The notes beneath the pieces were generated by a model. The model had not been told where the DNA came from, ran no database searches, and worked only from the letters and a program-made list of their open reading frames with translations. From the NCBI RefSeq assembly GCF_002083135.2, contig NZ_NBTM02000001.1, forward strand, positions 992,001 through 1,056,000: a stretch of 64,000 nt of DNA, read 5' to 3'. This DNA is from Aerococcus viridans (GTDB taxonomy: Bacteria > Bacillota > Bacilli > Lactobacillales > Aerococcaceae). The position numbers were made by a program, and so were the translations under genes. This document shows positions 1-64,000 of this stretch, in pieces; within the stretch, counting starts at the first letter, position 1; every line of letters begins with the position of its first letter.

Positions 1-1093
1 CTCGTCTTAGTCCGCTTGGTAAATTAACTAACTTGGACTGCGCTAACTGAGCTTTAAATGCTTCAGAATCATTCTCTTGGAGCGACTCACGCAAGTTATG
101 GATAAGATTATAGGTGTCTTTTAATAATGGATTCTTGTCCAGTAAATAATCTAAAATACCACCGGTATTCGTAAGCCAATCGAATAACTTGAATGATTGA
201 TAATCCCATGAGCTTAGGCTTTCTCGGGGCATTAAGAATAGTCGCCAATATCTTTTATATTTGTTGTACAATCTATGGTCTGGAATTCTAAAGGCATTCA
301 TTACTTCAATACGTAACTTATTCAATTCTCGATTTAACGCTTGAACTAAGTGGAAGCGATCAATAATAATTTTGGCATTGGGAAATACCTCTCTAACGAC
401 TTCCATATAAGGCATGTACATGTCCATTGTAACTGTTTGAACTTTCTGACGAGTTTTCAACGGATAGGCAAAAAAGTAATCACGTAGCTTGAATTTTCTG
501 CGATCTCCTAGCACATCTACAATACGTGAATCCGTATTATCTATAAAGACAAAGCTCATATTTCCTTCGGCATGCTTTACACCTTTGAATTCATCGAAAG
601 CAATATGCTCAGGTAACGCATCGAAGATGCTAGGTTTAAGGTCTTTACCAGCACCATTAATTACCCGTTGAACTGTATGATCAGAAACGTTGCATGTCTC
701 TGCGATATGTTTAAGTGTCAACGCATTGGTAGCAAAGTCTAATACCATCCGTTTAACGCGCTTAGAAATAAAACAGTTATCACCGACTATCTCTGATTTA
801 GCAGTGAAGTAGCTATTACATTCTCTACAGTGATATCGTTGTTTTCGTAATTCAAGGTAGGCAGGTAACCCTGATATCTTTGTTAGCGTGATTCTTGATT
901 TTTTAGATCCATTCTTAACGATACTATTTCCTTGTTTAGCGCAGCCGCAGGCTGGACAATACTGAGGATTTACATCTAACCTGCCGAAATAAATCAGTGA
1001 CTTTACATTCTTAACTGTCATTTCTTCAACTTTATCTTCGAAAATTATATTTTCATCTTTCAATTGCAACGTGGTATTGATAAACTTATTCAT
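1..1093 (-). CDS. ISL3-family DDE transposase, C-terminus beyond window edge
   Basis: This open frame of 364 codons starts at an ATG (1093-1091) and runs off the left edge without a stop. The N-terminus carries a zinc-finger pair (Cys46/Cys49 and Cys89/Cys92), then a helix-turn-helix around residues 125-145, then the ISL3 catalytic domain with AFDEFK (Asp167) and IIDRFHLV (Asp245). Family members are about 400-430 residues, so roughly 50-70 residues are missing. No frameshift or stop is visible in the part present, so the copy may be functional. It would cut and paste its own element. Confidence 0.9.
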   Translation of the reverse strand, partial: MNKFINTTLQLKDENIIFEDKVEEMTVKNVKSLIYFGRLDVNPQYCPACGCAKQGNSIVKNGSKKSRITLTKISGLPAYLELRKQRYHCRECNSYFTAKSEIVGDNCFISKRVKRMVLDFATNALTLKHIAETCNVSDHTVQRVINGAGKDLKPSIFDALPEHIAFDEFKGVKHAEGNMSFVFIDNTDSRIVDVLGDRRKFKLRDYFFAYPLKTRQKVQTVTMDMYMPYMEVVREVFPNAKIIIDRFHLVQALNRELNKLRIEVMNAFRIPDHRLYNKYKRYWRLFLMPRESLSSWDYQSFKLFDWLTNTGGILDYLLDKNPLLKDTYNLIHNLRESLQENDSEAFKAQLAQSKLVNLPSGLRR

Positions 1094-1221
1094 ACGGGGA
1101 ATCTCCTATCTTATCATGGTTGTCGTTAACTTTATGATAATGGAGATTCTTCTTTTTTTGTAAAAAAAATAGAACCAATGACTTTCTTTAAAAAGTCATC
1201 AGTCCTATATATTGTAGAGCC
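1..1221 (-). mobile_element. ISL3-family insertion sequence, partial (left part outside the window)
   Basis: A transposase gene on the minus strand is followed outward by an AT-rich end. The end contains an 8-bp hairpin (ATGACTTT at 1178-1185 with AAAGTCAT at 1192-1199) and finishes, read inward, with GGCTCTAC at 1214-1221, which resembles the GGCTCTT-type tips of ISL3 elements. ISL3 elements normally make 8-bp target duplications. The flanking octamer here would be ATAAGCTT, but the other end is outside the window, so this cannot be confirmed. Confidence 0.75.
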
Positions 1222-1247
1222 ATAAGCTTTCACAATAAGTCGTATGA

Positions 1248-1281
1248 AGCGGACTGTCATGTTGATACAGTCCGCTTTTTT
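1248..1281 (+). terminator. Rho-independent terminator, orphan
   Basis: GCGGACTGT and ACAGTCCGC form a perfect 9-bp stem with a 9-nt loop, followed by seven T. No plus-strand gene precedes it; the insertion sequence ends 27 bp upstream. It probably served a gene now displaced or separated by the element. Confidence 0.8.
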
Positions 1282-1403
1282 CATTTACTTTGGCATATCT
1301 CTTAATTGTGGTGAATTAGGGGCAGCCACCAAAAAGGTATGATATTTAGCCTAAATCACTGCCTTGACTAGTAGACATATTATTTTCTCTGGTATATTAG
1401 ATA

Positions 1404-1412
1404 TGCTATAAT
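1404..1412 (+). promoter_or_regulatory. Extended -10 promoter of the 92-aa membrane protein
   Basis: TGCTATAAT is a perfect extended -10. No good -35 lies 17 bp upstream. Because the upstream ATG at 1411 overlaps this box, it cannot be the start codon of the gene, which supports the start at 1441. Confidence 0.6.
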
Positions 1413-1440
1413 GTATACAATAATTATGGGGAGTGATATC

Positions 1441-1719
1441 ATGGAACAATCAACTAAAAAAGGTTTAATTGCTTTAGGTGCAATTGCTGCAATCGCAGGT
1501 ATTGCCGCTGTCGCATTATATCAAGAAGATAAAAACTCAGTAGTCAGTGATTTCATCGATGATGCTGGTCGCCAATTACGCCATACAGGTCGTGACTTAG
1601 CTCGTCGTGCTAATGATGTATCATTTTTACCAAACCGCTCATTGGGTGATCGTGTAAAAGATTCAGCAGCAGATGCTTACGATTATGCTGTAGGCCAAGC
1701 AAAATCATTTACAAAATAA
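1441..1719 (+). CDS. Small membrane-anchored protein, unknown function
   Basis: The product is 92 residues. The start is the ATG at 1441, 6 nt after GGGGAGTG; an in-frame ATG at 1411 lies inside the promoter. Residues 7-28 form one Ala/Ile-rich transmembrane segment. The rest is a charged amphipathic region with several Arg and Asp residues. The layout (one N-terminal membrane anchor plus a helical tail) resembles YtxH-type stress proteins, but I see no diagnostic motif. It has its own promoter and terminator, so it is monocistronic. No function is assigned. Confidence 0.7.
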   Translation: MEQSTKKGLIALGAIAAIAGIAAVALYQEDKNSVVSDFIDDAGRQLRHTGRDLARRANDVSFLPNRSLGDRVKDSAADAYDYAVGQAKSFTK

Positions 1720-1731
1720 ATCGAAAATAAA

Positions 1732-1775
1732 TGCCTCCAATTGCTATGCTTAATAGTGGTTGGGGGTATTTTTTA
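1732..1775 (+). terminator. Terminator of the 92-aa membrane protein gene
   Basis: TGCCTCCAATTGCT pairs along its whole length with AGTGGTTGGGGGTA (14 pairs, several G-U), loop of 9, then a run of six T. Confidence 0.8.
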
Positions 1776-1850
1776 TTTTATCCAGAATGACATTAGCAGT
1801 TGAAACTGGTACACTTATGAATATGAGATTTTAAAAAGAAGGGTGAAATA

Positions 1851-2702
1851 ATGATGAGAATTGGTTACCAAGGCATACCGGGGGCTTATAGCGAGGCAGC
1901 AACGATTGCTTTTGTGCGCGAACAGTTGCATGTTGAGATTGATGATGAACGTTTGGAAATTATTTCCTATGATGACTTCCAACCTATGGTAGATGACTTA
2001 GTGGCTGAAAAAGTAGACCGAATTGTCATGCCAATTGAGAATTCGACAACAGGATTAATTGCTCGAACAATGGATATTATCCGTTACCAACCCGTCCTAG
2101 CAAAATATGAACATTACCAACCGGTGAACCATGTCTTATGGGGATTGCCTGGTGCTGATATTCATCAAGTGACGAAAGTTTACTCTCATCCAGAAGCCCT
2201 GTCACAGTGTAAATTATTATTTGACCGCTATCCCAATATGGAACCTGTAGCTTATATTGATACCGCTGTTTCAGCGGAATATATTGTCCAGGAGGATGAC
2301 CCTACTATCGCAGCGATTGCCAGCCCTCGTGCGGGTGAATTGCACGGTTTACAAGCTCTAGAACCAGCAGCATACGATGAATCAGGGAATATGACGCGAT
2401 TTTTAGTCTTTGAACGATATGACAATATCGATATGACCAATACCCATGAAAAAATCATGTTGTATATTGAAACTCCGCATGAACCAGGTGCTTTGGCCAA
2501 GTTACTACAGGTATTAGATGTTTACCGGATCAACTTGGACGGATTGAATGCCCGTCCAATTCCGATGAAACCCTTCCGTTACGGCTTCTTTATTGAAGCA
2601 GACCCAAGCAATATGATTGGGGATTTAGAGTCATTGGAGAAAATCTTAAAAGCATTATCAACCCATATTCAAGTGGTAGCGCAATTTAAACAAAATCGTT
2701 AG
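1851..2702 (+). CDS. pheA: Prephenate dehydratase
   Basis: The product (283 aa) converts prephenate to phenylpyruvate, the committed step to phenylalanine. The first ~190 residues are the periplasmic-binding-protein-like catalytic domain, ending in the conserved Thr-Arg-Phe motif (residues 182-184, GNMTRFLVF). Residues ~200-275 form an ACT domain (EPGALAKLLQVL) that in this family binds phenylalanine for feedback inhibition. It is the stand-alone form, not fused to chorismate mutase. GGGTGA lies 5 nt before the ATG; a second ATG follows directly. No other aromatic pathway gene is nearby. Confidence 0.93.
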   Translation: MMRIGYQGIPGAYSEAATIAFVREQLHVEIDDERLEIISYDDFQPMVDDLVAEKVDRIVMPIENSTTGLIARTMDIIRYQPVLAKYEHYQPVNHVLWGLPGADIHQVTKVYSHPEALSQCKLLFDRYPNMEPVAYIDTAVSAEYIVQEDDPTIAAIASPRAGELHGLQALEPAAYDESGNMTRFLVFERYDNIDMTNTHEKIMLYIETPHEPGALAKLLQVLDVYRINLDGLNARPIPMKPFRYGFFIEADPSNMIGDLESLEKILKALSTHIQVVAQFKQNR

Positions 2703-2807
2703 ATTAACGATACGAGTTCCTTTTTCCAAAAGAATATTATTATAAAATAAACCGCTTACATGATACAATGAACTTGTATAGTCAGATAGGATATAGGAGG
2801 AATTTTC

Positions 2808-3803
2808 ATGGATAAACGTAAGGTAATTATTGATACGGACCCAGGAATTGACGATGCAGCGGCTTTGATGACGGCTTTATCGGACGATAGCTTGGAAATT
2901 TTAGGTTTCACTACGGTTGCAGGGAATAAGGGATTGGATATGACCACCACGAATGCGGTTCGGGTATCTACTTATTTCGATGGTCGCGTGAAGATTTATC
3001 CGGGGGCTGACAACGATTATACCTCTTTAAAAGACAATAAACCACCAAGAGAGAATGCAACTGGGAATATTCACGGATCAAACGGAATGGGCGGCGTTGA
3101 TTTCCCCTATGATGAAAGTTTAATTCAAGACCAGCACGCAGTTGACTTCATTCTTGAGCAAGTTAAAGCACATCCTGGTGAAATCGATTTGATTACCTTA
3201 GGACCACTAACGAATATTGCTTTGGCCGTTGAAAAAGATTTAGCGACCATGAAACAAGTCCGATCAATCATGTCTATGGGCGGGGCTGCTTTTGACGGGA
3301 ACACCAACCCAGTAGCGGAATTTAACTACTGGTTTGACCCAGTTTCAGTCGATATCGTCTATCAAGCCTTGGGTGAATCTGTTCCGATTACAATGGTTGG
3401 TTTAGACGTGACGAGACCGTCCCTCTTGGATATGAACGACTTAGAATTTATCCGTCAAGCAGGCGGTGAACTAGGCAGCATGATCCGTGAAATGTTTGAT
3501 GATTATGTCCTCAATTCATTTGAAAATGAAGGCAAAATTGGAATCGTTATCCATGACCTCGTAGCAGTTGTCGGTTATCTACATCCAGAGATCCTAACTG
3601 AGGTTTACCATACTAATTTAGTTATTGAAACTAAAGGTGAATATACATATGGGCAAACGGTCATCGACTTTGAAGAACGAACAGACAGACCAAAGAACGT
3701 CTATATCGCAATGGACATTGATCTTGAAGCCTATAAAGGCCATGTTATCTCAACCCTATTCGGTGAAGACAAGTACGATCAATACCTAGAGATGCTGGAT
3801 TAA
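2808..3803 (+). CDS. Inosine/uridine-preferring nucleoside hydrolase
   Basis: The product (331 aa, normal length) hydrolyses the N-glycosidic bond of nucleosides to base plus ribose. The N-terminal calcium-binding Asp cluster is present as DTDPGIDDA at residues 9-17. MSMGGAAFDGNTNPVAEFNYWFD-type residues near 160-180 and a C-terminal HDLVAV with the metal Asp also match the family. AGGAGG lies 8 nt before the ATG. The substrate cannot be read from sequence (inosine, uridine or both). It stands between pheA and treR with no obvious pathway partner; a 36-nt gap to the treR ribosome binding site suggests possible co-transcription. Confidence 0.9.
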   Translation: MDKRKVIIDTDPGIDDAAALMTALSDDSLEILGFTTVAGNKGLDMTTTNAVRVSTYFDGRVKIYPGADNDYTSLKDNKPPRENATGNIHGSNGMGGVDFPYDESLIQDQHAVDFILEQVKAHPGEIDLITLGPLTNIALAVEKDLATMKQVRSIMSMGGAAFDGNTNPVAEFNYWFDPVSVDIVYQALGESVPITMVGLDVTRPSLLDMNDLEFIRQAGGELGSMIREMFDDYVLNSFENEGKIGIVIHDLVAVVGYLHPEILTEVYHTNLVIETKGEYTYGQTVIDFEERTDRPKNVYIAMDIDLEAYKGHVISTLFGEDKYDQYLEMLD

Positions 3804-3854
3804 CTTCCAGCGAAAAGGACACACAAAATGAAGCTAGATAAGTAGGTGACGGAA

Positions 3855-4571
3855 ATGTACAAGTTCGAATTTATTTCCGCTGATATTCAAAATAAAATCC
3901 ACCAGGGCATCTACCCTGTAGGAAGGTTACTTCCCAGTGAAAATGACCTGGCCAAGACTTACGACGTATCGCGCGAAACCATTCGAAAAGCGCAGAAAAA
4001 ATTGGAAGACACCGGTTTTATCCAGAAGAAACAAGGTAAAGGGGCTATCGTCCTAGACTTTGCCCGTTTTTCTTTTCCTATATCCGGTTTAACTTCCTAC
4101 AAGGAATTGCAAGAAACCCAACACTTCCAAACTGCAACCCAAGTTTTGAGTAATAAACGGGTAGCGGCACCTGACTTTCTCGTCGGTGAAGACGGTGTTG
4201 AAGCGGACGAACCTTTCATCCACCTGATTCGGGCCCGTGAAATGGAAGGGGAAACGGTCATTGTTGACCACGACTACCTCCGCGTATCCGTTGTCCAAGA
4301 TGGGGTACCAGATGAAATTGCGGAAGTATCTATTTATCAATACTTTGAACAAGAACTGGACTTACAAATATCCTTTGCCAATAAGGAAATTGTGGCCAAA
4401 AAGGCGGATGATATAGATCAAAAAGAAATGGCCATTGGCCCGGATGACTATATTATTCAAGTCAACAGCCATGTTTACTTAGAAGATGCCACCTTTTTCC
4501 AATACACTTCATCCCACCACCGTATTGATAAATTTCGATTTGCAGAATTTGCACGGCGAACAGGTCATTAA
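3855..4571 (+). CDS. treR: Trehalose operon repressor, GntR family
   Basis: The product is 238 residues, the same length as Bacillus TreR. Residues ~1-65 are a GntR winged helix (LPSENDLAKTYDVSRETIRKAQ). The rest is a UTRA effector domain; the C-terminus HRIDKFRFAEFARR is characteristic of TreR. In the family, trehalose-6-phosphate binding releases DNA. I choose the ATG at 3855 because AGGTGA sits 5 nt upstream; the GTG at 3846 has no such site. Its likely target is the palindrome in front of treP (9244-9261). The gene is separated from treP-treC by a lipoprotein gene and a decayed gene. Confidence 0.9.
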   Translation: MYKFEFISADIQNKIHQGIYPVGRLLPSENDLAKTYDVSRETIRKAQKKLEDTGFIQKKQGKGAIVLDFARFSFPISGLTSYKELQETQHFQTATQVLSNKRVAAPDFLVGEDGVEADEPFIHLIRAREMEGETVIVDHDYLRVSVVQDGVPDEIAEVSIYQYFEQELDLQISFANKEIVAKKADDIDQKEMAIGPDDYIIQVNSHVYLEDATFFQYTSSHHRIDKFRFAEFARRTGH

Positions 4572-4599
4572 TCAATAGGATTGTATTTTCATAATTAAT

Positions 4600-4647
4600 A
4601 AAGTGTCCTCGATTAGCCGTTGTGGTGAAGTTGAGGGCACTTTTTCT
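4600..4647 (+). terminator. Terminator of treR
   Basis: AAGTGTCCTCGA pairs with TTGAGGGCACTT (12 pairs, two G-U), followed by TTTTTCTTT. Confidence 0.8.
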
Positions 4648-4701
4648 TTCATTTCTAGGTATTGGATTTTTAGTTATGACAAAGAAAATGGTATTTTTTA
4701 C

Positions 4702-4710
4702 TGGTACAAT
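4702..4710 (+). promoter_or_regulatory. Extended -10 promoter of the 200-aa lipoprotein
   Basis: TGGTACAAT is an extended -10, 20 nt before the start codon. No clear -35 is visible. Confidence 0.45.
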
Positions 4711-4730
4711 AAAGAAAAGGGAGCGATTTT

Positions 4731-5333
4731 ATGTTGAAAAGATACGCAATATTGTTGGTGACAAGTATTTTAGTGTCTGGGTGTGCATATACAAGTAATA
4801 ATGAGCAAGATGCAAATACAGCATCTACTGCCAATGACAGTTCAGTAATCTCTTCAAGTGATGATCAAGCAAGCGGTCAATCGGTTAGTACAAGTGATGA
4901 GAATACCGGTGATCTAAACATTGAGCCTATTACGCTAAATGAGATTGAAGAAAAAATTGCAACAGGGGATAGTTTCTTTGTTTTTCTACCAGGTGCTTCA
5001 GATGAAGAGAATACTCGACTTGAACAGACGATTTCAGAAACCTATGACATGATTGGTGACCAACTTACCGATGTTTATCCTGAAGGTGAAGGCTATACCT
5101 ATAAGCTTGATTCAACTGAAAATACAGATGAATATGATAAGTTTCTAACCGACTATCAGCTAGAAGATCATCCAGCACTCATATACATCGAAGGACAAAT
5201 CTATACCACTGTTATGAATGAGATTGATGTTGATACGAGTAAAGAAGACATTAGTCGTTTTATAGCCTTTCCTTATGATGAGGATGATATGACGACTGCA
5301 CCAGATACTAAAATAGATGAGAGTGAAAATTAA
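4731..5333 (+). CDS. Lipoprotein, thioredoxin-like fold possible
   Basis: The product is 200 residues. The signal peptide ends in the lipobox LVSGC (Cys18), so it should be lipid-anchored outside the membrane. A Ser/Thr/Asn/Asp-rich linker (~20-65) follows. The globular part contains FFVFLPGA and later DHPALIYIEG, whose pattern resembles the strand before, and the cis-Pro loop of, thioredoxin folds, but there is no CxxC. This is an inference from pattern only. AAGGGAG lies 8 nt before the ATG. Function unknown. Confidence 0.75.
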   Translation: MLKRYAILLVTSILVSGCAYTSNNEQDANTASTANDSSVISSSDDQASGQSVSTSDENTGDLNIEPITLNEIEEKIATGDSFFVFLPGASDEENTRLEQTISETYDMIGDQLTDVYPEGEGYTYKLDSTENTDEYDKFLTDYQLEDHPALIYIEGQIYTTVMNEIDVDTSKEDISRFIAFPYDEDDMTTAPDTKIDESEN

Positions 5334-5495
5334 GCAAGCCAAATCAAGTGATTATTTTAGGAGGCGCATTATATGGAGCCAAAACGTGTACTCAAATAGC
5401 GTATGTAACATTAACCTTGTAACGAGCATCGCTGCACAAGTTTTTGGAGAGTTGGTGAACCTCAGTAGGTAAGAGTAAGTGGCGAAGATAGAAAT

Positions 5496-5821
5496 ATGGA
5501 GAACAATTCACTTGAATTAGCAGTGAAAATGCTTGTCTTTATATTCGTGGATGCTTTTCATGCTAAACCGAGAGGGCAAAAGCAAACTAGTAGAAGGTTT
5601 AACAAATTGACTCAAGGATATCCCTGAATAAATGACAAATTAAACCATTTTAATGAGGCTTTATTCCGATTGCAAGTTTTAAATTTTGTAATAGCTATAG
5701 TTGTGGCTGCTTATTGTGCAACAGCAAAAATTTCTACACAGAATAAATATTAGACGCAATTATTGGTTCGATAATAGCCCTAGCTACAACTAATTTATTT
5801 TTGAAGCCGAAAAATAGCTAG
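5496..5821 (+). pseudogene. Decayed gene for a small two-helix membrane protein
   Basis: From an ATG at 5496 the frame runs 43 codons to an in-frame TGA (5625). It then continues in the same frame through a hydrophobic segment (VLNFVIAIVVAAYCATA) to a TAG at 5751. A one-base shift there opens a second hydrophobic stretch (AIIGSIIALATTNLFLKPK) ending at 5821. Joined, the pieces would make a protein of about 105 residues with two membrane segments. I cannot name a family. Upstream, a good AGGAGG at 5360-5365 precedes an ATG (5373) with only eight codons, in the same frame, which may be part of the same ruin. Confidence 0.4.
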
Positions 5822-5872
5822 TTAGGTCTATTAGTATTTAAATAATATGTGGCCTAAAAATGAGGATAATAT

Positions 5873-5910
5873 AAAAATAGGTGAGTAGTTTGTGCTACAC
5901 ACCTATTTTT
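5873..5910. terminator. Bidirectional terminator between the decayed gene and treC
   Basis: AAAAATAGGTG pairs with CACCTATTTTT (11 bp), with GTAG/CTAC inside the loop. T runs occur on both strands. A second short stem, CTTATCAA/TTGATAAG (5913-5933), stands between it and the treC stop. Confidence 0.8.
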
Positions 5911-5934
5911 TGCTTATCAAGTATTTTGATAAGA

Positions 5935-7605
5935 TTATTTCGATAAGAATGCGACTGTTTCATAAGGGCCTAGATTGAATGAGGTAGTCATTTTTTCTAT
6001 TTTCCCATTACCCAATAATTTCTCATAGTCACGAGTTAAATCAACACTTTCAGGTAGGTCAACTTGACTGGTACCTGGGTAGAAGTGTGAGAAGACATAC
6101 AAGATTTGGTCGCCATAAGTCCGGTAGTAAGCCAATACTTCTGGGTGGTCAGCCAATAATTCGTGGTAAGCACCGTCTTGGATGATAGGTAGTTTATGAC
6201 GTAAGGCAATTAACTTTTGGTAGTAAGGGAATATTTTACCGTTCTCTAATTCCTTCGCAACATTGATGTCCTTGTAATTGTCGGCAACTTTTAACCATGG
6301 TGTACCGGTAGTGAAACCGGCATTTTCTGAATCATCCCATTGCATTGGGGTCCGGCTAGTATCGCGGGACTTAAATTTAATAATTTCCATTGCTTCTTCT
6401 TCTGAAACACCTTTATCTAATAAGATTTGGTAGTTGTTGAAGGTTTCGATATCGTTGTAGTCGTTGATGTCGTCGAAATCTGGGTTGGTCATACCAATTT
6501 CTTCCCCTTCAAAGATGTAGGGGGTACCGCGCATCATGTGAATAGTTTGGGCAAGCATGGTAGTTGTTTCGTATGGATAGTTTTCGGTGTCGCCGAAACG
6601 AGAGTTAGCGCGTGGTTGGTCATGGTTGTTCCAGAATAGGGCATTCCACCCGTTGCCATCTGACATGCCTTTTTGCCATTCGTTTAAAATGTCTTTTAAA
6701 GATTGGAAGTCGAAATCAACTTTAGACCATTTCTCGCCGTCTTTGTAATCGACTTTTAAATGGTGGAAGGAGAAGATCATGGCTAATTTCTCTTCATCAG
6801 GATTGGTATAGCGGACACCATCTTCAACTGTGGTAGAAGACATTTCACCCACTGTGACAAAGCCTTCAATATCGCCAAAGGTAGATTGGGCCATTTCTCG
6901 AATCCAAGCGTGTGAATTTTCTGTATCTGTATACAAACGTTTCTCTTGGGTAGAACTTGGGCCGCCAGTAGAGTCTTCTAGGACCTCGCTCTTACCAATT
7001 ACGTTCATAACGTCGAAGCGGATACCGGAAACCCCCTTATCGATCCAGAAGCGGATAACATCGAATAGGGCTTCGCGCACTTTTGGATTATGCCAATTTA
7101 GGTCAGCCTGGGTCACGTCGAAGAGGTGCATATAGTAATTGTCAGTGTCGCCAAATGGTTCCCAAGCAGGGCCACCGAATTTAGATTCCCAGTTGGTTGG
7201 CAGAGACCCGTCTTCTTGAGCGGGACGAATGTAATAGAAGTCTTGGTAGTATTCTTCGCCAGCTAGGGCCTTTTGGAACCACTTGTGTTCAGTAGAAGAG
7301 TGGTTTAAGGGCATGTCTAACATCAGGTCGATGCCACGTTTTTTTCCTTCGCGGGCTAATTCTTCAAAGTCGTCCATAGTCCCAAATCGTGGGTCAATGG
7401 CTGTGTAGTCTGAAATGTCATAACCGTTGTCATTTTGTGGCGATGGGTAGAAGGGGTTCATCCAAATCATGTCGATACCTAGTGTTTCCAGGTAGTCTAA
7501 TTTTTCAATGATTCCTCTAAGATCACCAAAACCGTCCCCATCTGTGTCGTTAAAAGACTTTGGATAAATTTGATAAATTACCTTTTTCCCTAAATCATTT
7601 GTCAT
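5935..7605 (-). CDS. treC: Alpha,alpha-phosphotrehalase (trehalose-6-phosphate hydrolase)
   Basis: The product (556 aa) is a cytoplasmic GH13 enzyme splitting trehalose 6-phosphate into glucose and glucose 6-phosphate. The expected landmarks are present: DMPLNHS (97-103), the nucleophile Asp198 in GIRFDV, the acid Glu254 in TVGEMS and Asp329 in NNHDQ. The ATG at 7605-7603 has AAAGGAGG 8 nt upstream; a longer frame without a ribosome site should be ignored. It follows treP by 80 bp, with a hairpin terminator between them (7625-7658), so its expression may be lower than treP unless read-through is controlled. Confidence 0.95.
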   Translation of the reverse strand: MTNDLGKKVIYQIYPKSFNDTDGDGFGDLRGIIEKLDYLETLGIDMIWMNPFYPSPQNDNGYDISDYTAIDPRFGTMDDFEELAREGKKRGIDLMLDMPLNHSSTEHKWFQKALAGEEYYQDFYYIRPAQEDGSLPTNWESKFGGPAWEPFGDTDNYYMHLFDVTQADLNWHNPKVREALFDVIRFWIDKGVSGIRFDVMNVIGKSEVLEDSTGGPSSTQEKRLYTDTENSHAWIREMAQSTFGDIEGFVTVGEMSSTTVEDGVRYTNPDEEKLAMIFSFHHLKVDYKDGEKWSKVDFDFQSLKDILNEWQKGMSDGNGWNALFWNNHDQPRANSRFGDTENYPYETTTMLAQTIHMMRGTPYIFEGEEIGMTNPDFDDINDYNDIETFNNYQILLDKGVSEEEAMEIIKFKSRDTSRTPMQWDDSENAGFTTGTPWLKVADNYKDINVAKELENGKIFPYYQKLIALRHKLPIIQDGAYHELLADHPEVLAYYRTYGDQILYVFSHFYPGTSQVDLPESVDLTRDYEKLLGNGKIEKMTTSFNLGPYETVAFLSK

Positions 7606-7624
7606 TGTGTCTTCCTCCTTTTTA

Positions 7625-7658
7625 GAAAAAAGCTCGCCAATGGGCATCCAAGGCGAGC
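7625..7658 (-). terminator. Intercistronic terminator or attenuator between treP and treC
   Basis: On the minus strand GCTCGCC and GGCGAGC (7 bp) enclose a 13-nt loop and are followed by TTTTTT, then directly by the treC ribosome binding site. This would cut part of the treP transcripts before treC. Confidence 0.7.
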
Positions 7659-7685
7659 GTGAAACTTGAATCTATCTGGCTAATG

Positions 7686-9188
7686 CTAGAACTTAATATT
7701 GAAATCGATTTTGTTATTAGCTAGGAAACCAGTTTTCTTAAATACAATTGTCAATGCGAATGGTACAACGATCGCGATGGCCATAGCTAGTAAGAACCAA
7801 CCCCAGTATTGGAATTGAATCGCTAGGATACCAGGTAAACCGCCGACACCGATTGAGTTAGCTGTAATTCCGACACTTGTTGAGAGTAAACCAGCTAAAC
7901 CTGAACCAATCATCGCTGCAATAAATGGGTAAACATATTTAATGGTTACACCGAACATTGCCGGTTCAGTTACCCCTAAGTAAGCTGATACAGCTGATGG
8001 AATGGTAATTTGACTTTCTTTCTCATCTTGACGAGTTGTCCACCAAATCGCCATAACCGCAGATGCTTGAGCAATATTTGATAGGGCGATCATTGGCCAT
8101 AAACCAGTACCACCAAAGTCAGCCACTAACTGTGTATCGATTGCGTTGGTCATATGGTGTAAACCAGTAATTACAAGTGGAGAGTATAGGGCACCGAAGA
8201 TTAAACCGAACAACCAAGAAACAGGTCCAGTTAAACCAGCGTACACAACACTAGAAATCCAAGTACCTACAGTCCAACCGATTGGGCCTAAAACTGTATG
8301 GGCCAAGATAATGGCAGGTACTAATGATAAGAATGGCACGAAAATCATAGAAATCATCTCTGGGATGTATTTACGCCAGAATTTTTCAAGCCAAGCAAGT
8401 GATAGACCTGCGAACATGGCCGGTAATACTTGGGCTTGGTAACCAATCATATCCAATTGGAAGAAGCCGAAGTCCCATTGTGGTACTTCACCAGCTAAGA
8501 TAGCATCTGGTGCAGCATAAGCATTTAATAATTGTGGTGAAACTAATGTGATACCTAATACGATACCAAGAATTTGAGTGGTACCCATTTTACGTGTTAC
8601 AGACCATGTAATCCCAACTGGTAAGAAGTGGAAAATGGCTTCACCCGGTAACCAAAGGAAACTATTGACGCCGGCCCAGAATGTTGAAACATCAACAATC
8701 GTGTTGTATTGAGGCGTACCGTCACCCATAGTTTGCGCTACACCATCAACAATTTTTTGCCCTAGGAACTCCATTGGCACCCCTTCAAGCACGTTACGGA
8801 AACCTAAAATAAGCCCCCCGACGATAATTGCTGGAATAATTGGAGCAAATACTTCGGCTAAGAATGTCATAGCTTTTTGAAGCCAGTTTTGTTGTTGGTC
8901 AGCTGCTGCAGCTTTCACCGCTTCTTTTGACGTACCAGAAACACCAGAAACCACTTCAAATTCATTGTAAAAATCTGCTACCTTGTTCCCGATAATAACT
9001 TGGAATTGGCCAGATTGGGTGAATGTCCCTTTAACAGAAGGGATGTCTTCAATAGCTTTAACATCCGCTTGTTTAGGATCATTTAATACAAACCGCATAC
9101 GCGTCGCACAGTGTGTAACGGCGTTGATATTTTCTTTGCCTCCAATGTCATCCAGTAAGGATTTAGCATCCTGTTTAAAATCACTCAT
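7686..9188 (-). CDS. treP: PTS trehalose transporter subunit IIBC
   Basis: The product (500 aa) imports and phosphorylates trehalose. Residues ~1-85 are an EIIB domain of the glucose/sucrose superfamily, with the phosphorylated Cys27 in THCATRMRF. Residues ~110-490 are the multi-spanning EIIC channel with GITEPA-like YLGVTEPAMFGV. No EIIA domain is fused, so EIIA must be supplied by another PTS. AGGAGGAAGAAAA precedes the ATG. Substrate is assigned from the neighbouring treC and the TreR-type operator in its promoter. Confidence 0.93.
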   Translation of the reverse strand: MSDFKQDAKSLLDDIGGKENINAVTHCATRMRFVLNDPKQADVKAIEDIPSVKGTFTQSGQFQVIIGNKVADFYNEFEVVSGVSGTSKEAVKAAAADQQQNWLQKAMTFLAEVFAPIIPAIIVGGLILGFRNVLEGVPMEFLGQKIVDGVAQTMGDGTPQYNTIVDVSTFWAGVNSFLWLPGEAIFHFLPVGITWSVTRKMGTTQILGIVLGITLVSPQLLNAYAAPDAILAGEVPQWDFGFFQLDMIGYQAQVLPAMFAGLSLAWLEKFWRKYIPEMISMIFVPFLSLVPAIILAHTVLGPIGWTVGTWISSVVYAGLTGPVSWLFGLIFGALYSPLVITGLHHMTNAIDTQLVADFGGTGLWPMIALSNIAQASAVMAIWWTTRQDEKESQITIPSAVSAYLGVTEPAMFGVTIKYVYPFIAAMIGSGLAGLLSTSVGITANSIGVGGLPGILAIQFQYWGWFLLAMAIAIVVPFALTIVFKKTGFLANNKIDFNIKF

Positions 9189-9243
9189 TTTTCTTCCTCC
9201 TCAATAACGAAAAATGCCAAATAAAAACCAACTAATATTTGTA

Positions 9244-9261
9244 AACTTGTCTATACAAGTT
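9244..9261. promoter_or_regulatory. TreR-type operator in front of treP
   Basis: AACTTGTCTATACAAGTT is an 18-bp near-perfect palindrome very close to known tre operators. It starts about 13 bp downstream of the -10 box, so a bound repressor would block transcription start or clearance. The link to TreR is inferred from family knowledge and context. Confidence 0.8.
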
Positions 9262-9273
9262 ATGCACAAGGTT

Positions 9274-9302
9274 ATTATATAATGATAACGGTTTCAAATC
9301 AA
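9274..9302 (-). promoter_or_regulatory. treP promoter
   Basis: On the minus strand TTGATT (9302-9297) and TATAAT (9279-9274) are separated by 17 bp. Confidence 0.8.
9283..9296. promoter_or_regulatory. CcpA catabolite-responsive element (cre) in the treP promoter
   Basis: Minus-strand TGAAACCGTTATCA matches every position of the consensus TGWAANCGNTNWCA. It fills the spacer between -35 and -10, a position that represses. Glucose repression of treP-treC is therefore expected. Confidence 0.85.
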
Positions 9303-9390
9303 GTCAAATCACTCAATCAAAAATTTTTTTATAGGGCTATAGTTAATAGGAAGAAAGTGATTAAAAAGTCCCGTGAGCCCCACCTATCAG

Positions 9391-9419
9391 TTGGTTGTAA
9401 GCCTTGGTAGTGGTATGAT
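9391..9419 (+). promoter_or_regulatory. tadA promoter
   Basis: TTGGTT, 17 bp, TATGAT with TGG in front of the -10. Confidence 0.5.
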
Positions 9420-9451
9420 TATGGCATGTTTAGACCGAAATGAGGTGTGGA

Positions 9452-9979
9452 ATGTCAGAAGAAAAGGATACAAAATTCAATACACTTGACGTGGACCAAG
9501 TTGCTTTTATGGAGGCAGCGATTGAAGAAGCGAAGAAGGCAGCAGCTATTGGTGAAGTGCCAATTGGGGCAGTTGTCGTCTACCAGGGGGAAATCATCGG
9601 GCGTGGCCATAACTTGCGTGAGACCAGCCAGGATGCAACAACCCATGCGGAAATTCTAGCTATACGAGAAGCCAATCGTAATCGGGCATCTTGGCGGCTA
9701 GCCGATGCGGACTTGTATGTGACGTTAGAACCTTGTCCCATGTGTTCGGGTGCCATGATACAAAGTCGTATTAAACATGTCTATTTTGGCGCTTACGATC
9801 AAAAGGGTGGCACGGCAGGAACCTTGATGAATTTACTGGATGATAGTCGGTTTAATCATCAAGTTGAAGTCATAGGTGGTGTTATGCATGAAGAATGTAA
9901 GTCACTGTTACAAGACTTTTTTATTGAATTACGCAAGAAACGCAAAAATTCAAGTCGTAAACCAAAAGTAGAAAACTAA
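9452..9979 (+). CDS. tadA: tRNA adenosine(34) deaminase
   Basis: The product (175 aa) converts A34 to inosine in tRNA-Arg(ACG), which is needed to read CGC and CGA codons. The zinc-dependent deaminase motifs are present: HAE at 65-67 and PCPMC at 94-98, plus GEVPIGAVVV. I place the start at the ATG at 9452, preceded by GAGGTGTGG; an ATG 12 nt upstream overlaps that site. Apparently monocistronic. Confidence 0.93.
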   Translation: MSEEKDTKFNTLDVDQVAFMEAAIEEAKKAAAIGEVPIGAVVVYQGEIIGRGHNLRETSQDATTHAEILAIREANRNRASWRLADADLYVTLEPCPMCSGAMIQSRIKHVYFGAYDQKGGTAGTLMNLLDDSRFNHQVEVIGGVMHEECKSLLQDFFIELRKKRKNSSRKPKVEN

Positions 9980-10040
9980 GTGAGATGTCAAAATACTAAA
10001 AAATAAGACATTGTGATTAATTTAGCGTTTGCATTTAATA

Positions 10041-10082
10041 AAAAGCGTTTTTTTGTTATAATTAAGTTGATATAACGCTTTT
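10041..10082 (+). promoter_or_regulatory. V-ATPase operon promoter with flanking inverted repeat
   Basis: TGTTATAAT (10054-10062) is an extended -10. A perfect 9-bp inverted repeat, AAAAGCGTT (10041-10049) and AACGCTTTT (10074-10082), brackets the -10 and start region. It could be an operator or an RNA/DNA hairpin; nothing shows which. Confidence 0.55.
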
Positions 10083-10096
10083 AGGGGGTGAATTGG

Positions 10097-10423
10097 GTGT
10101 CCAGCAAAACTTTAGCACAAATTGTCGATACTGAGAAAGCAACGCAAGCACTGCGCGATAAATATGCGCGCAAGAGAGAAAGTTTATTAGAAGACAAAAA
10201 TCGCAAATTAAGCCAAATGGTGTCTGAAAAAGATGCAATCTTGAAAGATTATCAAGAAGCGCAGCGTGCCGAGAATGAAAAAGCTTTACAAGCGTACAAA
10301 TCTGAAGAAAAAGCGAAGAACGATCAAGAGATTGAGGAAATTGAGAATCAATTCCAAGTCGCTTTGCCATCTTTAGTCTCACTTGTAATTGAGGAGGTGA
10401 AAAATAGCTATGGCAATCGCTAA
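10097..10423 (+). CDS. ntpF: V-type ATPase peripheral stalk subunit (NtpF/G type)
   Basis: The product (108 aa) is an almost entirely charged, coiled-coil helix rich in Lys, Glu and Gln, as expected for the stalk subunit that pairs with NtpE. A GTG start at 10097 is favoured since AGGGGGTG ends 6 nt before it; a GTG at 10088 is inside that site. It is the first gene of the operon, as in Enterococcus hirae, and its end overlaps ntpI by 14 nt, suggesting translational coupling. Confidence 0.8.
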   Translation: MSSKTLAQIVDTEKATQALRDKYARKRESLLEDKNRKLSQMVSEKDAILKDYQEAQRAENEKALQAYKSEEKAKNDQEIEEIENQFQVALPSLVSLVIEEVKNSYGNR

Positions 10424-12365
10424 GATGCAAAAAGTATCGATTGTAACGGCGCCAAGTAACAAAGACCAATTGTTATATACCTTACAAACGATGCAAAATA
10501 TACAAGTTAGTGACCTTTCCTTAAAGGTAGCCGGCCAAGACTTTACCTTCAACAATAATTACCAAAGTGATCAAGATTACCAAGTCATTTATGAACGCGG
10601 ACGCGAAGTATTACATTATCTCAGTCAATACCAACAAAAGGTATCTTTAAAAGATAAAATTACGACCAAACGCCCACAAATGACCATGGATGAACTACAT
10701 CAAACTGTGGATGAAGCAGCAGCTTTACAATTGATTGAAAAAGTCGAAGCCTTAAGACAAAAGCGTAACGACATTCAAGACCAACGCCAACGGGTTGAAG
10801 ATGAACAAACAACCATCGCTAAATGGCGGGCCCTAGATGTTGATCCAAAATCACTACAAGAGCTAAAACTATTCGATGTTCGTCTAGGAACGATTCCCAA
10901 TGACGAAAACCGTCACCACTGGCAACAATTAAAAGCCATAGATGACGTAGCCGTTGAAGAAGTATTTGCCAACGAGAATGAAATTGGTGTCGCAGTCGTT
11001 GCCTTACCAGGTCACCACGACAACCTGCAAGCAAAACTTGCAGAAAATTATTTCTCTGAAGTAGAGTTTAATTACGGACAAACCCCAGAAGAGACCTTCC
11101 AAACATTGGAAAGTGAACGGAAACAACTCATCAAAGATGAGGAAGCCGTTGTTAAAGACATTAAAAACATGCAAGAATCTAAAGCCACTATTCAATTAGC
11201 GGTAGAAGAATTCTTTAACCGTAGTCAACGTGCCAACGCAGCAAAACTTTCATATGATAACCAACAGTTATCTTTATTCAGTGGTTGGATTGAAGAAGCG
11301 CAGGTTGAAAACTTGCAAAGCGCTTTAGAAGAAGCCTTTGATGTGCACACGTTTGCTATTATTTTAGAAGAAACAACCGAACAAGAAGTCAAAGAAGATG
11401 AAGTGCCTATCAAATTACATAATGCTTCTATAGTAGAACCATTCGAAATGATTACTGAAATGTACTCATTGCCAAATTACCGGGAGAAAGACCCAACCAA
11501 CTGGGTAGCTGGTTTCTACATGTTATTCTTCGCTATGATGATGGGGGACTTCGGTTACGGTATCCTCCTTTGGATTGGTACACTCTTTGCCATGAAGGTA
11601 ATGGATTTACGGAAGGGTACCAAACGTTTTGTGAAATTTGGACATATTCTATCCTACCCAACGATGTTAATTGGTTTAGCTTATGGATCCCTATTTGGTG
11701 AAGCTTTACCATTCGGTTTGATCAATCCAACTGAAGATGCCTTAACCTTGATGATTATTTCATTAGCGATTGGGTACATTCACATCTTTGTAGGTTTATG
11801 CTTAAATATCAGATTACAGCTTAGTCGTAAAGACTATGCCTCAGCCTATAATGACGGTATGGGTTGGTTAGCTCTATTAATAGCGCTAGCTATTGGTATT
11901 ACTGGCTTTATGACCGGTGTGGATATGTTGATTACAGTAGCCACTTGGTTAGCCATCGCTTCAGCAGCGGGTATTATCTTAGTACCCATGTTCACCAACG
12001 ACAACAAAGCCGTTGGTGGTGTCGTTGGTTTGTATAACTTATACGGTGTGTCTTCGTATGTAGGAGATTTCGTTTCTTATACACGACTAATGGCTTTAGG
12101 TATTTCAGGTGGCGCAATCGCCATGTCCTTTAATATCTTGTTTACTATCTTGCCAGTGCCGGTTCGATTTTCAGCTGGTATCTTGATGATTATCGCTTTA
12201 CAACTATTTAATATGTTCTTATCGTTACTATCTGCCTATGTTCATAGTATGCGTCTAGTATTCGTTGAGTTCTTTGGTAAGTTTTATGAAGGTGGCGGTC
12301 GTGCATTTAAACCGATCCGTACCTTACAAGAATTTGTTTCTCTTAAAGACGTAAAAGAAAATTAA
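10410..12365 (+). CDS. ntpI: V-type ATPase subunit I (a subunit, membrane stator)
   Basis: The product is 651 residues. The first ~340 residues are cytoplasmic and rich in coiled coil. From ~residue 360 on there are about seven or eight membrane helices, starting with MYSLPNYREKDPTNWVAGFYMLFF and the conserved MMGDFGYG. The C-terminal YVHSMRLVFVEFFGKFYEGG contains the Arg expected to face the c-ring. It forms the ion half-channels. GAGGAGGTG lies 11 nt before the ATG, inside the end of ntpF. Confidence 0.95.
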   Translation: MAIAKMQKVSIVTAPSNKDQLLYTLQTMQNIQVSDLSLKVAGQDFTFNNNYQSDQDYQVIYERGREVLHYLSQYQQKVSLKDKITTKRPQMTMDELHQTVDEAAALQLIEKVEALRQKRNDIQDQRQRVEDEQTTIAKWRALDVDPKSLQELKLFDVRLGTIPNDENRHHWQQLKAIDDVAVEEVFANENEIGVAVVALPGHHDNLQAKLAENYFSEVEFNYGQTPEETFQTLESERKQLIKDEEAVVKDIKNMQESKATIQLAVEEFFNRSQRANAAKLSYDNQQLSLFSGWIEEAQVENLQSALEEAFDVHTFAIILEETTEQEVKEDEVPIKLHNASIVEPFEMITEMYSLPNYREKDPTNWVAGFYMLFFAMMMGDFGYGILLWIGTLFAMKVMDLRKGTKRFVKFGHILSYPTMLIGLAYGSLFGEALPFGLINPTEDALTLMIISLAIGYIHIFVGLCLNIRLQLSRKDYASAYNDGMGWLALLIALAIGITGFMTGVDMLITVATWLAIASAAGIILVPMFTNDNKAVGGVVGLYNLYGVSSYVGDFVSYTRLMALGISGGAIAMSFNILFTILPVPVRFSAGILMIIALQLFNMFLSLLSAYVHSMRLVFVEFFGKFYEGGGRAFKPIRTLQEFVSLKDVKEN

Positions 12366-12394
12366 TAAAAAGACAACAAAATGGAGGTTTTTAA

Positions 12395-12877
<483 letters not shown>

Positions 12878-12921
12878 TCACTAATCAAGTAGAAAAACCA
12901 AAAGAAGGAGGAATAAGTCGA

Positions 12922-13491
12922 ATGGCAGATATTCAAACTTTAGTCGACCAAGTGCTAGACAATGCTGAAAAGGAAGAAAAAGAAGCATTAAAAGCATTTG
13001 AAGCTGAAATGAATGAAGAAATCAACAAAGCCAAAGCGCAAAACGATGCCCAAATTGTGGCTGAAAAGCAACACATCAAAAACGCTGAAGCTAAAAAATT
13101 ACAAACACAAAAACAAAGCTACTTAAACGTCTTACGTAATGACAAATTACAAGCCAAACAAGCCTTACTAGAAAAAGTCTATAACCAAGCTATTGTTGAA
13201 TTACAACAATTATCAAGCGAAGAGTTTACAGGTTTTATCAAAGGCGCTTTAAACCAAGTAGCTGGTACTGAGAACCTTACGTTAACAGTAGGTGAATTCA
13301 GCCAACACCAATTCGACGCTGATCAAGTGAAAGCCTTAAACCCATCTATTCAGTTAGATGACACTTTCCTTCCTAAGCGTTCAGGTTTTATTTTAAGTAA
13401 CGAAGAAGTGGACTATAACTTTACTTTTGAATCAATCATTGACCAAAAGAAAAAAGCATTAGCGCCAAAATTAGTGAAACAAGCATTCTAA
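12922..13491 (+). CDS. ntpE: V-type ATPase subunit E (peripheral stalk)
   Basis: The product (189 aa) has a long Lys/Glu/Gln-rich N-terminal helix (residues ~1-100) that would form a coiled coil with NtpF, and a globular C-terminal half typical of subunit E. AAGGAGGAATAAGTCG precedes the ATG. Placed as in the E. hirae operon. Confidence 0.9.
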   Translation: MADIQTLVDQVLDNAEKEEKEALKAFEAEMNEEINKAKAQNDAQIVAEKQHIKNAEAKKLQTQKQSYLNVLRNDKLQAKQALLEKVYNQAIVELQQLSSEEFTGFIKGALNQVAGTENLTLTVGEFSQHQFDADQVKALNPSIQLDDTFLPKRSGFILSNEEVDYNFTFESIIDQKKKALAPKLVKQAF

Positions 13492-13509
13492 GAAAGGGGA
13501 GTGATAGCA

Positions 13510-14511
13510 ATGCCAAACGCTACATATGCACAACTGGATACAACCATTCGTGTAAAAGAAAGTAGTTTGCTAGCAAAAGAAGACTATGACGCACTTTTAC
13601 GTGCCAACTCCCTTGAAGATGTATTTGCTGCCCTACGTAAAATGAACTACCATATCCCTGAAAATATCGGAGAAACACATGATTTCGAAGGGTTCCTAAC
13701 CCGTGATTTACGTGAAATGTATGCTGGTTTATATGAAGAAACGCCTGTAGATGAAGTGGTAGACGTATTTGCCTTGCGTTACAGCTACCACAATTTGAAA
13801 GCATTATTCAAAGAATGGTATACAGAACGCGATTTCTCGCACATGTATATCAACATCGGCCGTTTTTCAATCGAAGCCTTAAGGACACTAATGCAAACCG
13901 GTGAAGGTAACCAGTTCCCGGAAGTGATGAAAGCTGGGGTCCAACATGCACGTGATTATTACGAAGAATACCATGACCTAGACGGTATTTCGATCCTATT
14001 GGACCAGTCTTACCTAGGCCATTTAAGAGATATCGCTGACAAATCAGAAGATCAAGATATGGCGAATACTCTATTGATGATGATTGATTTAGAAAACTTG
14101 TCTATGGTTGTTCGTGGTATGAAACAGGGTCGTTCTCGTGGGTTCTTAGAAGCAGTTTTATCTGATGATGGGACTTTTGAAGAGGTAGAATTAGTCGACT
14201 TAGCAACGAGTAAAGACTATAACCGCGTATTGGATAAATTTGCCAGCTTACCATTCGCTGGTAAAATCAATGACCGTATCAGCGCCAATGATCCAATTGA
14301 TGTGGTGAAATTAGATAAGAAAATCAAGAAAATCGAGGCTGAAGAAATTCGTCAGGCAGCTTGGGTACCATTTGGCCCAATGCCTGTATTGGCTTACATT
14401 TACTTCAAAGAAAATGAAGTAGCCAATCTAAGACTTATTTTAAACGCCAAAGAATATGATCTAGACCAAAAAAGTGTTGAAGAAAGGATGCGACCTATTT
14501 ATGGCTTATAA
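13510..14511 (+). CDS. ntpC: V-type ATPase subunit C (d subunit, central stalk cap)
   Basis: The product (333 aa) matches the family of helical funnel proteins that link the rotor axle to the c-ring: ALRMxYHNLK-like ALRYSYHNLKALFKEWY and several YFKENEVANLRLIL-type C-terminal segments. The ATG at 13510 follows AAAGGGGAGTGATAGCA; an upstream GTG lies in this site. It overlaps ntpG by 11 nt. Confidence 0.92.
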   Translation: MPNATYAQLDTTIRVKESSLLAKEDYDALLRANSLEDVFAALRKMNYHIPENIGETHDFEGFLTRDLREMYAGLYEETPVDEVVDVFALRYSYHNLKALFKEWYTERDFSHMYINIGRFSIEALRTLMQTGEGNQFPEVMKAGVQHARDYYEEYHDLDGISILLDQSYLGHLRDIADKSEDQDMANTLLMMIDLENLSMVVRGMKQGRSRGFLEAVLSDDGTFEEVELVDLATSKDYNRVLDKFASLPFAGKINDRISANDPIDVVKLDKKIKKIEAEEIRQAAWVPFGPMPVLAYIYFKENEVANLRLILNAKEYDLDQKSVEERMRPIYGL

Positions 14512-14812
14512 AATCGGTGTAGTCGGTGAAAAAGACGTCGTTGTTCCTTTCCAATTGATTGGTTTCGACGCCTATCCAGTGATTTCAAGCCAACAAGCCC
14601 GTGAAACAATCCGGAAAATGGCAGACGACCACTATGGTGTGATCTATTTGACCGAAACAATCGCACAGCAAATTCCAGACACCATTGCCTTTTACGACAC
14701 ACAAGTTAGCCCAGCAATCATTCTGATTCCTTCACACAAAGGGAGCTTGGGTATCGGGCAGTCTCGTGTAAATGACAACGTTGAAAAAGCGGTTGGTCAA
14801 AATATTCTATAA
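14501..14812 (+). CDS. ntpG: V-type ATPase subunit F (NtpG, central stalk)
   Basis: The product (103 aa) has the Rossmann-like pattern of subunit F: KIGVVGEKDVVVPFQLIGF, GVIYLTETIA, and IPSHKGSLGIG near the end. The ATG at 14501 lies within the last codons of ntpC and uses GAAAGGATG inside ntpC, so the two are likely coupled. Confidence 0.9.
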   Translation: MAYKIGVVGEKDVVVPFQLIGFDAYPVISSQQARETIRKMADDHYGVIYLTETIAQQIPDTIAFYDTQVSPAIILIPSHKGSLGIGQSRVNDNVEKAVGQNIL

Positions 14813-14868
14813 GAAATCAAAATACACAAATTAAAAATCATAGAAAACGATAAGAGGGAGGAACAGTC

Positions 14869-16644
14869 TTGAAAGACGGAAAAATCATTGAAGTTTCCGG
14901 TCCACTGATTAAAGCAAGTGGCATGGAAGAAGCTGCTGTTCGTGATATTTGTTTAGTAGGTGACCTACAATTAACAGGGGAAATCCTTGAAATGCACGGC
15001 GATGTTGCTTCAATTCAGGTATACGAGGAAACTTCTGGTCTTAAACCTGGCCAAGTAGTAAAAACAACTGGTCAACCATTATCAGTTGAACTTGGACCTG
15101 GTATGTTAACGAAAATGTTTGACGGTATCCAACGACCGTTACAAGAGTTCATGGATTCAACCGACTCAAACTACTTAGAACGTGGTGTGCAAGTAGCACC
15201 CCTAGACCGTTCAGCAGTGTGGCATTTTACCCCAACTGTTGAAGCAGGCACACAAGTTACTGGTGGTGACATTGTGGGTACTGTTCAAGAAGGTCCCGTG
15301 ATTGAACACCGTATCATGGTGCCAGTTGGCGTTTCAGGTACAGTGAAATCAATTCAAGAAGGCGACTACACTTTAGAAGATAATGTGTATGTCTTAGACA
15401 CTGAGCAAGGCGAGAAATCATTCACGATGATGCAAACATGGCCAGTTCGTCAGGGCCGTCCTTTTGCCGAAAAATACTCACCAAATAAAATTATGACAAC
15501 AGGTCAACGTGTTATCGATACTTTCTTCCCAATTTCAAAAGGTGGGGCAGCAGCCGTTCCAGGGCCATTCGGTGCCGGTAAGACAGTTGTACAACACCAA
15601 ATTGCAAAATATGCAGATGTTGATATCGTAATTTATGTTGGTTGTGGTGAACGTGGTAACGAAATGACGGACGTAATTAACGAGTTCCCTGAATTGGTTG
15701 ACCCGAAAACTGGTGAATCAATCATGGAACGTACTGTGTTAATTGCCAACACTTCAAACATGCCGGTAGCAGCCCGTGAAGCTTCTGTTTATACAGGAAT
15801 CACAATTGCTGAATACTTCCGTGACATGGGTTACTCAGTAGCGATTATGGCCGATTCAACTTCTCGTTGGGCGGAAGCACTTCGTGAAATGTCTGGTCGT
15901 CTAGAAGAGATGCCTGGTGACGAAGGTTACCCAGCTTACCTAGGTTCTCGTATTGCAGAATACTATGAGCGTGCAGGTATCGTCCGTACTCTAGGTAGCG
16001 AAGGCCGTACAGGTTCAGTTACAGCGGTAGGTGCCGTGTCGCCTCCAGGTGGGGATACATCTGAGCCGGTTACACAAAATACCTTACGAGTTGTAAAAGT
16101 GTTCTGGTCATTAGATGCCAACCTATCTCGTCAACGTCACTTCCCAGCCATTAACTGGTTAACTTCATACTCATTGTATGATTCAGAAATCTACAAGGGT
16201 GTAGCGGAAGAATTAGGCGTTGAATGGGGTCAATGGGTACAAAAAGCGATGAATATCCTAACTGAAGAAGACAGCTTACAAGAAGTTGTACAATTAGTTG
16301 GTATTGATGCCTTATCTGAAAAAGATAAAATGACCCTACTCATCGCAGCCATGATTCGTGAAGGTTACTTACAACAAAATGCCTTTGATGACGTAGATAC
16401 AACGACTTCAGCGAAGAAACAAGAGAAAATGTTATTCAACATTTTAACCTTCGACCAAGAAGCGCGCCAAGCAATGGAAAAAGGTGCTTACTACCAAGAA
16501 ATTGCTGACAACACAGTAGACTTACGCGAAAAAATCGTGCGTTCTAAATTTATCCCAGAAGATCAATTAGACCGCATTGACGCTATCAACAACGAAATTA
16601 AAGAAGCTATGACAGAAATCTTGAAAGGAGGCAGCTACGCATAA
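14869..16644 (+). CDS. ntpA: V-type ATPase catalytic subunit A
   Basis: The product (591 aa, normal length) is the ATP-hydrolysing subunit. It has the N-terminal beta-barrel, the A-specific 'non-homologous' insert (~115-190) and Walker A GPFGAGKT (232-239). The start is a TTG with GAGGGAGGAACAGTC upstream. Its stop overlaps the ntpB start by one base (TAATG), which implies coupled translation of A and B. Confidence 0.97.
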
Positions 16645-18026
16645 TGTTAAAAGAGTATAAATCTATCTCCGACGTTTATGGTCCCTTAATGATTGTAGAA
16701 GACGTTGAAGGCATTAGTTTTGATGAGTTAGTAGAAGTACAATTACAAACTGGTGAAAAACGTCTTGGACAAGTGCTTCAAGTAGAAGAAAGTCGCGCAG
16801 TCGTACAGATCTATGGTGGTGGTTCTGGTATTAACTTACAAGACACTAAAGTGCGCTTCCAAGGACATCCACTTGAATTCGGCGTGTCTGAAGACATGAT
16901 CGGTCGTGTATTCGATGGACTTGGTAACATCAACGACAACGGTCCAGAAATCATCGCTGAGGAAAGTCGTGACATCAATGGGCAAGCCATTAACCCAATG
17001 GCTCGTGACTACCCGGATGAATTTATTCAAACTGGTATCTCAACAATTGACCACTTAAACACCTTAGTTCGTGGGCAAAAACTACCCGTATTCTCTGGTT
17101 CAGGTTTACCACATAAAGAGCTTGCTGCCCAAATCGCACGTCAAGCCACTGTACTAGGTGACGACGACCAATTCGCCGTTGTCTTTGCAGCAATGGGGGT
17201 AACTTTTGAAGAGGCTGAATACTTCATGGAATCATTCCGTGAAACAGGTGCCATCGACCGTTCAGTATTGTTCATCAATTTAGCGGATGACCCTTCAATT
17301 GAACGTTTAGCAACACCAAAAATTGCCTTAACAGCAGCAGAATACCTAGCTTACGAAAAAGACATGCAAGTATTGGTTATCATGACTGACATGACTAACT
17401 ACTGTGAAGCCTTACGTGAAGTATCTGCAGCCCGCCGTGAAGTACCAGGACGTCGTGGTTACCCAGGCTACCTATATACCAACCTGTCTACACTATATGA
17501 ACGTGCTGGCCGTATCAAAGGGTCTAAAGGTTCTGTAACGCAAATTCCAATCTTGACTATGCCAGAGGATGACATTACGCATCCAATTCCTGACCTAACA
17601 GGTTATATTACCGAAGGGCAAATTATCTTAGACCGTGACCTTGATGCACGTGGTATTGAGCCACCAATCAACGTATTGCCATCACTTTCTCGTCTGAAAG
17701 ATAAAGGTACCGGGGAAGGTAAAACACGGAAAGACCATGCAGCGACAATGAACCAACTATTTGCTGCTTATGCGAAAGGTAAACAAGCTAAAGAATTATC
17801 TCAAGTATTGGGTGAATCAGCCCTATCTGAAACAGATAAGAGATACGTAGAATTTACCACAGCATTTGAAGACAAATACGTTGACCAAGGTTTTGAGTAC
17901 AACCGTACGATTGAAGAAACCTTAAATCTAGCTTGGGAATTACTAGCGATCTTGCCTCGTACAGAATTAACACGTATTAAAGATGATTTAATCGATACAT
18001 ACATGCCTTCAACTGAAGGAGAGTGA
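16644..18026 (+). CDS. ntpB: V-type ATPase subunit B (non-catalytic)
   Basis: The product (460 aa) resembles subunit A but lacks a true Walker A: the equivalent region reads [15 protein letters not shown], typical of B. Conserved ERxxxPRxGLT-like [22 protein letters not shown] is present. It lies between A and D as in E. hirae. The gene is preceded by AAAGGAGG inside ntpA. Confidence 0.97.
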
Positions 18027-18032
18027 TCTTAA

Positions 18033-18668
18033 ATGGCAAATGCGCTAAATGTCAAACCAACACGGATGGAACTGAGCACATTAAAAGAACGTTTAAAGGT
18101 CGCTCAAAATGGTTATGACTTACTTAAAGATAAACAGGACGAATTAATGCGCCAGTTTATCGAACTAATCAAAGAAAATAACCGCCTGCGCAATGAAGTA
18201 GAAGACGAGTTGTCTGGTGCCTTAGGTAATTTTGTATTGGCCTCATCATCAATGAATGACGCCTTTATGGAAGAAATCGTGGCCTTACCAACTAAACAGG
18301 TCAACTTAGAAATTGCCAAAAAAAATATCATGAGCGTTGACGTACCTAAGATGTCATTTTCATACGATGATGACAATCAAGACAGTGACAACGAAGTGAA
18401 ATACGGTTATCTAAACACATCTAGTGAATTAGACGATGCCATCGAAGTCTTGAACGATGTCATGCCTAAGCTATTAAAATTGAGCGAAATTGAAAAAACG
18501 TGTCAATTAATGGCAACGGAAATTGAATCTACAAGACGTCGAGTAAACGCCTTAGAATACCGAATGATTCCAAACATCAAGGAAACCATCAAGTATATCC
18601 AAATGAAACTAGACGAAAACGAACGTGCATCAATCACGCGGATGATAAAAGTCAAAGACATGGGTTAA
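18033..18668 (+). CDS. ntpD: V-type ATPase subunit D (rotor axle)
   Basis: The product (211 aa) begins NVKPTRMELSTLKERLKVA, characteristic of subunit D, and is nearly all helix, with long N- and C-terminal helices forming the coiled-coil axle. GAAGGAGAG within the end of ntpB precedes the ATG by 8 nt. It is the last gene of the operon; the E. hirae K+ transporter gene ntpJ is absent. Confidence 0.95.
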   Translation: MANALNVKPTRMELSTLKERLKVAQNGYDLLKDKQDELMRQFIELIKENNRLRNEVEDELSGALGNFVLASSSMNDAFMEEIVALPTKQVNLEIAKKNIMSVDVPKMSFSYDDDNQDSDNEVKYGYLNTSSELDDAIEVLNDVMPKLLKLSEIEKTCQLMATEIESTRRRVNALEYRMIPNIKETIKYIQMKLDENERASITRMIKVKDMG

Positions 18669-18671
18669 TAA

Positions 18672-18846
18672 TAGGATGTGAGAGTCGACGCCAAGGGAGG
18701 AACGTTGGAAGGTTAGGGCAGTGGCTGACACAGTCAGGTACAACCTAATTCTAACGCATATAGGCGAATAAGCGCTGAAGCGCAAACTCGCCCATAATCT
18801 GAAACGCAGTCCTCCTTGGAGGCTTGAACCCGACTAAGGGTGTGAG
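18672..18846 (+). repeat. Dispersed structured repeat, copy 1, with internal insertion
   Basis: The element begins 3 nt after the ntpD stop with AGGATGTGAGAG. Outer arms CCAAGGGAGGA and TCCTCCTTGG pair; the inner hairpin is GGCTGAC/GTCAG. The conserved core GTTGGAAGGTTAGGGCAGT and CTGAAACGCAGT is present. Unlike the other copies it carries ~48 extra bases after ACAACCTAAT, which themselves contain GCGCTGAAGCGC and GGCGA/TCGCC pairing. Confidence 0.85.
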
Positions 18847-18937
18847 GCGCTATGTAAGCAATGTTAGCTAGTCTAATTGTAACCTTATGCTGCTTTCGAC
18901 TTGCACTTACTGATCATTCAACATAGTTTTCAAAGCG

Positions 18938-18977
18938 AGAGATCAAATCAATTCGAAGAATTGGTTTGGTCTCTTTT
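18938..18977 (+). terminator. Terminator downstream of the V-ATPase operon
   Basis: AGAGATCAAATCAATTC pairs over 17 bp (some G-U) with GAATTGGTTTGGTCTCT, loop of three, then TTT. It lies 270 bp after ntpD, beyond the repeat. Confidence 0.75.
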
Positions 18978-19024
18978 CATATATGACTATACTCTGAAAG
19001 ATGTCATAATAGGGAAGAAGTTCT

Positions 19025-19053
19025 TTACAAAGTATCAATAAAAATGGTATAAT
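19025..19053 (+). promoter_or_regulatory. Promoter of the SRP RNA gene
   Basis: TTACAA, 17 bp, TATAAT with an extended TGG. The expected transcription start is at about 19060-19061, the first base of the RNA. Confidence 0.85.
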
Positions 19054-19060
19054 TAAATTT

Positions 19061-19155
19061 GCCGAAAGGCCTTGCGGCAAGGGTAGAGATGTGAACCGGG
19101 TCAGATGGGGAACCAAGCAGCCCTAAGCATTGTCTATCCTGTGCTGTAAGTTAGT
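19061..19155 (+). ncRNA. ffs: Small bacterial signal recognition particle RNA (4.5S-type)
   Basis: The invariant domain IV is readable: GTCAG (19100-19104), apical stem TGG/CCA closed by the tetraloop GGAA (19109-19112), and AGCAG (19116-19120). Outside it AGGGTAGA pairs with TCTATCCT, and CTTGCGGCA with TGCTGTAAG (19142-19150). This is the short form without an Alu domain, as in most Lactobacillales. Exact ends are estimated from the promoter and the closing helix. The RNA binds Ffh for co-translational membrane targeting. Confidence 0.93.
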
Positions 19156-19182
19156 ATAAATTTAAACGGCTAATCGCCAAAC

Positions 19183-19215
19183 GCCAAGTGTGTCCATTCA
19201 CGCTTGGCTTTTTTT
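19183..19215 (+). terminator. Terminator of the SRP RNA gene
   Basis: GCCAAGTGTG and CACGCTTGGC pair (10 bp, one G-U), loop of six, followed by seven T. Confidence 0.9.
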
Positions 19216-19273
19216 ATGGGCATTTTTTAGAAGATTTGTATGCCATACCCGAATAAGGTAACAGCAATCAAAA

Positions 19274-19924
19274 TCAAGATAATCGGCAAATACGTGTGAT
19301 GAAGAAATCCATCCAGCACGCAATTCGTGTATAAATAGTCGTCAAACTACTCTTAAAGAATAGGGACATTAAAAGCAAGCCATACATAGGTAATACAAAC
19401 AAGACAAAGGAATAAAAGGCCAGTAGAAGCGTTGCTTGTAGATCAGTAATCGATACAGTTGCATAATAGCTTAGCAAGGCTAAATATGGCGCTATTGAGG
19501 AGATTTCAGCTAGACAAGAGGCAATACCCAGCATGATCAATGCGCCAGCTGATAAGTGCGTTTCTTCTGTTTGGGTAACGGCTTCCTTTTGCACATCTTC
19601 CTGGCTTGTTGCAGGTTGGTCTTTTTTCAAGTGGGTAAAGATTAAATAGGCGATGATCAAAAGACTGGCTACCAACGCTAGGTAACGCCAGGTGTATGGA
19701 TAAAGATGGTTTACCCAATTGAAGGCTTGGAAAATCCAATCAGAGAAACCAAAGTAGAAGGATAAACCGATTAAAAAGTTTCCCAGACCAATGGGGAAGA
19801 TAAAATACAAAATATGATATGGGGATTTAATTTTAGATTGTAAAATGAATGGCTGGGTGAGCGCAAAGGGATTAATGCCATCGATTAAGCCAGCAATTAA
19901 GGTCGTTGTGAAGACTGCAAACAT
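19274..19924 (-). CDS. CcdA/LysE-like multi-spanning membrane protein, C-terminus probably frameshifted
   Basis: The product (216 aa) has about five or six membrane segments. It starts with FTTTLIAGLIDGINPFALT, which resembles the GLxDxxNPCA start of CcdA/DsbD-type transporters but lacks the Cys. A soluble loop of ~30 residues lies mid-protein. AGGAGGAAAATC precedes the ATG at 19924. After Trp-Met-Asp the frame ends quickly (RICRLS, stop at 19276-19274). A frame one base away continues LDGFLHHTYLPIILILIAVTLF-type sequence, a further membrane helix, to a stop at 19229-19227. So the gene has probably lost one base near 19315. Function unknown. Confidence 0.7.
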   Translation of the reverse strand: MFAVFTTTLIAGLIDGINPFALTQPFILQSKIKSPYHILYFIFPIGLGNFLIGLSFYFGFSDWIFQAFNWVNHLYPYTWRYLALVASLLIIAYLIFTHLKKDQPATSQEDVQKEAVTQTEETHLSAGALIMLGIASCLAEISSIAPYLALLSYYATVSITDLQATLLLAFYSFVLFVLPMYGLLLMSLFFKSSLTTIYTRIACWMDFFITRICRLS

Positions 19925-19936
19925 GATTTTCCTCCT

Positions 19937-20010
19937 AAAAAAACCGGACAGACATCCAAGCAGCACACCTTCAATTCGAAGGGCCTATGTGCACTAGAAT
20001 ACCTATCCGG
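19937..20010 (-). promoter_or_regulatory. Structured 5' leader with terminator-like hairpin
   Basis: On the minus strand CCGGATAG (20010-20003) pairs with CTGTCCGG (19951-19944). Inside, GTGCACA/TGTGC and CCTTC/GAAGG form further stems. Seven U follow at once, and the ribosome binding site AGGAGG starts at the next base. A possible promoter, TTGATA (20048-20043) and TAAAAC (20024-20019), would start transcription just before it. It looks like an attenuator or riboswitch; I do not recognise a known class. Confidence 0.6.
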
Positions 20011-20074
20011 CGATAGTTGTTTTATTTTTTGGGCTTCTATCCTATCAAAAGAGTGATAGCGTGGCAAGGGTAGT

Positions 20075-22927
20075 TTACTGTAGATAGTTAAAGAGATTTC
20101 TTGGAATAGTTTCTTTAAAATGCAAGTTCATCTCCACAACGTTCCGGGTTTCACCATCACCACTCGGCTTTTCAAGTTGGGTAATCGTCGAAACATCAGG
20201 TGTCACTTCACCCAAATAATAAAACTCGGTTCCTTCATCATCGTCCTTTTTAATGAACATATGAATTTGCCAGTCGTCCGCATCCTGTAAGATTTTCACT
20301 TCAGGAGAGGCCAGTGTCCTTGGCGCTTTCGTGAACCAAGTCATCGTCTGTGGGTCTAACAAGGCATCTTCATAAGCAACTTGGGCACCAGTAAAGTCGT
20401 CGCCTTTATCCAGTGTCACAAAAATTGTAAAAATTTTCCGTTCCTTATCCTGAGTATAGCCCCCGATATTTTGGTCCACCAATTGCGTTTTCCATTTGAG
20501 CAGACGTAGGGCGTCACGACGTCCGTATTTTTGATACAAGGTTAAGTCTGACGATTTGTCATAACCGTCATTTAATAAGGTGGCCGTAGTGATTAAGTCA
20601 TTTAAATGATGTAAAAAGGTCGAATCTTTCTTTGCTGACTGGAATCCAGGGCTTAAGTTAATCCCCTCGTCTACTATGGTCACGACTTGCCCCGGTTGGT
20701 AAGTTTTCTTTGAACTACCGGCGTAATAATCGGTGGACAAGGTTCGCACCACTGACTGCACAGTAATAGGATCATGGCTTAAGTCATGTTTGGTCAAAAT
20801 GGTTTGAATCTTGGCCAAGCTTAAAGTATCTACACTTTCTTTAGCGAGCTCATTCAATAAGACTAGTTCATGCGCCCGTTTGCCTGGTAAGATTTCCCGC
20901 GATAAAAACTTTAAGATATCGTTGGCAGCTTTAGAAAGGGTATTGTCCCTTTCCTTGATGCTGGCCAAGAAAGCGGGGTAATTGTCCTTTTTGTTGGCTA
21001 ATAGATAAGGGTCGAAACTGTTGGTTGTTTCAAAATCAATCAACATTGGCACACGACCCAATTCATTTTTTAACTCTAGGTAGGCTTCTTTCAATTCTTT
21101 CATGGAGTCTATTTTCACAGCGTTTATAGAATCAAAGATTCGCTCTTTAGCAATGCTTTCGAAATTGATATTGGATAAACCGGAAATAAAGTTGGTGTTG
21201 AGGGTCGTCTTCCGCATGGCATCCTTACTGCGGTTTGAATTACCAGACAGGGCTACGGGAATCAGGTAGTTGTTCTTGTAGTTGCCGATAAAGTCGATGA
21301 TATTCACGAATTCCTTATCATCATGCTTACGAAGCCCACGCCCCATTTGTTGGACGAAGATGATGCTGGATTGGGTGTTACGCAACATGACCACCTGGTT
21401 GATTTCTGGAATATCAATCCCTTCATTAAAGATATCCACTGTAAAAATATAGTCTAAGAGACCTGAAGTTAACCGATTTACTTGCTTGGTTCGCACATCT
21501 TGGCTATCGCTACCAGATAGGGCGACAGTTTTATAACCACGGGCGTTGAATTTGTCGGATAGGGACTTGGCTTCCTCGTTGCGGCTACAGAAGACTAAGC
21601 CTTTGACCTTGTCTTTATCTAAACCATAGTAAGTCAACTTGTCCATGACATAATCAACCCGTTCGTCTAGGATTAGGTTCTTTAATTGGGTGGTTTCAGA
21701 AATCAATTCGCCGTCTTTTTCGAAGTCGGTCACCCCAAAGTAATGGAAGGGGGCTAGTAAATCAGCTTCAAGAGCATCTTGCAGGCGGATTTCATAGGCG
21801 ATATTGTAGTCAAAGAGTTCATATAAATTATAGCCATCTGTACGCTCAGGTGTAGCCGTTAAACCAAGTAGGAATTTGGGTTTAAAGTAGTCAAAAATCC
21901 GCTGGTAAGACGCTGATCCAGCCCGGTGGACTTCATCTACTAAGATATAATCGAATTCTTCTGGGTCAAATTGGTGTAAATGTTGGTCGCGGGCAATGGT
22001 CTGTTGGGTGGCGAAAACATACTTGGCTTGGCTATCCTTTTTGTTACCTGTGTAAAAACCAAATAAATCATCTGATTCTGCGTGCATCACCCTTTTAAAA
22101 GAAGCCATTGCGGAATGTAAGATTTGTTCCCTATGGACGATAAAAAGGACTTTTTCGGGTTTGGTTTCCAAGACATCAAAAGCCGCTAAGTAGGTTTTAC
22201 CGGTCCCAGTAGCCGCGATTACCAAGCCACGGTCGGCGCCATTTTGCCGTAATTCAATAAGACTATCTAAGGCTGGCTGTTGCATCTTATTAGGCACGAT
22301 AAAGTTCTTGGCAGGGTCCAGTAAGATACTAGTATCACGGTATTTAGGCGGTTGGAAGGAGTTGGCATATGCTTGAATCCAGTCTTCAGTTAAAGGCTGG
22401 GCACTCGCCCATTCCTTGTCTAAATGAGCCTGCATTTGATGGATAATGGCCCCGTGGTGGTAGGTAGTCAGTTTAACGTTCCACTCGTAATTGGTTTTCA
22501 AGGCATGGGTGGTCAAGTTTGACGACCCAATAATAAAGGAAGCGTGGTCCTTGTGTTCAAATAAATATCCTTTAGCGTGAAAAGCTTCTTTGTCAGAAAT
22601 GCGGACCTCCAAATTAGGAACTTTCAGCAAGGCCTTGAAAATATCTGGTGAGTTAAAGTCCAAATAGTTGGAGGTAATTAACCGGCCTTTTATCCCTCGT
22701 TGGTGTAAATCAAAGAGGTGGGTTTTCAGCGTGTTGAGACCACTCTCCGTCACAAATGCCACTGAAAATGTAAAAGTTTCGCTGGTATCCAATTCCTCCT
22801 GCAAGGTATTTAATAGGAAGATATTCTCATCAGGCTGATTAATAATCAACTCAGGGTCATACTGGGCATGCCCCAACTGCCTCTGATCAATAAAAGCATG
22901 CCGCAAAGATTGCGCTAATAAATCCAT
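20075..22927 (-). CDS. PLD-nuclease/DEAD-like helicase fusion with DUF3427 domain
   Basis: The product is 950 residues. Residues ~45-190 form a phospholipase-D-type phosphodiesterase domain (FHAKGYLFE ... IIGSSNLTTHALK, one HxK motif). Residues ~205-590 form a superfamily 2 helicase with Walker A ATGTGKT, DEVH box (VDEVHRAGS), LTATPER and a C-terminal QMGRGLRK motif VI. The remaining ~350 residues match the DUF3427 region found behind such helicases. The ATG at 22927 follows TGGAGG. These proteins are thought to act on nucleic acid in repair or defence, but the role is not settled. A Nudix gene lies 42 bp upstream on the same strand. Confidence 0.85.
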   Translation of the reverse strand: MDLLAQSLRHAFIDQRQLGHAQYDPELIINQPDENIFLLNTLQEELDTSETFTFSVAFVTESGLNTLKTHLFDLHQRGIKGRLITSNYLDFNSPDIFKALLKVPNLEVRISDKEAFHAKGYLFEHKDHASFIIGSSNLTTHALKTNYEWNVKLTTYHHGAIIHQMQAHLDKEWASAQPLTEDWIQAYANSFQPPKYRDTSILLDPAKNFIVPNKMQQPALDSLIELRQNGADRGLVIAATGTGKTYLAAFDVLETKPEKVLFIVHREQILHSAMASFKRVMHAESDDLFGFYTGNKKDSQAKYVFATQQTIARDQHLHQFDPEEFDYILVDEVHRAGSASYQRIFDYFKPKFLLGLTATPERTDGYNLYELFDYNIAYEIRLQDALEADLLAPFHYFGVTDFEKDGELISETTQLKNLILDERVDYVMDKLTYYGLDKDKVKGLVFCSRNEEAKSLSDKFNARGYKTVALSGSDSQDVRTKQVNRLTSGLLDYIFTVDIFNEGIDIPEINQVVMLRNTQSSIIFVQQMGRGLRKHDDKEFVNIIDFIGNYKNNYLIPVALSGNSNRSKDAMRKTTLNTNFISGLSNINFESIAKERIFDSINAVKIDSMKELKEAYLELKNELGRVPMLIDFETTNSFDPYLLANKKDNYPAFLASIKERDNTLSKAANDILKFLSREILPGKRAHELVLLNELAKESVDTLSLAKIQTILTKHDLSHDPITVQSVVRTLSTDYYAGSSKKTYQPGQVVTIVDEGINLSPGFQSAKKDSTFLHHLNDLITTATLLNDGYDKSSDLTLYQKYGRRDALRLLKWKTQLVDQNIGGYTQDKERKIFTIFVTLDKGDDFTGAQVAYEDALLDPQTMTWFTKAPRTLASPEVKILQDADDWQIHMFIKKDDDEGTEFYYLGEVTPDVSTITQLEKPSGDGETRNVVEMNLHFKETIPRNLFNYLQ

Positions 22928-22969
22928 ATATACCTCCAAAAAATCCTAAAATTCAGTCTACAAATCAAT

Positions 22970-23365
22970 CTATAGAGTCATTTGTGATAACTTATTTACA
23001 GCAGGCAGGTCCGCTGGCGCCCAGTCTAAAGACTTCAATTCGCTAGGCTTCAACCACTTGATGGCCTTATGTTCCGTCAAAAAGGGCTCACCTTGCTCAA
23101 GCTGGCAGATAATTGTTATGAGATGAACGCGTCCGAAATCATATTCGTAGGCTGATGTATCAAATATCTCTGGGGATACTTGAACCTGGATCTTTAACTC
23201 CTCTTCCAATTCACGTTTCAGGGCTCCTTGCGCAGTTTCGCCAGCTTCTATCTTCCCACCAGGAAACTCCCACAAGTAGGCTAAAGACTTCGCGCCCCCG
23301 CGTTGGGCACATAAAATTCGCTGGTCTTTAATCAAAATCGCCCCAACAACATAAATATCTTTCAT
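22970..23365 (-). CDS. Nudix hydrolase, MutT-like (8-oxo-dGTP diphosphatase type)
   Basis: The product (131 aa) has a full Nudix box, GGKIEAGETAQGALKRELEEEL-type (G-x5-E-x7-REL-x-EEL), near residues 36-58, and the WEFPGG lead-in typical of MutT. It probably removes oxidised nucleotides. The ATG at 23365 follows AAAGGTG by 6 nt. It is the first gene of a likely two-gene operon with the helicase. Confidence 0.88.
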   Translation of the reverse strand: MKDIYVVGAILIKDQRILCAQRGGAKSLAYLWEFPGGKIEAGETAQGALKRELEEELKIQVQVSPEIFDTSAYEYDFGRVHLITIICQLEQGEPFLTEHKAIKWLKPSELKSLDWAPADLPAVNKLSQMTL

Positions 23366-23403
23366 CCGTATCACCTTTCAATCGTTTTTTTACTATCATT
23401 AAA

Positions 23404-23516
23404 ATCGGGTTGGACAAACCATAGATGACTGCGTTTCAGTTTAAGTTGAGCTGACATTGTCAGCCACTGCCCTAAACTTCCAACGTTCATCTGTTAACGG
23501 TTTGTCTCGCACCTAG
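23404..23516 (-). repeat. Dispersed structured repeat, copy 2
   Basis: Read on the minus strand it keeps the core AACGTTGGAAG...TTAGGGCAGTGGCTGAC...GTCAGC...CTGAAACGCAGT. The outer arms here are ACAAACC and GGTTTGT plus AGAT/ATCT, different from other copies but still complementary. It lies between the divergent Nudix and oxidoreductase genes. Confidence 0.8.
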
Positions 23517-23641
23517 AATATATAGATCATTTTACCGGACCCTCATTAAATAAGAAAGATCATAAGCTGCTTTACTTATCAATTGTCCGCAAATGGTTTA
23601 TGATGTAAGGGACGAACACATATACAAAAGGAGTGGATTGG

Positions 23642-24640
23642 ATGAAAGCATGGATACTAAATCAAGCAGGTGGCCCAGAGAATTTTGAACTGCAAGAAAT
23701 CGACAGGCCGATGGCACAAGCGGGTGAGGCTCTAGTCAAGGTCAAGGCAATTGGGCTTAACCGCCATGATGTCATGTCGAGGAACAGTTTGAAGCCGGAT
23801 GCCAGCCTTGAAGACCGGGTGATGGGGATTGAGATTGCTGGTGAAGTGGTAGATATTCATACAGACGGGACGGAATCCAGTCATGTTGCTATTGGCGACC
23901 ACGTAGCGGGGATTATTACCCACGGCGCCTATGCCGAATACGCCCGCATCCCCCTCAGTCGTGCCATGGTTTTCCCTAAAGACACGCCGTTTACAACAGC
24001 TGCCGCCATTCCAGAAGCCTTCATGACCGCCTACCAGACTATGTATTGGATCGGCGACTTGCATCAGGGTGAGCGGATTCTTGTCCATGCAGCGGGTTCT
24101 AGCGTTGGGACTGCAGCTATCCAATTGGCCAACCACCTGTCGCAGGTAGAAATCTTTGCCACCGCAGGCCGTCAAGATAAATTAGACCTAGCTAAAGAAT
24201 TAGGCGCCCAGACCACCATTAATTATAAGGAAGAAAATTTCGCCGACGTGATTTCTGAAGCAACTGACAATAGGGGAGTCGATGTCATTCTAGATTTCAT
24301 TGGGGCGTCCTATGCTAATAAAAATGCGTCAGCTATCGGCCAAGACGGCCGCTGGGTTTTAATCGGTGTTCTTGGGGGCACAGAGGTTCCGGACTTTGAT
24401 ATGGGGCAATTGCTCTTTAAGCGGGTGAAACTCCAAGGGACCTTGCTGTCAACCCGCTCAGACGACTACAAGGCGCGCCTAGTAGCAGACGTCAATAAAG
24501 AAGTCGTGCCTTTAATTGCAGACGGTACTATTCAACCAGTGATTGACACTGTCATGGCTTTTGACCGCCTGCCAGAGGCCCATGAATATATGGAAGCCAA
24601 TAAAAACTTAGGTAAAATCATCATCAGCTTGGAAGACTAA
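23642..24640 (+). CDS. Zinc-independent quinone oxidoreductase / MDR-family dehydrogenase
   Basis: The product (332 aa) is a medium-chain dehydrogenase/reductase of the quinone-reductase branch: GroES-like N-terminal domain (~1-125), then a Rossmann domain with VHAAGSSVGTAAIQLA (~147-162). The ligands of the structural zinc are absent. It likely uses NADPH to reduce quinones or enones; substrate unknown. AAGGAG precedes the ATG at 23642 by 8 nt. Monocistronic with a terminator behind it. Confidence 0.85.
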   Translation: MKAWILNQAGGPENFELQEIDRPMAQAGEALVKVKAIGLNRHDVMSRNSLKPDASLEDRVMGIEIAGEVVDIHTDGTESSHVAIGDHVAGIITHGAYAEYARIPLSRAMVFPKDTPFTTAAAIPEAFMTAYQTMYWIGDLHQGERILVHAAGSSVGTAAIQLANHLSQVEIFATAGRQDKLDLAKELGAQTTINYKEENFADVISEATDNRGVDVILDFIGASYANKNASAIGQDGRWVLIGVLGGTEVPDFDMGQLLFKRVKLQGTLLSTRSDDYKARLVADVNKEVVPLIADGTIQPVIDTVMAFDRLPEAHEYMEANKNLGKIIISLED

Positions 24641-24671
24641 AGTTTCGTGATTTTATTGAGGGGAATGATTT

Positions 24672-24709
24672 AGGGTGTTTGCCAGCAATCGGGGCAAATG
24701 CCCTTTTTC
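24672..24709 (+). terminator. Terminator of the quinone oxidoreductase gene
   Basis: AGGGTGTTTGCC pairs with GGCAAATGCCCT (12 bp, two G-U) and is followed by TTTTT. Confidence 0.85.
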
Positions 24710-24742
24710 ATTAAAAATAAATGAGACAGCGGATTGATTTAT

Positions 24743-24772
24743 TTGTCAGTTTTGATAAAATTGGGTTAATAT
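24743..24772 (+). promoter_or_regulatory. Promoter of the hydratase-like gene
   Basis: TTGTCA, 18 bp, TAATAT. Confidence 0.45.
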
Positions 24773-24812
24773 TTATCATTATTTTTTAATGAATTAAAAG
24801 GAGCTGACAGGT

Positions 24813-25601
24813 ATGGAAGAGTCGAAGATGCAGGAGATTGCGCAGTATTTGTATGATGCGGAGAAGAATAAGACGGCGATTGATAATGTGACGGAGGTGT
24901 TTAATGTTTCCTTCGATGAGCAAGAAGCCTATGATATCCAAGATTTGGTCGTAGCTTTGAAGAAAGAAACAGACGGGAAGACGGCGGCCTACAAGATTGG
25001 TTTGACGTCACCGGCTAAGATTAAACAGTTGAATATTGATCAGCCAGTTTATGCCCACATTTTTGAGTATATGATTTCTTATGACGGCGAACCTTTGTCG
25101 ATGGAACGGTTTATCCACCCCCGTATTGAGCCGGAAGTGACTATTGTCTTGAAGGAGGATATCTACCAAGAGAATGTAACTTTTGAAGAAGTCATGGATA
25201 AGATTGACTATGTCTATTCTTCTGTTGAGATAGTAGACTCTCGCTATCACGGTTTCCGTTTCTCCTTGGAAGATGTGGTTGCTGACAACACTTCTTGCCA
25301 GGGGGCAGTTTATTCAAATACCCACTTCAGCTTAGACCAAGTGGATATCTTGAACGAAAAAGCTGTTGTTTATATTAATGGTGAGAAGATTGATGAAGGG
25401 ATTGGGAAGGATGTAGCCAACCATCCAGCCAATGCGGTGGTCTTCCTAGCCAACGCCTTGTATAAACGTGGCGTGACTTTAGAGGCCGGCGTGCCAATTA
25501 TGACCGGTGGCATGACCAAAGCGAACAAGATTGAAATTGGGGACAAGGTCGAAGTGAAATTCGATACCATGGATGATATTACCTTTGAAGTAGTCGAATA
25601 A
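24813..25601 (+). CDS. 2-keto-4-pentenoate hydratase-like protein (MhpD/FAH superfamily)
   Basis: The product (262 aa) matches the hydratase/oxalocrotonate decarboxylase branch of the fumarylacetoacetate hydrolase superfamily: YKIGLTSPAKIKQLNID, then IHPRIEPEVTIVL with the metal-binding Glu pair, and VPIMTGGMTKA near the C-terminus. In meta-cleavage pathways such enzymes hydrate 2-oxo-4-enoates. The substrate here is unknown. AAAAGGAG precedes the ATG. A pyruvate aldolase of the HpaI type lies 4 kb downstream and could act after it, but the two are not in one operon. Confidence 0.85.
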   Translation: MEESKMQEIAQYLYDAEKNKTAIDNVTEVFNVSFDEQEAYDIQDLVVALKKETDGKTAAYKIGLTSPAKIKQLNIDQPVYAHIFEYMISYDGEPLSMERFIHPRIEPEVTIVLKEDIYQENVTFEEVMDKIDYVYSSVEIVDSRYHGFRFSLEDVVADNTSCQGAVYSNTHFSLDQVDILNEKAVVYINGEKIDEGIGKDVANHPANAVVFLANALYKRGVTLEAGVPIMTGGMTKANKIEIGDKVEVKFDTMDDITFEVVE

Positions 25602-25636
25602 GCAGACTAAAGGCCAACTAATGGCAAAATAAAAAC

Positions 25637-25679
25637 CAGCTAGTAGGGGACGAAAAGCGCCTAATCTAGCTGTTTTTTT
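25637..25679 (+). terminator. Terminator of the hydratase-like gene
   Basis: CAGCTAG...TAGG pairs with CCTAA...TCTAGCTG, then seven T. Confidence 0.8.
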
Positions 25680-25799
25680 GTGGTTGATTTTAGTAATTTA
25701 AACCCAATTTTGGTCCAGCTTATGGGCGCGTTTATGCTTTGGTGTTTACGCGCCTAAATGCGTTAGACGCGTCAATGCTCAGCGACTTTTCGCGCACCT

Positions 25800-25865
25800 A
25801 AAAAAGCAAGTTTCTTCTATACAATAGGGCAATTAAATGACACTTCTTATATAGAAGAAACTTGC
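25800..25865 (-). terminator. Long-stem terminator of the lactonase gene
   Basis: GCAAGTTTCTTCTATA (25806-25821) and TATAGAAGAAACTTGC (25850-25865) are perfectly complementary over 16 bp with a 28-nt loop. On the minus strand six T follow. The 120 bp before it (25680-25799) hold only GC-rich short inverted repeats such as GGCGCGT/ACGCGCC and no gene. Confidence 0.85.
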
Positions 25866-25921
25866 TCAGGGATGATTGATATTTTAACTTATCTGGCTCA
25901 TTTGATAGCTGCAATAATATT

Positions 25922-26839
25922 TTATTTAATGACTGCTGCTTCAACTTGTTTTGGGACCCGGTCTTGTTGGTCAGTGAATGGGATAAAGACATCGCGCGAT
26001 GACGCCATAGCGTATTGGATGTTTTTCCCGTCTTCAGTGTATTCAACCACACGGTAGTATGGATCATGGTAGAAGATAAAGCGGTAGTTGTTGGCTAGGG
26101 CTTCTGGCATCAATTCTTGTTTAGCTGAAATAGAATCCATTGGGTAATCGTCTAGACCACCGACCCAAAGTGGGTTTGTGTGAACGAATGTAAGTAGGAT
26201 ATCTGCCATATGTAGCATAGTTTCGCCAGCTTGTTCAAGACGTATAATGGTATGACCTGGACTGTGACCACCTGTCACTTCCATGGTAATCCCTTCAGCA
26301 ATGGTAATGCTATCCGTAAAGGTTTCAACTTGCCCTTGGATGGCTTCCCAATTTTCTTTTGGATAAGTGTTTTTAGTCCGTGCATTCGGATGTTTTACCG
26401 CATCCCACTCGATATCAGAGATATAAATCGTGGCATTAGGGAAGGTTGATTGCCATTGATCGTTTTCAAAGTAAGTCAAACCGCTGGCATGGTCGTTATG
26501 CATGTGGGTCATCATCACAACGTCAATATCTTCAGGCGTAATCCCAAGCGTTTCAAAGTCTTCTTGGATACTACCTTCTTGTTGTAGCCCAACATTTCGT
26601 TTCCCTTTTTCATTGAATTTATCCAAGTTAAAGGATGCATCAATGATGTAGTTTTTCCCCTGGTATTGGATGACAATCGGGTCACAAACCTCAGCCACTT
26701 GGTTTTTATCATTATATGGATAGTAGCGACCCCAAAGTGCTCGTGGTACAGGACCGAAAATTGTCCCGCCGTCAGTGCCAATCATCGCGCCGTTCAACCA
26801 AGATAGGGTCATGTCGTGGAAAGTATATGTATCAATCAT
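25922..26839 (-). CDS. ytnP: YtnP-like metallo-beta-lactamase-fold lactonase
   Basis: The product (305 aa) has the zinc motif HMHNDH (His112, His114, Asp116, His117), later GGHSPGH and HMADIL. Its N-terminus (TLSWLNGAMIGTDGG, FGPVPRALW, YPYNDKNQ) follows Bacillus YtnP closely from memory; YtnP degrades acyl-homoserine-lactone signals. There are ~25 extra residues at the C-terminus. AAGGAGATTTTTATT precedes the ATG. It follows the thiolase gene by 97 bp but has its own good promoter. The true substrate is not known from sequence. Confidence 0.82.
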   Translation of the reverse strand: MIDTYTFHDMTLSWLNGAMIGTDGGTIFGPVPRALWGRYYPYNDKNQVAEVCDPIVIQYQGKNYIIDASFNLDKFNEKGKRNVGLQQEGSIQEDFETLGITPEDIDVVMMTHMHNDHASGLTYFENDQWQSTFPNATIYISDIEWDAVKHPNARTKNTYPKENWEAIQGQVETFTDSITIAEGITMEVTGGHSPGHTIIRLEQAGETMLHMADILLTFVHTNPLWVGGLDDYPMDSISAKQELMPEALANNYRFIFYHDPYYRVVEYTEDGKNIQYAMASSRDVFIPFTDQQDRVPKQVEAAVIK

Positions 26840-26874
26840 AATAAAAATCTCCTTTAAATGTATGCTTGGGTTTC

Positions 26875-26902
26875 TAAATACGAGTCATTTTTCAATTGTC
26901 AA
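26875..26902 (-). promoter_or_regulatory. Promoter of the lactonase gene
   Basis: Consensus TTGACA (26902-26897), 16 bp, TATTTA (26880-26875). Confidence 0.6.
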
Positions 26903-26936
26903 AAGGGGTTCAGCCCTTAGCTGGTGTCATAGCCGA

Positions 26937-28124
26937 TTAATAGTTCCCTTCGATAATCATGGATATTCCTTGGCCACCCCCGATACACAAGGTAGCTAGG
27001 CCATAAGTAGACTGCCGTTTGATCATTTCGTGGACCAGGGTGACTAAGATGCGGGCGCCGGATGCACCAATCGGGTGACCCAAGGCGATGGCACCGCCGT
27101 TCACGTTGACCTTGTCCATATCTGCATCAAGATCTTGCAATACACACAAGGCTTGGGCAGCGAAAGCTTCGTTGGCTTCAATTAAATCGATGTCTTTTAT
27201 AGTCAATTGGGCTTTATCCAGTGCTTTTCTGGTAGCTGGAATTGGACCTGTTCCCATGATTGAAGGGTCAACGCCGGCGCTTGCGAAGGCTTTAATGGTA
27301 GCTAAAGGTTTAGCGCCAATCGCTTCGGCTTTTTCCTTGGACATTAAGACGATGGCAGCAGCCCCGTCGTTAATACCTGAAGAGTTGGCTGCTGTAACAG
27401 ATCCACCATCACGCTTGAAGGCTGGTCTTAATTTAGCTAAAGATTCTTGGGTAACACCAGCTCTTGGATATTCATCCGCTTCGATTTGGATATCGTCGCC
27501 GCGTCTTTGCGGAACGGCGACGGGTGTAATTTCATCTTGGAATTTGTTGTTATTGATGGCAGCTTCCGCCTTTTGTTGGCTGGAAGCAGCTAGGGCATCT
27601 TGATCTTCTCGATTGAAACCATATTTTTCTACAATATTTTCTGCGGTAATCCCCATATGGTAGTTGTTGAAGGCGTCGGTTAAACCGTCTTTAATCATGG
27701 TGTCGACCACTTTCTGGTCACCCATCCGCATACCCCAACGTGCATCTTCAACAATGTAAGGCGCTTGGCTCATATTTTCGGTCCCACCAGCAACCACGAC
27801 GTCCGATTCGCCCACCATAATACTTTGAGCGGCAAGGGCGACAGCTTTCAAACCTGAACCGCAAACCTTATTGACAGCGAAAGCTGGTTTTTCTACAGAT
27901 ATTCCGGCGGCAACTGCAACCTGACGGGCCACGTTTTGACCTAAACCTGCGCTTAAGACGTTACCGAAGATGACCTCATCTACTAGGGTTGGATCAATGT
28001 TGGCCTTAGCCATGGCACCTTGAACGGCTACCTTACCTAAATCAACAGCGGAAATATTTTTAAATACGCCACCGAATGATCCGATGGGGGTTCTTTGTGC
28101 AGCTACGATTACGACATCTTGCAT
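26937..28124 (-). CDS. Acetyl-CoA acetyltransferase (thiolase)
   Basis: The product (395 aa) condenses two acetyl-CoA to acetoacetyl-CoA or cleaves the reverse. Catalytic residues are present: Cys88 in VNKVCGSG, the His in GHPIGASG (~350), and the Cys in TLCIGGGQG (~380). In Lactobacillales such an enzyme often feeds the mevalonate pathway, though no mevalonate gene is near. AAAGGAGTTTTTCAA precedes the ATG. A leader peptide with six Leu codons and a terminator lie 190-395 bp upstream on the same strand. Confidence 0.93.
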
Positions 28125-28314
28125 TTGAAAAACTCCTTTCGAGGGTTAAGTTGAGGTGAGACAAAAGTCGCTTAGAATATACGCGCTAGACCAAGAGTAG
28201 AACTATTACTGTAGGTAAGTAGAGTATTTTGGGAAGCGTCGGATAATGCTGACTTTTAGAACCAGATATTGTGCGTAATGTTAATCAAATTCACTTAAAA
28301 GCTGATCATCAGAA

Positions 28315-28354
28315 ACAAAAAAGACTGCGAACCATTTATGCGGCCCGCAGTCTT
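28315..28354 (-). terminator. Leader terminator (attenuator) upstream of the thiolase gene
   Basis: On the minus strand AAGACTGCG (28354-28346) pairs with CGCAGTCTT (28329-28321) and is followed by six T. Just upstream, ATGCGG can pair with CCGCAT inside the terminator loop, and TTAGCTA before it can pair with TTAGCTAA at the end of the leader peptide gene, so alternative folds are possible. Confidence 0.75.
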
Positions 28355-28411
28355 ACTAGCTAAGAGCCCGCATTCACGAGAAATAGGACTCTTCCATATG
28401 TTGGAACAATC

Positions 28412-28519
28412 CTAGTTAGCTAATAATAATAATAATAAAGATGTATGCGTCTGGTGATCAGTAGAGGTCATTGACCAAGATGTATTGATCATATTTGTGA
28501 ATTCTGAATGCATTGTCAT
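28412..28519 (-). CDS. Leader peptide with six consecutive leucine codons
   Basis: This 35-codon frame starts at an ATG (28519-28517) with AAAGGAG 10 nt upstream and ends in TAG. Codons 28-33 are TTA six times, followed by Ala-Asn-stop. It is rich in Thr, Ser, His and Met before that. It has a good promoter upstream and a Rho-independent terminator 60 nt after its stop. This is the layout of a transcription attenuator sensing charged tRNA-Leu, as in leu/ilv operons of enteric bacteria and Lactococcus. No leucine gene follows here; the next gene is the thiolase. Confidence 0.65.
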   Translation of the reverse strand: MTMHSEFTNMINTSWSMTSTDHQTHTSLLLLLLAN

Positions 28520-28552
28520 ATTGGTCTCACTCCTTTGATTTAAGTTAGTGTT

Positions 28553-28581
28553 ATATTATCATCATATTTTCATTTTAACAA
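28553..28581 (-). promoter_or_regulatory. Promoter of the leader peptide
   Basis: TTGTTA (28581-28576), 17 bp, TAATAT (28558-28553). Confidence 0.65.
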
Positions 28582-28765
28582 GTCTTTCCCACATTTATTT
28601 TTAATTTAATGTCATTTTTGAAACATAAAGAGGGGTTAATCTTATATGTATCAAGGGATTCGTTCAATTGTAATATTTTTGTAAATGAGAAAATGGTGAG
28701 TTTTATGAGGGTGAGCTGGACCACTTTGTCAGCTGAAAACGAGTTGAAAACAAAAATTGTATATT

Positions 28766-28793
28766 TTGAAAGATGCTTATTTTGACATAATAT
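28766..28793 (+). promoter_or_regulatory. Possible promoter toward the cupin gene
   Basis: TTGAAA, 16 bp, TAATAT, 218 bp before the cupin start. The rest of 28582-29000 is AT-rich without a supported gene. Confidence 0.35.
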
Positions 28794-29010
28794 GCCCCTA
28801 AATTTGATCAAAAGATGTCATTTCCTTCATAGAAGGCCAGAAAAAGTTGGTCAACCATTTTTCTAGAGATTCCTAAGACAATAACAAAAGGATTCGTTGG
28901 CAAATACTTTCTCTTGTTGCTTTTAATAAAATGAGATGGTAAGGTGACACCAATCAAAAAACTCATAAAGTTTTAATAAAAACAAAGTATCAATATTGGA
29001 GGAATGCATC

Positions 29011-29421
29011 ATGGCACTAGAAAATGTAGATTTTGGAAACATCAATGAGATTCCCTACCGTCCATTACGCCCGGGGATTGACCAAGCCGTGTTCGCCATG
29101 TCAGGTGACGGCGTCAATGTAACAGTTAACCGAGTAGATAATGGCAACGACTTACGTCCACATACACATGATGACCACCAACAAATCGCCTGGATATTAC
29201 AAGGTGAATGTGACTATTACGTTGACGGTGAGCCGTTCCGCATGAAGGCAGGCTCATGGGTAGTCGTGCCGAAGGGCGTTGAACATTATATTCATGTGTA
29301 CGATTCGCCAGAAACAGTGGTGAATGTGGATATTTTCGCCCCAGCGCGTGAAGACTACAACGAAGCTTACAGCCAATTCTTGAAACAACAAGGCTACCAA
29401 GGCTTTAACATTATTGACTAA
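29011..29421 (+). CDS. Cupin-domain protein
   Basis: The product (136 aa) is a single cupin barrel. The metal motif HTHDDHQQIAWILQGECDYYVDG fits cupin motif 1, and PKGVEHYIHVYD fits motif 2 with its His. TTGGAGGAATGCATC precedes the ATG at 29011; an upstream start would lie in that site. It is followed after 62 bp by the aldolase gene, probably in one operon, so a role in binding or converting a small acid or sugar is plausible. No substrate is assigned. Confidence 0.85.
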   Translation: MALENVDFGNINEIPYRPLRPGIDQAVFAMSGDGVNVTVNRVDNGNDLRPHTHDDHQQIAWILQGECDYYVDGEPFRMKAGSWVVVPKGVEHYIHVYDSPETVVNVDIFAPAREDYNEAYSQFLKQQGYQGFNIID

Positions 29422-29483
29422 TTAGAAATAGAGATACTAGGACTGATTTGAATAGGACTAAAGACGGGAAAAGGATGATATAA

Positions 29484-30296
29484 ATGGAAATGCGCAACCT
29501 TGTAAAAGAAAAAATTGCTGAAAAAGGCTATGCTATCGGTGCTTTTGTGGCATCAAGCTCTTCGTTAAATACGGAAATTTTAGGGGTCAATGGCTTCGAC
29601 TTTGCTATGATTGACTTCGAACATGCTCAAACAAGCTTAGAAACAGCCTTAGATATGGTGCGTGCAGCCGAATTATACGGTACTGCGCCATATGCCCGTG
29701 TTTACAATCCTGAAGACGGTCCAATGATGGGGCGAATGTTAGATATCGGTTTGCATGGATTGATGATTCCAATGGTCAATACCAAAGCACAAGCGGAATT
29801 CGTGATTCAAAATACTAAAATGCCGCCTATTGGTATCCGCGGTAAAGGGATTGGGCGTGGGCCACTCTGGGGTGCCTATGAAAACTATAACAAGGGTGAA
29901 GTAGACGAAAAATCCATGGTTATCGTCCAATGTGAAACCCCGGAAGCGGTTGAAAATGTTGAAGAAATCGTGAGTGTTGAAGGAATTGACTGTGTGTACA
30001 TCGGTCGTCTTGACCTAGCGCATGCCATGGGTGTTGAAGACCCATCAACAAGTCCAGAACTTGAAGCCAATATTCAAAAAGTCCTTAAAGCATGTAAAGA
30101 AGCAGGTAAAATTCCAGGGATCTTTACAGCCAATGCTAATGACGCGATCAACCGAATTGAACAAGGATTCCAATTCGTCACGGTATTGAACGACTTGGCC
30201 TTCTTCCGTCAAGCCACCAAGACCCGGATTGACGATGTCCGCAAAGGGGTAGAAGGGGACAAATACCAAGTGGACGACGCCGTATTCTTGAAATAG
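29484..30296 (+). CDS. HpcH/HpaI-family (class II) pyruvate aldolase
   Basis: The product (270 aa) matches metal-dependent aldolases that split 4-hydroxy-2-oxo acids to pyruvate and an aldehyde. Visible motifs are MIDFEHAQTSLETA, GIRGKGIGRGP, IVQCETPEAVENVEEI (metal Glu) and VYIGRLDLAHAMG (metal Asp). The usual IGPADL is IGRLDL here. It follows the cupin gene and ends before a strong bidirectional terminator. The natural substrate is not evident. Confidence 0.88.
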   Translation: MEMRNLVKEKIAEKGYAIGAFVASSSSLNTEILGVNGFDFAMIDFEHAQTSLETALDMVRAAELYGTAPYARVYNPEDGPMMGRMLDIGLHGLMIPMVNTKAQAEFVIQNTKMPPIGIRGKGIGRGPLWGAYENYNKGEVDEKSMVIVQCETPEAVENVEEIVSVEGIDCVYIGRLDLAHAMGVEDPSTSPELEANIQKVLKACKEAGKIPGIFTANANDAINRIEQGFQFVTVLNDLAFFRQATKTRIDDVRKGVEGDKYQVDDAVFLK

Positions 30297-30336
30297 ATAG
30301 TATTTTGGGGGATTTTCCATAAATACCTAATAAAAA

Positions 30337-30376
30337 AATAAGGCAAGCCATCATATTGGATGTGGCTTGCCTTATT
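30337..30376. terminator. Bidirectional terminator between aldolase and ABC-F genes
   Basis: AATAAGGCAAGCCA and TGGCTTGCCTTATT are perfectly complementary over 14 bp with a 12-nt loop; A and T runs flank it, so it serves both convergent genes. Confidence 0.9.
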
Positions 30377-30384
30377 TGGCGTTA

Positions 30385-32343
30385 CTATAGGTTTTCTAGT
30401 TTAGTAGCAGCTTCTTCCCAAGCAGTCATGACTTGGTCTAGCGCTTCTTCTTTTTCTTGAAGAGTTTGGTTTAGTTGATTCAATTTCTCGAAGTCATCTA
30501 AGATTTCGGGCTTGGTCATATCCAGTTGAATACCTTCGATGGTTGCCTCCAATTCGGCCATGACCTCTTCGTGCTGGGCAATTTCTCGTTGCAATTTACG
30601 CTCTTCTCTTTGCTTGTCTTTAGACATTTGGAAGGCTTGTTTGGTATCAGAAGCAGGTTCAATAACTGCTTTTTCAACTTTTTCTTGGTTATTTTCAGCT
30701 TCTAATAGGGCTAAACGTTCCTCTTCAGAGGCTTTTTTGGCTACGTAATAATCGTAGTCGCCTAGATAAAGGGTCGAACCTTCAGGGTTGATTTCTAAAA
30801 CGGAAGTGGCAATTCGATTGATAAAGTACCGATCATGGCTGACAAATAACAAGGTGCCGTCGTACTCGATTAAGGCATTTTCCAAGACTTCTTTAGAATC
30901 GATGTCCAAATGGTTGGTCGGCTCATCGAGAATCAAGAAATTGTCATGTTCGAGCGCTAGTTTAGCCAATTCAAGACGGGCTTTTTCACCACCAGAAAGG
31001 GTAGCAACGGACTTGGTCACATCGTTTCCGGTAAATAAGAAAGATCCAAGAATTGTCCGAATATCCCGTTCCATCATCGTAGGATGTTCATCCCACAATT
31101 CATGTAGGACGTCCTTTTTCGAATTTAGATTTCCTAATTCTTGGTCATAGTATCCAATTTGTAGGTGGGCACCATAATCGATCGTGCCGCGTATGGCAGG
31201 GATTTGTTTGATGATTGTTTTTAATAAAGTCGATTTTCCCACACCATTTGGCCCAACGATTGCAATGGCTTCTTGTTTCCGCAATTGGAAAGAAATGGGT
31301 TCAGCTAAAATGTTGTCCGGACTATAACCAACCGCTAATTTATTAGCTTGTAAGACGTCATTCCCTGAAGATTCAGCTACTGAAAACTGGATCCGAGCTG
31401 ATTTCTCGTCATTTAAGGGCTTTTCAATCTTGGTCATTTTCTCTAACTGCTTACGGCGGGACTGTGCCATTTTTGTAGTTGAGGCGCGCACAATATTACG
31501 GGCTACATAGTCCTCTAATTTGGCAATCTCTTCTTGCTGCTTTTCGTAAGCTTTCATTTGCAGGGTGAGACGTTGTGCTCGTTCTTTCAGGTAGAATGAA
31601 TAATTCCCTTTATAATAATGGATACCTTGGTGCGCCATTTCATAAGTCTCATTGGTAACGGCATCCAAGAAATACCGGTCATGAGATACAATTAATAGGG
31701 CGCCAGGATATTTTGGTAGATAGTTCTCTAACCAAGTTAACGTCTCAATATCCAAATGGTTAGTCGGCTCATCGAGAATCAATAAATCTTTCTTTTCTAG
31801 TAGGATTTTCGCTAAAGCTAGACGAGTCCGTTGGCCACCAGAAAGAGTTGAAATCTTACGGTCGTAGTCTTCATCGAAGAATTTGAAACCATGTAAGACC
31901 GTACGGATTTCTGATTCGTAACCATAAGCGTTAAAACGAATCAAGTCCTCTTGAAGCTTGTCATACCGGTTTAAGGCAGCTTCATAGGCTTCAGCATCCT
32001 GCATCAGCTCCTCATCCGCCAAGGCTAGGGCCGCTGTTTCGGATTCTTTCAATAATTTAATAACGGGTTCAAAAACAGAGACCATTTCTTCGTAAATAGT
32101 TCGGTCACCAGAAACCGCAGTGTGTTGGTCCATATAAGCAATGGTTGTCCCTTTAGTCAAGGACACTTGCCCATCATCAGGGGCTTCAATATTGGCCAAC
32201 ATTTTTAAAAGGGTCGACTTGCCGGCACCATTACGGCCAACCAGGGCAATTCGACTGTTGTGTTGGATAGTCATTTGTACGTTTTCAAAAATTACTTCAA
32301 CGCCATAGCGTCTTGCTAAATTTGAACCTTGTAATATGATCAT
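30385..32343 (-). CDS. ABC-F family ribosome-associated ATPase
   Basis: The product (652 aa) has two ABC cassettes: Walker A GRNGAGKST and GPNGVGKST, signatures LSGGQRTRLALAK and LSGGEKARLELAK, each with a LILDEPTNHLD Walker B. Between them lies the ~80-residue linker of ABC-F proteins. The C-terminal ~95 residues form a coiled coil. No membrane segment is present. Family members bind the ribosomal E site and relieve stalled translation. This one most resembles the YdiF/Uup housekeeping type rather than antibiotic-resistance types, an impression only. I prefer the ATG at 32343; one three codons upstream is possible. Confidence 0.92.
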   Translation of the reverse strand: MIILQGSNLARRYGVEVIFENVQMTIQHNSRIALVGRNGAGKSTLLKMLANIEAPDDGQVSLTKGTTIAYMDQHTAVSGDRTIYEEMVSVFEPVIKLLKESETAALALADEELMQDAEAYEAALNRYDKLQEDLIRFNAYGYESEIRTVLHGFKFFDEDYDRKISTLSGGQRTRLALAKILLEKKDLLILDEPTNHLDIETLTWLENYLPKYPGALLIVSHDRYFLDAVTNETYEMAHQGIHYYKGNYSFYLKERAQRLTLQMKAYEKQQEEIAKLEDYVARNIVRASTTKMAQSRRKQLEKMTKIEKPLNDEKSARIQFSVAESSGNDVLQANKLAVGYSPDNILAEPISFQLRKQEAIAIVGPNGVGKSTLLKTIIKQIPAIRGTIDYGAHLQIGYYDQELGNLNSKKDVLHELWDEHPTMMERDIRTILGSFLFTGNDVTKSVATLSGGEKARLELAKLALEHDNFLILDEPTNHLDIDSKEVLENALIEYDGTLLFVSHDRYFINRIATSVLEINPEGSTLYLGDYDYYVAKKASEEERLALLEAENNQEKVEKAVIEPASDTKQAFQMSKDKQREERKLQREIAQHEEVMAELEATIEGIQLDMTKPEILDDFEKLNQLNQTLQEKEEALDQVMTAWEEAATKLENL

Positions 32344-32471
32344 AGTGGGCATGATCCTTTCGTTTGATAGTCTTAATCATTTTACCACAAAAAGATTTGG
32401 GCATTTGTTAGAAACATTTTATATAACATTGCATTTTTTAACATAGTCTAAAATTTAGTAAGCAATAACTC

Positions 32472-32500
32472 TTGTGTTAATTTCACAAACTTGGTATACT
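32472..32500 (+). promoter_or_regulatory. rex promoter overlapped by a Rex operator
   Basis: TTGTGT (32472-32477), 17 bp, TATACT (32495-32500) with TGG before the -10. TTGTGTTAATTTCACAA (32472-32488) is a palindrome resembling Rex boxes (TTGTGA...TCACAA), one base shorter in the centre. Autoregulation by Rex is expected. Confidence 0.75.
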
Positions 32501-32540
32501 GTCTAAGAAATCATTTTCCAAATTAGAAAGAGGACTGAAC

Positions 32541-33164
32541 ATGCGTAAAATACCCAAAGCTACAGCCAAAAGATTGCCACTCTACCACCGTTACCTACGT
32601 GTATTTAAAAATATGGGGAAAACACGTGTTTCTTCAACAGAATTAAGTGAAGCAGTAAAAGTTGAAAGTGCAACGATCAGACGTGACTTTTCATACTTTG
32701 GTGCCTTAGGAAAACGAGGGTATGGCTATGATATTGATGCTTTATTAGACTTCTTTGGTAAGACACTAAGCCAAGATCGTTTAACAACAGTTGCATTAGT
32801 TGGTGTAGGTAATCTCGGTAATGCCTTATTGAATTATAACTTCAAAAAATCAAACAATGTACGAATCGGTGCTGCTTTCGATATCAATCAGGATATCATT
32901 GGTACGGTCCACAATGGTGTACCTGTTTATGATATGAAGGATTTAACGCAACAATTAAAATTAATGGATATAGAAGTGGTCATTCTCTCAGTACCTGAAG
33001 CAGTTGCTCAAGATATGATACCGTCGTTAGAACAAGCAGGTATCAAAGGCATCTTGAACTTTACGCCCGTGAGATTAAATGTACCGGATAGTATTCGGGT
33101 GCAAGATGTAGACTTCACGAACGAACTACAAACCTTAATCTACTTCATCTCAACAAATTCATAG
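32541..33164 (+). CDS. rex: Redox-sensing transcriptional repressor Rex
   Basis: The product (207 aa) has an N-terminal winged helix ([27 protein letters not shown], ~28-54) followed by a Rossmann domain with [11 protein letters not shown] (~87-97). High NADH releases Rex from DNA, turning on fermentation and NADH-oxidising genes. AGAAAGAGG precedes the ATG. It is monocistronic with its own terminator. Confidence 0.96.
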
Positions 33165-33198
33165 TATATTTGCTACCTATATGCTAGCAAGCAAATAA

Positions 33199-33226
33199 GC
33201 CGAGATCTTTAGTCTCGGCCTTTTTT
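33199..33226 (+). terminator. Terminator of rex
   Basis: GCCGAGA and TCTCGGC (7 bp), loop of seven, then six T. Confidence 0.85.
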
Positions 33227-33311
33227 ACCTATAATTGCAGGGAAAGTTTGTTAAGTTTCACATATCAAACCTTAAATTGTTTGCAATTTTTACTAAATCG
33301 CAACAAAAAAA

Positions 33312-33509
33312 TTATGATTTGGATTTAAATTGGCGTAGTATGTTTAGCGTCTTTAGCAAGTCAACAATTTCATAAGCAGCAACAGCTAGCGCTAAGTATA
33401 CAGTCCAATTCCATCCAGAGCCTTCTACACTACCGATGGCAAAGGTAACGGCTAGAAAAATAAATACTAATTTAAATAGTAATAAAAGTATTACTGGTCC
33501 TTTTAACAT
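33312..33509 (-). CDS. Small two-helix membrane protein, unknown function
   Basis: The product (65 aa) consists of two hydrophobic segments (~3-27 and ~33-50) with a charged C-terminus (NILRQFKSKS). The ATG at 33509 has AGAGAGG 14 nt upstream, rather far; an ATG 33 nt further upstream has no ribosome site at all. I do not recognise a family. Confidence 0.55.
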   Translation of the reverse strand: MLKGPVILLLLFKLVFIFLAVTFAIGSVEGSGWNWTVYLALAVAAYEIVDLLKTLNILRQFKSKS

Positions 33510-33633
33510 AAAAAACTGACATTCCTCTCTTATATAACACATTCTTCGACTACTAAAAATAACTTAAATTCCGCATAAAATCAAGGTTTTCGACTTATAA
33601 AGAAAAATAGGTCAAAAAAAGTCAATCTTTCTC

Positions 33634-33662
33634 TTGCAATTCATATTTGATTGTTTTAATAT
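33634..33662 (+). promoter_or_regulatory. groESL promoter
   Basis: TTGCAA, 17 bp, TAATAT, just ahead of the CIRCE element. Confidence 0.75.
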
Positions 33663-33676
33663 AAGAAATGTAGAGG

Positions 33677-33703
33677 TTAGCAGTCAATCAAAGAGAGTGC
33701 TAA
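33677..33703 (+). promoter_or_regulatory. CIRCE element (HrcA operator)
   Basis: TTAGCAGTC, 9 bp, GAGTGCTAA. The right arm is perfect; the left arm has one change (G for C) from TTAGCACTC. It lies about 10 bp after the predicted start of transcription, so HrcA should repress groESL. Confidence 0.92.
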
Positions 33704-33771
33704 TCTCTAAAAAAACCAAGTAATTTAGCTTGGATTTGACAGATATTTTATCTAAATGGAGGGACATGTAA

Positions 33772-34041
33772 ATGATTAAACCATTAAACGGACGCGCAGT
33801 TGTGAGAGTTGAAGAGGCTAAAGAGCAAACAGTTTCAGGCATCGTATTACCGTCAGCTGCCAAAGAGAAACAACAAGTAGGTGTTGTTGAAGCAGTTGCT
33901 GAGAATACAGAAGATTTCACATCACAATTGAAAGAAGGCGACCGCGTTCTATTTGAAAAATATGCAGGTTCAACATTTGAATATGATGGTCAAGAATTAT
34001 TAATTATTAAAGAAAGCGACATTATCGCAATTGTAGATTAG
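33772..34041 (+). CDS. groES: Co-chaperonin GroES
   Basis: The product (89 aa) is a little shorter than the usual 94-97. It starts IKPLNGRAVVRVEEAKEQTVSGIVLPSAAKEK, with the mobile loop shown by TVSGIVLP, and ends with the family's LIIKESDIIAIV. It caps the GroEL ring. AATGGAGGGACATGTAA precedes the ATG. First gene of the heat-inducible operon. Confidence 0.96.
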   Translation: MIKPLNGRAVVRVEEAKEQTVSGIVLPSAAKEKQQVGVVEAVAENTEDFTSQLKEGDRVLFEKYAGSTFEYDGQELLIIKESDIIAIVD

Positions 34042-34101
34042 TCAATTTATCAATATTTACAGATTAATAACAGTATGAATTTTTATGAGGTGAATGAATA
34101 A

Positions 34102-35724
<1,623 letters not shown>

Positions 35725-35730
35725 AAAACA

Positions 35731-35853
35731 GGGTAAGAGAGCCGATGCCAAGAGAGGAACGATGGAAGATTAGGGCAGTGGCTGACAAAGTCAGCAACAA
35801 CCTTATCTGAAATGCAGCCCTCTCTGGAGGCTCGAACCTGACTAGGGTGAGAG
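35731..35853 (+). repeat. Dispersed structured repeat, copy 3
   Basis: It begins 7 nt after the groEL stop (GGGTAAGAGAG). Arms CCAAGAGAGG and CCTCTCTGG pair; inner hairpin GGCTGAC/GTCAGC; core ATGGAAGATTAGGGCAGT and ATCTGAAATGCAG. It ends in CTAGGGTGAGAG. The remaining gap to the amidase contains only a terminator. Confidence 0.85.
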
Positions 35854-35914
35854 ATATTGATCTGCCGATTATTGGCTAATTAAATCGAATACCCTATAAA
35901 TATAGCAAACTATG

Positions 35915-35947
35915 GGGCCGTGACAGTGATGTCGCGGCTCTTTTTTT
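35915..35947 (+). terminator. Terminator downstream of groESL
   Basis: GGGCCGTGAC and GTCGCGGCTC pair over 10 bp (two G-U), followed by seven T. Confidence 0.8.
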
Positions 35948-36061
35948 ATGCATTTTTCTGTAGTTAAGGGTTCAACCTATCTTTCAGTTAGGGCTTTTGA
36001 TTATAATGAAGCTATGGATTTATTGAACTGAAAAAATACTGAATGGTTGAAGGGGCGTTTG

Positions 36062-37585
36062 ATGATGTTATTTACAGAAGATGCGAGCTACTATGCTGAA
36101 CAGATTAAAGAGGGCAAGTTGTCAGTTAAGGAGGTTGTGACTGCTGCTTTAGAGAATATGACGGCTTTGAACCCGACTTTAAATGCGGTTGTTTGGCGTC
36201 AAGACGCAGATGCCTTGGCCAAAGCGGATGAGTATGACGCACTTTTAGCTAAGATGAGCCCGCAAGAAAAAGCGGATTTACCCCCATTTTTCGGGGTGCC
36301 AACTTTAATTAAAGATCTTGGCCAGTCACAAGCTGGTCAGTTGGCTGCGAGTGGGTCGATATTACTCAAAGATAATATGGCGACGGTAACGGACAATTTT
36401 GTTCAAGCTGTTGAAAAGGCTGGTTTTATCGCGGTCGGTCGGTCTAACGTGCCTGAATTTGGTTTTAAAGGGATTAGTGATTCTAAAGCTTTTGGCGCGG
36501 TTAATTCGCCGATTGATACCAACCGTAATCCAGGTGGTTCAAGTGGTGGTGCAGCTGCGGCCTTAAAATCGGGAATGGTGCCCTTAACCTATGCTTCTGA
36601 TGGAGGCGGGTCGATTCGAATGCCGGCGTCTTATTCAGGACTGATTGGTTTGAAACCGAGTCGTGGGCGTATGCCAGTTGGCCCTGGTCAATACCGGAGC
36701 TGGCAAGGGGCGGCGGTACCTTTTGCCTTAACAAAATCGGTCCGTGATACTTGGACATTGTTGAAGGCCTTGCAGGTAACCCAATACGAGGCGCCTTTTC
36801 CAATGCCAACAATCGAAGAAGACCAGTTGGTGGATTTAGACCGGCCCTTACGTATTGGTTATCTGACTGATTTGAATGACCAATTAACCATCAGTGAAGT
36901 GGGGCAGGCTGTCTTAGACCAGGTAATCGATCAGTTGAAAGCTCTAGGTCATGATGTCTTTCAAGTTGCGGATCCAGTGGACCGGATTCAGGTCATGAAG
37001 TCTTACTTTAAAATGAACAGCGTTGAAACTACGGTGATGATGGAGGGGATTGCTCAAGCACTTGGCCGTGAATTAACGGATGCAGATATGGAACCCTTGA
37101 CTTGGGCGATTTACCGGTCTGGTTACAAAATTTCGGCGGTGGAATTAAGCCAAATGATCGGCGACTGGGATCAATGGGCTGCCATTTATGAAGCAGCGTT
37201 CAAGCATTATGACCTCTTATTGACACCAACAACGAATGGCCCAGCGCCTAAACATGGGATTTTTGAAGCCGATGAAAAAATTCTTGCAGCGGAAAAAAGT
37301 ATCGACCAGCTAAGCCAAGACGATCAGCAACAACTGATTTGGGACCATTTTGGCCAATCAATCCTTTATTCGCCATATGTGTCGATTGTCAACTTAATCG
37401 GCCAACCAGCGATTTCCCTGCCGATGTTTAAAAATAAAGAAGGACTGCCAATTGGGGCGCATTTTATTGCCAACAAAGGAAACGAATACCTGCTGTTGCA
37501 ATTGGCTAAGCAAATTGAAGCAGCTGACTTGTTGGATACAGATATTGTCAATTTAGAGGAAAATCTACCACAATTTAGAAAATAA
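36062..37585 (+). CDS. Amidase, amidase-signature family
   Basis: The product (507 aa) has the Ser-cisSer-Lys triad of the family: Lys84 in PTLIKDL, Ser160/161 in NPGGSSGGAAAA, and the likely nucleophile Ser184 in DGGGSIRMPAS. It hydrolyses amide bonds; the substrate is open. It is not GatA: there are no gatB or gatC neighbours, and the length and C-terminus fit stand-alone amidases. AAGGGG precedes the ATG at 36062 by 6 nt. Confidence 0.9.
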   Translation: MMLFTEDASYYAEQIKEGKLSVKEVVTAALENMTALNPTLNAVVWRQDADALAKADEYDALLAKMSPQEKADLPPFFGVPTLIKDLGQSQAGQLAASGSILLKDNMATVTDNFVQAVEKAGFIAVGRSNVPEFGFKGISDSKAFGAVNSPIDTNRNPGGSSGGAAAALKSGMVPLTYASDGGGSIRMPASYSGLIGLKPSRGRMPVGPGQYRSWQGAAVPFALTKSVRDTWTLLKALQVTQYEAPFPMPTIEEDQLVDLDRPLRIGYLTDLNDQLTISEVGQAVLDQVIDQLKALGHDVFQVADPVDRIQVMKSYFKMNSVETTVMMEGIAQALGRELTDADMEPLTWAIYRSGYKISAVELSQMIGDWDQWAAIYEAAFKHYDLLLTPTTNGPAPKHGIFEADEKILAAEKSIDQLSQDDQQQLIWDHFGQSILYSPYVSIVNLIGQPAISLPMFKNKEGLPIGAHFIANKGNEYLLLQLAKQIEAADLLDTDIVNLEENLPQFRK

Positions 37586-37768
37586 TGATCACCATCAACA
37601 AGGGCTTGCCCACAAGGGTCAGGCCTATTTTGCGCGCCAAGAAAAGGTCCAGCATTTGTTTTCCAAAAATAAAAACACTTGTTATTTTCTCATTATTTGT
37701 TAATATTCTCATTAACGAAGACAAGAAACGGGCAGGAGATTGCCCAGAAATCAAAGGAGCGTATCGCT

Positions 37769-39145
37769 ATGGCCATCTGGTCTAATAAATTTCACGAGGA
37801 AATGTCACAAGATGCTTATCAATTTAACCAATCTATCCAAGTAGATTACCGCTTGTTGGACGCTGACCTCCGTGGGTCAAAAGCCCATGCGGCCATGTTA
37901 GGTCACCAAGGGATTCTTAGTTTAGAGGAGTCGGACAGCTTGGTAAAAGAGCTTGAGCAAATGCGTCAAGATTATGCGGATGGGACTTTAGTCGTTGATT
38001 TTACAACGGAAGATGTTCATTCTTTCATCGAGGCTGAGTTGACCGACCGTCTTGGCACAATTGGGAAGAAGGTTCATACTGGCCGGTCTCGTAATGACCA
38101 GGTAGCGACAGCTATGCGGATTTATGTGCTAGATGAATTGCAAGATTTTATCGAGAAAACCCAAGTAGCGATTGAGGCTATTTTGACAAAAGCAGAGGGA
38201 CACTTGGACACGATTATGCCGGGCTACACCCACTTACAACGGGCACAACCAATCACTTATGCCCACTATTTATTGGCCTATGCGCAGATGTTCAGCCGTG
38301 ACTTATCGCGGTTTGCGGACCTTTCTGACCGGGTAGCGAACGATATGCCACTTGGTGCGGGGGCCTTAGCAACGTCTACTTACCCAATTGACCCTTTCTA
38401 TACAACTGAACAGGTGGCAGGTTTCACAGCACCGTATGTTAACTCAATCGATGCGGTATCCAACAACGATTATGCCATCGAATTCCTGTCAGATTTAGCC
38501 ATGATGTCCATGCACATGTCCCGTTACGCGGAAGAAACGATTATGTGGTCCAGCCAAGAATTCCGTTTCATCAGCCTGAAAGATTCCTTCTCAACTGGTT
38601 CATCGATCATGCCACAGAAGAAGAATGCCGATATCCATGAATTAATGCGTGGAAAAACGGGCCGGGTTTACGGGAATCTGATGAGTGTCTTAACCATTAT
38701 GAAAGGCCTGCCGCTTGCTTACAATAAAGATCTGCAAGAAATTAAGGAGCAGCTTTTTGACGGGATTGACCATGTGAAAGCGATGTTATCTCTATTACCG
38801 GGCATGTTAGAAGCGACAATCGTCAATAAAGAAGTTATGTATGCAGCTTGTGGAACTGGTTTTTTAAACGCGACAGACTGTGCAGACTACCTGACCAACA
38901 AGGGGATGGCCTTTAGAGATGCCTACCAAGTATCTGGAGATTTAGTGGGTTACTGTACGGAAAACCGCAAGAGCTTGGAAGAATTAACCTTGGATGAATA
39001 CCAAAAATACTCAGAATTATTTGATGCCGATATTTATGACGCCATCGATTTGAAGAATTGTGTTTACCGCCGGAATGTTGCTGGGGGGCCAGCGCCAGAA
39101 GCGGTGACTGCAGCAATCCTAAGGGTTCGAGCTAATATTTACTAG
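37769..39145 (+). CDS. argH: Argininosuccinate lyase
   Basis: The product (458 aa) cleaves argininosuccinate into arginine and fumarate. The superfamily signature GSSIMPQKKN is at 277-286 with catalytic Ser278; HTGRSRNDQ (103-111) and TxHLQRAQP (154-161) bind substrate. AAAGGAG precedes the ATG at 37769 by 8 nt. It lies before, not after, argG, with a transporter gene and a T-box between them, so the two arg genes are probably separate transcripts. Confidence 0.96.
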   Translation: MAIWSNKFHEEMSQDAYQFNQSIQVDYRLLDADLRGSKAHAAMLGHQGILSLEESDSLVKELEQMRQDYADGTLVVDFTTEDVHSFIEAELTDRLGTIGKKVHTGRSRNDQVATAMRIYVLDELQDFIEKTQVAIEAILTKAEGHLDTIMPGYTHLQRAQPITYAHYLLAYAQMFSRDLSRFADLSDRVANDMPLGAGALATSTYPIDPFYTTEQVAGFTAPYVNSIDAVSNNDYAIEFLSDLAMMSMHMSRYAEETIMWSSQEFRFISLKDSFSTGSSIMPQKKNADIHELMRGKTGRVYGNLMSVLTIMKGLPLAYNKDLQEIKEQLFDGIDHVKAMLSLLPGMLEATIVNKEVMYAACGTGFLNATDCADYLTNKGMAFRDAYQVSGDLVGYCTENRKSLEELTLDEYQKYSELFDADIYDAIDLKNCVYRRNVAGGPAPEAVTAAILRVRANIY

Positions 39146-39181
39146 GTTGAAAGTTTTGTAAAAAGAATTTTACTTTTCCGG

Positions 39182-39210
39182 TTGACTTTCTATAAATTAC
39201 CGACTAGAAT
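39182..39210 (+). promoter_or_regulatory. Promoter of the first Arg T-box transcript
   Basis: TTGACT, 17 bp, TAGAAT. Confidence 0.65.
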
Positions 39211-39216
39211 GATTAA

Positions 39217-39526
39217 AAGAAAATGATAAAAAATTAAAAATAAATGATAGATGTCATTTTTTTATGAGAATTGAATATTAAATCATAGAGGCAAAGAGTA
39301 ACAAGAGTACTGTCTTAAGCGAGTAGACGATTGGTGGAAGGTCTATGTCAGGAGAATTGTGAACCGCATTGCTGAGATAATTGAGTGAAGTAAGCTAATT
39401 AGATCATAAAAGTAGCTCAATTCGTTAGGCGCGTTAAGTCATCAAGCGTTGATGTATTTTTGTCAACAGTAGAGTGGTACCGTGGATATTAACCGCCTCT
39501 TCATTTGAAGGGGCGGATTTTTTTAT
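39217..39526 (+). promoter_or_regulatory. T-box leader, Arg (CGC) specifier, first copy
   Basis: Stem I base: GCAA (39291-39294) with TTGC (39369-39372). The specifier loop has AGTA (39297-39300) on one side and GAACCGCA (39361-39368) on the other, closed above by ACAA/TTGT. CGC at 39365-39367, followed by A, is the best specifier and reads Arg. The T-box sequence AGAGTGGTACCGTGG is at 39471-39485. The terminator is CCGCCTCTTC/GAAGGGGCGG followed by seven T. Uncharged tRNA-Arg should permit read-through into the transporter and argG. Confidence 0.88.
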
Positions 39527-39612
39527 TTTCCGGGCCGACAAATGAAAGCCTGTTTTAAGGATTGGATGAAAGTCTAGTTTTGACAAGGGGAAACTCATAG
39601 ACAAAAATCGCG

Positions 39613-39676
39613 ACAGTAGAGTGGTACCGTGGATATTCGTCCGCCTCTTCTTTTTAGGAGAGGTGGGCTTTTTTTA
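39613..39676 (+). promoter_or_regulatory. Second antiterminator-terminator module without Stem I
   Basis: AGAGTGGTACCGTGG recurs at 39618-39632, followed by CCGCCTCT/AGAGGTGG and seven T (39640-39675). The ~85 nt between the first terminator and this module contain no specifier loop or AGTA motif. It is either the remnant of a tandem T-box or a second read-out of the same tRNA. Confidence 0.8.
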
Positions 39677-39703
39677 TAGGAAAAATCTAGGAGGATGAAG
39701 AAG

Positions 39704-41248
39704 ATGTTTAGTCAGCTGAAGAAGAAAAATCAAGTGGGATGGCAGTTGAAGGGTTTTAATTTGATGGTTATTTTGGCCATCTTGATCAGTCTTGTTGTAC
39801 CAGCCAAAAGTGTTTCGGCATCGTCTTGGACGGGTCCTGAAGCAGCGGCTGAGGTTGAGGGTGAAGATACATTACTGGCGGAGATTCAAGAACGTGGTGT
39901 GCTTAGAATGGGGACTGCTTCTGGTTACTCACCTTATGAGTTTACCGTTTTAAGAGATGGTCAAAATGAAGTCGTTGGGATTGATGTTTTCCTAGGGGAA
40001 TATATCGCAGACCAGTTAGGGGTTGAACTGGAAGTTGTTGATATGGAGTTTGGGTCATTGATCGCTTCGCTTGAAACGGGGGGGATCGACTTGATCATCG
40101 CTGGTATGGGGGCGACTGAAGAGCGTGACCAATCCATTGACTTCTCAAATGCCTATGAATTATCTGGTCAATCCATCGTTATTCGTGAAGGCGAAGAAGA
40201 TGAAATTGTAGATTATACCTCATTTGAAAATGGCGAGCATACTATTGCGGTATCTGAAGCGACATTACAAGAGGGTTATGTGAGAGACTTCTTTGAAAAT
40301 CCAGACTTGTTGATTATGCGTAAATCAGGGGATGCCATTGCGGCCTTAACTTCTGGTCAAGCAGATGGGGTATTACTAGATGATGCGGTTGCCGGCGCCA
40401 ATGCAGCTGAAAATGAAGGGTTAACCGTTATTGACTCTAACTTAGACGGCATGGTTGAAGACCAAGGTAAATCAATTGGTGTCCCGGAAAACCAACCATC
40501 CTTACAAACAGCTATCAACGATATTTTAGAAGATGTGAATAACCAAGGCTTAATCGATACCTGGACAGAAGCATCATTTGATATTATCGCTGGTGAAAAC
40601 GCGGGCACAGGTTGGACCACCTACTGGCCATATTTTTGGAACGGAATTAAAACAACCTTGATTATTGCAGGGGTATCCATCTTCTTCGGTATGATCTTGG
40701 GGATTTTCTTAGCCCTTATGCGTTTGACTAATAACCCAATCTTAAAATTGTTGGCGACAGCTTATATCGAGTTTGTGCGTGGTACACCATTAATGATCCA
40801 AGTCTTGTTCATGTTCCTTGGTGTAGGGTCTATCTTTGGCTGGTCCACAATGACTGCTGGGTTAGTGTCTGTATCCATGAACTCGGGTGCTTATATCGCG
40901 GAGATTATCCGTGGGGGTATTCAATCCGTTGATAAGGGGCAAGCTGAGGCTGCGCGTTCACTAGGGCTTGGTTACTGGCAAACCATGCGGAAGGTCATTT
41001 TCCCACAATCATTAAGATCGATTTGGCCGTCATTGGGGAATGAATTTATCACCTTGATCAAGGAATCGTCTATTGTATCGACCATTGGGGTGGCAGAATT
41101 AACCTTCCAAACACGTGCTGTAACAAGTATTACGTACCAAGCAGTGGTCCCATTATTTATTTCAATGATCATCTACTTCATCATGACTTATGCCTTGTCG
41201 CAAGTCTTGAATGTATATGAAAGAAAGATGAACCAAAAATACGCTTAA
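39704..41248 (+). CDS. Amino-acid ABC transporter, fused substrate-binding and permease protein
   Basis: The product (514 aa) has a signal peptide (~1-38), a polar-amino-acid binding domain (~55-285: GVLRMGTASGYSPYEF, VVGIDVFLGEYIAD) and a HisM/GlnP-type permease (~300-510) with the EAA loop GQAEAARSLGLGYWQTMRKVIFPQ. An ATPase partner is not encoded nearby. The start at 39704 gives 9 nt after AGGAGG; an ATG directly touching that site is less likely. The Arg T-box in front suggests arginine or a related cationic amino acid as substrate. Confidence 0.9.
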   Translation: MFSQLKKKNQVGWQLKGFNLMVILAILISLVVPAKSVSASSWTGPEAAAEVEGEDTLLAEIQERGVLRMGTASGYSPYEFTVLRDGQNEVVGIDVFLGEYIADQLGVELEVVDMEFGSLIASLETGGIDLIIAGMGATEERDQSIDFSNAYELSGQSIVIREGEEDEIVDYTSFENGEHTIAVSEATLQEGYVRDFFENPDLLIMRKSGDAIAALTSGQADGVLLDDAVAGANAAENEGLTVIDSNLDGMVEDQGKSIGVPENQPSLQTAINDILEDVNNQGLIDTWTEASFDIIAGENAGTGWTTYWPYFWNGIKTTLIIAGVSIFFGMILGIFLALMRLTNNPILKLLATAYIEFVRGTPLMIQVLFMFLGVGSIFGWSTMTAGLVSVSMNSGAYIAEIIRGGIQSVDKGQAEAARSLGLGYWQTMRKVIFPQSLRSIWPSLGNEFITLIKESSIVSTIGVAELTFQTRAVTSITYQAVVPLFISMIIYFIMTYALSQVLNVYERKMNQKYA

Positions 41249-41308
41249 CGATTTTAATTAGAAAATATAGACAGAAATTTTTAGACAGAAATTTAGGAGG
41301 CATTCATT

Positions 41309-42598
41309 ATGGCAAAAACAAATAAAGAAATTAAAAAGGTTTTACTAGCATACTCAGGTGGTTTAGATACTTCAGTGATTATTCCTTGGTTAAAGGAAAA
41401 CTATAACGACTGTGAAGTTATCGGGATGACTGGTAACGTTGGTCAAGAAGAAGACTTTGAATTCTTGAAAGAAAAAGCGGTAGCCTGCGGGGCAACGAAA
41501 TTATATGTAGAAGACTTGCGTGAGGAATTCATTACGGATTATATTTTCCCAGCGATCCAAGCAGGGGCTAAATACGAGTCGACTTATTTATTAGGGACTG
41601 CCTACGCGCGTCCATTAATCGCTAAACGTATGGTTGAAATTGCGCATTTAGAAGGCTGTGACGCTATTGTTCACGGTTGTACTGGGAAAGGAAACGACCA
41701 AGTGCGTTTCGAGTTAGGAATCCGTGAATTCGATCCAACAATGACGATCATTGCTCCTTGGCGTGAATGGGATATCTTATCTCGTGAGCAAGCCTTTGAC
41801 TACGCTGAAGCGCATAACGTGCCACTACCAATTACACGCGAAACCAACTACTCTAAAGACGAAAACATATTCCACTTGTCACATGAAGGGTTAGACTTAG
41901 AAGACCCAACCAACAAACCAAACTACGAAGACATCTTGGAATTAGGGGTATCACCACAATCTGCACCTGACCAAGAAGTTGAAGTTACGGTGACCTTTGA
42001 ATCAGGTATACCGATTGCTGTAAACGGAGAAAAATTAGCACCAATCGCTTTACTAGAAAAATTAAATGAAATTGGTGGTGCCAATGGTATCGGTATCTTA
42101 GATGTCGTTGAAAACCGTCTAGTAGGGATGAAATCGCGTGGGGTCTATGAAACACCAGGTGGCACTATTCTTTACCACGCTCACGAAAAATTAGAGCAAA
42201 TCGCTTTAGACCGTGACACACAACACTACAAACAAAGCGTAGCCTTGAAATACGCAGACCTAGTCTACAACGGTTTATGGTTTAGCCCATTACGTAAAGC
42301 ATTACAAGTTTTTGTAGACGAAACACAAAAAACTGTGACCGGTTCAGTGACAATGGTTCTATATAAAGGGAACATTATCGACGCTGGTATGACAAGTCCT
42401 TACTCACTATATTCAGACGAATTAGCAACCTTTGGTGAAGATGACATCTACAACCAAAACGATGCAGAAGGCTTCATCAAACTATTTGGTCTACCACAAT
42501 CAGCACGTAAAATGGCTGAACAAATCTGGGCCAAAGGTGAAACGACAGAACCAGGTGCCTTTTCGGATGTCGCAAGAAATAATGAGTGGTTAAGATAA
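41309..42598 (+). CDS. argG: Argininosuccinate synthase
   Basis: The product (429 aa) joins citrulline and aspartate using ATP. The PP-loop AYSGGLDTS is at 14-22, followed by [26 protein letters not shown] and [10 protein letters not shown] also match. It is somewhat longer than the ~400-residue enzymes of bacilli and fits the long-type family. AGGAGG precedes the ATG by 8 nt. It lies 60 bp after the transporter and is likely on the same Arg T-box transcript. Confidence 0.96.
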
Positions 42599-42688
42599 CT
42601 AAGTGCGAGATAAGTCTGACTTGGCGAGCCGGATATCAGCTAAGTAAGAGACGGTTGGCAGCTTGAAATGTATATATTCTTCCGAGTT

Positions 42689-42717
42689 AAGGGGCTGTAC
42701 TGTTGGTGCAGTCCTTT
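42689..42717 (+). terminator. Terminator of the transporter-argG unit
   Basis: AAGGGGCTGTAC and GTGCAGTCCTT pair with one bulge, followed by TTTAT. The T run is weak. Confidence 0.5.
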
Positions 42718-42740
42718 ATCCTTTATGTAGCCCAATATAG

Positions 42741-42863
42741 CCCAAAAATGAGCATCCTGAGGAAGGGGATATTGAGCAGGATTTTGCTGTAGGATCTGTG
42801 TTTACAATCTGGCCATTTTTTGAGGATCAATCTCGTGTATTTTTGCGCGAAATGAGTGACTAA
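42741..42863 (+). pseudogene. Possible 3' remnant of a lost gene
   Basis: Forty sense codons end in TAA, without a start codon. The translation has a protein-like composition (PEEGDIEQDFAVGSVF, then WPFFEDQSRVFLREMSD). The rest of 42599-43038 shows no gene. Support is composition only, so treat as a weak call. Confidence 0.2.
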
Positions 42864-43038
42864 TCAAATACAATAAAGGTTGTAAAATACAAAGAATGTA
42901 CTCATCGAGCAAATAGTCTATTTTTCAACACTTATATTTTGTAAGTAAAAACCATGATATAGTGGGTATCTCCATAGCACAAGGTTAACAACCCCTTCAT
43001 TTTACAATAAAGAAACTTGTTATACGAAGCACTAACTT

Positions 43039-43067
43039 TTGATATTTCGAATTCGAGGTGTTATGAT
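43039..43067 (+). promoter_or_regulatory. Promoter of the FMN reductase with internal palindrome
   Basis: TTGATA, 17 bp, TATGAT. The spacer holds the perfect 10-bp palindrome TCGAATTCGA (43047-43056), a possible operator. Confidence 0.55.
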
Positions 43068-43118
43068 ATATTTTGTAAGATAAAAAAATTAAGAACATTT
43101 GAAAAGGAGATTTTTAAT

Positions 43119-43667
43119 ATGACAAAATATGGTGTAGTAGTAGGTTCTATACGTCAAAACTCTTTATCTGAAGGTGTAGCGAAAGCAATCGTTGCAGGTT
43201 TACCTGAAGGTTCAGAAGTTAACTTCCTAGAAATCGCAAACTTACCTTTATATAACCAAGACTTAGACGCTAACTCTCCTGCAGAATACGAAGAGTTCCG
43301 TGCACAAGTTGCAGCTCAAGATGCCATCATCTTTGTAACACCTGAACACAACCGTAACATCCCAGCTGCATTGAAAAATGCTTTAGACGTAGCTTCTCGT
43401 CCTTGGGGTCAAAACGTATGGGCTGGTAAACCCGCTTTAGTAGCATCTCAATCTATCTCTGGTATTGCTGGTACTTTAGCTCATCACTCATTACGTCAAT
43501 CATTAGTATTCTTAGACTTACAAACTATGGCTCAACCAGAACTTTACATCAACTCTGCTGAAATTTCTGACATGGAGACTGGTGAAGTAACTAACGAAGA
43601 CTCTAAACAATTCTTAGCAAGCGCTGGTGCGCAATTCGCTGAATACGCAGCTAAATTTATTGGCTAA
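43119..43667 (+). CDS. NADPH-dependent FMN reductase
   Basis: The product (182 aa) is a flavodoxin-like reductase of the YieF/ChrR type. GSIRQNSLSEGVA (~8-20) binds the FMN phosphate, and TPEHNRNIPAALKNALDVASRP (~72-93) is the family signature. It reduces quinones, azo dyes or metal ions with NAD(P)H, limiting one-electron cycling. AAAAGGAG precedes the ATG at 43119; an upstream extension lies inside the promoter. Monocistronic. Confidence 0.9.
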   Translation: MTKYGVVVGSIRQNSLSEGVAKAIVAGLPEGSEVNFLEIANLPLYNQDLDANSPAEYEEFRAQVAAQDAIIFVTPEHNRNIPAALKNALDVASRPWGQNVWAGKPALVASQSISGIAGTLAHHSLRQSLVFLDLQTMAQPELYINSAEISDMETGEVTNEDSKQFLASAGAQFAEYAAKFIG

Positions 43668-43689
43668 TTCATTTAAATAGATAAGTGAA

Positions 43690-43727
43690 AGGGAATTTGG
43701 CATATATGTCAGATTCTCTTTTTTTTA
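43690..43727 (+). terminator. Terminator of the FMN reductase gene
   Basis: AGGGAATTTGGCAT and ATGTCAGATTCTCT pair over 14 bp (three G-U), two-base loop, then eight T. Confidence 0.85.
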
Positions 43728-43762
43728 TGTTCCTTTATGCTAATTTTTTCCCCTAAGAGTGA

Positions 43763-43792
43763 TTGACAAATACATGGTCATGTCAATATAAT
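43763..43792 (+). promoter_or_regulatory. Promoter of the second Arg T-box transcript
   Basis: Consensus TTGACA, 18 bp, consensus TATAAT. The spacer ends in TGTCAA, complementary to the -35, making an inverted repeat. Confidence 0.85.
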
Positions 43793-43835
43793 GTAGTGGA
43801 CGTGGTATAACCACATACTATTTTAATAAATATTC

Positions 43836-44063
43836 GTAGATACAAAGAGTAAATTATCGACTGGTGTAGCGAGAGGCGTTGGTGTGAGGCCTTACAGAAT
43901 AGATAATTGAACCGCATTGTTGAGAAAAATGACTGAACCTTAGATAGTAGGTCATTTCGCTAATGACGTTACCATTCCAAGTAAGGGGAGGTGAAGGCCA
44001 CCCCTAAAATTAGAGTGGTACCGTGGATCTCCGCCTCTGTTATAGAGGTGGGGATTTTTTTTA
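43836..44063 (+). promoter_or_regulatory. T-box leader, Arg (CGC) specifier, second copy
   Basis: Stem I base ACAA (43842-43845) pairs with TTGT (43917-43920), compensating the GCAA/TTGC of the first copy. The loop is AGTA opposite GAACCGCA (43909-43916), closed above by AATTATC/GATAATT. Specifier CGC is at 43913-43915. GGTGTGAGGCC is in the apical part. T-box AGAGTGGTACCGTGG is at 44012-44026. The terminator is ATCTCCGCCTCT/AGAGGTGGGGAT (12 bp) followed by eight T. Confidence 0.9.
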
Positions 44064-44159
44064 TTGCCTAAAATAGTAAAAGTTGAAGTTAGCTAATTAA
44101 ATAGTTGATAAGAAGCAATTGTTGATATAAAAGAAAAATGCTTTAGAGGAGGCAGAATC

Positions 44160-45680
44160 ATGAAATATATGAAACAAATCATTTTGGTTTGTATGACACT
44201 TGTCCTAGCCATGGTTGGGTTGAGTCAGAGTCCCGTTTTGGCAACTGAAGATGGTCAATCAGCGGCATCTACCATTGATGCCAGTGAAGCAACAGCACCG
44301 GGAGAGGATACTTTATACCAAGACATTCAAGACCGAGGGGTATTACGGGTTGGGACTAACTCTACGTATGCACCTTTTGAATTCTCTATTTTAAAAGATG
44401 GGAAAAATCAGGTTGTTGGACTAGACATCTTCTTAGCACAGAAAATTGCGGACGACTTAGGGGTTAAACTTGAAGTTGTCGATATGGAGTTTTCGAATTT
44501 ATTAACATCATTGGATACGGGTCAAATTGATATTGTATTAGCGGGAATGACTTCCACTGAAGAGCGAGCTAAATCAGTAGATTTTTCTGATATCTACCAA
44601 GTTTCTGGTCAATCATTTGTTATTCAAGAAAGTAAAGTGAGTGAAATTACAGATGATAGCTACTTTTCAAAAGGTGGAAAAATCTCTATTGGAGAAGGGA
44701 CCACACAACAGTTATTAGTTGGAGAATATTATCCTAATTCAGAAGTACAAGTCATGCGTACGACAACTGATTCAATTTCAGCTTTAGATTCAGGTTTAGT
44801 TGACGGGGTATTATTAGATGAGGACGTAGCCGGAGCGTATGCGGCAGAAAATCCTAATTTAACAGTTATCGAAGCGAATTTACCAATCCAAGATCCTGGT
44901 AAGGCAGTAGCAATGCCAAAAGACCAACCTACATTACAAGCAGCAGTTAACGAATCCATTGCAGATGCTCAAGAACAAGGTTTAATTGACCAATGGTTGG
45001 AGGAATCTTACCAAATTATTGAAGACAATCGTCAATCAACTTGGGCAGCTTATGCGCCTTATTTCGTGAATGGTTTGAAAACAACCTTAGTCATTTCAGC
45101 GACAGCGATTTTCTTTGGTTTAATTATTGGTGCAGCGCTAGCGTTAATGCGTTTATCGGAAAATAGATTAGTTGATTTGATAGCTCAAGCTTACATCGAA
45201 GTAGTTCGTGGGACACCACTAATGATTCAAGTATTATTTGTTTACCTCGGTTTTGCTGGTATGTTTGGTTGGTCAACCATGACATCAGGTTTGGTTGCGG
45301 TATCTCTAAACTCAGGTGCTTATATTGCAGAAATTATCCGTGGAGGGATCAACTCGGTTGATAAGGGGCAAGCTGAAGCCGCACGTTCACTTGGTTTAGG
45401 CTACTGGACGACGATGCGGAAGGTTATCTTCCCACAATCATTAAGATCGATTTGGCCGTCTCTTGGGAATGAATTTGTATCCTTAATCAAAGAATCATCA
45501 ATCGTATCTACAATCGGGGTAGCGGAATTAACATTCCAAACCCGTAATGTATCAACGATTACCTTTAACGGTATCATCCCACTAATCATCTCAATGGCTA
45601 TCTACTTTATGCTAACCTTTACACTAACGAAGTTATTAAATGTGTATGAACGCAAGATGAATGAGAAATATGCTCAATAA
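44160..45680 (+). CDS. Amino-acid ABC transporter, fused substrate-binding and permease protein (paralogue)
   Basis: The product (506 aa) has the same plan as the protein at 39704: signal peptide (~1-30), binding domain (GVLRVGTNSTYAPFEF, VVGLDIFLAQKIAD) and permease with the identical EAA loop start GQAEAARSLGLGYW. The permease half is much more alike between the two than the binding half, so the substrate range may differ. AGGAGG precedes the ATG. No ATPase gene is adjacent. The Arg-specific T-box in front suggests arginine import. Confidence 0.9.
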   Translation: MKYMKQIILVCMTLVLAMVGLSQSPVLATEDGQSAASTIDASEATAPGEDTLYQDIQDRGVLRVGTNSTYAPFEFSILKDGKNQVVGLDIFLAQKIADDLGVKLEVVDMEFSNLLTSLDTGQIDIVLAGMTSTEERAKSVDFSDIYQVSGQSFVIQESKVSEITDDSYFSKGGKISIGEGTTQQLLVGEYYPNSEVQVMRTTTDSISALDSGLVDGVLLDEDVAGAYAAENPNLTVIEANLPIQDPGKAVAMPKDQPTLQAAVNESIADAQEQGLIDQWLEESYQIIEDNRQSTWAAYAPYFVNGLKTTLVISATAIFFGLIIGAALALMRLSENRLVDLIAQAYIEVVRGTPLMIQVLFVYLGFAGMFGWSTMTSGLVAVSLNSGAYIAEIIRGGINSVDKGQAEAARSLGLGYWTTMRKVIFPQSLRSIWPSLGNEFVSLIKESSIVSTIGVAELTFQTRNVSTITFNGIIPLIISMAIYFMLTFTLTKLLNVYERKMNEKYAQ

Positions 45681-45692
45681 TTATACGAACTG

Positions 45693-45724
45693 GCGTCGCA
45701 ACACTTAGTAGCGACGCTTTTTTA
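45693..45724 (+). terminator. Terminator of the second transporter gene
   Basis: GCGTCGC and GCGACGC (7 bp), loop of 11, then TTTTTTT. Confidence 0.85.
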
Positions 45725-45853
45725 TTTCTGATTTGTATTATTTCAGCTTTATGGCAATCTCAGTTATCATTAAGTTATATATAAAGCTTCTAACCGGCAA
45801 TGGTAATACACGGTGAAATGTAGAGAAATAGTTGAACTTAATATACTTATTTA

Positions 45854-45988
45854 CGTCGACTCTCACACCCTTTAGTCGAGCTCGTGCCTCCAAAAAGCAC
45901 TGCGCTTCAGATTAAGTTGTAGCTGACTTGGTCATCTACTGCCTTAATTTTCCAACAGTTCCTTTCTGAGCGTCGACACTCACACCCT
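45854..45988 (-). repeat. Dispersed structured repeat, copy 4
   Basis: On the minus strand it reads GGGTGTGAGTGTCGACGCTC, core GTTGGAAAATTAAGGCAGT, inner hairpin TAGATGAC/GTCAGCTA, then TAATCTGAAGCGCAGT and closing GACTAAAGGGTGTGAGAG. Arms AGAAAG and CTTTTT still pair. No gene lies upstream on this strand. The rest of 45725-46133 shows no gene. Confidence 0.8.
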
Positions 45989-46133
45989 ATGTTTACGCTG
46001 TTACAAATTGATTACACGAGTATGACTAATATAAAAATTATATGATAAAGTGCAACAGATGGCTTTTTTTGTGCAATTGCATGATAATCTTAAGGCTAAG
46101 AAACTGAGGAAAAGAAAAAAGGAGGGAGAAAAA

Positions 46134-47678
46134 GTGCGCAAGCGTTTTTTTAAAGATAATCGACAAATTGCCTATGTTCTATCGGGTGTAGTGATATGCT
46201 TGACAGCCTTTTTCATCATTCGTGCGTTTATAAATACGAATCGCACGTCTGCAGAAGAAAAAACTGAAGCAGTGGCATCAGCAGTAAATGCACTTTATTT
46301 TGATAACTCCTATACCTTTCTAAAAGCAGACATTCAACAAGACGAGATTTCTTCCTTAACTAAAGAAGTAAACAGTTTAAGAGACAGTGCTGATAAAGAT
46401 ATCATCGTTGACCGAATTCATTCTGTACAGCAACGGTTTGATTTACAAAGTCAGTTAAATGATTTATTTGATAAAGAGCATTGTGGTGATGGCGAAGCGG
46501 TAATTAATGGGGCGACGATTAAAGAGTATGTCCTTGTAGATGAGGAAGTTACCATTGATGAGCTTGATTTACTTCGTGATAACCATTCGAGTCAACTGAA
46601 TCATGAAGATGATGGGTTCTATAACACAGCTACAACATTGATTGATGAAGCTGAAAATCAGGTCAACATAATCGAAGGGTATAAAAATGATTTACTAGCA
46701 ATTGAAGAAGATAGTTCACTAACTTACGATAAATTAGAGGATAAGCTCACAACTATCACTAAACGCGTAAATAAAATTGAAAATCCCTGTTTACAAGATA
46801 AATTGTTAGAGATGATTGCAGCGAGTGATGAAGAAGCTACACAAACTATCTTTAACCGCTTGATAGAAGAAGCGGAAGCAGCCAGCAAATCTGATGAAGA
46901 GCTGGCTCAAATTCGTAAGGAAGGTCAAGTAGCCATTAAAGCCTCAAAAAGTCGCATAGCTGATTTACAAGCTAAACGTGAAGAAATTATGGCTTCTAAT
47001 GACGCATCCGCTACCTTAACATTACGTCGAACCTCAGAGCGTCCTTCTTTTGCTGTGAATACTAATGTAACTTCTGGTGTATTAGCATCCAAACAATCTG
47101 AACAAAGTACTTCACGGACATCGAGCCGTGGCAATGGATCAAGTTCATCAAGTCGTGTTAGTGTATCTAGCTCATCGAGGGTCGTTGCCTCAAGTTCAGA
47201 TACTAACTCTTCTATCTCATCAAGTGATGTTGAATCAACTCCTTCTGGTGATTCGTCAACTGATGATAGTTCAAGTGAAGAAATCCCTTCTTCAGCAAGT
47301 TCATCATCGAGTGATACATCAAGTGCATCTAGTTCAAGTTCTAGCGTTGCAAGCGCAAGCGATTCAAGTAGCGCGTCAACTAGTAGTTCAAGTGATAGTG
47401 CATCAACATCCACTTCAAGCGATTCTTCATCATCGAGTGCATCCGAATCATCAAGTGATGACTCAGATATTGAAGATGGTGCCACAAGTGACTCCAGTCA
47501 GATGAATGAATCATCATCTTCCTCAAGCGATGGTTCGGTTATAGAGGACAGTGCCACATCATCTAGTTCACAACAACAATCAGCGGTTGAATCAGATACA
47601 ACAGAACGACCTCGGTCATCTGTTGCAAGTGATTCAGTTACTGAATCTAGTCCAATTCCATATGGATCACCAGAGTAA
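46134..47678 (+). CDS. Membrane-anchored protein with Ser/Asp-rich extracellular tail
   Basis: The product (514 aa) starts at a GTG preceded by AAAGGAGGGAG. The N-terminus RKRFFKDNRQ is cytoplasmic, and residues ~12-32 form one membrane helix. Residues ~40-300 are helical with repeated motifs (NALYF...LKADI, SQLNDLF) and two Cys. The last ~190 residues are mostly Ser with Thr, Asp and Glu (runs such as SSSSDTSSASSSSSS) and end in PIPYGSPE. There is no LPXTG, so the tail is held by the N-terminal helix. A wall-spanning or glycosylated stalk is plausible. No family recognised. Confidence 0.8.
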   Translation: MRKRFFKDNRQIAYVLSGVVICLTAFFIIRAFINTNRTSAEEKTEAVASAVNALYFDNSYTFLKADIQQDEISSLTKEVNSLRDSADKDIIVDRIHSVQQRFDLQSQLNDLFDKEHCGDGEAVINGATIKEYVLVDEEVTIDELDLLRDNHSSQLNHEDDGFYNTATTLIDEAENQVNIIEGYKNDLLAIEEDSSLTYDKLEDKLTTITKRVNKIENPCLQDKLLEMIAASDEEATQTIFNRLIEEAEAASKSDEELAQIRKEGQVAIKASKSRIADLQAKREEIMASNDASATLTLRRTSERPSFAVNTNVTSGVLASKQSEQSTSRTSSRGNGSSSSSRVSVSSSSRVVASSSDTNSSISSSDVESTPSGDSSTDDSSSEEIPSSASSSSSDTSSASSSSSSVASASDSSSASTSSSSDSASTSTSSDSSSSSASESSSDDSDIEDGATSDSSQMNESSSSSSDGSVIEDSATSSSSQQQSAVESDTTERPRSSVASDSVTESSPIPYGSPE

Positions 47679-47691
47679 TCAAAATGGTTTC

Positions 47692-47724
47692 AAGCAGTTA
47701 GGGTAAAAGCTAGCTGCTTTTTTT
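47692..47724 (+). terminator. Terminator of the Ser-rich protein gene
   Basis: AAGCAGTTAG and CTAGCTGCTT (10 bp, one G-U), loop of eight, then seven T. Confidence 0.85.
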
Positions 47725-47848
47725 ATTTTCTACTATAATTTAAAGGTTTTTTAACTAGAATAGGCTTATAATCCAGTCGGGTTATGGTAGAATATTAGGG
47801 ATTATAGGTGCTTACTTATAGTATATATATAATGAAATGGGTGAAAAA

Positions 47849-49243
47849 ATGCAAAAAAACGGAGAATGGACGAACTGGTACCGCGTGGTTATCGCGGCAA
47901 CAGAAGCGTTAATCTTGTTCCTTTCTTATCTTGTTTCATTCTTTTTGCGGTATGGTCGATATGTACCTTTGAAAAACTATGAAGCTTTCCAAGGGGCAAT
48001 TGGTTGGATATTAATTATCTTTGTATTTATCAATATATTATTTGGGGTTTACATCCTTTATGATAAAACCAAAGGCGACCTCTTCTTCATTACCATCATC
48101 AGTCAAGGGATATTAGCAGTTGTTGCTATGGTTTTAAGTTTTGCTGGTAGATGGCTAGCCTTTCCGCGTTCAGTCGTCTTGATTGATTTTGCGGTTAGTG
48201 TAATCATGCTTTATGTTTTTAGAGCCTTAGTCTTCGATATTTATCGACGCTATGCATCGACAAAACGGGTAATGATTGTTGGATCTGAAGAAGCTGTTTT
48301 TCCAGCAATATATAATTTCAAAAATTCAAAAAGTACTCGTCATATTGTGACACACGTGGTGTTAGAAGATTACTACCGCAATGTGAAGAGTCGTTTAGAT
48401 GAGTATGATATTGTATACCTTGCATCGCAGATTGATGAGAGTGAAAAATTAAAAATTTATGACTTGCTAATGCGAGCGAATAAAAAACTATTCTTGAATT
48501 CTAAATTTGAAAACCTGGTAATGGTAAATCCAAATATTATGAATTTTGAAGATGAATCCATTATTGAAACCTCAGACTTCGCAATTCCAGCAGACCAGGC
48601 GTTGCTCAAACGAGGATTAGATATTCTGATAGCTTTAATTGGTTTAATATTAGCATCACCAATTATGTTGATTACGGCAATTATTATTAAATTAACTTCT
48701 AAAGGTCCAGTATTCTACCGCCAAGTACGTATTACTAAAGGTGGCGAGGAGTTTGATATCTTGAAATTCCGTTCAATGACAACGGATGCTGAAGTGAAAT
48801 CAGGTCCAATGATTGCAACGAAAAATGACGCACGTGTCACAACAGTTGGTAAATATATTCGTGCCTTGCGTATCGATGAATTGCCACAGTTATTGAATGT
48901 GCTACACGGAGATATGTCCATGATTGGACCACGTCCTGAGCGACCATTCTTCGTGAACCAATTCCAAGAAGAAAATCCGCATTACTACCTACGTCATAAC
49001 GTACAAGCAGGTATCACGGGTTACGCGCAAGTCTATGGTAAATATGCTACAGACTTTAACTCAAAATTGAACTTTGATTTAATTTACATTAAACAATATT
49101 CAATGTTCCTAGACTTCAAGATTCTATTACAAACCATAAAAATTCTCTTCGACAAAGTGTCTTCATCAGGCATTGACGAAGACGAAAAACCAACAGTAAC
49201 AAGAGAAGAAGCAGAAGAAATGAACATCGACGTCATAGGATGA
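47849..49243 (+). CDS. Polyprenyl-phosphate sugar phosphotransferase (exopolysaccharide initiator)
   Basis: The product (464 aa) has four N-terminal membrane helices (~10-130), a nucleotide-binding-like middle region (RVMIVGSEEAV) and the C-terminal bacterial sugar transferase domain: KRGLDILIALIGLILASPIMLI, then GPVFYRQVRITKGGEEFDILKFRSM, and IGPRPERPFF. It transfers a sugar-1-phosphate to undecaprenyl phosphate, the first step of capsule or wall polysaccharide. No glycosyltransferase cluster surrounds it. The ATG at 47849 follows GGGTGA; one four codons upstream is possible. Its TGA stop lies in the repeat that follows. Confidence 0.9.
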   Translation: MQKNGEWTNWYRVVIAATEALILFLSYLVSFFLRYGRYVPLKNYEAFQGAIGWILIIFVFINILFGVYILYDKTKGDLFFITIISQGILAVVAMVLSFAGRWLAFPRSVVLIDFAVSVIMLYVFRALVFDIYRRYASTKRVMIVGSEEAVFPAIYNFKNSKSTRHIVTHVVLEDYYRNVKSRLDEYDIVYLASQIDESEKLKIYDLLMRANKKLFLNSKFENLVMVNPNIMNFEDESIIETSDFAIPADQALLKRGLDILIALIGLILASPIMLITAIIIKLTSKGPVFYRQVRITKGGEEFDILKFRSMTTDAEVKSGPMIATKNDARVTTVGKYIRALRIDELPQLLNVLHGDMSMIGPRPERPFFVNQFQEENPHYYLRHNVQAGITGYAQVYGKYATDFNSKLNFDLIYIKQYSMFLDFKILLQTIKILFDKVSSSGIDEDEKPTVTREEAEEMNIDVIG

Positions 49244-49366
49244 GAGTGAGACCGTTAAGCTCAATAACTCTGGAAGATTAGTGCCGTGACACACAAGGTG
49301 TGTCGCAAACTAATCTGAAGAGGACTTGAGCTGGTCGAACGAACTCGACTTAATAGGATAGGGTGT
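49237..49366 (+). repeat. Dispersed structured repeat, copy 5 (variant with TTAAGCTCAA arm)
   Basis: It starts TAGGATGAGAG, whose TGA is the stop codon of the sugar transferase gene. Arms AAGCTCAA and TTGAGCT; inner hairpin GACACAC/GTGTGTC; core TGGAAGATTAGTGCCGT and CTAATCTGAA. It ends in GACTTAATAGGATAGGG, which starts the next copy. Confidence 0.85.
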
Positions 49367-49532
49367 GAGAGTCGACGTCAAGAAAGGAACGTTGGAAGAT
49401 TAAGGCAGTAGATGGCGAAGTCATCTACAACATAATCTGAAACGCAGTCCTTTCTGGAGACTCGAACCCGACTAAATAGGATGTGACACCTGGCTGCTCT
49501 GACGAACCCAACTAAACAGGATGTGAGACCTT
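49361..49532 (+). repeat. Dispersed structured repeat, copy 6, plus truncated ends
   Basis: It starts GGGTGTGAGAGTCGACG. Arms CAAGAAAGGA and TCCTTTCTGG; inner hairpin TAGATGGC/GTCATCTA; core GTTGGAAGATTAAGGCAGT and TAATCTGAAACGCAGT. It is followed by two short pieces, GACTAAATAGGATGTGAC and AACTAAACAGGATGTGAG, that look like remnants of further copies. Confidence 0.85.
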
Positions 49533-49587
49533 TGGTAGCAATATTGGTCTACTCTTCATTCAAATTGTTATAAACGAAAAGTCAATT

Positions 49588-49631
49588 AAGCGTTAGCGAC
49601 AGTCACATATACTGGTAGCTAACGCTTTTTT
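49588..49631 (+). terminator. Terminator before pncB
   Basis: AAGCGTTAGC and GCTAACGCTT are perfectly complementary (10 bp), loop of 20, then six T. Confidence 0.8.
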
Positions 49632-49685
49632 GCTTACTAAATCAAGGATATAAACGTCTAGAGGTGACAACTAGCTGAGGAATAG

Positions 49686-49694
49686 TGTTATAAT
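49686..49694 (+). promoter_or_regulatory. Extended -10 promoter of pncB-nadE
   Basis: TGTTATAAT is an extended consensus -10; GTGACA lies 19 bp upstream of the hexamer as a weak -35. Confidence 0.6.
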
Positions 49695-49733
49695 AAGGAA
49701 AGTCAAATCGCAATTCTTGGAGGGAATAAGAAT

Positions 49734-51227
49734 ATGAAGACAACGACCAACGATAGCCTTGCGCTTCACACAGATTTATATGAAATCAATATGATGAAGA
49801 CTTATTGGGACGCTGGAAAAGCTGACCAACAAGCGGTTTTTGAAGTGTACTTCCGTAAAAATCCGTTTGAAAGTGGCTATGCCATTTTCGCAGGCCTAGA
49901 ACGTGTCATTCAGTATGTACAAAACTTGAAATTTACCGACGACGATATCGCCTACTTACGGGAAACACAAGGCTATCCCGAAGATTTCTTAGACTATTTG
50001 AAAAACTACCACTTCGATGCAACAATTCGTTCCATGGAAGAAGGGGAAATTGCCTTTTCAAATGAACCGTTGATGCAAATTAAAGGGTCATTAGCTGATT
50101 GTACTTTAATCGAAACGGCAGTATTAAATATTATCAACTATCAAACTTTAATTGCGACAAAAGCATCACGTATCCGGAATGTTGCTGGTGATGACGCATT
50201 AGCTGAATTCGGTTCAAGACGTGCCCAAGAAATGGATGCGGCTATTTGGGGAGCTCGCGCGGCTTATATTGGTGGATTCGACTCTACCTCTAATGTACGC
50301 GCAGGTAAATTATTCAATATTCCAATTTCAGGAACCCATGCGCATGCTATGGTACAAGCTTATCAAAGTGATTATGAAGCGTTTAAAGCTTATGCAAATG
50401 CCCATGAAAAATGTACATTCTTGGTCGATACTTATGATACCCTTCGTTCAGGAGTGCCAAATGCGATTAAAGTGGCTAATGAGATGGAAGATAAATCTCG
50501 TTTTGTCGGCGTTCGTATCGACTCTGGCGATATCTCCTACTTATCATCAAGTATCCGCAAGATGTTGGATGAAGCAGGTTACCCGGATGCTATTATTTCT
50601 GCGTCAAACGATTTAGATGAAAAAACGATCTTAAACTTGAAGATGCAAGGTGCTAAAATTGATGCTTGGGGTGTAGGTACTCAGCTGATTACAGCCTTCG
50701 ACCAACCAGCCTTAGGGGCCGTTTACAAACTATGTGCCATTGAAGATGAAAATGGCGATATGGTCCCAACCATGAAAATTTCGTCATCTCCAGAGAAAAT
50801 TACTACACCAGGTGAGAAACAAATTTGGCGTATTACCCGCAAGAAAGATGGTAAATCTGAAGGGGACTATATTACAACCATGAATGAAAATCCTAATGAC
50901 GCTGAGTCTATCTTCATGTTCCATCCAACTTATACTTACATTAACAAGACAGTTCGCCGTTTCAATGCACGGCCATTATTAAAAACCATCATCGACAAGG
51001 GTGAATTGGTTTACGATGTGCCATCACTTGAAACCGTTCGTGATTTTTCACGCGAGCACTTGGAAGCCCTATGGTCAGAATACCGCCGTATGTTGAATCC
51101 AGAACCATACCCAGTTGATTTATCGCAAGAATTATATGATTTAAAGATGAATTCAATCGCTGAAATTCGTGAACGTATCAATGAAGAGTTTAAAGAATCC
51201 GAGTTAAACGGTGACAACGAAGACTAA
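49734..51227 (+). CDS. pncB: Nicotinate phosphoribosyltransferase
   Basis: The product (497 aa) makes nicotinate mononucleotide from nicotinate and PRPP. It opens with [20 protein letters not shown], typical of the family, and contains EFGSRRAQ (~162) and [13 protein letters not shown] (~262). TTGGAGGGAATAAG precedes the ATG. nadE starts 35 bp later and the two form a NAD-salvage operon; nadD is not in the window. Confidence 0.96.
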
Positions 51228-51261
51228 GTTGATGAATAAAGCAATAAAAGGGGAGAATACC

Positions 51262-52092
51262 ATGCGTTCATTACAAGAAGAAATTATAAATGCCTTAAAA
51301 GTAGCACCTAGTATTAATCCAGAAGCAGAAATCAGACGTACCATCGATTTCATCAAGGCATACTTTCACAAGTATCCATTTCTAAAAAGCTTAGTATTAG
51401 GCATTTCTGGTGGGCAAGATTCAACCCTAGCCGGCACACTATGCCAAATGGCCATAACTGAAATACGCGAAGAAACTGGTGACGACAAGTATCAATTCAT
51501 CGCAGTCCGTCTTCCTTATGGCAACCAAGCCGATGAAGCTGATGCTATGGACGCTATAGACTTCATGGCAGCTGATCAAACTGTACGCGTTAACATCAAG
51601 CCAGCTGTTGATGCTACCGTTGAAGAATTGGAAAAGGGTGGCCTTACCATTTCTGACTTCAATAAAGGAAATATCAAAGCACGCCAACGAATGTTGGTAC
51701 AATATGCGATCGCAGGTGAAAATGCAGGTGTCGTGGTAGGAACAGACCATGCTGCTGAATCAGTGACAGGCTTCTATACCAAGTTTGGTGATGGCGCAGC
51801 AGATATCCTACCTATTTGGCGGTTAAATAAACGTCAAGGACGTGCTATCCTTGAATATTTAGATGCCCCAGAACATTTATACGTTAAGGTGCCAACGGCT
51901 GACTTAGAAGAAGACCGTCCCGGCTTAGCCGATGAAGTAGCCCTAGGTGTTACTTACCAAGACATAGACGACTACTTAGAAGGCAAAGAAGTATCCGAAG
52001 AAGCAGCCGAAAAAATCGAAAACTGGTACCTAAAAACCCAACACAAACGCGAATTACCAATCACCATTTATGATGAATGGTGGAAGAAATAG
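51262..52092 (+). CDS. nadE: NH3-dependent NAD+ synthetase
   Basis: The product (276 aa) amidates nicotinate adenine dinucleotide to NAD+. The PP-loop SGGQDST is at 49-55; [19 protein letters not shown] and the C-terminal [14 protein letters not shown] match. There is no glutaminase domain, so ammonia is the donor. AAAGGGGAG precedes the ATG at 51262 by 7 nt. The stop TAG is the first part of the repeat that follows. Confidence 0.96.
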
Positions 52093-52255
52093 GGTGTGAG
52101 TGAGACCGTTAAGCTCAATAACGATGGAAGACTATAGCCGTATCACACGAGTGTGATGCAATATAGTCTGAAGCGGGCTTGAGCTGGTCGACTGAACCCG
52201 ACTAAATAGGATGCGAAGTACGAGCTCAACTTTATAGGATGCGAGAGCCGAGTCA
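52089..52255 (+). repeat. Dispersed structured repeat, copy 7, plus truncated ends
   Basis: It starts ATAGGGTGTGAG, whose TAG is the nadE stop codon. Arms AAGCTCAA and TTGAGCT; inner hairpin ATCACAC/GTGTGAT; core ATGGAAGACTATAGCCGT and ATAGTCTGAAGCGGG. The pieces TAGGATGCGAAG and TAGGATGCGAGAG follow. Confidence 0.85.
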
Positions 52256-52285
52256 AAAGACTAAAAGGCATTAACTTATATATAG

Positions 52286-52327
52286 AAAATAGCCTCTGTG
52301 ATTTTACTGTTCACAAAGGCTATTTTT
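52286..52327 (+). terminator. Terminator downstream of nadE
   Basis: AAAATAGCCT and AGGCTATTTT pair, extended by TGTGA/TCACA after one mismatch; T run follows. Confidence 0.85.
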
Positions 52328-52496
52328 CTATTATTTTTCACGGGTGAAATTGTTAGATTCATTTTATACTTTTCTAAGAATTACCGCTGTTATGGTGAAA
52401 TGTTTAAAAATACCTATCTAGGACTCATATTTTTTTGCTAAAACTTTCCCTAAGCATATTCTGCTAATCTCATACTGCATCTCATTGAAAGAAAGT

Positions 52497-53207
52497 TTAG
52501 TCACAAATCCATTGGCCATCTACGAAATTACAAGCCATCCCAGTACCACCAAGTGTTTGTAGTTTTGGTATGAGTGGTCGACCTTCTTCTTCAGCAATTT
52601 GTTTTAGCTGGTTTTCAATGTCTTCAGTTGCTTGTGCACCTGAAATTATATATTTTTGGTTGATCACTAAAGCCGGCGCTCCTTGGATGTCATAAGCTTG
52701 ACTGACTGCGAAATCTTGTAAAACAGCTTCTTCTGTTTCAGCTTTTTTATATTGTGCTACCCATTGGTCAATATCAATGTCAGTAGTCGCTATAGCAGTC
52801 TTTAAAATTTCAAATTCTTCAATATTTTTATTTTCAACGAATAGTGCGTTTTGGATAGCGTCAAAAGCATCCCAGTAAGCATCTTGCCCGCCTAAAATAC
52901 CAGCGGCTTTTGCTGCTTTTAAACCATTTTTTGAAGTTGGAGAGTTGAAGTCCGTTTCACGCATTCCCTCTATATTAAAGCGGTGGTCATCATCATTTTG
53001 ATTAGCTTGTTCCCAGCGCGTTAACAATTCAGGTTTAACGGCTTCACGTGAGCCAAACATTTGGATATAGTGATCTGGCTCCCAACCTAAAGCGAAAGAT
53101 CGGTGGACCACGTCGATGTTATTATATTTACCAGTGATTTTCCTCATGCGTTTGGACATGGGGAAACAAAATGAGCAAACCACATCATGGAAAAATTCAA
53201 TTTGCAT
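52497..53207 (-). CDS. DsbA-family (FrnE-like) thiol oxidoreductase
   Basis: The product (236 aa) has a thioredoxin fold with active site CSFC (Cys11-Cys14) right at the N-terminus, a helical insert and the cis-Pro segment GAPALVIN. No signal peptide is present, so it acts in the cytoplasm, like FrnE/2-hydroxychromene isomerase-type members. The C-terminus carries another pair of Cys (MACNF, WICD). AGAAGGAGTGCACT precedes the ATG. It is divergent from the sirtuin gene. Confidence 0.88.
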   Translation of the reverse strand: MQIEFFHDVVCSFCFPMSKRMRKITGKYNNIDVVHRSFALGWEPDHYIQMFGSREAVKPELLTRWEQANQNDDDHRFNIEGMRETDFNSPTSKNGLKAAKAAGILGGQDAYWDAFDAIQNALFVENKNIEEFEILKTAIATTDIDIDQWVAQYKKAETEEAVLQDFAVSQAYDIQGAPALVINQKYIISGAQATEDIENQLKQIAEEEGRPLIPKLQTLGGTGMACNFVDGQWICD

Positions 53208-53356
53208 AGTGCACTCCTTCTTATAATGTCAGTCTTTATATTAGATAAAACCAAATTTATAAGCAATTAGATTGCTCAAGGCTTTAATGGTTTGATATTT
53301 CGCATGAAAAATTTGGTCATGTTAAAATAGGTAAAGAATTATAAAGGAGGACTAGC

Positions 53357-54088
53357 ATGGACGATAAAATCCAACAATTTGAACAACAAATTAAGGATAG
53401 CAAATGTATTGTCTTTTTTACAGGAGCGGGAATGTCTACAGCCTCTGGTATTCCTGATTTCCGGTCAGCGAATGGCCTTTTCATGGAAAACTTAGGAGGG
53501 ACTTATAGCCCAGAAGAAGTCGTTTCTCATCATTTCTTTACACAATACCCCAAGGAATACTTTGCCTACCACTTTGATAAATTAGTCTATCCAGAAGCCA
53601 AGCCTAATATAGGGCATGAATTTATCGCTAGCTTAGAAGGGACTGGTAAAGATGTTTCTGTGGTTACGCAAAATATAGACGGTCTGCACCAAAAAGCTGG
53701 CTCATCAGCGGTTTATGAATTACACGGCAGCACCTTAGATAATTACTGTGTATCGTGTGGCCATCATTATAAATTAGAAGAACTTCAATTAGACCAGGAT
53801 GGTATTCCGCGCTGTCCAATTGATCAAGGCATTGTTAGACCTAATATTGTCTTATACCAAGAACAATTAGACCAAGATGTAGTGAACGGGGCAGTGGATA
53901 AAATCCGCCAAGCAGATTTATTAGTTATCTTGGGAACAAGCCTAGTCGTTTATCCAGCGGCAGGATTCTTAAATTACTTCCGAGGACAATATCTAACCGT
54001 AGTAAACAAATCACCACTTCAAATTCCGTATCACGATGCCTTAGTATTTGAAGACACTATTGAAAAAGTATTTAGCCAACTGAGTTAA
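53357..54088 (+). CDS. NAD-dependent protein deacylase, Sir2 family
   Basis: The product (243 aa) has FTGAGMSTASGIPDFRS (21-37), TQNIDGLH (104-111) and the catalytic His123 in ELHGS. The zinc module is altered: Cys131, Cys134 and Cys153 are present, but the fourth ligand position is Asp156 (RCPIDQG). GTSLVVYPAA (~196-205) completes the NAD site. AAAGGAGG precedes the ATG. It removes acyl groups from lysines using NAD+. Confidence 0.92.
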   Translation: MDDKIQQFEQQIKDSKCIVFFTGAGMSTASGIPDFRSANGLFMENLGGTYSPEEVVSHHFFTQYPKEYFAYHFDKLVYPEAKPNIGHEFIASLEGTGKDVSVVTQNIDGLHQKAGSSAVYELHGSTLDNYCVSCGHHYKLEELQLDQDGIPRCPIDQGIVRPNIVLYQEQLDQDVVNGAVDKIRQADLLVILGTSLVVYPAAGFLNYFRGQYLTVVNKSPLQIPYHDALVFEDTIEKVFSQLS

Positions 54089-54224
54089 ATCAGTATGTTA
54101 AAGAAAAAACGCCTTACACAAAATTGTAGAGCATTTTCTTTTTGGGAACCTTTATTATACAATATAATATATAGTTGTTTTCGTTAACTTGATACGGATA
54201 TTTTGAAAGGTCGTGCTAACACAT

Positions 54225-55340
54225 ATGGACAAATTTAAAATGATGGCTATTCTATTTTCAATGAGTTTTTTAGCATCTTGTGGACTAATAGAGAGCAATA
54301 AAACTATCCAATCAAGTCAATCTAGCGATGTTGAATCTAATAATACGCAATCTGCTGAAGTTCCGACAGCGGAAAGTAGTGAAAGTGATAGTGATCAAAG
54401 TCTAGCTGAATTTTCCGATGAAGAAATTGAGTATGCCAGAGTATGGTTAAATGAGGGCAAGAATATGGATGTTTCAAATTTGAAAGTAACTTTGATACCT
54501 AAGGGTTCATTAATCAATCCGGATAACGTAAATTACGGTACCTACGATGAAGATATAATCGAAATACGAGGACCGCAAGAAACCGATGGCCATGTTGTGT
54601 ATAGCGTTCGAGATAAAGGGTCGGGTTACATTCATATTTATCCAATTCCATATATTTTCGATCACGCAGAATCTCAAGAATTTTCAAAATATGAAAATAT
54701 TGAAGAAAATACAGAAGCTGTTTATCTTGAACCAGGAGATAGCCAAACCGTGAGTCAATTAATTAATGTAATTGATATTTCGAAAAAAGAATCATTCATG
54801 TCTATGGATACCGCGATTGAAATATACGAAGAAGGATTGAAGGCAACATCTAATGGAGAAACTAGTGGCTTGAATTCTGAATTTTATAGTCGCGATTATT
54901 TCGCAATTGAGCAAGATGAACCAGATTCATTGATGCTTTCATTTGAAAATCAAGGTCGTGGTGGACAAGATTACTACTTCTTTAAAGGTGAAGATGACAC
55001 TATAAAGATTGACACTTATTTTGAATCTTATGAAAAAGATGAGCCAGATATTCAATGGACCTATGATATCTATACACAAACATTTACTGAAGAACTCAGC
55101 CAAGAAAGAGAAGACCAGCAAAAAGTCATTGAACCTTTTACAGAAGAAACTGCTTTTGAATATATAAAAGAGCAAGAGGGCTTTAACGATGATATTGCAG
55201 TACAAGTTTCTAAGACTAGAGATGATGGTAGTATTGAAATGACACTGATATCAAAAGAATTACAAGGCAATGGAGGCAGTGGTACAGTTGATACTTTTAT
55301 CATTTACCCAAACGGTAACTACAATTCAAAGCATGATTAA
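54225..55340 (+). CDS. Lipoprotein of unknown function
   Basis: The product (371 aa) has a signal peptide with lipobox FLASC (Cys19), then a Ser/Glu/Asn-rich linker to ~65. Residues ~70-160 form one domain (DEEIEYARVWLNEGKNMDVS). Residues ~195-371 may hold a second and third beta-rich unit (ETSGLNSEFYSRDYFAIEQD, AFEYIKEQEGFNDDIAVQV). The acidic composition is typical of Gram-positive surface lipoproteins. ATG at 54225; AAAGG lies 16 nt upstream, so the ribosome site is poor. Function unknown. Confidence 0.75.
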   Translation: MDKFKMMAILFSMSFLASCGLIESNKTIQSSQSSDVESNNTQSAEVPTAESSESDSDQSLAEFSDEEIEYARVWLNEGKNMDVSNLKVTLIPKGSLINPDNVNYGTYDEDIIEIRGPQETDGHVVYSVRDKGSGYIHIYPIPYIFDHAESQEFSKYENIEENTEAVYLEPGDSQTVSQLINVIDISKKESFMSMDTAIEIYEEGLKATSNGETSGLNSEFYSRDYFAIEQDEPDSLMLSFENQGRGGQDYYFFKGEDDTIKIDTYFESYEKDEPDIQWTYDIYTQTFTEELSQEREDQQKVIEPFTEETAFEYIKEQEGFNDDIAVQVSKTRDDGSIEMTLISKELQGNGGSGTVDTFIIYPNGNYNSKHD

Positions 55341-55404
55341 GGTACAAATATGTAGTAATATATACTTGATTGCATGAGTAGTAAAATTAAATAATTATTG
55401 AAAA

Positions 55405-55434
55405 AGAGCCTTACACAAAATTGTAGGGCGTTTC
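55405..55434 (+). terminator. Terminator of the lipoprotein gene
   Basis: GCCTTACA and TGTAGGGC pair (8 bp, one G-U). The same 19 bases GCCTTACACAAAATTGTAG occur at 54111-54129 after the sirtuin gene, in a less perfect hairpin. Confidence 0.55.
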
Positions 55435-55499
55435 TTAGTCTATAAATCTAATAAACTTAATGTTTTATCAATTTAAATTGAATAGGGCTTATATTCTAA

Positions 55500-55650
55500 A
55501 ATATATAGGCCAGAGGCTGGAACTATCTAGCACGCCTTTGCAGTGAAGCAAGGATTTCTGACCCACATCAGACTGTTAGGGGATACCCCTTACAGAATGA
55601 GTAGTCAGAAAAGCCCTTAGAAAATTATTCTAAGGGCGGTCTCACTGCTA
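55500..55650. other. Unassigned intergenic segment with strong hairpins
   Basis: No gene is visible. GCCCTTAGA/TCTAAGGGC (55613-55637) and AGGGG/CCCCT (55578-55590) form perfect hairpins. TAGCACGCC near the left and CTGCTAGTTGAGC near the right suggest a second class of palindromic element joined to the repeat that follows. Confidence 0.4.
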
Positions 55651-55764
55651 GTTGAGCTTTGCAGGATAGACAGTTCTCCGCTTCAGAATAGTTAGCGTCA
55701 CACTTTGTGTGCCACGGCACTATTCTTCCACCGTCTCCTGTCTAAACATCCTGCATCACATCCT
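55651..55764 (-). repeat. Dispersed structured repeat, copy 8
   Basis: On the minus strand arms GCAGGAT and ATCCTGC plus AGACAG and CTGTCT pair. Inner hairpin GGCACAC/GTGTGAC; core GTGGAAGAATAGTGCCGT and CTATTCTGAAGCGG. The ends carry AGGATGTGATGC. Confidence 0.8.
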
Positions 55765-55831
55765 ATTTTTAAGGCAGTGATAGGTATGTGGAAGCCGAAA
55801 GGCTACCCCATAAATATTAAGTTTGCGCTGT

Positions 55832-56188
55832 CTCACATCCTGTGAAGTTGAGCTCGCACCTCCAGAAAGAACTGCGTTTCAGCTTAGTTTGTAGCTGACT
55901 GTGTCATCTACTGCACTAATCTTCCAACGTTTTCTTTCTGAGCGTCGGTGCTCACATCCTGTGAAGTTGAGCTCGCACCTCCAGAAAGAACTGCGTTTCA
56001 GCTTAGTTTGTAGCTGACTGTGTCATCTACTGCACTAATCTTCCAACGTTTTCTTTCTGAGCGTCGGTGCTCACATCCTGTGAAGTTGAGCTCGCACCTC
56101 CAGAAAGAACTGCGTTTCAGCTTAGTTTGTAGCTGACTGTGTCATCTACTGCACTAATCTTTCAACGTTTTCTTTCTGAGCGTCGGTG
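55832..56188 (-). repeat. Three tandem copies of the structured repeat, period 119 bp
   Basis: Units at 55832-55950, 55951-56069 and 56070-56188 differ at about two or three positions only. On the minus strand each reads AGGATGTGAGCACCGACGCT, arms AGAAAGAA and TTCTTTCT, core GTTGGAAGATTAGTGCAGT, hairpin TAGATGAC/GTCAGCTA, and AAGCTGAAACGCAGT. The array starts 12 bp after the stop codon of the FAD oxidase gene; that stop TAA is in GACTAAACAGGATGCGAG, the usual repeat boundary. Confidence 0.92.
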
Positions 56189-56200
56189 CTCGCATCCTGT

Positions 56201-57529
56201 TTAGTCAAACATTTTTCCTGGGTTCAAGATGTTATTTGGATCCATGGCTTGTTTGATGGATTTCAATACTGCCATATATGCTTCGTCTTTGAAGTAAGGT
56301 AGATAAGCTTTTTTCTCTAAACCAACACCGTGTTCTGCAGATAATAAGCCACCTTGTTCAGCAACATATGGGAATAAATCATTTTCATAGTCGTGTTTAA
56401 TTTGTTCCCAAGTTTCATCATTTTGATCACCGCGTAAGATACAAATATGAATATTGCCATCTCCTGCGTGACCGAAGAATCCGGTTTGGACATTATATTT
56501 ATCCCCTAAGCGTTTACCTTCTTTAACTAAGTCTGTAAACAGGTGGTTAGGAACAACCGGGTCATACATCTTCCAGTCACCTTTTGAAACGATACCGTTC
56601 AAGATATTATCGCGGATGGCCCACATTTCGCTAGCTTCATCCTCAGAAAGTTCGCGCGCTTCAATTGCACCAGCCTTTTTCCCGAGGGCTTGGATAGCTT
56701 CAAGTTGGAAGGCTAAACCGTCTGCCGCATTGTCTGCTACGGTTGCCAATAAGAAAGCTTCGCCGTGAACTTCAGGCATTTTCTTGTTGATAAATTGTTC
56801 AGAGTAGTGAATACCTGATTCTTCTAAAAGTTCTAAAGCAATTGGTTGAACGGGTGACTTCACAACTTCAAAAATAGCATCTGACACACCGTCTAAAGAA
56901 TTAAAACCGAGAATAACAGATTTCTCAAAAGCTGGACGTGGTGTTAATTTCAATTGTAACTCTGTGATCACTCCAAGTGTACCTTCAGCACCGATAAATA
57001 GGTCTTTCAAATCATAAGCTGTTGCATCTTTTTTATTTAAAGAGCCAACGTGAATCAAGTCCCCATTAGCTAATACCACATCATAACCACGAACATTATC
57101 ACGGGTCACACCGTATTTAATCGCTCGCATCCCACCAGCATTTGTAGATGCATTCCCACCTACTGAAGCATTTTTATTACCAGGGTCAGGGGCATAGAAA
57201 TAAGGCGTATTCGCTAGATAATCGCGGATTTGAAATAAGGTTACACCTGCTTGAACTGTTAAGGTCAGCGTTTGCTCATCTAATGAAATAATGTTATTCA
57301 TTTTCTCTAGGCTTAGTAACCAAGCATTATTGATAGGATAAGTTGCGCTCGTTAATCCAGTTTGACGACCGATAGTAATCGTGGGTTGCTTTCTCGCGTT
57401 GGCATCTTTAATAAATGCGACCACTTCTTCAGTTGAAGTGGGGAAAGCAATTAAAGATGCTGAACCTGGATCTTTTTCAACCATATAAGTCTTCAAATAT
57501 TTGTCTGCAACTTGTTTTTCAATTTCCAT
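56201..57529 (-). CDS. FAD-binding 2-hydroxy-acid oxidase/dehydrogenase (GlcD type)
   Basis: The product (442 aa) belongs to the VAO/PCMH flavoprotein family. The FAD domain shows TIGRQTGLTSATYP, DPGNKNASVGGNASTNAGG and GAEGTLGVITELQL; the C-terminal cap shows GHAGDGNIHICILR and LSAEHGVGLEKK. It oxidises glycolate or D-lactate; which one is not readable. TGGAGGATATATT precedes the ATG. No glcE/glcF partner is present, so it is the single-chain type. Confidence 0.9.
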   Translation of the reverse strand: MEIEKQVADKYLKTYMVEKDPGSASLIAFPTSTEEVVAFIKDANARKQPTITIGRQTGLTSATYPINNAWLLSLEKMNNIISLDEQTLTLTVQAGVTLFQIRDYLANTPYFYAPDPGNKNASVGGNASTNAGGMRAIKYGVTRDNVRGYDVVLANGDLIHVGSLNKKDATAYDLKDLFIGAEGTLGVITELQLKLTPRPAFEKSVILGFNSLDGVSDAIFEVVKSPVQPIALELLEESGIHYSEQFINKKMPEVHGEAFLLATVADNAADGLAFQLEAIQALGKKAGAIEARELSEDEASEMWAIRDNILNGIVSKGDWKMYDPVVPNHLFTDLVKEGKRLGDKYNVQTGFFGHAGDGNIHICILRGDQNDETWEQIKHDYENDLFPYVAEQGGLLSAEHGVGLEKKAYLPYFKDEAYMAVLKSIKQAMDPNNILNPGKMFD

Positions 57530-57635
57530 AATATATCCTCCATTTGTAAGGGTTTACAAATATATTGTCCTCCAATCGTCTTAAAAATGCAAGGCAGAAT
57601 TATACTAGTGGATTTGCTTAAAGTTGATAAATAAA

Positions 57636-58274
57636 TTAGTAACTAATAGGGATGTCTACAAAGATTTGTTGCCCAATAGCAAATTCAGCTTGGTCACTTG
57701 TTAGATTAACTATGTCGGCTTGAACTTGATCTACTAAATCAGACGGGACACCTAAATGATAAGTGACGTCAGCTAGGTAAGTTGTATCTAATAAGCTGTA
57801 GGGCGATTCAGCAATCCAATGTTCTAATTGACCAGTTATTGGGTAAGCAACTTTGATGTCTAATTGGGTTTGCAGCTTACGTTCTACTTGACCAATGGCA
57901 TCTAATCCTTCAGACACTGCGGATGAGTAAGCACGAACGAGCCCACCAGCACCTAGTTTAGTACCACCGAAATAGCGGGTAACAATTACGATAATATTTT
58001 GTAAATTCCGCTGTTTTAAAACTTCTAGCATAGGGACGCCCGCTGTTCCAGAGGGTTCGCCATCATCTAGCGCTCGTTGAATCTCATTTTTTTCGCCAAT
58101 TTGAAAGGCTACACAATTGTGAGTGGCTTTGTAGTGTTCTTTACGAATTTTTTGGATAAAAGCGTTGGCTTCATCTTCATTGAAGACTCGTTGTGCATGG
58201 CAAATAAATCTGGACCCTTTCACTTCAATTTCGTGGCTACCGCCGCCTGCAACTACAGTCCGGTATTCAATCAT
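57636..58274 (-). CDS. YigZ/IMPACT family protein
   Basis: The product (212 aa) has the UPF0029 domain with SRFICHAQRV, HYKATHNCVAFQIG, DDGEPSGTAGVPML and RYFGGTKLGAGGLVRAY in order, then a C-terminal DUF1949 domain (~140-205). In related proteins it is linked to translation regulation, but the biochemical role in bacteria is unsettled. AAGGAGGCAAGTCAA precedes the ATG at 58274. Confidence 0.93.
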   Translation of the reverse strand: MIEYRTVVAGGGSHEIEVKGSRFICHAQRVFNEDEANAFIQKIRKEHYKATHNCVAFQIGEKNEIQRALDDGEPSGTAGVPMLEVLKQRNLQNIIVIVTRYFGGTKLGAGGLVRAYSSAVSEGLDAIGQVERKLQTQLDIKVAYPITGQLEHWIAESPYSLLDTTYLADVTYHLGVPSDLVDQVQADIVNLTSDQAEFAIGQQIFVDIPISY

Positions 58275-58501
58275 TTGACTTGCCTCCTTGTTAATCATTT
58301 CTTTCCTTTGAGAGTAGCATATTTTATTATTTTTAGCTATTTGCCTGTCTTTTGTGTATATTTCACAAAGTTGAAGCGCTTTACTAGATAAACTTGTCGA
58401 ATTTTATCCAGATGTTTGATAAAATGGCACTGAAGTTATTGTCAGTTGATTATTTTTCAAGTGGCAATCTGTAAAGTACAGGGATTAGAGGAGAAAATTA
58501 T

Positions 58502-59365
58502 ATGTCACTTGCCATTGTAACGGATAGTACTGCCTATCTTTCAGACGAATTTGTTAGTCGTCACGATATTACAGTTCTACCATTAACAATCACATTTTCA
58601 GACGGATCCTACCGTGACAATATCGACATCACGGTTGATGAGTTTTATGCCAAAATGGCGGCCTTAGATGAGATCCCAACAAGTTCGCAACCTGCGCCAG
58701 GCCTTGTCACAGAAGTCTTCGAGCGGTTAGCTGACAGTCATGATGAGGTTTTGGTTGTTACCTTATCTAAAGGTATTTCTGGTGCCTTCCAAACCTTTAG
58801 TATGATTGCAAACGAAGTTGCTGAAGAAAAAAATGTTCGGATTGCGGTTTATAATTCCGATATTTCTTTGATTGGACAAGGTTTATTCGTTCAAGAAGCC
58901 GTTAAGTTGCGTGAACAAGGTCTAAGCTTAGAAGAAATCTTACCAAAATTAGATGCCTTAAAATTAACTTCAGATGCTTATTTTTCAGTAGAAAATTTGG
59001 GACACTTAGCTAAAGGTGGCCGTATCTCTTCTAGTGCAGCTGGAATTGGTAACCTATTACAAGTAAAACCAATCTTGCATTTTGAACAGGGAAAAATTGA
59101 GGTTTTTGAAAAAGTTCGTACCCATAAAAAGACTGTGAAACGGATGCTTGATTTATTTGAACAAGCTTATCAAGCAGAGCCACGATTAAGGGTCGCCATT
59201 GTAGGGGAAGATGACACCCCGCAAGTTCAAAGTTTGGTGGCTTATATGACTGAAAATCACCCAGACTTAGATATGCAACGAACGCCAGTAGGCCCCGTTA
59301 TTGGGACACATCTTGGCCCAGCTGCCTACGCTTTAGCTTGGTGGCAAAATACTGATATCAAGTAG
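58502..59365 (+). CDS. DegV family fatty-acid-binding protein
   Basis: The product (287 aa) matches the DegV/FakB family: IVTDSTAYLSDEF at the start, PTSSQPAPG (~61-69), VVTLSKGISGAFQT and GGRISSSAA. Such proteins hold a fatty acid for phosphorylation by FakA. AGAGGAGAAAATTAT precedes the ATG. No fakA nearby. Monocistronic. Confidence 0.93.
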   Translation: MSLAIVTDSTAYLSDEFVSRHDITVLPLTITFSDGSYRDNIDITVDEFYAKMAALDEIPTSSQPAPGLVTEVFERLADSHDEVLVVTLSKGISGAFQTFSMIANEVAEEKNVRIAVYNSDISLIGQGLFVQEAVKLREQGLSLEEILPKLDALKLTSDAYFSVENLGHLAKGGRISSSAAGIGNLLQVKPILHFEQGKIEVFEKVRTHKKTVKRMLDLFEQAYQAEPRLRVAIVGEDDTPQVQSLVAYMTENHPDLDMQRTPVGPVIGTHLGPAAYALAWWQNTDIK

Positions 59366-59497
59366 GTTCAAAACTTAAATTTAATTGAAATTGCACTTAT
59401 TTATGTACTTTTTGAGATTAGGAAATTTCCTGGTCTCTTTTTTTTTGGCGCATTTTGACATTTTTCCCGTATAAACTTCATAAGAGGGGGGATAAGG

Positions 59498-60871
59498 ATG
59501 GAAGCAGTCAGCAACTTACTAAGAGGTCGACTCGTCACCGCCAAGGAAATAGGCCAGACCGATGCAGCCATCAACTTACTGGATATACCCGGATTGCAAA
59601 TCTTCTCTGCCCTGGAAAAAGAGGGCTCGCGCTTAAGATGTCGCCGTTGCGGAAACCAAACCATCTTTCAAGAAAATATCTGTCAATGTGGCCTGACAGA
59701 CTGCGTCTATTGTCTACAATGTCTCAACTTCGGTAAACTACGGACCTGCGACAAGTTATATCACTTAGCTGAAGCGACTGAACCCTATAGCTGGCAAAGA
59801 GACCAATCTTATTTGGCTTGGACCGGCACTTTATCAGACCAACAAGCCCAAGCCTCCAAAGAAATTTGTCAGACCTACCAAGCAGGCGGTCAACGTCTAG
59901 TTTGGGCTGTTACAGGAGCAGGTAAGACAGAGATGGTCTTTGAAGCTGTTAACCAAGCCCTGATGGCTGGCGGGAAAGTAGCCCTCGCCACACCCCGAGT
60001 TGACGTGGCCAATGAGCTAGCCCCACGCTTTAAAGAAGCCTTTCCTGAAGTGACTATCCAGTTACTCCACGGTCAATCAGAAGAAACTTATGCTGAACAA
60101 CCTTTTACCATCGGGTCCACCCACCAACTCATTCGTTTTAAAGAAGCTTTTGACCTGTTGATTATTGATGAAATTGACGCATTTCCTTATGACGGCGACC
60201 CTATGCTCTATTTCGCTTCAGACCGTGCCATTAAAAAGACAGGGGCCCAGATTTTGCTGACGGCAACCCCAAATCCAAGTCATGAGAAATTAATCAAAGA
60301 AGGCAAGCTACCCGTGTCCATTCTGCCAGCCCGCTACCACCGCCACCACCTACCAGTCCCCAAACACCAATGGGTAGGCGACTGGCATAGTATTATTCAA
60401 GCAGGTAAAATACCAAGTGTTTTTAGACGACTATTAGGACGGCTACTGGTCAAAGGGCGACGAGTTTTGGTCTTTATGCCCAACATTGATTTAATGCTAA
60501 CTTTCGTAAGATTATGCCGGCAAGTATTTGCTGATTACCGGTTTGAATCCGTGTCTTCAAAAGACCCAGACCGTATTATCAAGGTACAAAATATGCGAGA
60601 TGGTCATTATGATTTTTTATTTTCGACTACTATCTTAGAGCGAGGCGTTACCTTTGCTAATATTGATGTCATCGTATTGGGTAGTGAGGACCAGACCTTT
60701 ACTACAGCAGCTCTGGTCCAGATTTCAGGCCGAGTGGGCCGAAAACCTAAATGGCCATCCGGGTCAGTTTATTTTCTCCATTACGGTAAAACTAAAGCCT
60801 CTATTGCAGCTATTCGGCAAATTCAATCCATGAATGATCAAGCAAGGAAACGAGGTTTAATTGATGATTAG
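59498..60871 (+). CDS. comFA: Competence DNA helicase/translocase ComFA
   Basis: The product (457 aa) is the ATP-driven protein that helps pull single-stranded DNA into competent cells. The N-terminal zinc region has Cys at 48, 51, 62, 64, 69, 72 and 75; then Walker A TGAGKT (139-144), the IIDEIDAFP box and LLTATPNP follow, with a motif VI-like QISGRVGRKP. AGGGGGGATAAGG precedes the ATG. comFC overlaps by 8 nt. The gene is intact, so natural transformation is at least possible. Confidence 0.94.
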   Translation: MEAVSNLLRGRLVTAKEIGQTDAAINLLDIPGLQIFSALEKEGSRLRCRRCGNQTIFQENICQCGLTDCVYCLQCLNFGKLRTCDKLYHLAEATEPYSWQRDQSYLAWTGTLSDQQAQASKEICQTYQAGGQRLVWAVTGAGKTEMVFEAVNQALMAGGKVALATPRVDVANELAPRFKEAFPEVTIQLLHGQSEETYAEQPFTIGSTHQLIRFKEAFDLLIIDEIDAFPYDGDPMLYFASDRAIKKTGAQILLTATPNPSHEKLIKEGKLPVSILPARYHRHHLPVPKHQWVGDWHSIIQAGKIPSVFRRLLGRLLVKGRRVLVFMPNIDLMLTFVRLCRQVFADYRFESVSSKDPDRIIKVQNMRDGHYDFLFSTTILERGVTFANIDVIVLGSEDQTFTTAALVQISGRVGRKPKWPSGSVYFLHYGKTKASIAAIRQIQSMNDQARKRGLIDD

Positions 60872-61631
60872 TTTATTTAGGGGCGTGATGGAAGGGGGAC
60901 TAGCTGAGGCGGTTAGCCCATCTACTTGTGTGATTTGTCAAAACACTTTGGTTAACCCACTAACTTTGGAAGATATCTTGTCTCTGAGCCCAATAAAACC
61001 ACCACTTTTTTGCCAAGAATGTATGAATAGCCTAATCGCCATTGATCTAAAAACAGCCTGTAAACAATGCGGACGAGATATGACTATTGAATCGGCTGGT
61101 CAAGTGGATGAAGAAGGTTTTTGTGGGGACTGTCAAAGTTGGCATACTTACCATGATTGGCAGTTTACCAACCAGGCTTTCTATCAATATAATCGTGTCT
61201 TTAAAGATTGGCTGGTAGTCTTAAAAGGGCAGGGCGATATTCGTGGGCGTCATCTTTTTGCCAAGAAATTAAAAGCTGTCTACCGAAAGCATATGGAGGC
61301 TATTTGGGTGCCTATGCCTTCTTCCAGTGAGAAGGTAGCGAATCGAGGCTTTAACCAGACGCGTTTAATACTTGAGGCAGCGGACATTCCCTTTCAAGAC
61401 CTATTGATGAATGAGGGGAGTCAGGGGAAGCAAGCCTATAAAAACCGCCATGACCGTTTTCAAGATAGAAGTAAGATTCAGGTGAAAAATGACCTAGAAA
61501 ATATAGATAAGAACCGTCCGATTATCCTATTCGATGACGTCTATACTACTGGTACCACTATGTTTTCAGCCTATAAGGCGCTTGAATTAGCGGGCTTTAG
61601 TCAAGTTAGCGGACTGACCCTTGCAAGATAA
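60864..61631 (+). CDS. comFC: Competence-associated phosphoribosyltransferase-like protein ComFC
   Basis: The product (255 aa) has an N-terminal set of CxxC pairs (CVICQ, CQECM, CKQCGRD, CGDC) and a C-terminal phosphoribosyltransferase fold with VPMPSSSEKVANRGFNQT and the PRPP loop ILFDDVYTTGTT. The ATG at 60864 overlaps the end of comFA, suggesting coupling. It is thought to partner ComFA in DNA uptake. Confidence 0.93.
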   Translation: MISLFRGVMEGGLAEAVSPSTCVICQNTLVNPLTLEDILSLSPIKPPLFCQECMNSLIAIDLKTACKQCGRDMTIESAGQVDEEGFCGDCQSWHTYHDWQFTNQAFYQYNRVFKDWLVVLKGQGDIRGRHLFAKKLKAVYRKHMEAIWVPMPSSSEKVANRGFNQTRLILEAADIPFQDLLMNEGSQGKQAYKNRHDRFQDRSKIQVKNDLENIDKNRPIILFDDVYTTGTTMFSAYKALELAGFSQVSGLTLAR

Positions 61632-61654
61632 TGTATTTTTTCAGTGTGGATTAT

Positions 61655-61683
61655 TTGTATCGGTAAGCGTTTTCTATTATAAT
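61655..61683 (+). promoter_or_regulatory. hpf promoter
   Basis: TTGTAT, 17 bp, consensus TATAAT. The spacer contains GGTAAGCGTTTTCT, which matches 12 of 14 cre positions, so weak CcpA control is possible. Confidence 0.65.
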
Positions 61684-61752
61684 TAAGGTACTAATAAAGA
61701 AGCTATAGGAGCTTCACCAGTGATTTATTACTGGTAGAAAGGATGAAAGATT

Positions 61753-62334
61753 ATGTTTACATACAACGTCCGCGGTGAGAATATTGAAATCACACCAGCA
61801 ATCAGAGAGTACGCTGAAAAAAAAATCTCTAAGATTGAACGGTATTTCACTGATTCACCAGATGCTACTGCATATGTAAATGCGAAAGTTTATCCGAATA
61901 AGGATGCTAAGGCAGAGGTTACAATTCCTTTAACAGGTGGTTTGACTTTACGTGCTGAAGAAACATCTCAAGACTTGTACGGTTCTATTGACCTTGTGGT
62001 TGATAAGTTAGAACGTCAAGTACGTAAATACAAAACAAAAATAAATCGTAAGCCTCGTGCTAGTGCTGGTTTACCAGGTGCTGTGGAAACACAAGTTCAG
62101 GCTGACCGTGTTGAGCAAGAGGCTGAAGAAGGACATGACCCAATTAAGATTGTGCGTCGTAAAACCTTATCTGTGAAGCCGATGACTGCAGAAGAAGCAG
62201 TATTGCAAATGGAAATGCTAGGTCACAACTTCTTCATCTTTGAAGATGCTGAAACTGGTAAAGGTGCCTTGGTATATGCTCGTCGTAAAGGTTCATATGG
62301 TTTAATTGCCATTGAAGATGAAGAAGATGCATAA
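61753..62334 (+). CDS. hpf: Ribosome hibernation-promoting factor, long form
   Basis: The product (193 aa) has the N-terminal S30AE/RaiA domain (FTYNVRGENIEITPAIREYAEKKI, ~1-100) and the C-terminal dimerisation domain of long HPF (~130-190, EEAVLQMEMLGHNFFIFEDAETG). It joins idle 70S ribosomes into 100S dimers. AAAGGATGAAAGATT precedes the ATG. A short hairpin ACCAGT/ACTGGT lies just before the ribosome site. Placement between comFC and secA is common in Firmicutes. Confidence 0.96.
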   Translation: MFTYNVRGENIEITPAIREYAEKKISKIERYFTDSPDATAYVNAKVYPNKDAKAEVTIPLTGGLTLRAEETSQDLYGSIDLVVDKLERQVRKYKTKINRKPRASAGLPGAVETQVQADRVEQEAEEGHDPIKIVRRKTLSVKPMTAEEAVLQMEMLGHNFFIFEDAETGKGALVYARRKGSYGLIAIEDEEDA

Positions 62335-62360
62335 CCAAGAAAACATACTGATAAAATGAC

Positions 62361-62390
62361 AAGCTCCGGTGGTTGCCGGGGCTTTTTTTC
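62361..62390 (+). terminator. Terminator of hpf
   Basis: AAGCTCCGG and CCGGGGCTT pair (9 bp, one G-U), loop of six, then a T run. Confidence 0.88.
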
Positions 62391-62467
62391 ATGTATTTAG
62401 TCATTTTCCAGGAAAAAGGTTATAAAAATCTTGTAATTTCTGCTAAGGCTATCCGTTTCTTGTTTTA

Positions 62468-62496
62468 ATGACAAATTTTTAATGCTATCATATAAT
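62468..62496 (+). promoter_or_regulatory. secA promoter
   Basis: ATGACA, 17 bp, consensus TATAAT. Confidence 0.65.
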
Positions 62497-62590
62497 GGAC
62501 GATAAATATATTGGGGATAGTAGGTAGTGCGATACCGCTTAATACATCCGCCCAAGATTTATACAAGTTTCTGAACCAAAGGAGAAAATA

Positions 62591-64000
62591 ATGGCAAATG
62601 TTTTAAAAAAGGTTTTTGATAACCAAAGAAAAGATTTGAAAAAATTTGATAAAACTGCAAAACAAGTTGAGGCATTAGAGGATCGTTTTGCAAATTACAC
62701 AGATGACCAACTAAAAGATATGACTAAGTCATTCCAAGAACGTCTACAATTAGGTGAGGACCTGGAAAATATTTTAGTGGAAGCTTTTGCGACAGTAAGA
62801 GAAGGTGCACGCCGTGTCCTTGGATTATTCCCTTACCACGTACAAATTATGGGTGGCTTGGCCTTGCACTACGGAAACATTGCAGAGATGAAAACTGGTG
62901 AAGGTAAAACCCTAACAGCGACAATGCCAGTGTACCTAAACGCCTTAACTGGTAAAGGGGTACATGTAGTGACAGTCAATGACTACTTGGCTAGCCGTGA
63001 CTCTGCGCAAATGGGTGAGTTGTATACTTTCTTAGGCCTAACAGTAGGCTTGAATAAAGCAGGTATGAACAACGAAGAAAAGCGTGAAGCATATGCAGCG
63101 GATATTACTTATTCAACAAATAACGAGCTTGGATTTGACTACTTGCGTGACAACATGGTCGTGTACAAGCGCCAAATGGTGCAACGTCCTTTATACTTTG
63201 CGGTTGTCGATGAAGTGGATTCAATCTTAATCGATGAGGCGCGTACGCCACTTATCATTTCAAACCAGGCTGAGCAATCGACTGCCTTGTACCAACGGGC
63301 AGATTATTTTGCCAAGAGCTTAAAAGAAGAAGACGATTATGTGATTGATGTGTCGTCTAAAACGATTGCCCTTACTGAAGCGGGGATTGAAAAAGCAGAA
63401 GATGTATTCCATGTGAAGAACTTATATGATATCGAAAATGGTCGTTTAATCCACCATATCGATACAGCTTTACGTGCCAACTACATCATGGCTTTAAATA
63501 TTGACTATGTAGTGGTTGACGGCCAAGTGAAGATCGTTGATGGCTTTACTGGTCGTATCATGGAAGGTCGTCGTTTCTCAGATGGTTTACACCAAGGGAT
63601 TGAAGCAAAAGAAAATGTGGACATTCAAAATGAATCGAAAACAATGGCGACAATTACCTTCCAAAACTACTTCAGAATGTATGAAAAATTATCTGGTATG
63701 ACAGGTACAGCTAAAACTGAAGAAGAAGAATTTCGTGAAATTTACAATATGAACGTTATTCAAATTCCAACCAACAAACCAGTTATCCGTGAAGATAAAT
63801 CAGATGTTTTATACCCCAACTTGAAGTCTAAATTCAACGCGGTTATAAAAGACATCGCAACGCGCCATCAAGCCGGTCAACCAGTCTTAGTAGGTACGGT
63901 TGCGGTTGAAACATCCGAAATGTTATCAGATGCCTTGACACAATTAGGGATTCGTCATAACGTGTTGAACGCCAAAAACCATGAACGTGAAGCACAAATC
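62591..64000 (+). CDS. secA: Preprotein translocase ATPase SecA, C-terminus beyond window edge
   Basis: The first 470 codons are present and open to the right edge. Landmarks in order: [28 protein letters not shown] (Walker A MKTGEGKT), [36 protein letters not shown] (DEAD motif plus hinge), [17 protein letters not shown] and [18 protein letters not shown]. It drives Sec secretion at the membrane. AAAGGAGAAAATA precedes the ATG. Housekeeping SecA1 by position next to hpf. Confidence 0.97.

Follow-up and report, generated by a model that had tools for sequence, protein, structure and literature searches.

The repeats described here are best explained as copies of a non-autonomous, MITE-like mobile element of about 116 bp, which probably resides mainly in the 3′ untranslated region (UTR) of the preceding gene and is recognised in its folded form. 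All copies adopt the same rod-like fold, and their frequent placement at stop codons, usually on the sense strand of the gene, is a new observation.

Copies of the element in the window and in the genome

The window, a 64-kb stretch of Aerococcus DNA, harboured 11 full-length copies of the repeat by model match, in agreement with the original prediction of a dispersed family of at least ten copies. The predicted coordinates deviated by no more than a few bases, or by as much as about 20 for minus-strand copies, and all of the complementary arms quoted were present in the window copies. The top window copies scored about 120 bits (E about 1e-31) with the full-length model, although these scores are not independent of the model, as the window copies were part of its building set. 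In the genome itself (2.0 Mb), 56 matches to the full-length model were obtained at E ≤ 0.01; the two weakest had E about 0.0025, and one of them was the antisense of another copy. Short cores by themselves were weak evidence for a family: TGGAAGANTTANG, with up to two mismatches, gave 35 matches against 24.3 ± 4.8 expected (2 of 100 shuffles reached 35), and TAATCTGAANCG gave 27 against 20.8 ± 4.8 expected (12 of 100 shuffles reached 27). The full-length model was decisive, and settles the reality of the repeat family in the window.

Copies were assigned to classes A, A2, B, C and D, which are our own labels. On the plus strand, a class A copy (18673..18836) starts 4 nt past the stop of the gene for V/A-type ATPase subunit D (18033-18668) and bears an additional hairpin of about 45 nt (about 18750-18794) flanked by TAAT direct repeats, and another class A copy (35730..35844) starts 5 nt past the stop of the chaperonin gene groEL (34102-35724). 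The sugar transferase gene (47837-49243) ends in a TGA that lies within the first bases of a class C copy (49237..49351, plus strand), after which a class A copy (49360..49474, plus strand) follows in tandem. A further class C copy (52091..52204, plus strand) supplies, with its first bases, the end of the TAG stop codon of the NAD synthase gene (51211-52092). On the minus strand, three class A copies form a 119-bp tandem triple, the first of which (56083..56198) lies 2 nt past the stop of a FAD-binding oxidase gene (56201-57529), followed by the second (55964..56079) and the third (55845..55960); a class B copy (55649..55764, minus strand) is located 80 bp from the triple. No stop codon adjoins the class A2 copy at 23402..23515 (minus strand), 27 nt upstream of a NUDIX gene, or the class A copy at 45873..45988 (minus strand), which is flanked by two plus-strand genes. 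Several copies are adjoined by truncated units of 28-40 bp and by additional left ends, neither of which featured in the original prediction; two of the truncated units, found by eye at 49478..49517 and 52208..52235 (both plus strand), consist of a left end fused to a right end.

Fold, covariation and favoured strand

All copies form one 116-nt rod in which the internal loops are conserved and the helix sequence is free. The rod comprises three helices and a terminal hairpin: the outer and second helices are separated by a GYTM bulge, the second and third by a TGGA/GAA internal loop, and the third helix and the hairpin by a GCM/AA internal loop. The window copies are single rods of 114-116 nt (164 nt in the copy with the extra hairpin), with no terminator within the unit. 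This fold was retained in other Bacilli, outside the Aerococcaceae. Conservation of the TGGA/GAA loop supports the purine-rich internal loop, with GGA facing GAA, that had been proposed; a K-turn reading of this loop was weighed by eye and dropped.

Covariation was judged by shuffles, by slid registers and by compensatory changes counted on trees, using a structure drawn by the analyst from the own-genome copies. Among 26 own-genome copies, double changes occurred in 30 of 38 pairs, and the covariation score was 0.550, compared with 0.191 for shuffled alignments and at most 0.106 for slid registers. For 103 diverse copies, 90.7% of cells were paired (53.6% when shuffled), there were 1294 double-change cells (375 when shuffled), and the covariation score was 0.842 (0.199 when shuffled). 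On the tree of these 103 copies, 574 compensatory changes (paired-to-paired double changes) were counted against 20-42 in slid registers, and the corresponding figures for another tree were 82 and 3-6. Pairs altered on both sides were no more numerous in the 103 copies than in shuffles (67 of 500 shuffles reached their number). Alignments A3, A4 and A5 were made by covariance model and so lean toward the structure. Alignment A2 used sequence alone, and omits class D (two D copies were displaced by one base by MAFFT), chimera L010, the insert-bearing 18673 copy, the middle copy of the triple (an identical one) and the truncated units. The covariation decisively establishes a structure that persists while its sequence changes, and so upholds the predicted selection on a structure whose stems covary and whose unpaired bases are conserved.

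The fold of one strand seems to be favoured, because G-U cells outnumbered A-C cells (46 vs 13; ratio 3.5 vs 1.6 when shuffled, reached by 0 of 1000 shuffles), a count with some bias to G-U over A-C since the structure was drawn from own-genome copies. Of the 9 window copies folded (all 11 except 18673 and 55964), 8 had the more stable fold on the sense strand. In most cases the favoured strand is the one that reads in the sense direction of the gene before it. An RNA or a DNA structure had been proposed without a choice between strands, and the G-U and A-C counts now lean to one of them.

Placement at stop codons

Placement was assessed with genes called by a simple ORF rule, starting from 278 model matches, of which 275 were used (three weak ones were left out) and 238 remained after duplicate removal, in 140 clusters. 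These loci are the best-scoring matches per genome, a non-random sample, and some are orthologous (88 upstream proteins in 70 groups). Where a cluster had a co-directional upstream gene, the element started -10 to +17 nt from the stop of that gene in 76 of 96 cases, whereas its 3′ side was at a stop codon in 2 of 80. In 46 convergent regions, 39 elements were at a stop on the upstream side and 1 on the 3′ side. The same pattern was seen in the Aerococcaceae alone (68/86 at a stop vs 2/68 on the 3′ side) and outside this family (17/22 vs 0/19), the latter set overlapping the main one (14 of the 140 main clusters are also non-Aerococcaceae) and holding 31 loci in 32 rows, as one G058 locus was entered twice. 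Stop-codon placement is not universal: of the 134 clusters for which an upstream gene was called, 38 had it on the opposite strand, and 20 clusters among the 96 co-directional ones were not at a stop; the same applied to 2 of the 7 window sites (23402 and 45873). The earlier description of the elements as intergenic was incomplete, given that most clusters preceded by a co-directional gene begin at its stop. As many copies start at gene ends, the element looks like a mobile module for mRNA tails.

Certain host genes were recurrent. The element was found at the stop of proS (identified by NCBIfam, and chosen because it was recurrent) in G376, G316, G309, G025, G349 and G006, representing four genera; 68 of the 74 proS sites examined (of 75 matches, that of G003 being at a contig end) were without a full copy at the stop. 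At groEL, the element was at the stop in Aerococcus and in G376, and no element was present at this site in the close relative G013. It was also at the stop of the sugar transferase gene in Aerococcus species.

Distribution and signs of mobility

Presence of the element was patchy, with matches in 11 of 15 members of the genus and 47 of 76 members of the family; four members of the genus Aerococcus gave no match to the element model. Copy numbers from the 40-genome searches are lower bounds, because filters were stricter and few candidates were scored per genome (9, or 48 in one search). Nine near-identical copies were found in G165, in whose lineage a 118-nt rod is joined to a terminator hairpin (about 172 bp). 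A site occupied in G165 stands unoccupied in G058; element plus terminator are in place of a plain terminator, the target stem being replaced, and no target-site duplication was seen at this clean pair. Similarly, proS is followed by element plus terminator in G006 and G010, where G000 and G013 have a plain terminator, an exchange whose direction we infer. Orthologous sites carry differing classes in relatives, and the 45873 site has other classes in G013 and G006. Another left end often came after a copy in Aerococcus, and head-to-tail arrays of mixed classes were observed.

Searches for Y1_Tnp (PF01797) gave no match in the carriers G001, G002, G009, G012, G013, G014, G075, G165, G087 and G101, and RVT_1 (PF00078) was absent from several carriers, such as G000, G010, G012 and G013. 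Each enzyme being absent from several carriers, a Y1 transposase or a reverse transcriptase was rejected as a general helper. Two adjacent window copies had no match in plasmid or phage records. The G165 element had one match in plasmid records (Aerococcus tenax CP127381) and none in phage records, and two elements of other Bacilli had none in plasmid records. A wide pattern scan, which may omit records very near the window's genome, returned 104 stretches from named genomes: 49 from Aerococcus, one from Fundicoccus ignavus (another member of the Aerococcaceae) and 54 from others (Photobacterium, Vibrio etc.). The last were taken as chance pattern hits, because they gave no match to model R1 at 1e-4 or to model R2 at 0.01.

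Discussion

At the gathering score, only T-box and SRP families of Rfam were matched, and no family for the element; for one window stretch nothing was obtained at E ≤ 5. Further Rfam matches were all below the gathering score, almost all of them on the G165 terminator. The literature queries made for Aerococcus and for Lactobacillales repeats returned no paper on such repeats. The original statement that no named family with this core was known held for Rfam, but needs qualifying, because the EFAR/Efa-1 repeats of Enterococcus are of the same kind. These MITE-like repeats of Enterococcus faecalis are the closest known system, compared by description only. Efa-1 is given as 163 bp in 65 copies, with a pair of adjacent stem-loops (PMC2267715), and EFAR is counted among bacterial MITEs (PMC3733652). 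Efa-1 and EFAR are presumably the same repeat. Both this repeat and the present element are multicopy, structured and intergenic, and the G165 lineage has the same plan, a rod plus a terminator hairpin. In the EFAR paper of 2007, EFAR insertion is said to replace a resident stem-loop. The difference between G165 and G058 resembles this replacement, and that at proS (G006 and G010 vs G000 and G013) may do so; both were seen in relatives and not in window copies. In contrast, EFAR/Efa-1 has paired stem-loops of about 163-170 bp, whereas the window copies are single rods without a terminator of their own, and the excerpts of PMC2267715 and PMC3733652 do not mention stop-codon placement or a fold shared beyond Enterococcus. 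REP repeats are likewise palindromic and adjoin genes, and GTAG REPs are described as often contributing the TAG with which the neighbouring ORF ends, but REPs measure 20-40 bp (PMC3733652) as against 116 here, and a Y1 transposase was not found in several carriers of the present element. The bcr1-bcr18 repeats of the Bacillus cereus group, likened here by description, are also dispersed, with lengths of 100-400 bp (PMC6542083); they are partly transcribed in UTRs, and bcr3 accompanies a longer mRNA half-life, a conclusion from few transcripts that the authors call hard (PMC3446304).

Recurrence of the element at the stop of the same gene across genera (proS in four genera, groEL in Aerococcus and G376), its presence at the sugar transferase gene in Aerococcus species and the fold kept in other Bacilli might indicate a cis-regulatory RNA at gene 3′ ends, which serves the host, is no longer mobile and needs nearness to the stop for its function. 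We regard this as unlikely, as the element is patchy, with 68 of 74 proS sites lacking a full copy at the stop, no groEL element in G013 and no match in four genus members, and the class at one site varies between relatives; proS, moreover, was chosen because it was recurrent. It is improbable too that the element is recognised as single-stranded DNA, for which IS200/IS605 and integron attC sites are the models, with a fold serving recombination only. Conserved asymmetric loops and one favoured strand would suit a folded single-stranded DNA substrate, as would the mixed head-to-tail arrays, but Y1_Tnp is absent from several carriers, and single-stranded DNA recognition alone does not predict a placement that tracks the sense strand of genes. 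Plain sequence homology and array decay, with no selection on structure, would fit the frequent occurrence of tandem duplicates and truncated units; this explanation is contradicted by the compensatory changes (574 vs 20-42 in slid registers) and by both covariation scores, and is given almost no weight.

For the preferred explanation, a mobile element recognised in folded form, a trans-acting factor most likely recognises the folded sense strand, either during movement of the element or during mRNA processing, and this would be the most likely reason why the fold and loops are kept while the helices are free. The element would enter at gene 3′ ends through the action of a mobility enzyme, a resident terminator would sometimes be exchanged for the element with its own terminator, and local multiplication would proceed via tandem duplication and exchange between classes. 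Copies in a 3′ UTR are presumably transcribed, and would most likely alter mRNA decay or 3′-end processing, for example by RNase III.

A wider reading, which we advance tentatively and consider doubtful, is that the Bacilli harbour a superfamily of mobile structured RNAs, units running from stop codon to terminator that take the place of the host 3′ UTR and spread with neither a transposase nor a reverse transcriptase dedicated to them. The target would then be the end of the translated gene itself, with recognition as folded sense RNA, and placement would reflect an RNA- or translation-coupled step, such as an mRNA cut at the stop codon. To our knowledge, the small structured repeats of Firmicutes have mostly been named one genome at a time. 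Here, a common 116-nt fold with nearly free helix sequence joins copies from the Aerococcaceae to those of other Bacilli, and links these copies to the stop codon, an address that is both precise and specific for orientation. The movement of such repeats, for which no transposase is evident, and their siting at gene ends thereby become accessible to direct tests.

Copies, fold and covariation

The window carries 11 full copies of the 116-nt element, on both strands, in keeping with the original prediction of at least ten; the positions predicted were right to within a few bases, except that minus-strand copies could be off by as much as about 20. The two short cores by themselves were barely above chance level. 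Copies from the window's own genome were aligned over 116 columns, almost gap-free, and sorted into classes that we labelled A, A2, B, C, D and E, in which the helices differ and the loops are the same. Comparison with Rfam found no family that fits the element, as had been anticipated.

A 38-pair rod was drawn by us from the own-genome copies. In alignment A2 (26 copies, class D being excluded owing to a one-base misalignment), 89.8% of cells paired, compared with 70.1% after shuffling. Both-side changes occurred in 30 of the 38 pairs in the own-genome copies, and when partners were shifted by 1-3 columns only 30-37% of cells paired. Many of the mismatched cells were G-A (63 of 982 cells) and, by eye, class A has G-A mismatches in tandem at two columns. 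Among 103 copies from many genera, 90.7% of cells paired (53.6% shuffled) and double-change cells numbered 1294 against 375. The separation was weaker for pairs with both-side changes (38 of 38 against 36.5; 67 of 500 shuffles reached 38) and for further pair types (147 against 138; 6 of 500 shuffles reached 147). Paired-to-paired double changes counted on a tree numbered 82 in A2 and 574 in A5, a CM-made alignment of diverse copies, with 3-6 and 20-42, respectively, in slid registers. The earlier claim of a selected structure is borne out by this excess of compensatory changes, and plain homology is excluded as a full account of the family.

The fold of one strand seems to be preferred. Alignment A2 contains 46 G-U and 13 A-C cells, where column shuffling expects 99 and 62, and the observed ratio was reached by none of 1000 shuffles; the model-made alignments gave 214 versus 41 and 123 versus 38. 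The sense fold was more stable than the antisense fold in eight of the nine window copies folded (mean -41.8 versus -37.2 kcal/mol).

Placement at stop codons

An upstream gene was called for 134 of 140 clusters of neighbouring copies, and was co-directional in 96. The element started -10 to +17 nt from the upstream stop codon in 76 of these 96, and at -2 to +5 nt in 57, whereas on the 3' side a facing gene had its stop equally close in 2 of 80 clusters. Across 46 convergent regions, 39 elements lay at the upstream stop versus one at that of the 3'-side gene. The corresponding counts were 68/86 versus 2/68 in Aerococcaceae alone and 17/22 versus 0/19 outside this family, the latter set partly overlapping the loci of the 140 clusters; the own genome contributed 16 co-directional clusters, 13 of them at a stop. 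The stop was made by a TA preceding the element plus its first base in 17 cases (TAG in 15), and by a TGA among its first bases in eight. Five of seven window sites lie at stop codons (V/A-type ATPase subunit D, groEL, a sugar transferase, NAD synthase and an FAD-binding oxidase); those at 23402 and 45873 do not.

Rfam identified the bacterial small SRP RNA (19064-19163, plus strand) and two plus-strand T-box leaders (39277-39503 and 43828-44041) in the window. The leaders stand ahead of a pair of similar genes, one leader per gene (73% identity between 40710-41009 and 45139-45438); the second gene is a solute-binding/permease fusion.

Distribution and turnover

The own genome has 56 matches at E <= 0.01, and 11 of 15 Aerococcus genomes, this one included, have matches. 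There are 84 at E <= 0.001 in A. sp. 1KP-2016, and A. agrisoli has many. Search model R1 found the element in 31 of 395 genomes of the order (12 of 80 genera), and model R2 in 47 of 76 genomes of the family (13 of 21 genera) and 12 of 398 of class Bacilli, ten of them outside the order. The copies from this class-wide search have the same loops, some of them lying in tandem arrays.

At orthologous sites of four close Aerococcus genomes the address was kept and the class differed, as judged by eye: at 45.8 kb the own genome carries class A, G013 class E and G006 class B, and at 49.2 kb arrays differ or a chimera is present. One class was kept in most of the four at the 52.1 kb and V/A-ATPase sites, and the groEL site of G013 has no element. 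A chimeric element at L010:1472-1587 joins a 5' class D to a 3' class A part and, by eye, its outer helix is consequently broken. Truncated units joining both ends look like hairpin deletions.

The proS gene (TIGR00408) was selected because it recurred among upstream proteins; of the 74 proS sites inspected, those of six genomes, belonging to four genera, have a full copy at the stop. It has a plain terminator in the own genome and G013, and a different terminator within the same flanks alongside the full element of G006 and the internally deleted one of G010. Nine near-identical copies, each made of a rod, a linker and a terminator hairpin, are present in G165, a member of a different family of the order. 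At one of these sites the same two genes flank a plain terminator in G058; G165 has the A-tract and T-tract of this terminator, with rod plus terminator in place of the intervening hairpin.

Some elements contain, at differing points, another small hairpin repeat about 45 nt long (TCTAACGCAT...GCGAGT...ACTCGC) (window 18750-18794; loci L019 and L060/L194; the 45.8 kb site of G013). Four A. agrisoli loci (L100, L160, L170 and L176) have elements at a similar point within another repeat (GCCGTGGGACC ... GGTCTC).

Relation to known repeats and possible mechanism

Published work describes Efa-1 of Enterococcus faecalis as a 163-bp pair of adjacent stem-loops in 65 copies (PMC2267715) and counts EFAR in Enterococci among MITEs (PMC3733652). 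The rod and terminator hairpin of the G165 lineage fit this plan; the window copies differ in having no second stem-loop, and for this reason the window family was not assigned to EFAR. The two are likely members of one clan.

Neither Y1_Tnp (10 of 24 genomes) nor RVT_1 (12 of 25) tracked the presence of the element, several carriers lacking each. A Y1 transposase match (2020606-2020968) lies near two tandem elements at G010:C1:2020074-2020968, the site orthologous to 45.8 kb in the window. On balance, the findings point to a mobile, non-autonomous 3'-UTR element. The folded sense strand would be what is recognised, and this recognition may serve either movement or mRNA processing.
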